Source of the DNA: Antedon mediterranea
Lineage: Eukaryota > Echinodermata > Crinoidea > Comatulida > Antedonidae
Length of the DNA stretch: 64,000 nt
Reading direction: 5' to 3'
Assembly (NCBI RefSeq): GCF_964355755.1
Contig: NC_092676.1
Location: 21,992,288 to 22,056,287 of the forward strand
Position numbers and translations under genes: made by a program. Position 1 is the stretch's first letter, and each line of letters begins with the position of its first letter. Below the pieces are notes generated by a model. It was not told where the DNA came from. It worked only from the letters and a program-made list of their open reading frames with translations, and ran no database searches. Below, one piece after another: positions 1-64,000 of the stretch.

Positions 1-862
1 GCATGCATCTAATGAATAGAAGAAAGCATTGAATACAATCGCAATTGAGAAACGTCTTCATTGCGTAAAGAATTTCATTGATAAATTAAGATACGAATTT
101 GACGAGTCAGTTATCCATGTTAACTAGTCGGTTATCCATGTTAACAACTGTCGGTTTAAAAAAAAAACTAGATAGGTATACTAGGCATACGTAAAGTAAA
201 TAGGCTATGTGAAGTTGATGGATCTGTTGATATTTTTTTTGATTCGCTTGCTTGTTTCCGTCACAAGGTTTTGTCTAATTTCAGTAATATCTAAATGTTA
301 TCTTGTTATCTGTTGATTGGTGCTTGTAGGCGCGCCTATATGTTATATTTTATGACTTTCAACCCTGGTAATGGTGACGTTTGGTGGTCACTGTAGGGTG
401 ATGATGAGATAAAATAAAAATAAAATACGTAAGACCTAAAATGAACATGAAAAAATTAATCACGATCAAGACTAATTAAATACTGCATTAGGACCATTTT
501 ATAATAGGACGATAACAATCGAGGATAAAATAATAAGTGTCATTTTTTTCTTAATAAATCAAAACAGAAAGAAAGGTCATTCTAGAACAGTGGGATTGTT
601 CATTATAATGGTTCAATGCAATGACGTCATGATCAATAAGAACAATACAATCGTATCGTCACGATATTGCTCTTGCTAATCATTACGTCATTCATTTGAT
701 TGGACTATGGCAGCATAAGATTATCTAATAGTAATTACAGCATTTTTAGATTTCTTTTGTTTTATGTATCTATTATAGTCTATATCTTTTCCACAAAATA
801 AATTCATTCATTCCTTATTTCAGATATTTATAGAAAAAAACATATAATTTACATAAACTGTA
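1..862. other. Intergenic, AT-rich, no gene recognised
   Basis: A short direct duplication (cagttatccatgttaac, then cggttatccatgttaac) occurs near 107-145. Otherwise nothing recognisable is seen: no long ORF, no RNA gene. Confidence 0.6.
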
Positions 863-1081
863 GTGGAGCTGTAGCTTGGTGGTTAACGTGCTTGCCTGCC
901 AATCCCAAGGTCCCGGGTTCAATCCTGACCTAGTGCAGGGTTGTAACTCATGACTCTTTCAACTCCACTCCCTAAGCCTCAAATGAGACTTAGTTTATAA
1001 GCACGATAAATTATTAAATAGTTTATCCATCCTGTAATTGGCGAGTTACTCGCTGTTGGATGAGTATGAATAAAAAAAAAA
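863..1081 (+). mobile_element. tRNA-derived SINE, apparently full length
   Basis: A tRNA-like head carries an A box (TAGCTTGGTGG, about 872-882) and a B box (GGTTCAATCC), followed by an unrelated body and an A-rich tail (ATAAAAAAAAAA) ending near 1081. Parts recur at 23,110-23,215 (minus) and 24,701-24,735 (plus). The head does not fold as a canonical tRNA on inspection, so it is not called as a tRNA gene. Confidence 0.7.
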
Positions 1082-1365
1082 CTTAAATAACTATATTCTG
1101 AAGCTTGAGTGAAACGATTTTTTAAAGTTGAATTAGTCGGTCTCTCGCAGTACTTATGAATAAACTTCAGAAAGCATTCGAAAACTACATACATATTTCA
1201 CTAGCTGTCACCTCAGTATGACGAATTGAAGTTGTCTACATGGTCCGTGTGACTACACTATTCCGTCGTCCACCCATATTCACTGTTGACGTTGTTTACA
1301 GAATTGATTTTCGTTATTTAATATTTTCTTTTCATTGAATGTAGATAATTACGTGCTTAAATTGT

Positions 1366-1520
1366 CTCGTCAGACAATGGGTTTTGGTTAAAATTAACCG
1401 TTGTTTTGTCTTTTTATAAGTGAAATCGGTTTTTTTTCTACAAAACGGCAAAATAGCATATTAAAAGTCTTCTTCTGTTTTGAGGGAGGTGGGAGAGGGC
1501 AATACATCTTTAACAATTGG
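1366..1520 (-). mobile_element. Fragment of inverted-repeat MITE family M4
   Basis: Shares the words cagacaatgggttttggtt, tttttataagtgaaa, aatagcatattaaaa and gggcaatacatctttaa with the near-complete M4 copy at 36,289-36,641. Diverged and internally deleted. Confidence 0.5.
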
Positions 1521-2359
1521 TAACATTCGAGTACTTGGTTAAAGTCGTCCCCATGCTTAACTAGCACTTATAGACTTAATTAGAAATAGAGAGACCATTA
1601 GAAAAGATAATTAAAAATAGACTAATTAGAATAGAGAAAAATAATAAGATGTATTTTCTATTACCTTGTGTAGCAAACTACAGTCTGTATCTAAATTTAA
1701 AAAAAAAACGTATTATACCTGTCGTGTATATAACGGTCCATACGATCTGCATATGCAGATTTCTTGAACGACCACTCCGACATAAAGGTTACAATACTAT
1801 CAAGAATTACAGTATAAAGAAATCCCAATTAGATACAATTCACCAAGATATTAGGGACAGTTTTATGTATCCGACACGACTGTCATGTTTGCCTTTCCTT
1901 CAACAATGACAACTCGTATTCAGCAACCGCTTGTTGTTATATATTTCGCTTTTGGATGCACAATTATAATTTCTATAGAAAAGCATATCGATTTTACCGT
2001 ATATGTGAAAGGGAAGATACTATAAAATATCGATGGCTTCGAAATAGAGTACTAAAGGGTCGGAGTTTACGTTTTGTTGTTATGCAATGAGGTGTAGGAG
2101 GCCTACAAACCAGAATATATATAGAGTAGGTCTATGAGTACGTACGATACGCACTAAATCGGTCTACAAATAGCTACTATACTTATACAACCAAAGAGTC
2201 GCGTATTAAATTAAAATGTGAAAACCCAACGGAACTAAAACTAAAGATACTGTTAAGTTAGCAGACTCTAATTCGATACTCTAAGTTATATCATAGAGAT
2301 ATTAATATCTCTTTGGTTATATCAGGAAGATGTAAAATACATCTCTCAGGGCAGTATAT

Positions 2360-2362
<3 letters not shown>

Positions 2363-2395
<33 letters not shown>
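2363..2395. repeat. (ATA)n microsatellite
   Basis: About ten copies of a perfect trinucleotide repeat. Confidence 0.9.
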
Positions 2396-3799
2396 GTATA
2401 TTAGGAAGGATCGGTGCGTGTGATCACACTGGGCGTAGAATACGAAAACGCCCACAATATTCAATTAGGAACTATTCAAAAGTATTCAATTTCAACCTTC
2501 AAAATTGGAATTATTTAATACTTTTGACAGCTCATTGTTTTTCTTGGTAGTTTTGGTTTTTAAACTTCAAGTATAGAAATTAAGTTTTACTTTATTTATA
2601 CTAATCAAAATGTGATGTAATGTTTACGGTATACTCCAGGTAGTTTCTAGATAAAATGAAGTTTGTAGTAAATAAAGTTGAGAATGTCTTGATGTTTCGG
2701 TTGTTTTACAATAAGTATATAGAATGGAAAGTATTTTCCGTTATATCTTTATTTTGAAAAAATACACAAGCAACAACCACTGATCATACATCATAAACCT
2801 ACATGATAAATAGGTAAACAACAAAATCAGACCATCATACACCAACACATCATTTACAAAACTTCGTTTAACGTGACGTAGTAAGCAAAAGCAACATAAT
2901 GTAATGATAATAGTGATTTGTTCATTATTTTGTCTTTAATGTGTCTATCCTATTCCTTTTCTATTCAACCATTTTTATGTGGCAGGGCCTAGGCCGACTA
3001 TCGGACCATGACAAGCCATGCTAGGGTACTATGACACCGCATTTAATTATACTTAATCCACTTTAACAAAAGCATAGTTCATTGTTGCTGTCTTTGGGAT
3101 TTATCTCATGGTTCACCAATTTCAGATATTCTGAAGTTGGATTTGTCATAAATCCTCCATTGTTATTTTTTTTTTGGCATTTGTCGACCTAGTAGAAATA
3201 AACCAAATGTACCCGCGCGTTCAAAAGTAGATATGGTGCTATTTGTGTACGCGCACGTAAAACTTTGTTTCGCTTGATAAAACTTTGATTCTTGTTTTTT
3301 TTTTAGCTTTATTTTCTTGATTTTACATTGAACGCAAACACGCACACACAAAAAGATACCGGGATCAGATCAGAATCTCCATCATTTTGTAATGGAGCCT
3401 GGATGATTCAAATGATGATATACCATAATACATTCTATCATTTCATTTTTGCTAGCAGACATTCTCTGTAAAAAATTATCACTAAATAATTTAATTCGAA
3501 TGTACTTTGAATGGGTTCGACTGGGTGATCTTAGAAGTACACAGTGTTAACTCGAAAAGGTTGGATGTTTCCTTCGGGTATTCGTTTCCTTCACATCAAT
3601 TTCCATTGATTGGCAGCTTTCATCATCTTAGTGGAAGTAGACTACACTACAATTATTTGTATTTGTCATAAACAAACAATAACAAACAAGAGATCATCTT
3701 GCCGAAAACTAGTAAGAAATTATGATAACTGTTTTTAACTAACGCAAAGTAGCTTTGCGTCAGACATCTAACCAGTAGGCCTAACCCATTTATTACATT

Positions 3800-4080
3800 A
3801 AAAAAAATCCTGTATTACTATACTGGCTGATGGATTTAAAACAGTATTGTAAACGTAAAAGATATATATTAATATTAAACAAATCTAAAAGCAAAATACT
3901 GAAAAATGACAATGCTGTGGATACAGACTGGCTGGATCTCAATGGAGATACAAAAAAAAAGCGAAAGGATAAATCAAAACTATAAAGTAAAACAGCCAGA
4001 AAAGTTAGCAGAGCTTTCGGGCAACATAAATATAATATATTAATATTAAACAATATACATTTTAAAGCAAAACAACCATA
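3800..4080. mobile_element. Dispersed repeat, copy 1 (possible Penelope-like element end)
   Basis: Shares with 25,255-25,380 the ordered words tactgaaaaatgacaatgctgtgg, ggctggat, aaacagccagaaaa and ttagcagagctttc. The word tagcagagctttcgggcaac resembles end-flanking sequence of Penelope-like retroelements, but no coding part remains, so the class is a guess. Confidence 0.5.
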
Positions 4081-6949
4081 TTTGTCTAAAATAGTATGAA
4101 CAGGGGAAGAAACGAACAAATACAGTATAGTCTGCAGTACGTTAGTTTAATTTTTAAAATGACAGCTGCCAATATCAATTTCACAAATACCAATTTATAA
4201 GACAAAAAAAAGCTTGATGGAATGCTAAAGCAGTGTGTAGTATGAAAAAGGTAAAACATCGTACTCACCAAATTAAAAAACTGTATATACTACCAAACGT
4301 TTAGTGTAATACCGCCTAATGGTACTTGTATTCACAAAATGGTTGAATGAGCTACCTCGCCCTAACCCTCAATCAGAAAGAATGTAAGTGTACGAAAGAA
4401 GAAAAGACCCAAAGTACCGTGAACCATTTAGCTACAGATCACACGATCAGGGGTGTTACAACTATGCAATTAAGTTGGCAGTTTTCATTGACAACGATCT
4501 TTTGTGACCTGTTTTGCTTTTTCCATACAATTACGTGGTTATTGCTCAACGATATTTACAAAGTCATTTTTAAGGAATGTTAATTTTACAAACCTTATAG
4601 AAGAAAATCCCAGATGTACAGTCTCATACAATGCATTGTCATAAAAAATACTATAACATAGCCAGGGGCCAATTCCTCTATTTATAAAATGTGAATAAAA
4701 CATACACAAAAAAACCCCACTAGTATCTGTTGTGCTTGTAAGTAGACACCTGCAGAATATGCTAATTAGTCTTAGTTATAATAGACCCTAACGTCTTTCG
4801 TCTCCCTCACGTACCACCACCGACTTGTTATACGTATGTTGTGTGAATAAAGCTATATCGTGTTGAGTACTGTGTTCCTGCTGTATATAGTGTTAAAACA
4901 TTTATAAAATAGCAGGTCGTTATTTTTCAAAGTACATATTTTTATAATAGTTACTTCCCCGTATTACACAGAGTTAAGTTCTGTTGATTTGGTGTCGCTT
5001 GATGCTTTGTTACACCTTCATAGGTTCACTGATCATTCAAAAAAGATTTTCTTGTATTTATTCAATCAACTTTCAAACAATTAATTCAGGCGTTTGGAAT
5101 TCCGCCAATTCTATTTCATTGTAAATTGCAGAGAGTAGGAGTTTCAACATTAACTACGAGGCGCCGCGACACACTACTTCACAAGGTAACAGGTATAGTG
5201 TATCGAACGGCGCCCCGTGTCAAATAGTTTTTATCTCAGTGAACTTTATGTCTTCACAAAATGAATGTAAGAAAGAAAGTTGTGGGTATAGGCATGGCCT
5301 TTTTAATATGAAACAATGAAATTAAATTCTCTGCATAAATACATTATTAAGCGAAAACGCCACGAACCTTCAAAATCAGGGATGTCAATTCACCCTTCCT
5401 TAAGAACACCACTATCAAGGGTACATTTTCTCGAATTGAACGAGAGGAATTGTTTTAACACTCGGTCAACATCTATTATGGGACATGTCACGTCCATATT
5501 AAAGAAACATTTTGTTTAGGTTCCGACAAGTCTACTAAATAGGGGTTCTACTGATTGTTTTAATATCAGTTTTTGTTTCGTTTTATTTATGATTCTTCAT
5601 TGACTCTCACGTCCGTACGTTACAGTATTGTCATATAACACATAGGAAACAAATAGCACAGAACGAGAACAAACTATTAATATTCAAATATAACCGGAAT
5701 GTTAGGAATTGTCACTTTCTTTCAGTCAACAAACCATATCAAATAGGTTGAAAGACAACGCTGAGACAAAGTACATTGTGATCAACTGGGTGCGACAAGT
5801 TGTTATTGTTGTAATACTAATAAACACGGATGGATTACAATGCATTGATAGAATAATTAAACCTATGTGTCATAGGCTGATACACCCAGATACAATGCGT
5901 AGCTCGTTCTGTAACTGTCACAATAGAAACACGTCACACCTCTTTAAAGGGTAACTCCGAGTTTAACATTTCCAAAAAATGTTTTTTGACCCCACTTTTT
6001 TTTTCTTCAGCGTAAAGCAGCGAGCGTCATGAATTAAGCATTTTAAGTGGTATTACGGGCCATTTTTTGGTAATAATTAAATACAAGTACACAATCTTAT
6101 CTTGTATAAAAAAGCCCCGGTCGCGATTTTTCTTTTCGTACATAACCCGGTACATAAGTTGGGGACCCCTTATGTGAAAGATACCCGAACTATTTCCTAA
6201 ATATAACTAAACCTAACCCTGTAAATAATCTCTCTCACTATAAAGTAAAACAAGTTGCTCCTGGGATTCGAACACACATCGACATGTAAAGTCCTAATCC
6301 ATTCGACAGAATGCGTTTGGATTAGTGATTTGTTCTTACGTCACATCTTATGAATATGACTAATGCATATTCATGTTTATTTTGTGACGTTTTATGAGGG
6401 GACTTATGTATGAAAAGAAATATCGCGCTCGACCAGTACAGTAGGCTACACCACATTTTTAAGGGAGGCTTGTTTCACGTAGCTGTATAAAGGTTTATAT
6501 TTTACCTGGCTACCCTTTAATTTTCAGCCAATTGTCATTTGGATTTTTCAATTTTATATAAAACAAAATGTAGCATAAATATACAGTGTGTGTGTTAATC
6601 ATGCAATATTTTGTATCTATAGATCCGAAGTACTGAACTTCTATAGATCCGATGTACTGAACGACTACTGCGAATGTACGTCAAATATTTATATTATTTC
6701 TTCACAGGGATGGATTGGATATTGCAACTCGGGCTGTACCAGTTCACACACTGCTGTAATAAAGATTAATTGGTACAAGTACACACATTTAGCTGGTAGA
6801 ACGTACGTTTGCACATCATGTCAGAAACTTGCACAAAAAATTCAACAATATACTATTATATCAAAATGTCCTATCTATACCTACAAGACAGGAAACTCCA
6901 TATATCTCGACGAGTCTTCGTATCGCTTCTATTTCAATACATCTCTTGA

Positions 6950-7700
6950 TGTATCTATATCAATGCATCTAGCTAACTCGATGCGTCTATCTCGATGCGT
7001 CTATCTCGATGCGTGCTATGTGTCGATGCATCGATTTCAATGCATCTCGTGATGTACCTATATATCAATGCATATAGCTAACTCGATGCATCTACCATCT
7101 CGATGCGTCTATCTTCATTCGTGCTATGTGTCGATGCATCTATTTCAATGCATCTCTTGACGTATCTATACCAATGCATCTAGCTAACTGACTCGATGAA
7201 TCTACCATCTCGATGCGTCTATCTTCATTCGTGCTATGTGTCGATGCATCTATTTCCATGCATCTCTTGACGTATCTATACCAATGCATCTAGCTAATTG
7301 ACTCGATGCATCTACCATTTCGATGCGTCTATCTCCATGCGTAGACTATGTGTCAATGCACCCATTACCATGCGTATAGACTACGTGTCGATGCGTCTAT
7401 CTCCATGCGTAGACTATGTGTCAATGCACCCATTACCATGCGTATAGACTACGTGTCGATGCGTCTATCTCGATGCATCTACCACCATCTCGATGCGTCT
7501 ATCTCCATGCGCGATATGTGTCGATACATCTATTACCATGCGTAGACTACGTGTCGATGCGTCTATCTATCTCGATACATGTAATTTGACAAATCTATCT
7601 CAATACTTCTATCTTGCAAACTCGATATATAAAACTGATGCACCTTGCCCTGATGACGCGTCTATGTCGATGCGTCAGTGGCGTCTATGTCGACGCATCA
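6950..7700. repeat. Complex minisatellite built on TCTATCTCGATGCG
   Basis: About 750 bp of short units (gatgcgtctatctc, gatgcatctatttc, ccatgcgtagactac) arranged in higher-order blocks of roughly 110 bp (atgcatctatttcaatgcatctc ... ctcgatgcgtctatctt ... tgctatgtgtc). The array leaves several fortuitous open frames. The last part (7,640-7,700) has a different phase, with gtctatgtcgatgcgtcagtg-like units. Confidence 0.85.
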
Positions 7701-8690
7701 GTAGACACGCGGCTTATCGATTACAGTCCATTTTTGTCATCATAAGATCTTTTAAAATATAAGTATTATTACCGACTTCATATTTTAATCTGCATATTTC
7801 AAGGCAAAGATGTTGTTATGTACAGTAGGCACTGTTTTTGCTGACAGTTCTGTATCTGCATAACAACACACCTACGTATGTCTAGTGTAAAATAAATATA
7901 TGTATGATTAAATTGTATTGACGAATCAAAACTAAAATTATGTTCAATTTGTTTGAACAAAAATTTTTATTTCACTTGAACTTTAACCTGAATTTCACAT
8001 CTTAATAATTGATCTGTATATTAAACCTGCCAGCAAATATGAATAAACTTGTAGTGACAGTGTTAGTTGTAATTGCATTTACATATAACGTTTTACACAG
8101 CAGTACAAGTCTAGGCTACGCCGGGAATCTATGGCACATTTAAAACCATATAATTAAGCGGGTACCTTTGGAATATAATATTCATAGATTATTTCTATAT
8201 TTTGTACTGTATTATAAGAGTAATGCCGTATTGTAAATCAAATTAGCCGAGTATTTCTTATTTCATTTTTTTTTCTGTCTCTCTGTGAATAAACTATTTT
8301 ACCATGTTTTTACACATTAATGATAAACTAAATTGTTGTATAAACTTGTAGTCAATGCTATAATAATAAAAAAGAAAAGCTATAAAAGTATATATGTCAT
8401 AAATACGTTTATTGAAAACATGTCAATTTGAACACTGTTCTTATCAGCTTATTTCTACCAAGTTAAAAAGTAGTGGGTAAAAGTTACGAAGAAAATTAAA
8501 ATCACACAATATCGATATGTGAAAAAAATCTCCGCCTATTTAAAGACCTCTTTAATTAAAATCTATAGTACCGCCAAATTAGGACGTCTAATAATTAAAA
8601 TCTAAAGTTACAGTACCTCGAAGTTTAATAAACTTATTTGTATTCTAAACACCAAGGTAATACAATTACATAACCGTTCCTACTAAACAC
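7701..8690. other. Intergenic, no gene recognised
   Basis: AT-rich DNA between two tandem arrays. No ORF, RNA gene or repeat was recognised. Confidence 0.5.
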
Positions 8691-8855
8691 CACACGTCCC
8701 ACAACGCTGCAATACGTCCCACAACGCTGCAACACGTCACACAACGCTGCAACACGTCACATAACGCTGCAACACGTCACACAACGATGCAACACGTCAC
8801 ATAACGCTGCAACACGCCACACAACGCTACCACATGTCACACTACGCTATGCATA
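8691..8855. repeat. 20-bp tandem repeat, about eight copies
   Basis: Unit CACGTCACACAACGCTGCAA with variants (cccac, cataa, gatgc, gccac). Copies become more diverged at the right edge (cgctaccacatgtcac). Confidence 0.9.
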
Positions 8856-9599
8856 CGACACAGTACCATATACCCCTGGTTAGGGTACTAATGTGCGTTA
8901 GTACTCTAGAAGTAAACAAGGGTTAGGTTCAGTTATATTTAAGAGTAAGATTGATTATTTAGGGGTTGAGTAACGTGCATTTTTAGCGTATAGGATTAGG
9001 TGCGTATGGTACTACTGTATTATCATTGAGGAATAGTTCCTTAATGCTAGTATGTATAGCCTTGTTTGACGTGTGGTGTTCAGTAGGGTCCGGTAAACAC
9101 ATGGATGGGACCTACTGGTAAACACATAGTACAAGTATTTGATGAACGCATGCACTTCACATTAAATAAATAACCCTACCAATAATATTTACAAACCAGC
9201 CAATTGTTTAATGAATGGAATTGATTTCTAAATTCGTAAACTAACCTACCATACACATTATTTTAAACAAATTATAACCAAATACATTTCACAGAAGTGT
9301 ATAACTACAATATTTACACAAATTTAATTAAGTATCTTTTTTTACGTAGAAGTATGAATTTAAAGCATGGTTTCGAACAGGTTATCTGTAAAACATACTC
9401 TACTGTAGAATTTCTACATATGTATTAATCCTATGAAGAAATAAGAAAATCCACAATATAAATATTTAAAAAAAAAAAAAAAAACTTCTGAAAAATAACC
9501 ATAATTTTCATTCATTATCTTACATAAAGTTTACTATCCTGACGATGCACCTCTTAATGTAGTCCTTATTTTTAGGAAAGCTCCATGATATAATGTCAC

Positions 9600-10291
9600 A
9601 TGTTTATCATATGTTATAACTGTATCACAAAGTTACACTGTATACAGGAATTTGCCTCTGATACTTATTACATTTATCTAGATGCACTAGCTAGACGATT
9701 ATCCTGTAAAGGTATCGAAACATTAAATTATTGTGTTCCTAAGTTATTACATGTAGTTATTTTGTTTTATTTATGTGATGAGTTTGATATAAAGCGGCAA
9801 TACAAATCTTTGTGTATCCGAGCCAACTCCTTGGTTAGAAAATTTAGTATGTGTTCTATCAATGTGAAATGTGTTTTATTTAGAACATATTGTTTAAATA
9901 TGTATTGTGCAACATTATGGTGTAACTATAATCAAGGTACCTTGCGATCTCTCCAGGTATGCTACAATAATGGTTTAAGAATGTTATTGCAAAGGCCTCG
10001 ACATTGCAGTGCCAGCCTCATGTTTACGGAATGTAGAATTCCCTCTTTTTATGAATTGTTAAGAATATCAATATATGGCCTGATGTGTAGACTTAATGCA
10101 AGCAAAAATATTTTAATCTCAACGATTATAAGCAACGTCTTAGTTAAGTCGAAGATGCTCTCCAGATGGAATGCCATCCTGAGATGAGTAGTAGTAATTT
10201 TGTTTATTCTATTTATTTCAATTATATGTAATTTACTTTCTATGGACCAGAGTTTCCGAAATAAAAGATTGAATGAATGAATGAATGAATT
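9600..10291 (+). mobile_element. 5'-truncated non-LTR retrotransposon (L2/CR1-like ORF2 C-terminus and tail)
   Basis: An open frame at 9600-10187 reads as the post-reverse-transcriptase part of a LINE ORF2: DIKRQYKSLCIRANSLVRKF, then VLFRTYCLNMYCATLWCNY, then YNNGLRMLLQRPRHCSASLMF. The blocks FKTYC-x-MYCxxLW and LMRxPRxxSA are recurrent in such tails in aquatic invertebrates. About 75 nt of 3' UTR then lead to a (GAAT/TGAA)n run at 10,266-10,291, typical of L2-type 3' ends. No reverse-transcriptase catalytic domain remains, so this is a dead 5'-truncated copy. Clade assignment is tentative. Confidence 0.75.
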
Positions 10292-12955
10292 TTATCCTAT
10301 GTCTTATATTATAGTATAGTAATACAGTATATACTTATATGTTAGGGTTAACTTATAGGGAAAACAGCATATCATCTATTATAATATGATCTTTATCCTT
10401 ATCCATTCATATAATACCCTATTAAACTGACAGTTTGTAGGGTCCCAAAGGTGTCCCTTGATAGGATTAAAAAAACAGTGGAACATTCTTAATATTTAGG
10501 AAAACCAATATTAATAAAAAACACAATATAATTTATAATTTGAACCTGAATTTGAGTAATAATATTTACTGTAGAAGCATGGAGTACCACTGTGGACAAG
10601 GTGTTCCCCGTCACTGTATGTATTGTGTCTTATTCAAATTTGTAAAGAGCACTACTAGTACAACTACTAAAATGGTTACTATTCCTGAATATGTTAACAT
10701 ACAGTACAGTATTATGTTTTAATTAATATTATCAACACACAAATAAGCTAAATCTATGCTAATAATAACCTTAAACGTACAGGTACCAACATGCATTAAA
10801 CCAGTCATTATCAATATATTCTGCTTGCATATTAATGCTAAACAGTGAATAATAAGAATAATTGAACATCATGGAGATCAAATTTCCATATATTAAATTA
10901 AAATATGTAAAATGCTGGTGGTAGAATTGTTTTAAAACACACAAATTAAATAATTATACTATAGCACAACAAAAATTGCAATATCTACAAAAATAAGTAA
11001 ATTATTAAAAATTAAACTACGTTTGACAGTTAAATGAGAATTTTTAAATGAAAAAATGTACAAACATTTGAACAAAAATAAACGGTTATTTACATAAATT
11101 TGGCTAAAAAAAATAATTTTCAGTAATTTTTAAAAAACATGTCAGCTGGTTATACCAAAAATGAGCATTTTTATTTATCGCACATTTTAAATGTTTTTAT
11201 TATTAATTATTTAATTCAATATCAGTTACTGTAAAACTACTATTACATAGGGGCAATGTATCCCCTTAATAGGTATGTCATCCACTTAATAGTGGTTGAT
11301 CGTAAAGATATATTTTCCACCTGAAAAAATCACCTAAAACTTTTTCACTTTGACCAAAAATTTGATTTTTACATCTTTATTATTGTTTTTTTTTTAAATG
11401 TTTTGGGGAACATCTTTACAACATACAGCTCATATTTCTGCTCATTTTGTTTAAAAGGAAAGTGTCCCTTGAATAATGTTCTATTCTACTATATTTGCAT
11501 TATGGAATGATCTATACACAACAAATATGAAGCAAATATTTACATTCACATTTAACAAACATATAATTAGCATAATGACCACAAATTACAGTTGTTTTTT
11601 TTTTCATTCATTTCAAGTTACAACAGCAGTGTTTTTGCATAAATCATGGTTGAACGTGGGAAAATCGCTAACAATTTAGGTTGGTAAATTTGGGTCATAT
11701 GCTGTCAATATTCCAAAAATTACTTCTCCATAAATAACCCTGATAACATGGTTTTCCCTAATAAAAAAGTAGCAATTGAAGTGATTATAATTTAGTGCAA
11801 CTCTTTGTACGGGTTTTACTGCAAATGCTAGTTTTGTCAGATATGAACAGTACACTATGAATGGCTCCTGAAAAACAATTAAGGAAACCCATAACATGTG
11901 TAACAACCTTACCAGCAATTTTAACAATTATTTACATCGATTAATTCACATTCAATTCTTTTGTAATTTATTTCTTAATTATACTTTTAAACAGTGATAA
12001 TAAATGTAATACCAAATAATAAACATTTGACAACATTAATGTATAATAAACTACAAAAAAACATTTACATTTATGATATCGGTATTCTTCCAGAAAAAAA
12101 CCAATAGTAATCTTCGGCCATTCAGGACTAAAAACTCTATTATGGCAGTTGACATAGGTGTAACTGATCTTTAACTGGAGTGGTCTTGCTGTAAAGTAAC
12201 TGTAGAAAGTCACGGTATTGTTAACTAATGAATTTAATAAGAAATACACAATTTGTTACAAGCACCTAGTCTCTATCCTAATATTTTTTAATGTATTTTA
12301 GTTACACAATAAATCTACTACAGAGACCTCAACTTGAAAAGTGAAATATCGGGAGAATTTCTGAAAGCATGGACAAACAAGAGAGAGCACTTTGAAAATT
12401 GAATACATTAAATTATAAATGGCGCTAAAACAGTATCAGACATTAGCATCTACAGTAAATAATGGATATCCTAGGCATGGTAAAGGTGGAAATGTGTTTG
12501 CGAAACCGGGACCTATTATGGTATATAGAACTTTCAGATAAGACTAGAACTATCTTTAGATATTTTGAATCATTACTTGTGACTATATGCAGTGTTTGAA
12601 AAAGCAGCAGGTACCACAAAAAAAAATTTATCATTACTAAAAATGACAGTGCAGTTCAATATACAATTATGATAGGTCCCTCGTATTAAAACTACATTTA
12701 TACATTCCAAGTGTAGTTTACCAAAAACAATCTTATAGACCAGTAACAGACTGCTATCTGACTTTACTTCACAGTATTTACCCCCACCCCTCTTACACCC
12801 CACCCAGCTTCTTCGTCCCCATAAAAAATGTTTAAAACCAACAATTTCCACTGTACAGATCCAACGTAACATTGTAAAAAAGGTGTTTAATTATCCCAAG
12901 TGATTTTGTACAATCGTTACTTGCGATTAGATCGCTGTAATAACCAACCTGACTT
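10292..12955. other. Intergenic plus DCAF7 3' flank
   Basis: AT-rich. It contains fragments of repeat families M3 (10,434-10,462; 11,229-11,300) and M4 (11,290-11,370). The right part up to 12,955 should include the DCAF7 3' UTR on the minus strand; several TTTATT (AATAAA on minus) hexamers exist and none can be preferred. No other gene recognised. Confidence 0.5.
11225..11370. mobile_element. Adjacent fragments of repeat families M3 and M4
   Basis: gtatccccttaatagg and cacttaatagtgg recall the M3 words (gtccccttaatag). Immediately to the right, cacctgaaaaaatcacc and actttgaccaaaaatttgat recall M4 (gtcaaagtgg and related). Both are short and diverged. Confidence 0.4.
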
Positions 12956-15900
12956 TCAAACTCTTAGGATTTCCAAACAGCTGTTGTAACAGATTGCAAT
13001 CCAGTCTGGTTGTGTCGCCGCCCACTGAATCTGGTTGATTTCTCCCTCTGCTGTATAGGCTAGTATTGGATCCTCAATGGCTCGTGGCATTTGCTGGATG
13101 TCCCAGATAAGAGCTTGGTGGTCGTCGGCTGAAGAAATAAGCATTTAAAATAATTTAGATCAATATTTTTTAATTGATAAATTCAACCAAAAAAATACAG
13201 TCTTTTCAGGTACATAATTGCTTTCCCGGTCAAAGTGAATAACTATTAATGTAACATTAAAATGAAATATTTTTTTATTTCAGGGGGACAATACATCTTT
13301 AAAGATCTGTGATTTGCATAGCACAGATCTTTCAATATGCATCCTCATGCATGTGCGCAAAAATAAAACCAATTGAATTGAAATTTCCTTATCTTGTCCT
13401 TCGAAAGGGATAAAACAATTTACTGAAAAAAATACAAATTTACCTGCTGTACATATGTGGCATGATGAGTGTGGTGCCCACGTAATCCCATTGATACACG
13501 CTCTGTGATTGCTAAGTCGTGCAACTGGTGTGCAAGGAACTCGTACATCCAAGATTATCACCTATTCACAAAGAAAAAAAGATATTTTTATATTTTCATA
13601 CTTATCCTCAATTTATATTGAAATTTAGATACCTAGGGACCATAAACAACAGGGGTTGAGAAGGACAAGTGCACTGGGGTAACTCCTCAGTCTTTCGAAA
13701 ATGCACGGTGCTTTCTAAAGGAAAAATAAGCAAGATGTGTATACTAACCCTAACCTCCAGTTTTTAATTCTTCCGAAAACACTTTTACCGCCAGAACCCT
13801 GTCTGACAAGATTCTTGAAACCGGTCTTGATTTCATGGATACAGTTCGCAGCTTCTTGTAAGTATTGGCAAATGTTTTTGTAAATACATATAACACATTT
13901 CCATGCACTGAATGCAAAGCAATAAGGACCAAAATACATATGTCAATGGGCTTTTATGAAAAATAGTGGATCAAATAATCATACCTCACAGGAGTCCATT
14001 GCCATTGTTGCCAGGTAGTTGGGATCTTGTTTGTTCCAACACAGTCGCAGTAACGGATGATGATTTGGGTCTTCATATATAATAGTAGAATGCTCTAAGT
14101 GTCGAAGGTCAAACATTCTTACTGAACCATCTGCACCAACCGAGGCAAACATGTCTCGTCCTCCACCTGCTCGGCTAAAAGCTATATCATACACCTAAGA
14201 TAAAAAAAATAACACATCATTACATACATACAGTATGGAGAGGAGGAGGTACAGTAATGTAGGTTTACCAAGGAAAGCTAGGCACACCATAAACTTACTC
14301 ATAATGAAACCATGCATACAATATTTTACCTCTTTATCATGGGCTATAAGTTGTGTTTTCACATGTCCGGATACCATGTTGACCCTTCCCAGCACCTGTC
14401 CAGTCTCCAGACCCCAAATAGTACATGTTGTATCAATACTGGATGTCCCTAAAAGGTTAGGGTCTACCTCGTTCCAATCAAAGGACGTCAGAGGTGCACA
14501 GAAATCGGAGTTTTTATTCTAGATAAAATTAATAAGAACAAAATGAGAATATTATAAAAGAAAAAGTTTTACGATTTAAATCTACTGTAAGATAAAAAAA
14601 TTGTCCATCATGTCTATTATTACTTTTAGACAACCTCAGTTGCAGTTTGAAAATGACAAACTTGTTGTTTAGTAGACAGAAGATGACACAATGCTGTACT
14701 GTGTAGGCACTACATTTAACAGTACTGTAGTTCACTTATAGAAGACACCTTCTCGTGAAACTAACAAGTTAAAATATGCTTATAAAACATAGGAGCTAAT
14801 CAGGAGACACCCCTATTAAAAGACCATATTGGTTGAAATAAATAAAAGAAAGGTGTCCCATTAATAGAGGTTCTGCTGGATAGTGAAAGCACTGTAATTA
14901 TTTAGTGGAATCCCTATTAAGGGGACACAATCAGGGCCCAACATAGTGTCTGTTAAAGAATTGAATATTTAACGGTGTCCCCTTAATACAGTAGGTTCTA
15001 ATGGATAGTGAAAACACTGTAATTATTTAGTGGAATCCCTATTAAGAGGATACAATCAGAGCCCAACATAGTGTCTGTTAAAGAATTGAAATAAATAAAT
15101 GGTGTCCTCTTAATACAGTAGGTTATACTGGATAGTGAAAGCAGTATATTAATCAGTTACAGTGGAATCCCTAGTATTACAGGGACACAATAATGTCCCC
15201 TTAATAGTTGTGTCCCAAATGAGGGGTTCTACTCATAGTAAACAATACACTTAACGCACCATATGTTAGTGAGCTAAAATGTAAACATTGCAGATTTGAA
15301 AATGGCATATCTAAATACGTCTAAAGCCGTAAAGCACACAAGCTGATGATGATAGGATTTAGTCCTAATTGCATCCATTAAATGTCACTTAGGATAAATT
15401 GTCTTTTTACCAAGAGTCTAGTGTTTAACGAGCTGTACAAGTCAAAAGCGAAGACGATGTGAATTAGCATTTCTGATCATGCTATATAATTATAGTTTAA
15501 GATATTCATAGAAGAATTCATATTATTTGCAAATAAACCACTGTTAATGTAACTTTAAAGAGAATACTTTGAATCTTTTGATCTTTCAGTACGATAACAT
15601 TTAAATGGCAAACTATTATACATTCCAGGGAGCGAACAGACACAGAATGTCATTCTTGTTGTTGCTATCAGACTACATAATAATGAGTTCCTAAAGCTCT
15701 GTCTACACCACTATCAAACTAGTTTGATGTGCCCAAATATGGTAGTGATATGCTCAAATATGCCGAAATATGGTTGTGATTGACATCATCATGTCCATAT
15801 GGGCACATCACATTTTTTTGTCACATAAAGTTTGCTAGTGTAGGCAGGGTTTTCTAGTGTAGGCAGAGAGTTAGATAAGGAATTGGACTAGTGTACTTGT

Positions 15901-17634
15901 TGTGTTCTATATTGAACATAATTAGAAGTATTTTTAAGGAAATCAAAATCATTAATTTTAAATTCCTGTTATGACAATGAATTATAATTTGGGAAACTCT
16001 TAATTAAGCGGATTATGAATTTTCAAGGTTTACTTGGATGTTAGAATATCATAAAGTCTAATGAAAAATTATCAAACACGGCTTTTTTATGAAATAAATA
16101 ACAGCCGATGTGCACTGTATTCAGATCAGGTGTAGTATTGTGTAGGAGAAAACAAAAACTGTAGTTAAAATTAACTAATATGTCTTTGTGTGAACAGGAC
16201 TTAAGTACTTACATTATTCAGCAAACATTCTAATCTTGTTTCCGAATCTGAATGCACCCTCCAAACCCTTAAGTAATCGCCACTTGTTGCCACAAGATCA
16301 GGGAAAACACCTTTCTGTATAAAAACAAACAAATAAGAAAACGCATAAGTCACTAACTCAGTTCATTCTCACCAATTTTCATGACAAAGCATACTTTGTA
16401 AATATTTTGTAATTTGTTTTTCTGTCAAATTTGTTGCATTTATTTACTGTATACTTGTTGTACATCTCATTGAGACTGTGCCTCTGATGATAATAAGAAA
16501 GATACAATAAACTTCCGTTGACCCAATTAAAAAATTGGAAAAAAATGTGTTTCATTTTAAGGTTGCCATGGATTGCCAGGGGTGTTTAAAAAAAAATATA
16601 TTTTTATTAAGTTTCTATGACACAATACAGGTCATCGCAGATTTGATATTGAATTGCTGTACACCATGTATGTGCTAAATGTATCTTGTTAAATAATAGA
16701 CCATTACAGATTTTGTTTATTAATAAATACTACTAACACTATCTGGAATCCACATGATTTTGGTTGTAGGGTAAGGATGGTCAAATGTACTTTTGCTCTG
16801 AAATTCCGACGTTTCTTCATTTAATGCAACAATTTGAACCTGAAAGCAAAAGAATATCGTAAAATTATAGTCAAAAGGCAATTTTTAAGGTCACGTGAGG
16901 ACTAATCATAATGCGTAAACCACACTGCTGCTGCATAAAAATAAAATAAATGCACACATTACATATGCAAACATTGATTATACCTGTAACCTAGGTAGTA
17001 GAAATTTTTTGTACCACTCACCACTGAATTGATGATTATCTGGACAATTTTGTTACGCACCTTGGTGGCTAGGGCTAATTTTGTTTTTAAATAATACTGC
17101 TGAATATTAAAATATGTAGGCTAGGCCTATAGTCTAGTACTAATACTAATCAGAAGTTCCAATTATGTTAAAGAGGCCCCTTGGCCCAAAAAGGGCCTAA
17201 ACTAGGCCTAGCCTAATTTCTAAAATTAAATAATTTGTAGGCCTAATTTCTAAATATTTATTTTATATATAAGTTAACCATCATTTCATTTAAAAATTAC
17301 ATTAGGCCCTCCTAGCTAGTAGGCCTACTAGGCCTATATGCTAGCCTACTAGCCAAATTAGGTAAATAACTATATATAGGCCTAGGCCTAGTAGATACTA
17401 CAATTTAGCTAGGCTACCCCAAGGAAATGCATACACAGACAGCAATATGGTCAGGCCTACCTTGTTGTTGTATTCTTCGACGAAGCTGCCGACTGCAAGC
17501 CTGAACCTTTTGTCCGGACGGACACTCCAGTTCATGCTGTAAACAGTCCATGGTGCTTCGTACTTGTAAATTTCTTTACGTTTTCCTGATATACCCCCCA
17601 GTTTCCCCCCACAGCCTAATGAGGCCGACAACAT
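12956..17634 (-). CDS. DCAF7: DDB1- and CUL4-associated factor 7 (WD40 scaffold, WDR68/HAN11)
   Basis: Seven coding exons on the minus strand, all GT-AG: 17634-17461, 16839-16738, 16314-16213, 14518-14330, 14194-13985, 13561-13444 and 13128-12956 (TGA at 12958-12956). Joined they give 355 aa; the vertebrate protein is about 342. The N-terminal block [13 protein letters not shown], the central [38 protein letters not shown] and the end NSCLEILRV are near-identical to animal DCAF7. It is a WD40 propeller; the family binds DYRK1A/1B and HIPK2, associates with DDB1-CUL4 and works in nucleus and cytoplasm. The start was taken at the last Met before GKRKEIY (17634), giving a Gly-rich 16-residue leader where vertebrates have about four; an in-frame Met also exists at 17691. 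Divergent from RPL32. Exon junctions were checked for phase by hand. The identity is very secure; only the start is uncertain. Confidence 0.95.
13195..13306. mobile_element. M4 fragment in DCAF7 intron 6
   Basis: cggtcaaagtgaataact, taacattaaaatg and ttcagggggacaatacatctttaaag match the right end of M4 at 36,540-36,641. It lies between DCAF7 exons 6 and 7. Confidence 0.6.
14865..15240. repeat. Tandem repeat of family M3 (about 126-bp unit, three copies) in DCAF7 intron 3
   Basis: Three units begin near 14,869, 14,994 and 15,122, each with gttct-x-ctggatagtgaaa, then gtggaatccctattaaggg, then gacacaatcagggcccaaca and gtgtccccttaatacagtag. The third is diverged and ends gaggggttctactcatag. The AGGGGACAC words recur at 18,590-18,755, 28,290 and 49,470. 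Confidence 0.8.
15693..15871. mobile_element. MITE family M1, copy 1 (DCAF7 intron 3)
   Basis: Starts aagctctgtctacacc-actatcaaactagttt and ends with the inverted form (aaagtttgctagtgtaggcag). The internal words gtgatgtgcccaaatatggtag and gacatcatcatgtccatat are shared by all copies. Near-palindromic and non-coding. Confidence 0.8.
17100..17420. repeat. TAGGCCTA-rich tract in DCAF7 intron 1
   Basis: Dense overlapping AGGCCTA, GGCCTAG and CTAGGCC words, for example tactaggcctatatgctagc and tataggcctaggcctagtag. The motif is self-complementary, so it reads the same on both strands. Comparable tracts lie in intron 1 of RPL32 and of PSMC3. Confidence 0.75.
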
Positions 17635-18019
17635 CTTATAAAAGTGGTAAAATAGCTGCAAAGATAGTTGTTTTGATTTTTTATCAGGCAACTTTAGAAA
17701 TCGACATACGGCGGCGAAGATGGCGATGTTTTTCTCTGTACAATGTAAATAATTGCCAGGACATCAATATTTTTTAAGTGAAATAATATATTTATATTTT
17801 TTTCAACTAAGCTATCTTCATTCTTAATGAAAAGAAAACAGCAATCAAGTTATCTGAGTATATATTGTACATTTATTTTTTAAGGATTCATGTCTTTCAT
17901 GTTTGGTTTTTTTCGTGATATTCAAGAAAATCGAACTATCTACGTCGACGAGTTATCAATTTTTTTATAAACAGCGCCCTCTAAATCCGGCCTTTTCAAT
18001 TCCATCTTGATTTTGGAAA
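17635..18019. promoter_or_regulatory. Probable bidirectional promoter between DCAF7 and RPL32
   Basis: About 0.4 kb separates the DCAF7 start codon (17634, minus) from the likely untranslated first exon of RPL32 (about 17,991-18,019, plus). Two YY1-like AAGATGG-type motifs are visible: CGAAGATGGCGATG near 17,715 on the DCAF7 side and its reverse form TTCCATCTTGATT at 18,000-18,012 in RPL32 exon 1. A pyrimidine run CCTTTTC at 17,991 is a plausible 5'-TOP start for a ribosomal-protein mRNA. No TATA box at a convincing distance was noted. Transcription starts are inferred. Confidence 0.55.
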
Positions 18020-18254
18020 GTGAGTGAAATATTGAAGTGAATTTATTTCTGTTATTATCCTTTATATATCGCTTGCATCTTCATCTGAAATGTGAATTTA
18101 TACTTTAAAATAATTAAATATAATCACAAAGTACTTTTATTTTTTTTAATATTTGTCTGATTTTGGGATATAAACGTCATTGTATAGTCCCTATACGCCT
18201 CACGGTCCACGGAGCGGAGTGTTGTGTTTATTCGTGGTCTGAATGGAATATCCG

Positions 18255-18362
18255 TCCAGCCTAGCCTAGTCTAGCCGTAGGCGTACACGGATACACAAAT
18301 GTGTAGGCTAGCCTGCATAAAGAGAGAGGACCTTAATAAAGTTAATCTAGGCCTAGCCTATA
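18255..18362. repeat. CTAGGCCTAG-rich tract in RPL32 intron 1
   Basis: Words cagcctagcctagtctagcc, gtgtaggctagcctgc and aatctaggcctagcctat, between the untranslated exon and the ATG exon. Smaller than the DCAF7 and PSMC3 tracts. Confidence 0.6.
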
Positions 18363-18411
18363 ACTTACTGATTTTTATTTTTTCAGTATACCAACTACCA
18401 AAACAAACAAG

Positions 18412-19942
18412 ATGGCTATTCGACCACTTGTGAAACAAAAAATTGTCAAAAAGAAGACCAAGCGGTTTATCCGTCATCAATGTGATAGATATGTAAAGGT
18501 TAAGGTAGGTTTATGCTTGGTTAAATTTGTTTGTTTGCATACACAATTACCAATCTGTATGCCGATATCTGTAATACATTAATATATACAGTAGAACCCG
18601 GCAATCATTGGGACACCCCTACACTACCCTTTGAAACTAAACAATTGAGTGGCAATATATTTTTCTGTGACCAATCCCTAATCAGATGACTATTTAGCCT
18701 ATTTATTATTAAGGGGACACTATGTTGGGTCCTAAAAGTGTCTTTTACTGTATTCAAAAGCTTGTGAAAAACGATAAAATCTATAAACAATACCAAAAAT
18801 AAAATTACACAGCACATTATTTAAAATAAATCTTTTCCTTATCTTGTAGCCAAGTTGGAGAAAGCCAAAAGGTATTGACAATAGGGTACGTAGACGTTTC
18901 AAGGGTCAGATGCGTATGCCTAAGATCGGTTATGGAAGCAACAAAAAAACAAGACACATGATGCCAGACGGTTTCAAGAAGTTCCTTGTACACAACATTA
19001 AGGTAAGGCTGTAAAAATGATTATTTCTCCTCCATAACTGTGTCATTAAATTAATGTCGGAAAACAAACGAATCAGAATTACCTAATACTGTATTTTAAA
19101 AAAGACAAAATTAAACACCATTTTAATTTCTGTTTAAGGGAAAACATAAAAATACTTCATGTTTGCCACCCTTTCTAAGCATCCTGCCACCCTTTCTAAG
19201 CATCCTGCTACCCTTTCTAAGCATCCTGCCACCCTTTCTAAGCAGCCTGCCACCCTTTCTAAGCAGCCTGCCACCCTTTCTAAGCAGCCTGCCACCCTTT
19301 CTAAGTATCCTGCCACCCTTTCTAAGCAGCCTGCCACCCTTTCTAAGCAGCTTGCCACCCTTTCTAAGCGGCTTGCCACCATTTCTAAGCGGCTTGCCAC
19401 CCTTTCTAAGCGGCTTGCCACCCTTTCTAAGCGGCTTGCCACCCTTTCTAAGCGGCTTGCCACCCTTTCTAAGCGGCTTGCCACCCTTTCCAAGCAGCTT
19501 GCCACCCTTTCCAAGCAGCTTGCCACCCTTTCCAAGCAGCTTGCCACCCTTTCTAAGCAGCTTGCCACCCTTTCTAAGGAGCTTGCCACCCTTTCTAAGC
19601 AGCCTGCCACCCTTTCTAAGCAGCCTGCCACCCTTTCTAAAGCTGTTTCACCTCCTTTATACGGTTTGCTTCCATCTAAAATTTCTTTGCTAGTTATTTG
19701 CTGCCCTCTTAGGTTATTAGCTGCCCATTTCCAAGTTCTTTGATGGAATTGTGTACATATTTAAATTATATTTTGTTATTTAGGAGTTGGAAGTACTAAT
19801 GATGTCAAACAAGACCTACGCCGCTGAAGTTGCTCATAATGTGTCAGCTCGCAAGAGAAAACTCATTGTGGAACGTGCACAGCAATTAGCCATCAAAGTA
19901 ACGAATGCTCATGCAAGGCTGAGGAGCGAAGAAAACGAGTAG
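18412..19942 (+). CDS. RPL32: 60S ribosomal protein L32 (eL32)
   Basis: Coding exons 18412-18504, 18850-19002 and 19784-19942 (TAG at 19940-19942), all GT-AG, give 134 aa; the human protein is 135. The start [19 protein letters not shown], the middle [20 protein letters not shown] and the end [14 protein letters not shown] match eL32 along its whole length. It is a structural protein of the large cytosolic ribosomal subunit. A non-coding first exon (about 17,991-18,019, donor GTGAGT) joins an acceptor at 18386 (TTTTTCAG), leaving 25 nt of leader before the ATG in context ACAAGATGGC. Intron 1 contains an AGGCCTA-rich tract, intron 2 a MITE-like repeat and intron 3 a 21-bp minisatellite. Head-to-head with DCAF7; PSMC3 follows on the same strand 0.7 kb downstream. 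Confidence 0.97.
18590..18755. mobile_element. M3 family repeat in RPL32 intron 2
   Basis: Begins acagtagaacccggcaatc and contains gggacaccccta; the far end is ttattaaggggacactatg followed by ttgggtcctaaaagtgtct. The ends are inverted relative to each other (agtagaaccc, gggacac), as expected for an inverted-repeat element. Confidence 0.6.
19160..19645. repeat. 21-bp minisatellite in RPL32 intron 3, about 22-23 copies
   Basis: Unit TTTCTAAGCAGCTTGCCACCC with variants at the cag/cat/cgg/gag and ctt/cct positions. Variants cluster in runs (cat-cct, then cag-cct, cgg-ctt, cag-ctt, cag-cct), indicating segmental expansion. Because 21 is a multiple of three and the unit lacks stops, two plus frames and one minus frame stay open across it; these are not genes. 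Confidence 0.95.
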
Positions 19943-19974
19943 ACCTCTATTATGTTTATTAATTTCAGATGAAA

Positions 19975-19980
19975 AATAAA
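19975..19980 (+). terminator. RPL32 polyadenylation signal AATAAA
   Basis: An AATAAA hexamer lies 33 nt after the RPL32 stop codon, followed by AC/AT-rich sequence. This short 3' UTR is typical of ribosomal-protein mRNAs. The cleavage site itself is not identifiable. Confidence 0.7.
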
Positions 19981-20399
19981 AACAATGTAAAAAGACTAAA
20001 AATTACTGTTTTGATTTTCATTGTCGTCGATTTTATTTTATAGAGAAAAATTTAAAAAATGTTAAAGAAGATGCAATGTATTTGTGCAGGCAGTGTGTGT
20101 GTGTATTATCCTCTGGCTGTGTTATAGCTTCGTAGCCGGCAGCAATATAAAATGTTCTGATATGGAATTACATAAATTTGAACCTTTGATATTGTTGATG
20201 AAAGTTGTAAGGAGATGGTAATTACTATTAACAAGTTTTGATAGATAATTGCCTGTTGTTATTACAGTATTATGTTATGAATTTTTAAAGTAGAGGTATA
20301 ATTATTATTATTAATGATGAACGTCCTGCATAAAATAACAGCATAATAGAGCATGCGTTTGTGTACAAAGGGAGATGTCAGTTTAGTTGTGTTGACAGA

Positions 20400-20681
20400 A
20401 CCAAAGAATATCCTTGACAGAACTTATAATAGTGGTAAAAGAAAGGAAATTCACTAAAATAACAGAAGAAGAGTCAAATTTACTTGGGAAAAATATATTT
20501 TCACTATCACTAATTATCTCAAAAGTCTTGTATTGGTGAAAGAAATTCACGTTGTTATTTACACTGTAAGAGATAGAGTTGTATTCATTTATGCATTTAA
20601 AAATTCAAGTAGTACCCCCTCTATGATTGGTAGTTGAGATATTAAAAACGAACAAACATTTCATTAAACAAAAAAAGAAAG
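20400..20681 (+). promoter_or_regulatory. PSMC3 promoter/5' UTR region with inverted CCAAT box
   Basis: Immediately upstream of the PSMC3 ATG. ATGATTGGTAG at 20,623-20,633 contains an inverted CCAAT box about 52 nt before the start codon. The start context AAAGATGGC resembles the RPL32 one and contains a YY1-type AAGATGGC core. The transcription start is not determined; the CCAAT box may lie in the promoter or the leader. Confidence 0.35.
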
Positions 20682-26919
<6,238 letters not shown>

Positions 26920-27439
26920 ATACACTGTACCACACTCATACTGTACCTAATGTCCAGTCCAGTAAGGCCAAATATTTGGTTTGCATAACCTAAACTGTCC
27001 AATATTATTGAAATGTGTTGTAAAGAAATACAAAGTTAAATCATCTTCATCAACCAGACAATATTTATATTTTATGCCCAGAAAGAGTAATTTTATTATT
27101 TTTTTATACCTCCCCACAAGGTATTTTACTGGGATGCAATGCTAAAAATGATTACATTTATTTGGCCTAATTCATAACTTGATTTCTTGGGACATGCAAT
27201 AGAACAATTTTAGCTTGGCATACTGGTATGTCTAATTATTATTCTGAATATCTTGGCAAGTTCATTCTAAACAAAAGCGACAAAAACTCAAATGTATTAA
27301 CTGTGCATGCATATAAACACTGTAAACTGTGTCTATGCTTTTGTATTAACTATGCTACAATTAAAATCACTTTTTAAGTGACAGAATTAATATTATTGAA
27401 AACTTTGTCCAGTCTGTTTATTTTAATGGTGTATTCTTG

Positions 27440-27445
27440 AATAAA
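27440..27445 (+). terminator. Candidate PSMC3 polyadenylation signal AATAAA
   Basis: AATAAA hexamer 0.52 kb after the PSMC3 stop, just before a MITE (27,470). No closer canonical hexamer was noted in the 3' flank, so a 3' UTR of about 0.5 kb is inferred. Confidence 0.4.
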
Positions 27446-27469
27446 GATTCCAAATTTAAGCTATAAAGG

Positions 27470-27597
27470 ACTGTCCACACTATCAAACTAGTTTAACAAA
27501 AAAAGTGTGATGTGTTCACAAACATAATAGTGATATTACATCATCATTTCTATATATGGGCACATCACATTTTTTGTCACATAAAGTTTGACAGAAA
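27470..27597. mobile_element. MITE family M1, copy 3
   Basis: ggactgtccacactatcaaa followed by ctagttt, gtgtgatgtg and gggcacatcacattttttgt, ending cataaagtttgacag. The right terminal repeat is truncated. Confidence 0.75.
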
Positions 27598-28841
27598 CAT
27601 CAATGTTCTTTTAATTTAATAAGTTTAACATGACGTCATGAGTGACAAGAAATATCTGAGACTAGAATGTTAAATATAACAGAGTAGTCAGGCAAAGTTG
27701 ATAATGTCTTCCTGTCTCCGAATTATTCATTAAATATATCAATACCATTTACATACTGCAGGCTAGGATTGAGAATATTGTATCGAGGTGCACAGATGGT
27801 TGGGGAGGGGTGACGTTTGTGGTGTGAGAATTTGCTAGGTATAAAACGGGGTATAAAACTTTAAATATAATTAGTGAAACGTAATATTAATAATACAACC
27901 TAATAATAATATTTTTGATTAGATTTATACTAGAGTTATTGCAGTTCGGTTATGGGTTGTAGGATAAAAGTAATTATGACGTGGATGGCGTGCGTATACT
28001 GTATTGTTTGTCCGTTATTATAGTCTTCAGAGAGAAAATTAATGGCCACTTAAAAGTATGGCCTGGGAAAGTTTTAAACTCTGGACTTCTATTGATACCG
28101 ACACATGGGATAGGATGGACAGGTGGTGTTACCAGATTATTATTACAAGTAGAATGAGGATTTAATTAAAATGAGTCTGAAATAGCCTGGCTTTGTAGTT
28201 TACGTTTTTTAGTGATTCTTACGCTTTGAAAATGAGTAGCAGCAGTAGTACAGGTTTTTCATTGTAACCATTTCAGTTTTTAGAACTACAGTAAAAACCT
28301 TATTAAGGGGACATCTTCGGGTAGGCCTACATAATTGTCGTGGGAAGTAGGCCTACACGAATCGGCGAAATGATATTTCAAAGGTAGAGCTAAACAACTA
28401 AAACCCCCCACTATCAGCACCCCTGATCTTAGAGTCACGATAACATCTACCACAACAGGTCTGTACTTCATAATTTACACCCCATCTCTTCCTAATGTGA
28501 TAGAACCATACACACTAGCAGTGTGTAACCCATTACAAGAAATACATACAATAGATTTCTTTCTTTAAGCCTATGCCCTATCACCTAAGAAGCTACTAAA
28601 TCACCTCAATAACCAACTAAGTGCGTTACTCAATGGTTCCCCTGATGAAATTAAACTATATTCCAGACACCTGTCACGGTGGTTTCTGTTGTCACAACAC
28701 TGGTTTTTACCTAATATAAAAAATATAAACCTCAGGCCTCTTTAAGATATCCAATCGTTTTTAAGAATCATTTATACGACATTAGTAATGATGGATATGA
28801 ATGTTTTCTGCATTAAACAAAAATCGAACAAATTTTCATCC

Positions 28842-29013
28842 TAAAGCTCTGTCTACACTGTCACTAGTTCAGACAAAAAGTGTGATGTGCCCAAATATGG
28901 CAGTTATATATCTAAAGATGGTGGTGGTATGACATCATCATGTTCATATATAGACACAATGACACATTGGATTTTTTTGGTCACATAAAGTTTGGTAGTG
29001 TAGACAAGCCTTA
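28842..29013. mobile_element. MITE family M1, copy 4
   Basis: taaagctctgtctacactgt at the left and aagtttggtagtgtagacaa followed by gcctta at the right; internal gtgatgtgcccaaatatggc. Confidence 0.8.
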
Positions 29014-30314
29014 ACACTATATATAGGATAACCATATTATGCTTTTGGAGTTGTGTGCGACACGGTTTTTGAATATAATATGCGTGATCGAAATCCAACA
29101 TGTTAGTGTAGGCCAATGTATGCGGCGTCTATCTATAACTCTGCAGCCAAAATCCGAACGCCGCATTTTTCATGGTCTAGTCAAAGATGCCGATTAATTC
29201 GATAAAGTTTATTAGAGAAATAGAATATAGAAGCAACATATTTTCATTCCACTGTCATTTCTTATTTCACTCGGCTCCATTTCAATGAATAGAATAAGCC
29301 TACTCAGTATTTCAACTCGTTAAAAGTATTCTCCTCATTCTAAATTGTACGCCTTCAACACTCATGTTTAATTTTGCAGCACAAAATGGTTAGCATAAAA
29401 CTAAAAAATAAATAAGAAAAATTTATTTAAAGGCTGTTTTTTGTTGTTTTTTTTTGTCAAAAACAGGTACGTACGTCGACAATTTGTCATATTAAAATGT
29501 GACGGGGAAACAATTTTTTTTTTTTTTTTCAAATTCGACGCAACCGAAAATATCCGAAAATAGTAGACACACCAACAACTCTATATATGTAGCGATTTCG
29601 AAATCATTGTAAACTATATACTTGTTCTCCTTTAATTTTGCAATACATCCTGTAGACAGTTGATCTTTCAAACAATTCATTTCCTACTGTTATGCACAGT
29701 GTACACAAATTTGAGATTAACTGCGTTTAATTTAAACCTGCTCACGTCCAAAGATAATTGTATTCATTTCAGATGGGCATTCACCTCTGTTTTTAAACCT
29801 CGTTCTCTACGACGTTATTCGCATGTTTGTTTTCTTTCTGGGAAACAATTACCTCAAATTACATGTAATTATTAGAAAATATTATTATTAAAGCATTCTT
29901 GATGTTAATTTAGGCCCTAAAGCTACGTTATTTAGATGAGAAATTAATATGACAGTTTGACAATTGAGAGTTTATTAAAATTACTGATATTGCCATGACC
30001 AAAATAAGGTCGATGACGTCAGTAAGTTTAATTGTAAACAAGTTCACATTCGAAGAAGTAGTGACAACAAATTCGTCCCAATGTCAATATCGTAGTGTCA
30101 CATTTGCACTGTTCTACGCATATTTCTTTTTGTATAAGAACATAGTTTACTCGGGGGGCTTAATGTATTCGCAACCAAATATATAAATATAAAAGATCAT
30201 CGGAAATATTTCTAGCACAGTACCACGTTTTGGGATTCTTCGGACTCAAATTTGTCAATCAAAATTGAACATCATTAATTCCTAGTCATGGTCTAATGGT
30301 CTTCAATCACACAG

Positions 30315-30520
30315 TGAAGATCCTGGTTTGTCTTATTTGTGGTGCTTTAAGCTCCAGGTCGATCCTAATTGTGCCGTTAGTCGTGAATTTAGCTCCAGTG
30401 GTATTTGATAAGACGTCTAACGTCTATCACAGACGGTCCTGGTTCGTCTTGTTTGTGGTGACGTAAGCTCCTTATAATGGTAGGCCTACTACGTCTACCA
30501 CAGACACACTGGTTCGAAGT
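30315..30520. repeat. Degenerate tandem repeat (about 115-bp unit)
   Basis: gatcctggtttgtcttattt followed by gtggtgctttaagctcc recurs as ggtcctggttcgtcttgttt followed by gtggtgacgtaagctcc. A third partial copy starts accacagacacactggttcg. Confidence 0.55.
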
Positions 30521-30984
30521 CTGTTTGCTCCATGCATGGCCGATTCTTGTCCTCTTGTTTTCGGTGAATTTAGATTTACTGTTAGAAAAGTATACCATCA
30601 ATGGTTGTGGTGAATTTAGCGTCAGTGATAATAGTGGTAGAACGTGTCTGCGATTCTTGTTCGTCTCGGATGATGACTGGTCTACGAACCCATACCTTTA
30701 GGCCTACTATACCGCTTGGCCATTCACTTCGCTATTGCGTAGGCAAGACGAACTGCGAACATTCTGTCACTATAATGCGCAATCAATTACTTTGATATGG
30801 CTAATAAAAGTCAATATAGGACTGAGGTTATTCGCTAATAATTATAAAAGAAGCCATAGTTTTTTTGTTTACCGATATAAACGTGTTAATGTTAGAAAAG
30901 CATGTTTTAAACTTTGCCACTGATTGAATACTAAAATCATTTACCGTTGGCAGGAAATTATACCCTTCCCTTTTACAAATTAAA

Positions 30985-31095
30985 CAAGGCCATATACATG
31001 GCTGCAGTCGCGCGCTCAAATATGAGTTAATGTTTACCGACCAACCGACCGACCGACATAGTGAGCTGTAGAGTCGCGTTGGTGCCCTTACTTGT
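30985..31095. mobile_element. Repeat family M6, copy 1
   Basis: acaaggccatatacatggct, gcagtcgcgcgctcaaatat and accgaccaaccgaccgaccg. The inverted counterpart is at 61,985-62,090. Confidence 0.6.
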
Positions 31096-31138
31096 AGATC
31101 ATAATATGTCACACGGTTTCTTAAATCTTGATTTCCAT

Positions 31139-31187
31139 GCCCACTAGCCTACTGATCCTTGCGTTACGTCCTAGTGGGAACCAAGCA
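31139..31187. mobile_element. Half of an M2 MITE
   Basis: gcccactagcctactgatcc, then ttgcgttacgtcctagtggg and aaccaagc: the M2 right terminal repeat with little core. Confidence 0.6.
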
Positions 31188-31291
31188 GTAAAGTACATTT
31201 ACAATCTATTCAGGGGACATTCCTAATATATATAGGTACGTGTGAATCGGGTATAGGTTTAGCATAGCTATCAAATGCGTCTATTTGACTA

Positions 31292-31452
31292 TTAAGCTCT
31301 GTCTACACTATCAAGTTTGACAAAACAAGTGTGGTGTGCCTAAATATGGTAGTGATACGCCCAAATATGGTAGTAATATGACATCATCATGTCCATATGG
31401 CCACATTACATTTTTTTGTCACATGAAGTTTGATAGTGTAGACAGAGCTTAA
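31292..31452. mobile_element. MITE family M1, copy 5 (best preserved)
   Basis: Left ttaagctctgtctacactat, right atagtgtagacagagcttaa: a perfect 20-bp terminal inverted repeat. The core has two direct copies of gccc/taaatatggtagtgata and the word gacatcatcatgtccatatg. Confidence 0.9.
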
Positions 31453-32070
31453 GATTTGTTTCTGTTATCGTTTTAGTGCATACACTCACGATTATTAAAG
31501 TATCAGAAAATTCACAACTGCTATCTCTCGTCACTCAGACAACTCTATTAACTCACCTGTCAAATTGCTAAATTTAATTTATCACACTTCTCCCAACTAC
31601 ATAATAAACATCGACGTTTAACCGTATTAGCGAATGAAATCACTGCGCGTAACATTAAATATATACGCGTATCATACGTAATAATAGACTTTCCGCTAGC
31701 GGTTATACACACTCCGCCCAGTATGTACAACGCGCTGTTAAAATCTCATTAGAGGTTTAATCACGCCCAAGTTGCAAAGTCAAGAATACCGCCGGCATCG
31801 CAGACGATTATAGGAAACAGTGGCAGGAGCGGATAGAGATACTGCCCACCGACGTCATATATTCGTCAATTCCCCATCTGGAACGAAGTGTTTTTATTTG
31901 CTCTAACATCGTAATTAAGTGGTGGTCACTTTGATAATTGCACATAAAGTACATGAAGTGAATATCGACGGTGATACGTTTCGAACAGGTCACAGGCCCC
32001 TTGGCAATAGGCCTGTGTTTTAGGTTTCATGATTTTAAGTAACGCTAATACCAAAGCAGCCAAAGCAACG

Positions 32071-35000
32071 ATGACACGCCGGTTTATTTTAGTTGGTGAG
32101 TTATTTATTTTATTTTAGCACTAATAGTCGAGTAAATCCGTTGCTATGTTTGTAATGGATTTATATAAAAATAACTTTATTATCTGATGACACAATGTAG
32201 TTGGTTTTCATAAGCGAATTCATTTAATTCAATAGAATTGATGTTGTTTTAGGCAAAGAGGTTTTGCATTTGTAATGGTATAACATTATTATTGTAATGG
32301 AACATGTGTGTTTGCAGGCTATACTGACGCGCACCGGTATTATTTTGTAGAGTCTGTGTATTGCATATACATCCAGATTTCAGCTAAGAATTCATTTTTT
32401 ACAAATAGATTGACTTTACAATTGTCATGTTGTTTTACATATAGTTTAAGTTACAGGAACAGGACAGCTGACCGATTTATTTCTTAGACAGTTCGACCCA
32501 CCTTCTCACCATTTGAAATACAAACCCAGCGTACACATTGTGGAGAGGGGGAATTCGTTTTCGATCAAAACAATCACTCAAACAAGTTTATAGATCTAAC
32601 TCAGAAAACTCGTTTAGGCCGGATCTAAATCAGGCCCCTATATATATATTATTTTTGAAATCTATCGAAAAGAGGATTCACTTTACACAACCATACACAG
32701 CAGAGTTTCCAAAACAGCTGTTTTATATGATACGACCTAGGTCTACTTGCCGAATTGTAGAAAAATGCCTGTATTTTAAGCATGATAAATGTATAATATT
32801 GGAATGTTTTTTAAAATCACAATTGGCTATTTTGTGAAAATTATCATACCGTATAAATAACACTCAGAATAACTGACTGTAACACTCAAAATGTGATCAT
32901 ATCTCATTAAACTCTAATTTGCATATTCATAAACATTAAAATCTTAGAAATGAGTCCATATTATATTCCGACGCACTAAGTGTGCACGTCGTCTGCAAGT
33001 AGACCTATTATACTAATCGCATCGCGCTTTGCTGCGCCAGAAGTGGCGAAAAGTATTATAACATTTCCTATACGATCGTAATTTTATGAGTCTTAAAAAT
33101 ATAGATAAATGTATGGGCCATCTACAGAAAGAAATTAAGTTGTTTCTATAATATTTTTGTTGTCAATTTATCTTATGTCATTTAAGCTTGTTTCAAATCT
33201 ATACGGATGCAAACGCACGGACGTATTAGCGCAACGCAAGCAAGTAGAAAAATTACTAAACCGAAATGCAAATCCGATAGACTTTCAACTCCGATTGAGA
33301 AAGGCCAGGTTGGTTCCGATACAACCCCGTCTAATATGGATCGGTTCTTAGTGTAAGTCTTTTTCGGTATTTTTGCTTTTTCTTTACGTAAAACTGACGA
33401 GGTCTTTGTACTGTACAACATTTCGAGAAAAAAAAAATTAAAGTAAGGATTTTACGCCTTAAAATGATTCATCTGCAGTATAAGGTTGAAATTGAAATCT
33501 GATGAAAATTTTCCGAAACCAAAAAAAAGATTAGTTTTGATTAATAATCAACCAATAAACTAATAAAAAAGAAACCGAAAAAGCGTTATAATAACACATA
33601 TTCGTTTACTAAAACATCTAAAGTTTCACCTAACAATTTATTATATTACTTTTTCCCGTACTTGTGTGTGTTATTAAAGCATGTACAAATTATAAGTTAT
33701 AGTCTGATCCGAACAAAATTATTAGTAATATTGCTATAATAATTTTAGCTCAATGAAGGAATAGTGTTCTTAAAGCTTTAACACTTTTGTTGGGGGTTAT
33801 TTTACTTTACTGTTTTGATTTACTTTTCACTTGTTTTATCTGTATGTTAGGGTCTATCTCGATTGAGATCAGACCACTCTAGTAATACCCATGTTCTAAT
33901 TTCCCCAGTAATTTGACTTAGGATTTATTTATCTACAATAAGTAGGCTACATGAATATATTTATTGACCTAACATTCTGAAATTAACGATAGTTGTATTT
34001 ACCTCCATGAATTGAACAGTCGAATAACACAAATAAAACAATATTTAGTAATTTAGTAATATTTAACTGCACCCGTCGCGACCTTTAAAAATGTCTCTCA
34101 AGAGAATTACCATGGAAACGATTATCGTTTAATTAAGTTTACGATTAAAGTGCGTGCGTGGGTTCGGTATTAAGTTTCTGAAAGAAAAGAACAAAATATT
34201 AGTCAATTTGTTCTTGAAATTGAATTGTGGTATAGAGATGTCTAATAACGATATCGGATGGGCCATTAAATATTCCTAACAATAGACCACGGATAAACTA
34301 ATGAAAATCGTAATTTTCAAATGTTATGCATTATTGTAGTCCATTAGATTTATTTACACGAATCGCGTATGGGCCTTGTTTAGTTTAAAGTGAATTTTAT
34401 CTGCATAATATGGTCTACTGCTATAGCAATTGATTGTTCAACGAGTAATGGCTATAGTTTTGTCAGCAACACTAGGAGATACCAGTAATATACGCATGCG
34501 TGTAAAATGATTGTCAGACGTGTACGTGTGACGGAATGAGTGCGCGTGCGGTGCGAAAAAATAGGATGGTTTATATTGACGTTTTCGATTGAGAATTTTC
34601 AATTTCGTGGGGGAAAATCAATTTCAACTTCACAAGCAACAGTTCGGATGGCGTCGTGATTGGTCAATTTACTTGCAGTGCGCTTACGTCATTGCGTCGC
34701 GTCTAAGCCAATGACAAGCGAAGTTATAAACAGTTAGCAATCACAATTGCGAATAAGCCATCGCTTGTGATTGGTCAATTCACTTGCATTGCGTTACGTC
34801 CTTGTGTTGGGTCGCTAGTGGGAACCACGCTTTAGTGAGCGTTAACATTATTATTAATATAGCTTAAATTAGAACATTAAGCAACGTTTAACAAGTCAAC
34901 TTAAATAAGATAATGATGACAAACATGGTAATGTTGTTAATTAATTTATCATAAACATCGTGTGTCACTATTTTTTAGACGAGCCTGACTAACGTTGAGT

Positions 35001-38000
35001 CACTAATTCTTAGATTAATTATTGTTTTTGCCATGTACCCTACTTTTAATTTAACGCACTATGATCACGTGATACTATATTGATTACATTCTAACATTAC
35101 AAGCTCGTTGAACCACGTAAAGTATATCTTCATTTGTAAAAGAACAAGCAACCTGTTGATTACGTCACGTTGTTGTTTATTTTCAAGAAACAGGACGTAG
35201 AAACGCTACGTAAGCGAGACGACAAATTGTGATTGGTAAAATTATCAATACGCTAAGTGGTTTCGAAGAATTACTCACACGTTCTCAATTTAAGAGAATA
35301 AATAGGAATAATTTTTTCCAAAAAAACGCCGCTCATCTGACGATAACAACCGTCTACATACATATCGATAAATTAATACTCAATCAATCACCCAATCAAT
35401 CAATACATGCATCTCAATATTTATCAGCAAATGTTTTCATAGACTCTCTTTTCCCATACGTGCTTTGGGGTGTGCGCATATTTCCAAATACCCACTAACT
35501 GTTTCCTAATGATTACGTTCTCTTGAATATAACTGCCTAAAGGAGCTGCACGAAAATGTATAAAACGTGTAAAATTATGAAAATTGGAGGGAATTCAGAA
35601 AAGAGCAATCAGTTTTTTTTATAGAAAATATGCACTTCATATAGATTGGTCTTATACTGACGCTTATATCACAAACATTAGGACTCTCAAATCCAGACGT
35701 AAATCCCTCCACCAATCCCAAATACATTGTCACATGATGATTATTATACTATCAGTCTCGACCACCTGATCCGGATTCCCAATTTTTAACTAACATTCTT
35801 CCGAATAATGAAAATAAACGTCACTAAGGATAAAACATAGAACTTAATAAAAGTGTTTATAATTAGAATACCTTTTACTTATATGACACCTTTGTTGAAT
35901 GATAGCGCGGAAACATAAAGTAGGCCTATAGCAACTATACACTATTCGAATGATTCTTATGTCATAAGTTCACGTTAATAATGTATAAACTTCATTTTTT
36001 TTTATTAGGAACATTTTTGTCTGACATCATTAGTTCATTCTTGTTTATAAAGTGAATAGTTGACATATGTACACGTGGACAGAACAGGCATATTGCAGAA
36101 AAATGATACTGAAACATTGACATATACTATATACATGGTTGTTACGTCATAAAGCCATAAGTTTAGTGGTAGGGCATTGATCGATTGTAGCCATATCACT
36201 CTTAGTAAGATATTTTCCAATTCTAAGTGTTTCACATTCAAGTCAATAATTCATACATTTACATAGTTAGATAGAGAATGTTCAAACCTTAAAGATGTAT
36301 TGTCACGCAAAAACATGAAAAATAAAGTGAATAAAATCAGAATTTGAATATATTATTTTGTAGTTTTAATAAAGTTAATCACTTCCGTAGGAAAATACCG
36401 GAACAATTAATGTTTTAACTTATAAAATGACACAATAAATGATTAAATTCAACCAAAAACCCATTGTCTGGGAGGCAATTTGACAATTTTTTTGCTTTAA
36501 ATTACAGTTTTTTAGGTAAATACATTTTGTTTTCGATCAAATTTTGGTCAAAGTGGATAACTATGAGGTAACATTAAAATGGCATATTCAACAAAAAAAT
36601 AACAAAGATAATTTTTTCAGTGGGACAATACACCTTTAAGTGTAAGTCTTCACTTAGCATGTAATTGGTGGATGCAGTGACATTACTATAATAAACAATA
36701 AGTAAATACACTTACAGTATTGGAAATCTAAATTTTGTTTTTGCATTGACTTATCAATCGAAAAAAGATTATGTTTCAATCTGAATAGTTTTCACAGATA
36801 AAATTAAATTTCAATGCTACAAATTTAGAACAAAATAAAGTCATATCAGATTCACATCTCTAATTCATTATTGATGAATTCTTACAAAATTAATGAACTA
36901 CTCACGGAATTGGTGACTGTCAAGAAATTGTTAAATTTTCGCGAAATTGTTGAATCTTCACAATATTAGTGAATTATTATGAAATTGGCAAGTTTTCACG
37001 AGAGTGATGAATTGTCTCGAAATTGTTGAATTCTTAAGAACTTGATAAATCCTCACGCAATTTGGGAAATTCTCCAAAAATTGGTGAATTTACATTAGGC
37101 CTAAATTGGGGAATTATCTGTAAAAGCTTGGTTCCCACTAGAACGTAACGCAAGGACGTAAACGCAACGCAAGCGTTTTAACCAATGACAAGCGAAGTTA
37201 TAGACAGTTAGCAATCACAAGCGAACAAGCCATCGCTTGTGATTGGTCAATTCACTTGCGTTGCGTTACGTCCATGTGTTGCGTCGCTAGTGGGAACCAC
37301 GCTTAAGAGTAAAAGCACCTCAAGTCGACGCAAACAATTAAAAACATCATGTGAACCACAATAGCACGTCAGTAATCCGCAATTTTGTTTCTAACTTAGC
37401 TTTATTTTATTCAGTAAAAACGTATGCATATATATTATATAATTCGTCTGAACATTTTGTTTTCTTCATGAACCTTTCTGACTTTTAATCTAGGCCTACT
37501 TCAAGTATCTTTATCAAAACATATCGTCAATAAATTATTCTATTCCCCCAGCTTTTTTCAGTTTCATTGGTTAATATTTATGTATTACCTACATTTGTTA
37601 TAGTGTTTTCATGAACCTTTGACGTTCGGTTTATTTAAGGTATGTTAAATCATGTGACTCAAAAACGTCATTCTAGTCATGGCTATATTTTTTTTGTATG
37701 TATATTTTTGTTTGTCATCAGATTTTAGAACACGCCATTCTAACCTATAAAACAAGGCGACCACTCCAGTATCGTATCGTTTTTTGTATTGTAGTAAATG
37801 GCGGTAATGGCCTAATGAACGCCGTAACAGCATTTGTCATTAGTGTTTACATATACTGTAACGACTTGATAGCTCTTTAACAGACCATTTCATACGAGAG
37901 GTTAAAAGAGCGCTATGTATTATGAAAGAAAATTGCTTGCATTGTGCATTACAAATACCTGTTCTCAAAAGGCAATCTAATTTTGATTAATTTAATTTTG

Positions 38001-40754
38001 AGCTTTCAGCTTTCACGACCTTCTACAGTGCAGAATCTACAAGTCCACAGTAAAAAAATACATGGTACCTTGATTTAGATTTGTATTAATTTGGTGGTGA
38101 ATGAAATTGATGAATTTATGGTTGATATTTTATTTATTTTATGTCTAGGCACACTGTACTATCAGATAGGTGTTATCCTTATATTTTGTGAACCAGGAAT
38201 AATGACGATAACAAATGGAATAAAAAAAGGATAACGATTATAAAAAAATAAATAAACTCTCACCTAATTTTACTAAAGAATAATTCTCAAAATCTGTATT
38301 TGAAATCAGATGAATTTATTTCAACATGATCTTACAGATTTAATTATTCCGTTTTAATAAAAACATTTCTAATGATTTAAAAAATAATTTACAACAATTA
38401 ATGTAAATATAACTTCGTCTTTAGGCATAATACTATACATGCATAATACTGCGGGGGTGTCCAACCAAGGACTATACGTTTATAAGGATTAATAGCCTAC
38501 CAATTGACCTAACATTTTACTAAATTCAATCGCGTTTACTGAAAATAAAAAATTCCACCAACGCAAAGAAATTAATAATAATAATTTTTAAAAGGAGATT
38601 TTATTAATCGTAATTGTAGTTGAAATCAATGTGGATGTCTTGCATATTAAAGCGCTTATTAAAATCTAAGCTACACAAGTTGACGTGCGCGTACAAAGTA
38701 TGTAAACTACATAAGTTAGGGTGCGCGTAGAAAATATGTAAACTTCTACACAATACAAGTTGAAGTGCGCGTACAAAATAAGTAAACTACACAAGTTAGG
38801 GTGCGCGTAGAAAATATGTAAACTACACAATACAAGTTGAAGTGCGCGTACAAAATATGTAAACTACACAAGTTAGGGTGCGCGTAGAAAATATGTAAAT
38901 TACACAAGTTAGGGTGCGCGTACAAAATATGTAAACTACACAAGTTAGGGTGCGCGTAGAAAATATGTAAACTACACAATAATACAAGTTGAAGTGCGCG
39001 TACAAAATATGTAAACTACACAAATTAGGGTGCGCGTAGAAAATATGTAAACTACACAAGTTGGGGTGCGCGTACAAAATATGTAAACTACACAATACAA
39101 GTTGAAGTGCGCGTACAAAATATGTTAACTACACACGAGTTGACACGCGCATACACAATATGTTTGCCGGCTACACAAGTTGACGCGCGCGTACAAAATT
39201 CACAGTTTTCATATGGATCGGTATAGATTATATCACACATTTTGAATATCGTTAGTGATTTATTTAATACGTATACACACCTACGGGAATTCATAAAATG
39301 TGTTTAAAATTTTATGATAGTTGCTCTGTAAATGTCAACTATTTAATTTGTTTAAATTATGCCGAAGGGTCTATAAACAACCCGTGTGGAAAATGTATTC
39401 TGCGCTAAAGGGGACCTACAACTCACAAACATTGAAAGTTCCGCACCTCTCTGCTCCAAATTTAAACAGACAGCAGACACTAAGTGATTAAACACTCATT
39501 TTAAATTAGGGAAGCCCTGAGGTAAATGTACAACCTACACAAAAAAAAGTACCATTGTTTCCTATGTGACCCTTGAAGAGATAAAGGAACACTGCAATGG
39601 TCACGTGATATAAGGCGAAGGTCCATTTATGAAGTGCGCGTACAAAATATGTAAACTACACAAGTTGGGGTGCGCATAGAAAATATGTAAACTATAAAAG
39701 TTAGGGTGCGCGTAGAAAATATGTAAACTACACAAGTTGGGGTGCGCGTACAAAATATGTAAACTATACAAGTTGAAGTGCGCGTACAAAATATGTTAAC
39801 TACACGCGAGTTGAAAATAACATACACACGAGTTGAAAATAACATCCTATCCTAATTTTATCATTGAAAAAAATTTTAAAAAAGATTTATTTTTTTTTAT
39901 TTTAATTTATTTATGTTCAACTTTAGTTCACTTTTGGTATTCCCTGTCTTGTGTTTCTCTGTTTTTGTTGTTGAATATAATTTTTTTTTTTATTACGGAT
40001 ATGGGTATTGTTATTCATACAGGTAGTAAAGCTTAGTTGAATAGATTTATCCTTCTAAACGTTTTTTATTGATTCATTTTTGTTATATTTCACTGATTTT
40101 ATACATTTACACGTCAACGACTTTCTATATACAATTGTAAGATTTTCAAAACATACATGTGATTAGTGCATTGGCGCCACGATTCTCAAAAGTATACCAA
40201 CAAAAAGTCATCAGTCCAAATTTGCAATCGTTTATTATTACCGGGTTTATTACAATAATCATTATGTATTATTATCTAATCAAAAATCAATAGGCCTGAA
40301 TTCATTTTGTATTGTTCACATTCAGCGCTAACTGCAAGTGGCAAAACAGCGGTAACACGCATGCGTGTAGAGATGTCCAGCTTCAACGTAGGATCGCAAG
40401 TTGGTAGGACATCCGGGTTGGTCCGCTCCTTAATTTTGGGGGGAAAATAGTGCAAAAGAAGGATCAACATTAAGTTAAGCAAACGTTGTCTTTTAATTGA
40501 TCCAGTCGATTTGTATAGTGTACAAACTTAATCCATGTGCTAGAGATGATGTAGTCGACAGACAAGAAACAACAGATTATTTACATAATACGTAGAGCCG
40601 GGTGCTGACGTCAGTATTTATGTTGTATTTTAGTTAATGAATTCGTTTAATTAGAACACATTATTCTCTCATGGTTTGAAATTTGGACACTTCTCTTTTC
40701 AAGACCTACATAAAAAAGAACTTTCAAGAGCTTACATAAAAAAGAAGTAAGAAT

Positions 40755-40789
<35 letters not shown>

Positions 40790-41390
40790 GCTGTTGCGTA
40801 ATTAAGTCTACACCCATCCAACATAAAGAAAGTAAATAATTTAAAAACTTTCATTAAAAACGTTATTCAAAGGAGTAATACGTTTGCAAATAGTTTAAGA
40901 ACCTGTATCCGTCATATAATGTATTGTTTGATGTATTATGTTAAATTGGATGCACCACTTCTGTGTGTGCCACCGATGCAAAGGTGTCATTTCCTAATAA
41001 ATTATTTATTTATTTATTTTAACGATGGCGTTAAAAAAATGAAATCTTTTAATCTCCGCTCCGAGACTGTCTTAAAATTACTCTCTTTACGTGGGTCCAT
41101 GCCTGGGGCTGCAACTTGCATGCAGAAAAAAACGCAAAACGTGTTGGTTCTTTAATATTATACGTTATCCCACGCAACCCAATCTTTAATGTGCACTGGG
41201 ATTGATTTTCTAACCTGTAATGTGTACTTTTTGCATCAAAAAATAAATTAAACGAAAGCCCTATTAGACGTCCTCAGCAGAAGAATTGCCACAGACACGT
41301 TATAGGCTTATAACCACACATTCGATTTTGGAGCTAAAGACTACGTTCAAAAGAATGTGATTATTGAAGCTTAAACATTTTTTATTCTGT

Positions 41391-41423
<33 letters not shown>

Positions 41424-44400
41424 GGGCCTATTAATTAATTTTTTAAAGATGTATCGTGCTAGATCTGCCATGCAACCACTTTAGTTTATCACCAGCAGAC
41501 TATCTTTTTTTTAAATACACAGTTTACAAAACTAAGAAAAAATAATGAATGTGCTGAGCTTTGGGAGTGTTTAAATGATGTGAGTACTTATACACCTTAG
41601 GCCATCTTGGCCAGACTAAAATATGCTTTGAAAATGATAAATTGATTCTATGTTTGAGAAACATACCACAATAATATCTACATTTTGTTTAGGCCTATTG
41701 TGTGATTCAATTTTGAGTTCCACTACGAGCATACCAGCTACTTAACAATTGTTTGGTAAAATAACTAAACAGGCGCTCAATAAAAATATATTTCTAGGGA
41801 CGTTTCAATTTTTAATGCAAATTTGATCGATATAATATTACTGTAATCACCAAACATTTAAACATAACAATGCCGAAGAAAAGTATCTATAATCTCAAAT
41901 ATTTGTCTTGATTATAATATTCGATTTTTATATAAATTTTAAATTTTCATTTTGTTCGTAGACTCGCGTTGTTATCTCATTAATACGGTACTGAAAAACT
42001 CTGAAAACAGCCTTAGAATTACAGTACTGTTCTACCAAAATTATAAAATGAACAATTAATCAAATGTTTCGTTTACACGCTTTATCTTTCTCAGTAATTG
42101 TAACATGCGGAAAAAATGCCTATTATTAAAAAATAAACACCACTATTTTACATATTTTCGTTTACACGCTCGACGAGCTTTAAGTAAATAATCCTCAAAT
42201 TATTGTGTTAAATCTCCATGGTTAAATCTAGTTCAGTCTCGCTTTCACAGTCAATGACCTAAATCATGCAACGTCCATAAATATTAATATATAGTTATAA
42301 TTTGTTTGACTATACGACAAAATCAAGCTGGAGTCGAGATTGCCTCCAGCTGGCGTCTAGCCTCGACCAAAGACAACCGGGATTTTTTTTCTGGGCCTAT
42401 TTACTTTACGAAATGAGGCAAACCTATCTTCGTTATTAACGTTTATTGAACAATTATAACTCACGCGATGGTTGGTAAGTAGACATTATGGTATATTTTT
42501 AGTAACCGCTATTTCTCGTCATTTGTCAGTAGTCAGCTAATTAACAGGGGCCATGACCGTCTCACTAATTATGCATTATCTCCTAATTACTTTTGTTCCC
42601 GGGTGATAGTGTATTTTCAGAGACAAACGATCGGCTGAGTAATTTAGTCCGGCTCGCTTCCTGATAAAATTGATCAGGTAAAAATTGTATTTTCCAGAAT
42701 GATCGTAAAATAAAACAAAAGTTATACTTGGTATGACCATTAATTAGTGTTCATGTTCCCAACCAGTTATCCATTCGTAGAAAGTACCGATGAAGAAGCC
42801 AATCTGTGGCGACTTTAATGGACTCGAAACATGCTTACTTCGGTCTTAAGGAATTTTGAATAATTATTTTGTTAGCAATTTTACGATATACATTTATTAA
42901 ACATTTTGATGTTACGTTTGTATAACTTTGTGTATTATAATATTATTATTCACTCGATTCTGCAGATGTCACTAGCTAGAGTCTAACTGACGATCACAAG
43001 TCGTTGTGATAAGATCATCAGTATTGGATAATTTATCTTAGTCCGTTTCCGTTTAAAAAATGTATTGACAAAATGTTTCCAATCTTGGAAGATTGACAAT
43101 AATTATAGCAAGGATATGATACTGCTAAAAAGATTTTAAAAATCGAGTAAAATTGTTGCACGTCAACATAGGTCTACAAATAAACGAATATTACACGATG
43201 ATCACAAGCGAGGTAAATTCTGATCAGAACTGTATTTACACCAAATAAATAATACATACAGTACTTCCCTCTAGATAGAGTTAAGATATCATGAAAACGA
43301 GATTTTTTTATGACAGAAATATATACATTCAATGTATGCATTGTGTAAAAATGCGATATTATTATATTATGAATAACTGCCAATTATGACATGGTATTTG
43401 AGGGTTTTCGATTGATTAATGTATTCTCCATCATCAAATAAAATGTTGCCATATAAGGAAGTATATAATGATATAACAAAAACAAAATTTAAACGTTTAA
43501 AGTTGTTTCTTCTTTCATTCATACATTATAACACTGACGATGACGTCATAGAAAGTGTTTCCATGAATGTTTATTCTTTCTAACAAATTTTAACGTGTTA
43601 ATAAAAAATGTTAGTGTTGCTATCCAGTAATGGCAAAGTACTTGTACTACACTAATACATTGACTTCCTGTGCGTATTTTTAATGACGTGTGATTTGCTG
43701 AAATCTCAAAAGGCTTTTGTGTCTGCGAACTCTGCCATTAAAACATCCACCCGCAATACAAATTGAGTTTCTGCAAACATATTAAATCTGTCAATACGAT
43801 GACCTGTCCCTATGTACTTAAAATAGGCTTTTATACATACTTTTTATGGTTAATAAACATGTTTTATTATCGTGCTTTTGAATTTGTATGACTTGATCTC
43901 ATTTTATTTCTATGGCACGTTTCCTTTGTCAATGTATAATTTAATATCAATCGGTCTGTTTATAATGCATTTAATAAAGTTCCGAAAAAAGAAATCCATG
44001 AAATATGATAATTTTACCTTTAAAAAGATAAAATAAATAATCAAATGTAACCAAAACTTCGCTATTTGGTAATTTATTGGACTTTTTTCCCCTTAAATTA
44101 TTGTGATCCAAAATGTTCAGTCAAAGTGAATAACATTAAAATGGCATACTGTATTCGATACATTTTTTTACAAGGAAGAAACAGTATAAATTTACCCAAA
44201 ACCAGTTGTCTGGCAGAAAGTGTGCTTCCGAATTTAATTTTTCTTTACTTTTAATTACATGTTTCTAATAATTTGTATATATTTTTTGGATCAAGTATAA
44301 ACAGTTATTTTTAAACATTAGTATTTTCAGAGGAACAACCTTTACTGATCAGTTGTATTTCGTTTTTGTCTTACAGCTTCGGGTGTGCTGTTGATGTTAG

Positions 44401-47400
44401 TTACACTGGTGAAGTCTGAAGATTGTCTACAGATGCGGGACGAATGTCTTGGTGATTTGGAGTGTGGCTTTGCTCTTGAAGAGACCCCTAAACCAGACGT
44501 GTGTGGTGACGCCGGTAAGTTAAAGTAACTCGAGTTAGTAGTGCATTAGCAGATTTAACGACGTTCAATAATTTAATATTATGTTTAAATTGATAGTTAT
44601 CCAATTCACCTTGAAAACCACAATTATGACCATGAGAAACAAAGACGATTTTCTTTCTTTTTTTAATAATAAAGGGGAAAAAAAATACCTCTACTCATTA
44701 CAGTTTGATCAGCTGCCTTTGTTTTGACCCTTTCTGTTTTCGTCGTATGTTCTGTTAATGTGTTTAAAAACATTAGTAACTTTACTTATGGCCTTCCCTA
44801 CACAAGTTTCTCTGGTTTTACCATTTGGTTTTACTTGTTGGGACTTTGCCACTTTCATAACTTAAAGAAATCTATTAGCATTTTTTTTATAGACACTTCT
44901 TTCTTTTAAATGTTTTAATCGCATAATTTATTTGTAAATTGAAAGAAATGTTTCTTATCGTTATTCTGATTTTTGAAAGAAATAAATGTTCACTTGATTG
45001 ATTGATTGATTGATTGCATTCTTACTTCTCTGCATGATGATTGATTCCTGCACTAGAGGCACATCATAATGATGTAACGCAACGTAAGTGAGTTGACCAA
45101 TCACTGCGATGGATTATTTGAACTGTCGCTTGCCATTGGTCAACACGCTTGCGTTGCGTTTATGTCCTTGCGTTGCGTCCTAGTGGGAACCAAGCTTAAC
45201 TAATGTCAAATGGTTTACGATGATGACCCTCACTCGACTGGGCTGACAATGTCCCTGTTGTAATCTTTATTTAGGCTCACCATGCCAAATACCAGAATTA
45301 CAAAAAATGTTTTGTGTTCAAATGTTGGAGATGTTGCGAAGAAACTATCACCTTAACGAATGCACATGTGATCCAGACAGCACTGAATGCCGTCAATTCC
45401 AGAATTTAATAACAAGACATCCATGTGAGGTTGGAGGTGAGTTTATCAGTGCCTCTAAAACCTGGAGAATTCCAGCGAAAGGCAAACGTTGACTAGTGCG
45501 TATTATTATTTTCGTCTACTTTTTGTGACGTGAACAATTGTGCAACCAATCAAATATCTGGATTGTACGATTGGCGCGAATGTATTCGCCTAGTGCAATA
45601 TAATTCTCAACTAATAATACCACGTTTGGACCAATTTGTATATTACGATTTCATACAAGTTCCCACGTTTTAATTCTTTTATTTTTAGGAATAAATATTG
45701 GTAATCATGTGTCTTTATCAAGTTTTTAATGAAAATTCAAAATGTCATATCGATACTGTATATATCTTATTTGAAGTATATCATAGGAGGTAAATCTAGG
45801 GTGCACGTGCTTCACATGTGAACCCTTGTTGCAAAGACCTTAACGTAACTCGTAACTAGCATTCCATGACACAGGCACCACATACACGTGGGATGCTATA
45901 TTGTTGAAATTGCTTATGTTACTGGACAAATAATGTATATCTCTGGAGATAATCACTGAAAATCGAGTGCAATGTATTCAGTATTATTTTAGTCAATACC
46001 GTACAATTCCTATTCAGTGTTCTGATAAAAGCAATTTAGTGCATCATAATCGTTTCTACCAGATATAATTAATGAATAACACGTTTCTTATAAATCCATA
46101 GATGGAGCATTTATAAATCCTACGCCTGATGATACACTTATAACTGATGATTACTCAAGTTACTCGTGTAAGTTTTTAGCTGAGCATACAGTTTTTGTCC
46201 TCTGACGAGATATAGTGAGACAGTATTTTGGGTTAGGTTAAGTAATATTTAGATATTAGGTGCTATTGCATGAGCATGTTGCCTTCTATAGACACTATAC
46301 TGCAGTATATGATATATCATTCTTCAAATGTTTGTAAAATTATCGATCCTTAATATGGAGCTTTCAATTCATAGACGAAAAACGATATTAACAGACTGTG
46401 ACGGGCGTGTACGTGCCATCCGTATTGTTGCTAAATGTATTTAGGTTTTGAGAGACGAACGACGGCTAACCTAGCATAGAGTATGTTCAGTAACCAGACG
46501 GAGTCTGAAATTAGTGTCGTAAAGGAAATGATTAACCTGAAAAACTTAACCTAAAAAGATGGCTTCTTACGATGGTGTGCTTAAATTGTGTACAAATACA
46601 ATTAATTAATTGATAGTACAGTAAATGTTTACCTGTATCTTATTGTTTGAAGGTTTGCATGGCGAAATCAAATGTTGATATATATAGTTTGCGGTATACC
46701 ACGTGTATTAGTTCTGAAAAGAACTGTTGAGTTTCTCGACGTTTCGATCAATATTCTCTGATCGTCCTCAGGAGTGAGAAATCCTCCAATCAAAGGACAA
46801 GGTGCTATATAATAAATAATGAAGGCAATTTGAGCCCTCGAATAAAATAGTACATACAGGAGTACTGGAACAATTTCATAATCCGTGTGTTCCAATTAAA
46901 TTTAGTTTATCAAACTGCAACTGCATCGTTACTAGTATTTTAAACGTGATTCCGTCTAAAAATAATTTCTTTAATTATTTCAGCTTCTTTATCAGAAGAC
47001 GAACCCGGAAAGCAAGAAAATACAGATGTTGATATGGATCCAATATCGAAAGTAATAAGTAAGTTAAAATGTACACTCTAGCTTGGCAATTTTAATTGCC
47101 ATGCCCTTTCAAAAGAGAATGAACTGAAACTGAACCTTATAAACGATTTAAATAGAATTTAACCCTTGTCGTATTGTACTGTAATTGTATTTATATTTAC
47201 ACTTTTCTCCGATTACTAACATCCATATTGATGAATACCATTGTTCTAATTAACCCAGTTATCTCTTAAAGACGGTATGACCTGCATCTTTGCATTGTAA
47301 ACTATAGACAGAGAGACTTAATCGCGTGTACGACATTTCTTATGTCGTTATAAATTGATTAAGATAAGTAATGCATTTTGAAAGCTTTTTTTGTTGTGAA

Positions 47401-50400
47401 TAACCGTATATTTTGTCTAATTTTGTTGCTGTCTCTAGTATTAGTAACTAAACCCAATGACGTGAAATCTTCAAGTGACTCATTAGCATCAATATCATCG
47501 GAGGTATCATACGATTCAGATTTTAGCTGTAAGTAGCATCTTTCATTCAACTACCTTAATTCTGCGGTTGAGTCAGCAGTGCGCAAACGATGTGAAAGGG
47601 TATAAAAGCGGATATTTATTAGCCACCGCAAGCGTAACTGAAATGTTGGAAATTCGGATTAGCCAGCAGTGAAGATCAGCTGTTCCGCTTTCTCAGTTAA
47701 AATCAGTTTTGTATTAAAAAACTAAAGTACCAGTGGCCCCGCCACCAATCAAACATACAATTAAGTAAATACTATTTCACTTAAGTCAATATACATATTT
47801 AAGAATTTCACTTCAGTTTGAACGTTCTTTTTCTAGGCCTCGGAGACTCCGGCAATTCAATTTATAACTTTTTTATTTATTTATTTTTTAATTATAACGA
47901 TGAGGAAATCTGCCACCTAGCCAATATTCGAACTCGACGAAACCTCCTGCTTGATATGTACTAGACTACTTTCATAGGCGAGTGGTAACGGTAAGCGGAA
48001 AACCGCGTAACTTTCCCCACGTAGAATCTGTGTCTATCCTGAGCGGGAACCGCGTAGCTTGTCCCACGTAGAATCTGTGTCTATCATGAGCGGGAACCGC
48101 GTAGCTTGTCCCACGTAGAATCTGTGTCTATCATGAGCGGGAACCGCGTAGCTTGTCCCACGTAGAATCTGTGTCTATCATGAGCGGGAACCGCGTAGCT
48201 TGTCCCACGTAGAATCTGTGTCTATCCTGAGCGGGAACCGCGTAGCTTGTCCCACGTAGAATCTGTGTCTATCCTGAGCAGGAACCGCGTAGCTTGTTCC
48301 ACGTAGAATCTGTGTCTATCATGAGCGGGAACCGCGTAGCTTGTCCCACGTAAAATCTGTATCTATCCTGAGCGGGAACCGCCCGTCCGTTCCGCGTTTT
48401 GTGTAAACGGTTATAAGAAATAAGATAAATTCTATATTTTTATTACCGTTACCGCTCGTCTGTGTAAATTGGCCTGGAGCTTTCATAGCAATGTTCAAAT
48501 AAAATTAACATGTCATTGTCTTCTTTGTAACATTTAAGCTGGTTCAAGTTTTGTAAGTTCCGCACTGAACATGGACGATTGTTGGATAGAAATTAACCGA
48601 TGTCGAAGAGACAGGTCATGTGATAACGCCCTCACCACATTTGAAATGGCTTGTTCATGTGACGTCAAACAGTATTTCGCATGCGTATCAGATGCACCAA
48701 AATGTCAAGAGGTAATCGTAACCATTACATATCCTAGAGAATGTAGATACATTATCAACTTACTTTATTTCTTTTTTGGGTAAACACATATGTACCTCAA
48801 ACCGTACTTTACCGGAGTATGTTCGACAAGTAGATCCTAATCATAATGTACACTAATTTTAAATTAAAATTAAATAAAACCGCTACATACGTTTACACAG
48901 TACTGTATTTGTCTAACTTACAATCAATGACGTTAAATGATGCGCAACTGTTGCGTGTTGTTTTAGTTGCATACGAAGCTTTCATTTTACCACGCGCACC
49001 TCCAATACGAAAAGTATAAAAATCACTGTACGCATGCTTAGAAAAATATGAGCATGTGTATGACTTATTTACTTGAGAGCTACGCAGAGTAGAAATTATA
49101 CTGAACCAATTCTGTGGGCTACAATTAACTTGTATTTTTAATATTCCTGACAGGCAAGAGATGGATTAGATGCGTTTAATCTGGTGAATTGCGGCTGCCC
49201 GGAGACTATGAAACACAAGAAACGCTGTCAGTTTGTCTACGATAAGTTGTTTAACAATCCCTGTATTGATGGTAAATAAGCAATCACATTATTTGTACTA
49301 TTATAATAAAAGTATGACACCCTTTGGAAACCAGCAATGGGTCCCTAAAAACACAAAAGAACGCGACGCAAGAAAATCGAGTTGACCAATGAAAAGCACC
49401 GTTCGAATAATCCACCCCTCGTTGATTGGTCAAATTTAATTGCATTGCGCTTACGTCATATAGTAGTATCCCAAACGAGAGGGTTCTACTGTATGTCTAT
49501 TTATCTGTTCTTTTAAATTCTGAAGTTTTTTAATATTTGATTTTTTTGTTATCACTAGTGAGCTGCCGGGAAAAGTACAATGTACTTAACGAATATCATT
49601 AATGTATAGATTACACAAATATAACTAATGTAAACAACTATCTTATATGAATAAATCACAATTCTGTCTCGCCTAAAATTAGACTGTCACATAGATGTTA
49701 TACCCCTGTGAATTTCGCCCCTGGACCAAAATCCTAGATTAAATCTAAATCGCAAACGCCCACTCGTAATGAAAACTGTTACCATAAATTATTTAGAGGA
49801 TTACCATGGAACAGATTTTATTGTTTATAACAAATGTTGGAGGTGTTTAATGGCGCTTTTTTTCCAAACGGCATATTCGTAATGATTTTCATAATCCTTT
49901 CAAACGATAAACGTCTACCCACACAATTAATATAGATATAAGTATATAGATCCTTCTCGAAAGAAGTAATGAAATCACAATAAATCTTGAATATCTATGA
50001 ATATAAACTTTTTTAGATAAATCAATATACAGGGATTCGTTCTCTTGTTGTGTTATTCAGTGATTATCCCTCTTATAAAGAGTTAAACATAATTATCTAC
50101 GCAAACAAAGTTATAGCGTAATAAGAACGTATGTCAACTCCCTTTCATTAGATAGTTTGAGCAAATTAACGTATACTTATCCGTGTCTGAACCCTTATAG
50201 AGATACGGATAAATTTAATTCCATATTTGCGACCATTTACCGGATTCCCAGTGCTGTATCTGAGCATCAGACCGTTAGAGGGCAGATACTTCCTGTCCGA
50301 CCCGAAAGTTCATTGTTTGTCTACAAAACATTGGCCTAAGACGACCTAGGTAATGTTTACGAGTTTCGCTTTCTGCGGGTGAAACCAATTATTGCAGGCG

Positions 50401-53400
50401 ACGATTGTACACGGCATAGTCCATGGGAGGTATTTTGTTATCCGACAAACTTTATAATATAGACATTCTATTTTGTTTCTGCTGGCAACACTCTTGTAAT
50501 TTCTAGTTTAATAGATAGTCTTGTAAACAATTTTCAATTCTTTTACCACACTTTATAACTAGTGTAGCAATTTAATTTTCAACAAATAAATAAAGTTTTA
50601 GAAACGTATCGACAATTTGTATCTTGAGCGGTATCGATATCGTACTTTTACACACAGACCTGTGGATAATGGAGGTTGCTCAAACTACCAGTTAAAAAGT
50701 GGGGATCTAAGGCCGGACTTCAATAGACATGTTATAGGAATATGCACACTTTTTACCCCAAACCCCTTCATTAATGGTTACCACATCTTTTTATTGCAGG
50801 TTGTCAATCTAACAATGTGCAATCAGACACGGCACTTAATGGTATGTTATTGCTGTTCGTAATTTTGGAAAATAGTAGATATTTGTAATTTGGAAATACT
50901 TTAATTTACTAATACTTCGAGGTTTTTTAGGTAAATTTATATTGTGAATTGTGAATTCGGAAAAAACGTTGTTTCTTTGCCGACTTATAGCGCATAAAAT
51001 GGTGTTTTTAGCTTGCTTTTTGAGTGCGACTCCGGTTGCATCAATGTCTTTTTTTTTATTAAAAATCGTATTGGCCTGTATCACGTTATACATTACAGTG
51101 AAAAGAGTAATAAATGAAGATATGTAAATAAAATGGTTCAAACGGCCATGATCACATTAAAAATATAACTTGTAAGGCGAAGCCTTTAATGAGTTTAAAA
51201 CAGTTCAAATGTAAATGGATGTACGCGAAAATGCCTGCAAGTACTTTGACCAATCAATACATTCGGATGATCAGTCTGTAGGTTGTGATTGGTCAAGCTT
51301 CATATTCTTATTGTATTCCCAATTGAAGAAAAGAGCCGAATATTGATATGGATCGCCAGTGGTGTACACAAATGTAAAATATTTATTGTTGTTTTACCTC
51401 ATTCCAGCCAAGATGCTACCGTACCAAGACGCTATAAATAAATGTACAGAATCAGATGACGTTTGTCTTGATAGCTTAGTAGCGTTTTCTAGAGAATGTC
51501 ACAACTGTTCACAGGCTGAGTGTCAGCAAGCAACGGGCGATTTCATCAGGCATGTAGATCCAATAATATCACACGCCGTACTGTTCAGTGACTGCAAAAG
51601 GGCTAAGAATGGTGACGGGTGTGTGGATACCACTTCTGAACGCGAGTGCGGCACGATTGTGTCGCCAGTGCCTAACTGTTTGGAACTTCCTATTCGATGT
51701 GGAGAAATTCTTGGATGCCAGTAAGTATAAACATACCGCCATTGGCAGAATCTGATAATTTAGGGATTTGAATTTAGAGAAAAAACCAAAAACTTACTAT
51801 TTTATATGCTTCTCTTCTTCTTTCAGATCTTTTCATTCTCTTATTTCTCTTAGGAACAATTCCTTTTCTTTTGATAATTATTACTGTAGTCTTCCTCTTT
51901 CTGGCAAAAAATATAATAATAAAGCATGAGGTAACTATAAAAAATTAAAATTCAACTTTTGTAAATATCTTTTAGGGTACAATTTCAAAATTTCCAGAAC
52001 CACTGCGATCCAAACAGATGCAATCAGGATGTTTACAGTTTGTGCCGGACCGCATACGCTGCTCTCTTTGAAACCCCGATTGCTATCAAATGTACGTGCG
52101 ACCCAAACGCCGTGGACTTTTCAGAATGTCGAGTTTTTCAACGCCGTGTTTCAGAAAATAGTTGTGTTGGTAGGTGAAAAAAAAACAAAAATTAGGAAAA
52201 TATAAATGAACTTTTCCTAATCTTTACTCGTTATTTTGTGTATTGTATTACATTGTCTACTTTTTCTCTGAAGCTTGTTTCTCACTAGCTACGCAATATA
52301 ACGCAACCTACGCAACGTAAGAAAATACCCTTTCAACCATGGTGTTTGCCTCCGCCTGCGTGAAATCAAACCTACGATGTTTGCATCACTATTGCGTCGT
52401 CGGTTCCCACTTGTATTTATGCAATACAGCACTTTGCGTCGATACGTCGCTGCGTTGAGTTCTAGTGGGAACCAAGCTTTAAGAAACATACTGCCTATTT
52501 TACCTTATTTCAATCAACATCCCTTTTATACCACATTACAGAATCGGCATGGTTTTTGTGCTATATTTAACTTTACTACTTACTCCTCTCACGTGTGTAA
52601 TTTAATAAAAGCATGTCATTCATTCTCATCAGTGACTTCCGGCATTTTCTCAACATGTTTCCTTAATCACATCTAATGTTTATCTATTTTTGTAATTTCA
52701 GATAAATCAATTCTTTATTACCAGGATCCGACGTTGGAAGAACGTAGGGACTACGAAAGTACGTATTTACCCGTGTGAATATTGGAAAAACTATTTTTAA
52801 AATTTGATATTCCATTTTCCAGCAGTCAAATATTCGTAATTCAAAAAATAATATCATTTTTATCTATTTGATCATATCTTGTATTGAATCAGGAATGTGC
52901 TTGGTTATAATAATACTAATATAATATCATCCATATGAAAAGTAAATTAGTAAAAATGCGAAGTAAATTTGACAAAAAAAATAGTGTTCAATGAAATTTA
53001 GATTGCGTCCTCTATATTCGTTTCCGAACACGAAATAGATTTTACTTTTATTTCTAACGAAAACAATAACTAACGTATTTATACGTATTTTTGTTTTCGT
53101 TATCGTATTTGTAATGTTGCAAAACCTCTCGTTTTTGTTTTGGTCGTAGTATGTACGATAAGGCTTGGAAGTGAACCCAAGGCCCTACGTGTCAAGATTG
53201 GTACTTTTATTCGGGTAAGCTTTATTATCAATATGCTATACTTTAAAAATCTCTTTCTATGTCCAAACACATCTTTACTATACGATTAATGTAGTATATT
53301 ATGTGCAACCATTTACCATAAACTTCTTTGATAATGGTCACTACAGGTTCCAAATTCTGAGGGTGAATCTTCAATTTGCCAGTGTAGAGCTGACAGAAAA

Positions 53401-55705
53401 CTCGGCTACTGCCATGCTATCCCTGCTGGCCAGAATTTGTCTTGTAAAGAAACGCCAAGCACAGTTTACAATGGTTTGTATTGTCGCATAATTACTGTTA
53501 TTTTAAAGTAAAGAACCCTGTCTAAAGCGTGGTTCCGACTAGCGACGCAACGCAGCGAAGTTTTGACGCAAAGTGCTGTATTGCGTAATCACAAGTGGGA
53601 ATCGACGACGAAACAGTGCTGCAAACATCGCATGTTTGATTTCATGCAGGCGGGGGAAAACACAATTATCGGAAGGGCATTTGTTTACATTGGTTGTGTA
53701 GGTTGCGTTATGTTGCGTCGTTAAGCTTGGTTCCCACTAGAACGTAACGCAGATTAGATTCTTTATTTATTTATTTGTTGTTATTGTTTCTATGTTATAG
53801 AGAATGATTCAACACATAGAAATGGAATTTGTGCATGTATTTCTGGTGAATTTATATGCTCAAAACCTGAAAGTGAACTCAGCGACTATCAGTTAAACAG
53901 TAAGTAGTATAAAAAGAAACAAATGTTCCAAACACAGTCACAACAACAATCATTTCAAATGAAATGAAACCCATTTTTTCCATTGAAATAACAACAAAGT
54001 TGTATCATTCCTATATTAGTTATTTTCATTCAATACGCAAAAGTTTGATTGATATGAAACTAAATAAAAAAAAACTGAGCGAAATACTTGTAAAGTACAG
54101 GGCGACAGAGGGCATGGTCATTGAAAATAATGATAGCTCGAGATCTTATAACGTTTTGTGATGTCAGCATTTTATGCATTTTCCTGAAAATCAGTGGGAA
54201 TGTTCTTTTGCTATACAGGATAAAAGAGAAAAATCAAGACAATTTAGTAAATCAAAGTTACCAAAAAGATTTTACACTTTCAGATGGACAAACATACTTA
54301 TTCATCGGATATAGTAGCAGTGAATTACAGTATGTTAGTGAGTTTATCGGGGAGCAGGTACCAGATGCCGTGTTTCATAAACAGTTGCAACAACTATTGG
54401 ATAATGAGACCAAAGTCTCTTCTAAGGTATTTATGCAACTTACAAGTTCCGTATTTAAATTTGACCAGTGTCTACACACATTCCTCATCTCACATGAGAA
54501 CATATACCCTAACCTAACCCTTAAAGCGTGGTTTTCACTAGCGACGCAACGTAACGCAACGCTACGACGTATTGACGCAAAGTGTTATATTGTGGGAACC
54601 GAAGACTCAGTAGTGCTGCAAACATCGCAGGTTTGATTTCACGAAAGCGGGAGCAAACACAATTACTGGAAGGACATTTTCTTACGTTGCGTAGATTCCG
54701 TTACGTTGCGTCGCTAGTGCGAACCAAGCTTTACTGGCACCACATATTATACACAGGATATTCCGTATTATGTAATATGCCTATTATGGTAATTTCTTGG
54801 TTGGTTCTACTTACATTAAAGACACTGTAAATACATGTACCGTTTTATTTCAATTCAACGGGTAGATCCTACCCGTATAATAGATTCTATTTGTTGGAGA
54901 TAATGGTCGGGTGACCGTATTCACCAATCGCATTTACGATACTTTACTTAAGATGAAATGTAATAGGCCCATTTCCTCAATTTCACCAAAGAATATTTGA
55001 ATGATAGAGTACTCTTTAGCGTATGTATATGACTCAACATGTTTAACCACACATTCCGACCTTTGAATCAATTTCATTAGAATACATATTTAGTGTATCA
55101 ATTCATCATTAATAATATATATGATTTTATTTAGTGTACGTTGGTTCTAATTCCAATAACGACCAGAGGAAACCTACTGTTCAGGTCAGTAGAAGAGGAA
55201 AGTGACCCTAACCAGGTACGTCAGCTTTAAACGTGGTGAGGACGATGACGCAAAGATGATTTTAAATTAGATGATGATTTAGTAATAAGATAATTCCCCT
55301 GGTAGACCTAACTACTGTATAATGTTTGGTCTCAAGGACGTAAGGACACCTCAAGCAATGTGGCCAGTCATCGGCTAGTGATAAACAAAGCTCGTCCACA
55401 AAGTTGTGTTTTTTCAACAACATTTATGGAAATAACTTCTCATAAATATACTATATTCTTTTCAGACATCAGTTACCTGTATAGGGTCTATGATGCACTT
55501 GGCTAGTATGATAAACGGCAGGAATATGCCACTGGTCACCAGTCCAGTACTGTCTGTACTGAAAATAGCCAGCGTTGACTACCTTGACACCAACAGTAAC
55601 AATCCTCAACGACTAAGCCGATCGTCAGGTACTAATCAGCATCTACCTCACTGTCTTTCATGGTTGATAGTGTTAGCCTCGTTAGTATTTCTAGATTGCT
55701 TTTAA
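32071..55705 (+). CDS. GDNF family receptor alpha-like protein (four GDNFR/GAS1 domains, predicted GPI anchor)
   Basis: Eighteen coding exons, every junction GT-AG and phase-compatible: 32071-32095, 44377-44514, 45275-45436, 46102-46167, 46984-47058, 47439-47528, 48539-48711, 49154-49271, 50800-50841, 51408-51720, 51976-52169, 52702-52758, 53150-53214, 53347-53473, 53801-53899, 54284-54426, 55135-55215, 55466-55705 (TAA); 735 aa. A signal peptide (1-22, ending LVTLVKS) is split between exons 1 and 2. Cys-rich domains: D1 about 23-105 (NECTCDPDSTECRQF), D2 about 195-282 (CSCDVKQYFAC, NCGCPE), D3 about 297-380, D4 about 383-465 (CTCDPN, NRCNQDVYSLCRTAYAALF, like the CDC and AYAGL region of GFRalpha). 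An acidic Ser/Asp linker lies at 108-190. A C-terminal module (about 485-700) precedes a hydrophobic tail (CLSWLIVLASLVFLDCF) after small residues, suggesting a GPI signal. N-glycosylation sequons include NCS, NLS, NDS, NET and NQT. GFRalpha proteins bind GDNF-family ligands with RET or NCAM; this role is inferred. Exon 1 was assigned by signal-peptide fit and phase across a 12.3-kb intron. Confidence 0.85.
34634..34836. mobile_element. MITE family M2 (short subfamily), intron 1 of the GDNF-receptor-like gene
   Basis: gtgattggtcaatttacttg, agccaatgacaagcgaagtt, gccatcgcttgtgattggtc and tcgctagtgggaaccacgct. The left terminal repeat is eroded or replaced by a second partial copy. Confidence 0.7.
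35575..35720 (+). mobile_element. LINE ORF2 C-terminal remnant
   Basis: Reads EGIQKRAISFFYRKYALHID and then IRTLKSRRKSLH, the motif (LE-x-IQKRA-x-R-x-IY ... LKSRR) found near the C-terminus of CR1/RTE/Jockey-like LINE polymerases. Short and without flanking domains. Confidence 0.55.
36289..36641. mobile_element. MITE family M4, near-complete copy
   Basis: Terminal inverted repeat: left ccttaaagatgtattgtc, right gggacaatacacctttaag. The core has gttttaataaagttaatcac, aaacccattgtctgggaggc and tggtcaaagtggataactat. Fragments of the same family lie at 1,366, 11,290, 13,195 and 43,990. Confidence 0.8.
36860..37110. repeat. Degenerate 24-bp tandem repeat
   Basis: About ten imperfect units like gaattctcacgaaattggt (cacggaattggtgactgtca, cgcgaaattgttgaatcttc, gagagtgatgaattgtctcg). 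It ends where an M2 MITE begins at 37,126. Confidence 0.6.
37126..37304. mobile_element. MITE family M2 (short subfamily), best copy
   Basis: Left gcttggttcccactagaacg, right cgctagtgggaaccacgctt; between them aacgcaaggacgtaaacgca and its inverted counterpart. Nearly fully palindromic, 179 bp. Confidence 0.9.
38660..39215. repeat. 36-bp satellite, block 1 (about 14 units)
   Basis: Unit aaaatatgtaaactacacaa followed by gttggggtgcgcgtac. Two alternating variants: gttagggtgcgcgtag and (with a 6-9 bp insertion acaatacaa) gttgaagtgcgcgtac. Minus-strand frames across it are open by chance. Confidence 0.9.
39628..39835. repeat. 36-bp satellite, block 2 (about five units)
   Basis: Same unit as block 1, separated from it by about 410 bp of unrelated sequence. 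Ends with a duplicated cacgagttgaaaataacat. Confidence 0.9.
40759..40788. repeat. (TA)n microsatellite
   Basis: Fifteen perfect TA units. Confidence 0.9.
41391..41423. repeat. (ATT)n microsatellite
   Basis: TTATTATTATTAG then TATTATTATTATTATTATTA, with one interruption. Confidence 0.85.
42785..42900. mobile_element. Possible Penelope-like element terminal fragment
   Basis: gatgaagaagccaatctgtg and ggactcgaaacatgcttact resemble the 'tgatgaagcc ... cgaaacgt' word pair seen at ends of Penelope-like elements. Similar words (gatcgtcctcagg, gacgtttcgatca) are at 46,735-46,775 and (tccgaaacgtcgatc) at 59,800. No coding sequence. Confidence 0.3.
43990..44230. mobile_element. M4 fragment near the exon 2 acceptor
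   Basis: atttggtaatttattggact, ccccttaaattattgtgatc and tcagtcaaagtgaataacat followed by taaaatggcatact match the M4 core. It ends about 150 bp before exon 2 of the GDNF-receptor-like gene. Confidence 0.6.
44700..45017 (+). mobile_element. LINE 3' end with (GATT)n tail, intron 2
   Basis: T-rich 3' UTR-like DNA followed by tgaaagaaataaatgttcac and five TTGA/GATT units at 44,994-45,017, a typical L2/CR1-like 3' terminus. An M2 MITE follows 30 bp later. Confidence 0.5.
45048..45199. mobile_element. MITE family M2, short subfamily, intron 2
   Basis: gcactagaggcacatcataa, agttgaccaatcactgcgat, gccattggtcaacacgcttg and gtcctagtgggaaccaagct. The left terminal repeat is degraded. Confidence 0.8.
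46660..46800. mobile_element. Possible Penelope-like element fragment, intron 4
   Basis: gagtttctcgacgtttcgat followed by caatattctctgatcgtcct and caggagtgagaaat: the 'gacgtttcga ... ctgatcgtcctcagg' word order characteristic of such termini. No coding part. Confidence 0.35.
47895..47985 (-). mobile_element. Possible tRNA-SINE remnant, intron 6
   Basis: On the minus strand cgagttcgaatattggctag resembles a B box with flanking sequence. No A box was identified, so this is weak. Confidence 0.25.
47990..48385. repeat. 47-bp minisatellite, about eight copies, intron 6
   Basis: Unit gagcgggaaccgcgtagctt followed by gtcccacgtagaatctgtgt and ctatcct/ctatcat. Copies are almost identical apart from the first (accgcgtaactttcccc) and the last (aaaatctgtatc). 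It lies about 150 bp before exon 7. Confidence 0.95.
49349..49500. mobile_element. M2-like fragment with M3 end, intron 8
   Basis: gagttgaccaatgaaaagca, cgttgattggtcaaatttaa and tgcattgcgcttacgtcata are M2 core words; the following atcccaaacgagagggttct and actgta resembles an M3 end (caaatgaggggttctact). Confidence 0.5.
51237..51302. mobile_element. M2 core fragment, intron 9
   Basis: actttgaccaatcaatacat, then aggttgtgattggtcaagct. Terminal repeats are lost. Confidence 0.4.
52273..52481 (-). mobile_element. MITE family M2, long subfamily, intron 11
   Basis: agcttgtttctcactagcta, gcctccgcctgcgtgaaatc, gtcgtcggttcccacttgta and gttctagtgggaaccaagct. Same subfamily as at 53,525, 54,521 and 56,343, in the orientation opposite to the first two of those. 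Confidence 0.85.
53070..53131. mobile_element. Right end of an M5 MITE, intron 12
   Basis: ttgttttcgttatcgtattt, then gttgcaaaacctctcg, matches the right end of M5 at 26,640-26,684. It ends about 20 bp before exon 13, so it may overlap the polypyrimidine tract. Confidence 0.6.
53525..53752 (+). mobile_element. MITE family M2, long subfamily, intron 14
   Basis: aagcgtggttccgactagcg, agttttgacgcaaagtgctg, gctgcaaacatcgcatgttt and gcttggttcccactagaacg. The right end carries an additional inward-pointing M2 terminus, as if two elements met. Confidence 0.8.
54521..54733 (+). mobile_element. MITE family M2, long subfamily, intron 16
   Basis: aaagcgtggttttcactagc, cgacgtattgacgcaaagtg, gctgcaaacatcgcaggttt and gtcgctagtgcgaaccaagc. 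An open frame running out of exon 16 continues about 35 codons into it and stops at 54,634-54,636. Confidence 0.85.
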
Positions 55706-55900
55706 TCAAATAGAAACACCATTCCATTGTAAATATCACTGCTATTTCTATAAGTATTATCAACGATAATAATTTATATATAAGCTTTACCACGCAAAAA
55801 TGGTAGGTTAAATCTGTTCAAGGAGTCTCAGAATTATCAAATTGTTTAGCAAAAAAAAACATTTTTAATTTCTTTTAAGTTAATATTGTTTTCAAAATAC

Positions 55901-55906
55901 AATAAA
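55901..55906 (+). terminator. Candidate polyadenylation signal of the GDNF-receptor-like gene
   Basis: AATAAA about 196 nt after the stop codon of the last exon, in AT-rich sequence. It is the first clear hexamer downstream. Confidence 0.5.
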
Positions 55907-56342
55907 TAGTCTATGTGTGCACATTTAATTTAAAAGAATAAAAAAACACTGGTTAGATTTAAAAAAACAATACTGAATTGCGCAAATAGATAAATGCCAA
56001 CCTAGTACTTCTATCATGGCAACAATTAGTGCTGTTAATAGTCCCATTATACAAATTGGTATAATCTGATGTATTTTTCTTATACTTTATTGTTGGGTGT
56101 GTGCAGAAAACGTGTATGTCTGTTATAATTGTACATCGTCAGTAACTTATCACCATCAAATATGATTTGTTGTAACATTGTATTTAGTTCATTTCATTCG
56201 TTCAAAGCTGGCTGCGGCAGTGGTTAGGACACTTAACTGCTACATACGATAAGAACATCTTCCAGCTGTAAATGTTTACCTCTAATATTGGAAAATACTA
56301 GGGCGGATACGCGGCGAGGAATTGGACTTGAACCCCACGACA

Positions 56343-56548
56343 TAAAGCTTGGTTCCCACTTGCGACGACACGTAACGCAACATAAGCAAATTCCCTTCCA
56401 ATAATTGTGCTTGCCTTCGCCTGCGTGAAATCAAACCTGCGATATTGACAGCACTATTGCGTCGTCGGTTCCCACTATTGGGATTACGCAATACATCACT
56501 TTGCGTCAATACGTCACTGCGTTGCGTTCTAGTGGGAACCACGCTTTA
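56343..56548 (-). mobile_element. MITE family M2, long subfamily, 3' flank
   Basis: ataaagcttggttcccactt, gcctgcgtgaaatcaaacct, gcgtcgtcggttcccactat and gttctagtgggaaccacgct. Nearly colinear with the copy at 52,273. Confidence 0.85.
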
Positions 56549-57389
56549 CCTACAATAAACTGGCTTCTGAACAGGGAAGGTCTAACAGCTATTTTCCTTA
56601 CGTTCAGAATACGGGACTCATCTTACCTTAATTCATATATGTTTAAATGTAGAATGTTGAAATCAACTATTTATCGCATAAGCATTACCTGTTTAAATAG
56701 TGTACAGTATGTATTATTGACCACTAGATAAGTATAATAGTACTACTTACTGCAGTTTATAATATTAGATAATATAAATTATATTGTATTTTAAAATTAA
56801 TTAAAAAATGAGGTAGCATTATAGATAGTTCTAGATCTAGATTTGTACTATTTTATATATCAGTCGCAACTCGCAGCAAATAGTTTCCGAAATTATATTT
56901 TTGTATCAAAAGAATATGTAAATATTGATAATAATGTATAATTAGAATTATGTGTACAGCCAGATTAAAAATAAAGTGTATATATGTTGTGCAGTTTTTG
57001 AGGGAACAGGAATCATCGTTTAACAATGTATATATTGATGAAATACAGGAAAATATTTATAGTAACAGTACAGAAGTTTCGTTGTCGGCGGCAAATTACA
57101 AAATGCATCAATCGACTACGCAGATATTACGGACTTTTGGATTTGAGTGGGCTTGTACTACGTTCACATGGGTGGTAGTCGACCGGTACTAATTCACGAC
57201 AATATGATGAAAGTTTCGATTGAAGTTGACATTTATTTTGATACGCGAGTGAACGTATTACGTAAACACCTTTGTAATTTGGTGCGCGTGGGGCTAATCC
57301 ACTGGGCCGGTGGTACGCGAATATGTAGTCGTACTTACACCGGGCTATTTTGCTTAGCCTAATCCTAAATCCCCTTTTATGAAGGGTGA

Positions 57390-57655
57390 CTGAGTCAGAG
57401 AGCGATCATGGTAAAATACAACTAAACAGGTTACTGTCACTTCATGAGCGTGCGCAGAATGAGTTTGAGACTGGTTTTTTTTTATTTTGTATCTATTATG
57501 TTGTGTTTATATGTTTTTTATGTAAAAGGGTCCTGCGAAAACAGAAGTGTAAACTTCTCTATGCAGGATCCTTGCCATCATTTATGCTATGAAACTGTAT
57601 TTATAAACGATGAGTAAATAAATGTGAATTGAATGAATAAATGAATGAATGAGAC
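57390..57655 (+). mobile_element. LINE 3' end with hairpin and (TGAA)n tail
   Basis: A stem-loop (gggtcctgcg ... tatgcaggatcc with inner agaagtgtaaacttct) at 57,529-57,572 precedes gagtaaataaatgtgaattg and a (AATGA)n tail at 57,632-57,653. This arrangement is usual at L2-type LINE 3' ends. Confidence 0.55.
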
Positions 57656-58405
57656 TCGAAAGGCGCGTAGTAGTGGTCAGGTTAAATGCAACATGTTATC
57701 GTATCAATTCGCGGTTATACAATGGCCGTTATAAACACGTTCCTGTTTTTCGGCCCTTCTTTCTTTCTCCAGCCATTAATTAAGCAGCTTTCGATATGCT
57801 AGGACCTATTGGAGTTGTTTTTCAATTGTTGCCAATTTGCTGGACCCAATTTGCCGTTTCTAGATACAGATGACAACATTCTGATATACATGCGCATTTT
57901 AACCAATTTTGGACAAAATGACGTAATACATATAAATATAATATATAAATATTCATAGGTCGCCCCAAATCGAAACTTTTTTTTTTTTTATTTTCTGTAT
58001 TTCATAAAACAGTATACATTATTTAACTTGGTTACATTACAAAGTAATACAAAATAATATTATTTTGCAAATCGAAACTTGGCATTGCATGTTCTCATAC
58101 ATCCGCTTTGTGTTCTTATAATTCAGAATAACGTAAAGCATTGAATATTTTATGCTTGCCGTAACGTGGGAACGTATATATGCAAAGATGTCATTATGTA
58201 TGCACGAATTGTATGTAGACTCCATACTTACTATTTCTTTTTTTTAAATATCACCGAGTATTCATAAATTTTTAAACAAATATCTATTGGTTTCAAATTA
58301 CGATTATCATATAATTATGCCTACACACATAGCGGTCTTAGATATTATAATTCACAGTTTGTGTTACAATAATGCATGTGGTCCCATTTTCGATGTTGCT
58401 ATTTA

Positions 58406-58536
58406 AGTTTGGTTCCCACTTGGTCGCAACGCAATGATCCGCAAGTAATTTGACCAATCACGTCGCTTTTGATTGGCACCTCACCTGCGTTGCGCCTATG
58501 ACGTTTCGTTGCGTCCAAGTTGAAACCATTAAACTT
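58406..58536. mobile_element. MITE family M2, short subfamily
   Basis: aagtttggttcccacttggt, atttgaccaatcacgtcgct, gattggcacctcacctgcgt and gcgtccaagttgaaaccatt. The right end is diverged. Confidence 0.75.
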
Positions 58537-58587
58537 CAGTGTAGATTATTAGGCATGTTTTGCATTTAGGTATTAAATTCTAAATAT

Positions 58588-58744
58588 CTATCTACTCTAT
58601 CAAACTAGTCTGACAAAAAAAAGTATGATGTGCCCAAATATGGTAGGGATATGCCCAAACATGGTAGTGATTTGACATCATCATGTCTATATATGGGAAC
58701 GTCACTTTTTTTACATAAAGTTTGATAGTGTAGACAGAGCTTAA
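58588..58744. mobile_element. MITE family M1, copy 6
   Basis: tctatctactctatcaaact followed by agtctgac, tgatgtgcccaaatatggta and gtttgatagtgtagacagag followed by ctta. Left end diverged, right end intact. Confidence 0.8.
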
Positions 58745-59516
58745 GACATAGTTTGCTCTCTTTACTATTAATTTTTCTTTTATTTTCTTCTTGCTACGTT
58801 CTTTCATTTGTGACTGTGGTATGGACATAAATAGACTCTCGAGAAATATGGCTTCGGATTCGTATGAAAGCACTCTTCTCTTCTAGTCTTTAACAATAAA
58901 GCTGCTGACCTACCTTTCCTTTAAATAAATTTGTGAAAGAATTTAATTAGTCTGAATGATGTTAATAGCTTAGTTTTTAGAGATTCTAAAGTAAGGTAAG
59001 CATGGTTTTGGATTCTCTAAACTGAAGCGTTTCGGTGGCTAATAAACACATAAAACTTTATTTTAGCATGTTAAGTATGATGTACACAATATAAATTTAT
59101 ACGGTACAAATAATATTGTATGAGAAAATGTCAAGATACCACCTAGATTAACTACCTTCTTGTTGGGTAAAATGTTTTGCTAGATCGTTTAAATAATGAA
59201 GAAAAAAAAACCCAAAAATGGTTTGTTCTTCTAAATGTATTAATCCGTATATTACGGCAAGATTTTAAATATAATTCAATGTCAGTTTAAAAATATGCTT
59301 ATGAGTAAAATTTGGATAATCTTTTTCATGAGATGACAATATAGTATTATCTTGTACCGAAAGAAAATATTTAATCATATTATTAATGTAAAGAACTTGA
59401 TAAAAGAAATACTGAAATGAGACTCATCAATGTATTATAATGAATAAATGTCTTGAAATAAAGTGGTGCACATGCCTCTTAAAACATAAAGCAAACTTGT
59501 CTGTCATTTTTTTAAA

Positions 59517-59529
59517 GGGGGGGGGGGGG
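59517..59529. repeat. Poly-G run
   Basis: Thirteen consecutive G bases preceded by TTTTTTTAAA; may be length-variable or an assembly-sensitive site. Confidence 0.8.
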
Positions 59530-61079
59530 TTGTTTGTGAGTTATACTTCGGTTATGCAACACACTAGTAAGTTGACTTTGTTGTACAACTCTATCAAGTA
59601 CTGATGGTATCTTCCGACCTCTTCGTTTACTTTGTGTTGTGTGAAATAAGGTATAACACTACAATATTCTGTTTGTCCAAATTGTGTAAAAATTGTCCAA
59701 AGGGTTCTGAGATTTTATAAGTGTGCATATACTATATTTTGCATTATAACAAATATTTCTTTAAGAATATTTTTATTAAAATGGTTCCATAATGATTCCG
59801 AAACGTCGATCTTCTTGTTTTTTGTCATTCAATTTTATTGTAAAGTTATATTTTTATTGTAAATGAATTCCTTTCTACAGTAGTTTCGCGAAGGAACTGT
59901 TGACCTCATGACCCTGTACTTCCATCATTGCAAAATTTATGAAACCAACTTACAAGAACCTGTGCTCGATGTATCTGCCTCTTGTTATTGATGTGCCTTC
60001 TGGGAAATGGGTTTAATTCATGAAAAGCAATCTAAGATAAACAGATTAATACAATTTATTCATTCATTAGTGTAGTAGTCAACCTTCCCATTTACAGTAT
60101 ACACCCCTTGGTCTGAAAGCAGTTCGTAAATGATAAGTTTTAAAGACTCAAAACCCTATATTATCAATACCAGAAGCATTAAAATAAAATAATTTTATTT
60201 CAATATACTGTAACTCAACTATTGTATAATATTGTTTACTTAAAATACTGGGGTCTTTTTTCACAAAAACAATAACTTAAAAAATAAATGTTTGAACAAC
60301 AATCCCTGCAGAGATTAGGTGAACTCTGTCTCCATGACTATTTAGGTAAATTCTCCAAAGGTTTCTTATTCTTTGTATTCCAATTAAGTTGTCACTGTTC
60401 ATTTGTTTGCACAGTGCAAAATAGATCTTTTCTTCTGTTATAAAGCTTTCTTTATCCTTGCATACGTCGTCGTTTTTGAAAAAGATCGGCTTCACGCTGG
60501 ATAGGTTTGGTTTTCCTTCATTCTCTGTTACGTAGGCCTAATTCTCTTTGTTCCAACAACACCTTTTGCTACTTCATCCATTGTATTCGTAGGCCTACTT
60601 GATTGATTTAGTATAAATGTTACTCGCCATTACTTTACCTGTTACCTTGTTCAATGTTTGCAAGGACAATCAGGGCTAGGTCTTGTCGCATCAAGACGGT
60701 GTTCCAACAGCCAAGATTCGATATAGTGATGCGATTCTGGATTCTGAAAAATTAAGTGATTTAGACCGAGTTAAACTGCACCTTAGTGTAAGTGTATCTA
60801 ATAAATTTCAGTATATCACCGGGCGGTATAATTAATGTTCTTTGCCTGATTTGTTTATATATTAATATATTAATATATTAATGCACAAGAAAAGACAGAA
60901 GATTTAGCAAGGTAAGATTTATCATGTCTATAGTTTCCAGATTGTTGCAACCTACGTATGTGAAACATGGTGATTAACCAAAGAAGAAAGCCTCTATATG
61001 TATACCATGGACCGCCATAAGAACCAACAAAAGTGTTTGGCACAAAATAGGCAAAAATTAGAACAGATTGCCAGTTTGA

Positions 61080-61260
61080 AAAAAAAAGATTATGTTTGGA
61101 AAAAATGAGGGAAGAAGACAACGAATCAGATGGATAGAGGGAATATGTGATGCAGCCAAACTCCCAGTAATTAAGCAGGATTGCCAAAATCAAGCGCAAG
61201 ATCGGCCTGTACACAGGAGAGTGTACTCGGATGAATGGAACGCGACGAAGATAGAACCAA
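61080..61260 (+). mobile_element. LINE ORF2 tail remnant
   Basis: Reads GRRQRIRWIEGICDAAKLP and, after decayed sequence, AQDRPVHRRVYSDEW. It matches the pattern (RRG-x-P-x-xRW-x-D-x-I ... AQDR-x-x-WR) at the end of many LINE polymerases, with substitutions at key positions. Degenerate and short. The palindrome ccaaggaagcttccttgg lies at its right edge. Confidence 0.5.
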
Positions 61261-61775
61261 GGAAGCTTCCTTGGTTCTATCTACAAGAGAAGTATATAAC
61301 ATTAACACGTAACTATATAGCGCACATTTCTATGAAACTCATAATAATCAGCGGCGCTTTACATCCTATCATGTAATTGTAGCCTATACTTCGAAATAAA
61401 AAGTAATTAATTGTTTTAAACTGATTAAGTTATCTAAAAGTTTAATATTCGGCAAATTGTTCGAAATTCTTGAATACCCTTGCAATTATCGGTTGCTTTC
61501 GTAATTTAATTTTTATTCAATTATGAAAATGTGATATATTTACATATAATATTACTAGAGTTTGTCTAGTAACTATTTGTATGAACTTACTCAGATCTTG
61601 TGCAATATTATACAAATAAATAAAGTTCATAGGTGAAATGAAGAAAATATTATTATTATTAACTATTGATAAAACACAAATTGTTTGTCATTTTTTAGAA
61701 GGTACATTACGTTTATCTCAGATTCTTTTCTCTCTATTCTAGTAGACTTACGACTTATTTGATGTTTCTCTTTTA

Positions 61776-61914
61776 ACCACTGTCTACACTATCAAACTAA
61801 TAAAAATGGAATGTGCACATAATGGACACGATGACGTCATATCAATACCATAATATGGGACATCACACTTTTTTTGTGAAACTATTTTGATAGTGTAGGC
61901 TAGACAGAGCTTTT
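61776..61914. mobile_element. MITE family M1, copy 7
   Basis: accactgtctacactatcaa followed by actaa, gggacatcacactttttttg and ttgatagtgtaggctagaca followed by gagctt. Central part shortened. Confidence 0.75.
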
Positions 61915-61984
61915 TTAACTGATGTTCGGGTCTCAAACGCAGAAGACAACCCTAAGTGTTAACCCTCATCACACCTGCCAATTT

Positions 61985-62090
61985 TAGCGTTTAGACCCTC
62001 CAGCTAACTATGTCGTTCGGTCGGTTGGTCAGTAAATCCTAACTTGAGCACGCGGCTACAGCCATGTATATGGCCTTGTTCATACTCGCC
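61985..62090. mobile_element. Repeat family M6, copy 2 (inverted relative to copy 1)
   Basis: gtcgttcggtcggttggtca, gagcacgcggctacagccat and gtatatggccttgttcatac are the reverse complement of the copy at 30,985-31,095, with divergence. Confidence 0.6.
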
Positions 62091-62152
62091 TTTCGCCTAG
62101 TATTGTAAATATGAGTAAGGTATCACTTATTATTTGTTAATTTTATTATACT

Positions 62153-62430
62153 AGATGGTACGGTCGCTTCGCTCGCGTACCATCTAGGTCGTGCCCACAG
62201 ATGGTTCTCGAATACATAATAATTTCAGCTTAAAAAACTGGCGATTTCAAATGTACGTACCGCAGGCTGTACAGGAACGAATAAATAGACACTGTGATTT
62301 ATGTACTCAACTAAAAAAGGAACAATTTTTAAATATATTCTTTATCCATTTAGTAACGAAATATTAATTGAACTTATTCAACCTTATGTTCCTAAGTGGT
62401 CTCTGAGATCTAGATCTGAGTCTCTTCTTG
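62153..62430. mobile_element. Hairpin-bearing dispersed repeat, copy 1
   Basis: Begins with an almost perfect palindrome, atggtacggtcgcttcgctc followed by gcgtaccat, then ctaggtcgtgcccacagatg and ggcgatttcaaatgtacgta. The same order is found from 63,238. On the minus strand the hairpin is followed by ATCTAG, similar to a Helitron 3' end (hairpin then CTAG). Confidence 0.55.
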
Positions 62431-62504
62431 CCCATATATTTCATCCTTCCACTAAGTTTAATGAAAACCACCTCTATTCGGGGAAAATCATAAATTCGAT
62501 TTAA
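62325..62504 (+). mobile_element. LINE ORF2 C-terminal remnant (weak)
   Basis: Reads WSLRSRSESLLAHI and then FHPSTKFNENHLYS, similar to the 'LRS-x-x-x-x-L ... TKF ... F' end of several LINE polymerases. It overlaps the hairpin-bearing repeat, whose second copy shares only the first part. Confidence 0.3.
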
Positions 62505-63237
62505 TCGTCAATAAGTATTAATAAGTATTATCTAACTCGACTTAATTAGTAGGCCTAATGGTTTTCAATTGTTTCTTAGAGCCAATTCATACTTAAGGTG
62601 GTTCCTACCCTACCCACCAAAGTTGTTCTGCGTTTAGGGCATGTGATGTAGGCTACCGTAGGCCTATCTTCTACTGGTTTTACAACGCTACTAATGCCAG
62701 TGAGGGAAGGGTGATGATGTGGGTGGTTTAACTGCAATAATAAAGATTTATACATAATATACGGCGAGTGAAAACGCTAGCTCTTTATCCGTTTAAGAAA
62801 AATGTATATTATATCCAACCTCTGCAGCACAGATTGAAAAAAAAATGGATCGAATTTCTGTTATGAGTATACAGTACTTGCCTTTACGACGCCTGAGGGA
62901 ATAGACACTTGTGGAACAGAGATTGGAATGTTCCATTCATCGCAAATCAATACATTTGTATAAACGTAAATTAAATCTATCAAAATTTTTTTTAAAGAAA
63001 ATCGGCCTGTCTTTAACATTATGATGCTGTACTCTAGCTGTTCAACCGGTTTTCAGCTATTAAAAACAATTATCGTAGGAGGAGATAGGAAAATTCGAAG
63101 CCTCCTCGCATTTTTGTGGCGGGTATTTTTCAAGATGTACATCCATTAGACAGTGTATACCACGATCGGAAAACACCCCTATTTCGCGATTTACCAAATT
63201 TTGCCCTTACGTAAATTTATATATAGATAAGAATTAA

Positions 63238-63560
63238 ATGGTACGCTCGCTTCGCTCGCGTACCATCTAGGTCGTGCCCACAGATGGTTATCGAATACAC
63301 AGTACAGGGTAAAAAATCTGGCGATTTCAAATGCACGTACCACAGGACTATAATACATTGTCGTTTACAGAAACGAATAAGTAGACACAATGATTTATGT
63401 AGTCAACCAAAATTAACACCACAAAATGAGTCCAAATTGTTTATTCATTTAAAGAAACCCAATTAGGGTTGAGGGATGGGAAAGAGGATAGGTACAAAGA
63501 GGAACAATGTTTAAATATATTCTTTATCCACGTCAGTAACGAAATATTGTTTTCATTTTT
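63238..63560. mobile_element. Hairpin-bearing dispersed repeat, copy 2
   Basis: atggtacgctcgcttcgctc followed by gcgtaccatctagg, ggcgatttcaaatgcacgta, then, after an insertion relative to copy 1, gaggaacaatgtttaaatat and tctttatccacgtcagtaac. Direct orientation, 1.08 kb from copy 1. Confidence 0.6.
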
Positions 63561-63744
63561 TATAGGCCTATAAATAATATACCACTAACGGTGACTAAAT
63601 ATAGTAAAACATTTGCGATTTAATACTTTGTTAAAACTGTCACTGTCATAGTCGATTGAAATAGTAAAGTACATGTAACGATACACCACTACGACGTTTA
63701 TATTTTTTGTAATTATTAATTAATAAATGCAAACGTTGAGAAGC

Positions 63745-63918
63745 AACTGTCAGTAATAAAGTTTATTTGTATATTACGTGTTTATAATATCTAACAGTAG
63801 AGCCTACCCATAATCACAGTAATAAAGTTTATTTGTATATATTTTTTTACATCTAACAGTATTCACAGTAAGAAATGTTTGTATATATTTTTTTACATCT
63901 AACAGTATTCACAGTAAG
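63745..63918. repeat. Short tandem repeat, about 46-65-bp unit, three copies
   Basis: Each unit has agtaataaagtttatttgta or agtaagaaatgtttgtatat, then a T-rich stretch, then catctaacagtattcac. The last two units are nearly identical. Confidence 0.75.
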
Positions 63919-64000
63919 AAATGTTCGATTCAATTGGCGACCAAAAATGGTTAATAGGTAGGCCTATTTGCAGTACTGTATTGTCAAAGTATTGCAAGTT

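Follow-up and report, generated by a model that had tools for sequence, protein, structure and literature searches.

A four-domain GFRL gene of the crinoid Antedon mediterranea with a RECK-like C-terminal stalk

Introduction

GDNF-receptor-alpha-like (GFRL) genes encoding four receptor domains have been described in Drosophila and C. elegans; for sea urchin, GFR-like proteins are described (PMC3527400; cited here and below for its available part). The Drosophila protein, Gfrl, has a signal peptide and four GFRalpha-like domains, D0–D3, and is GPI-anchored, with a long region separating the last GFR domain from the GPI site (PMC3527400). It interacts with FasII/NCAM; in the work covered by the available part of that paper it mediated phosphorylation of neither fly nor mammalian RET and was mostly not co-expressed with Ret (PMC3527400).

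The GFRalpha proteins of vertebrates carry three GFR domains. GAS1 is GPI-anchored and its gene is intronless. Two GFR domains are given for GAS1 in the available part of PMC4349606. The CC domains of RECK are described as unique to that protein in the available part of a RECK review (PMC12842694), from the main text of which, to the same extent, the terms 'gfr' and 'gdnf' are absent. A statement on a relation between RECK and the GDNF receptors, GAS1 or GFRAL was not found in the open-licence papers searched.

Here, we describe a gene in a window of 64,000 nucleotides from Antedon mediterranea (contig NC_092676.1), the window being the whole stretch of DNA that was analysed; positions are counted from its first letter. 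The gene is a further member of the GFRL family, and because four-domain GFRL genes are already described in fly and worm it is of a known kind; its new part is a RECK-like stalk. We consider it likely that this is a single-copy, intron-rich GFRL gene for a GPI-anchored surface co-receptor with a RECK-related stalk.

Materials and methods

The gene model was rebuilt from the DNA sequence using splice sites and frame, and the leader and GPI-type tail were called from hydropathy. Candidates for exon 1 were scanned between 30000 and 44376 as an ATG followed by 1–25 further codons and a phase-1 GT[AG]AG donor. Genome searches covered 354 Mb in 18 contigs. Domains were matched to those of vertebrate receptors by sequence searches against chains of solved structures; the domain numbers in these chains, taken from chain position, are presumed by us. 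The query for GDNF-type ligands was an approximate human GDNF sequence.

Results and discussion

Gene model

Eighteen exons at 32071–55705 on the + strand join in a single frame and give a predicted product of 735 residues, with the stop codon at 55703–55705 (Table 1). The rebuild returned the exon number, span and product length of the original prediction, with one stop, at the end, and the GT–AG introns that it had proposed were seen at 17 of 17 positions; 12 of the 17 are of phase 1. As the exon boundaries were picked with the frame in view, the unbroken frame is not independent evidence for the model; the domain matches are.

Hydropathy along the product is highest in the predicted leader and in the C-terminal tail (2.81 and 2.22 over 15 residues, elsewhere at most 1.73), which agrees with the signal peptide and GPI-type tail proposed earlier, the anchor being a predicted one. 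The core of the signal peptide sits in exon 2. Exon 1, of 25 nt and 12.3 kb upstream, is the weakest point of the model; the scan gave four candidates at three donor sites, among which the start at 32071 was judged the best. The evidence placing exons 1 and 9 consists of splice sites and frame.

Table 1. Exons of the predicted GFRL gene and the basis of their assignment (positions in the window).
Feature	Position	Strand	Basis
Exon 1: start codon and signal peptide n-region (MTRRFILV)	32071..32095	+	Predicted; judged best of 4 candidates
Exon 2: signal peptide hydrophobic core and first half of D1	44377..44514	+	D1 Pfam GDNF 19.0 bits, below cut-off
Exon 3: remaining half of D1 (position of the published 'D0')	45275..45436	+	Pfam, structure-database search
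Exon 4: linker, acidic/serine-rich	46102..46167	+	Gene model
Exon 5: linker	46984..47058	+	Gene model
Exon 6: linker	47439..47528	+	Gene model
Exon 7: first half of D2	48539..48711	+	Gene model, Pfam
Exon 8: remaining half of D2, the domain corresponding to vertebrate GFRalpha D1	49154..49271	+	Pfam 30.9 bits; GFRA1 first domain, E 0.01
Exon 9: short linker	50800..50841	+	Phase-consistent; too short for testing alone
Exon 10, first part: D3 (8 Cys), corresponding to vertebrate GFRalpha D2	51408..51670	+	GFRAL/GFRalpha3 alignments; alone no Pfam match
Exon 10, end: start of D4, abutting D3 as in GFRalpha D2–D3	51671..51720	+	Model and structure-database alignments
Exon 11: remainder of D4, corresponding to vertebrate GFRalpha D3	51976..52169	+	Pfam 26.8 bits; 1q8d (GFRA1) E 0.028
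Exon 12: linker toward stalk	52702..52758	+	Gene model
Exon 13: start of RECK EGF1-like module	53150..53214	+	Phase-1 intron then Cys, as RECK EGF1
Exon 14: remainder of RECK EGF1-like module	53347..53473	+	PF25027 23.2 bits, E 8.3e-5, cut-off 27
Exon 15: RECK FnI-like module	53801..53899	+	PF25028 E 0.088, DUF7921 E 8.1e-4, both below cut-off; phase-1 intron at most 2 columns from that of RECK
Exon 16: C-terminal domain, part 1	54284..54426	+	Phase 1 to 0, as RECK C1; residue similarity to C1 not above shuffles
Exon 17: C-terminal domain, part 2	55135..55215	+	Phase 0 to 0, as RECK C2
Exon 18: C-terminal domain, part 3, GPI-type hydrophobic tail and stop	55466..55705	+	Phase 0, as RECK C3; hydropathy

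GDNF/GAS1 domains and their vertebrate counterparts

The four Cys-rich GDNFR/GAS1-like domains that had been read from the sequence were recovered with the whole product, which matched PF02351 at E 4.7e-9 and 37.3 bits (cut-off 22) in four stretches passing a loose limit of E 10. Searched singly, D2 and D4 passed the cut-off of 22 bits and D1 fell below it (Table 1), while D3 alone gave no GDNF/GAS1 match in Pfam. The original prediction had named an absence of domain hits for D1–D4 as the contrary outcome; this was observed for D3 alone, and D1, D2 and D4 matched. The domains contain 10, 11, 8 and 10 cysteines, respectively, D3 being without two of the usual ten, yet the GFRAL and GFRalpha3 alignments extend over it. 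An AlphaFold model of the single-exon D3, computed for the domain alone, had a pLDDT of 47.7.

In the searches against structure chains, D2 matched the first domain of GFRalpha1 (E 0.01, with the other two stretches scoring below zero). D4 matched GFRalpha1 (1q8d) with a whole-chain E of 0.028 (1.4 for the D4 stretch alone). In chain 2gh0 of GFRalpha3 it matched the second domain, with a whole-chain E of 0.061. D3 and D4 together were aligned in one piece to the two GFRAL domains (E 0.0014 for the whole chain, 0.14 for the single stretch) and likewise to the two domains of GFRalpha3 (E 0.008 and 0.14, respectively). D2–D4 thus appear to correspond, weakly but in order, to D1–D3 of vertebrate GFRalpha; the E-values are modest and the order is consistent. 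It follows from this correspondence that D1 would be the extra 'D0', as in Drosophila Gfrl.

The sole receptor match of D1 itself was to GFRAL 24–106 (E 0.18), ranked under neuraminidase matches, and since D3 matches the same part of GFRAL, D1 is unassignable to a vertebrate domain by structure-chain search. The influenza neuraminidase matches span just 34–43 residues and were taken as chance. The earlier reading of a GFRalpha-like four-domain gene therefore stands with a changed numbering, in which D2–D4 are the vertebrate D1–D3 and D1 takes the D0 position.

Comparison with the vertebrate receptors gives D2–D4 aligned with D1–D3 of GFRalpha1–4/GFRAL, with D2 and D3 (vertebrate numbering) abutting in both. 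In contrast to the three domains of vertebrate GFRalpha the crinoid product has four, the extra one being N-terminal, and the RECK-like stalk distinguishes it from GFRalpha1–4 and GFRAL. The resemblance to Drosophila Gfrl that had been proposed holds for the four domains and the GPI-type tail. With this and other invertebrate GFR-like proteins the product shares D0–D3, the signal peptide, the GPI-type end and the many exons over a long locus, and with DmGfrl also a long region from the last domain to the anchor; DmGfrl is the longer, with a reading frame of 3129 bp in transcript A compared with 735 residues here (PMC3527400, available part).

RECK-like C-terminal module

Exons 13–18 resemble the membrane-proximal end of RECK. 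The 100-residue segment of exons 13–15 matched three of 24,736 Pfam models, EGF1_RECK (E 8.3e-5), DUF7921 (8.1e-4) and FnI_RECK (0.088), all below their curated cut-offs (27 bits for EGF1_RECK and 30 bits for FnI_RECK); two of the three are consecutive modules of RECK and were matched in the RECK order. Among nine shuffles of this segment with the cysteines fixed, none matched a RECK family and one matched another family. The matches depend on query length: EGF1_RECK fell to E 2.4e-4 with 215 residues and to 1.1e-3 with the whole product, and FnI_RECK fell to 1.1 with 215 residues and was unlisted for the whole product. The genome has its own RECK at a separate locus on C1, in which EGF1 and FnI are above cut-off.

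A genome search with EGF1_RECK found RECK and five weaker places, and the GFRL gene, in which the module is split by an intron, was not among them. The second-best place of this search showed no RECK-like frame by eye. With DUF7921 the best place in the genome was exon 15 of the GFRL gene, 0.1 bit above a place on C4 and below cut-off.

These data have to be weighed against an ordinary GFRL gene in which the C-terminal region has no kinship with RECK and consists of common EGF-like and FnI/VWC-like modules with similar cysteine spacing, a reading that we regard as unlikely but as the best of the alternatives. The sub-threshold and length-dependent Pfam matches are on its side; the presence of two consecutive RECK modules among only three matching models is against it. 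Against the genome's RECK the whole module scored 107 versus 42.8 ± 7.1 (BLOSUM45 14/2, local), which was reached by 0 of 3000 full shuffles and by 10 of 5000 Cys-fixed shuffles; with BLOSUM62 11/1 the score was reached by 12 of 3000 full shuffles. For EGF1–FnI alone the score was reached by 0 of 3000 shuffles with BLOSUM45 14/2, by 20 of 3000 with BLOSUM62 11/1 and by 92 of 5000 with the cysteines fixed; the last two figures, like the 12 of 3000 above, favour unrelated modules. Four control Cys-rich segments of the genome scored only 40–56 compared with 81 for the RECK segment, which speaks for a specific relation; however, one control, the Frizzled-like stretch of RECK (score 56), did about equally well by its share of Cys-fixed shuffles (22 of 1000).

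Gene structure argues further for a relation to RECK. In a BLOSUM45 12/1 alignment the RECK introns lie at columns 48, 85, 130 and 161 and those of the GFRL gene at columns 50, 83, 132 and 159, with phases 1, 1, 0 and 0 in both, so that each of the four RECK introns of the joined stretch has a GFRL partner of equal phase at most two columns away. An extra GFRL intron at column 5 has no RECK counterpart. The junction at column 85 is an exon join made by leaving out the FnI exon end and the Kazal region of RECK. For the three join-independent junctions, random placement with the same phases gave matches in 44 of 200,000 trials; when the phases were random too, 10 of 200,000 trials matched. The intron preceding the EGF1 module is of phase 1 in both genes, with a cysteine immediately after it.

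The last domain gave a less consistent picture. Its collinear exon-by-exon score had p 0.017 with the genome's RECK, or 0.026 with an approximate human RECK sequence added, and was carried by exons 17–18. Exon 16 scored 59 against the last exon of RECK versus 15 against its expected partner, and as a result two of five permuted exon orders outscored the true order (three of five with the approximate human RECK added). This off-register match, which was also chosen by MAFFT and by the best local alignment and which fits an unrelated C-terminus, could reflect either chance or a pseudo-repeat within the domain.

In order of modules (EGF1-like, FnI-like, last domain), in intron positions and phases and in the GPI-type end the crinoid gene appears to resemble RECK. 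The relation appears fairly well supported for EGF1–FnI and for the gene structure, and is weak for the last domain. The Pfam matches of the GFRL product include no CC4_RECK/CC, Kazal or Frizzled-like family, all of which RECK has. A homology of GFR and RECK CC domains was considered and discarded, with no Pfam cross-matches and an hhalign probability of 0.6% (seven GFR against two CC domains). As the N-terminal domains of GFRL and RECK show no relation in these comparisons, the crinoid gene is not a RECK.

We lean, with some reserve, towards common descent of the membrane-proximal halves of GFRL and RECK, each with EGF1, FnI, a last domain guessed by eye to be SEA-like, and the GPI signal, on the same exons. 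If this is true, the GDNF/RET co-receptors and RECK, the Wnt7 co-receptor/protease regulator, would be branches of one ancient GPI-anchored line in which the N-terminal recognition domains were swapped or diverged, and the stalk would have been lost in vertebrate GFRalpha. The link would also explain where invertebrate GFRL proteins obtained their long C-terminal region and tie RECK to a second receptor family.

Copy number, RET and ligands

The product gave 18 matches in the genome, with only the best candidates scored; 16 of the 18 were its own exons and the other two had E > 7. With no foreign match below E 7, this one search indicates a single copy of the gene. Of the two weak matches, the one on C3 was rejected, its frame resembling reverse transcriptase by eye, and the other lies on C2.

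RET exons were found on C6, where the kinase scored 311.5 bits to RET versus 232.3 bits to the best FGFR, and the RET cysteine-rich domain (RET_CRD) lies upstream of this kinase with 57.4 bits (cut-off 26). By these scores the genome holds a RET orthologue. RET homologs appear to be absent from echinoderms according to the available part of PMC3527400; given the orthologue found here, this remark may be out of date. In the Pfam searches of the genome RET_CLD1 gave seven places, all of them short of the cut-off; RET_CLD3 and CLD4 returned no place. A search of the genome with COX1 gave no match at E up to 1e-5.

A GDNF-type ligand was not detected in the genome with the approximate human GDNF query, which gave one weak place (E 0.219), a TGF-beta-superfamily ligand with a frame closest to inhibin beta A. 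Since the cadherin-like searches missed a RET that exists, an undetected GDNF ligand is no proof of absence.

These results bear on whether the protein could be a RET co-receptor working exactly as vertebrate GFRalpha does, with a GDNF-type ligand. The RET orthologue with its kinase and cysteine-rich domain and the collinearity of D1–D3 (vertebrate numbering) with GFRalpha would suit such a role, but the ligand search led to an inhibin-like frame, and fly Gfrl was without effect on the phosphorylation of fly or mammalian RET in the available part of PMC3527400. Furthermore, the 'ERRR' run that follows the second domain in GFRalpha3 and in the 7ab8 GFRalpha chain is missing, in the D3–D4 structure-chain alignments, from the crinoid D3 ('DTTSEREC') and from GFRAL; its lack in D3 fits a partner other than GDNF. 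We consider this role improbable, and a ligand of the GDNF family probably plays no part.

Two adjacent genes misjoined, one for a four-domain GFR-like receptor (exons 1–11) and one for a RECK-like tail (exons 12–18), would explain why the GFRalpha match stops at exon 11 but are very improbable, as frame and phases are continuous across exons 11–12–13, by hydropathy the first half has no anchor and the second half no leader, and in fly Gfrl, too, the last GFR domain and the GPI site lie far apart (PMC3527400, available part).

Proposed architecture and role

As a single GFRL protein with a RECK-related stalk, the product would be ordered as signal peptide, D0, linker, D1, linker, D2–D3 (vertebrate numbering), stalk and GPI tail, the stalk comprising the EGF1-like and FnI-like modules and the C-terminal domain. 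D1–D3 (vertebrate numbering) would form the recognition unit at the cell surface, kept off the membrane by the RECK-type stalk. As the model has no cytoplasmic part, the protein must act via a transmembrane partner; candidates are adhesion molecules of the NCAM/FasII type, as for fly Gfrl, and/or the RET orthologue of the genome. The role expected by homology would be that of a surface co-receptor or adhesion partner.

With this gene, a further genome of invertebrate type is seen to combine GFRL, RET and a GAS1-like frame, with a GDNF-type ligand undetected by the search above. Such coexistence without a detected GDNF bears on the role of GFRalpha-type receptors before GDNF.

The GAS1-like frame was found in the genome search with PF02351, which besides the GFRL gene returned one place, on C11 (L009), with 21.6 bits, or 22.1 bits with its neighbours and then over the cut-off. 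It was taken as GAS1-like, at a locus separate from the GFRL gene. GAS1 and the crinoid GFRL product are alike in their GDNF/GAS1 domains and GPI-type end, whereas GAS1 has two domains (PMC4349606, available part) and an intronless gene, and the crinoid gene has four domains and 18 exons. The C11 frame is intronless and by eye has a leader and roughly three and a half domains of GDNF type; in hmmscan its 429-residue product scored 16.2 bits in two stretches.

Related loci in the genome

The unnamed Pfam family DUF7921 (PF25537) was found to have its top place in the genome at exon 15 of the GFRL gene, which exceeded a place on contig C4 by 0.1 bit; the family may describe a GFRL module. A RET orthologue, with both the kinase and RET_CRD, was located in the same genome (see table); its transmembrane stretch was judged likely by eye. 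This orthologue was missed by the Pfam RET_CLD searches of the genome. For the TGF-beta-superfamily ligand frame on C6, inhibin beta A was the nearest among solved structures. Vertebrate GAS1 has two domains, whereas the GAS1-like frame carries more, about three and a half by eye, and has a leader. The last domain of the RECK gene was without a Pfam match.

Repeats and other exons in the window

The scattered intron repeat, which has ends resembling GCTTGGTTCCCACTAG and contains runs of ACGCAACGCA, looks MITE-like by eye. The WD40-type exons look like DCAF7/WDR68 on visual inspection, and a Pfam scan of three pieces gave weak WD40 matches in two of them.

Features located in the window and in the searched genome (contigs C1, C6 and C11)
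Feature	Location	Strand	Details
Tandem array, 47-bp unit	window 48001-48382		8.1 copies, 96% matches; intron 6, just 5' of exon 7
Tandem array, 36-bp unit	window 38667-39135		12.3 copies; intron 1
Tandem array, 36-bp unit	window 39634-39805		4.8 copies; intron 1
Scattered repeat	window introns, e.g. 45061-45200, 52290-52480, 53520-53750, 54525-54740		by eye
WD40-type exons	window 13283-17763	minus	by eye and Pfam
RET orthologue (L022 + L025)	C6:82001-94000
TGF-beta-superfamily ligand frame (L021)	C6, around 11915551
GAS1-like frame (L009)	C11:15561500-15564200	minus	intronless; GDNF-type domains
RECK gene (L007-L008)	C1:32568500-32588300		CC4, EGF1, FnI, Kazal-type and C-terminal exons
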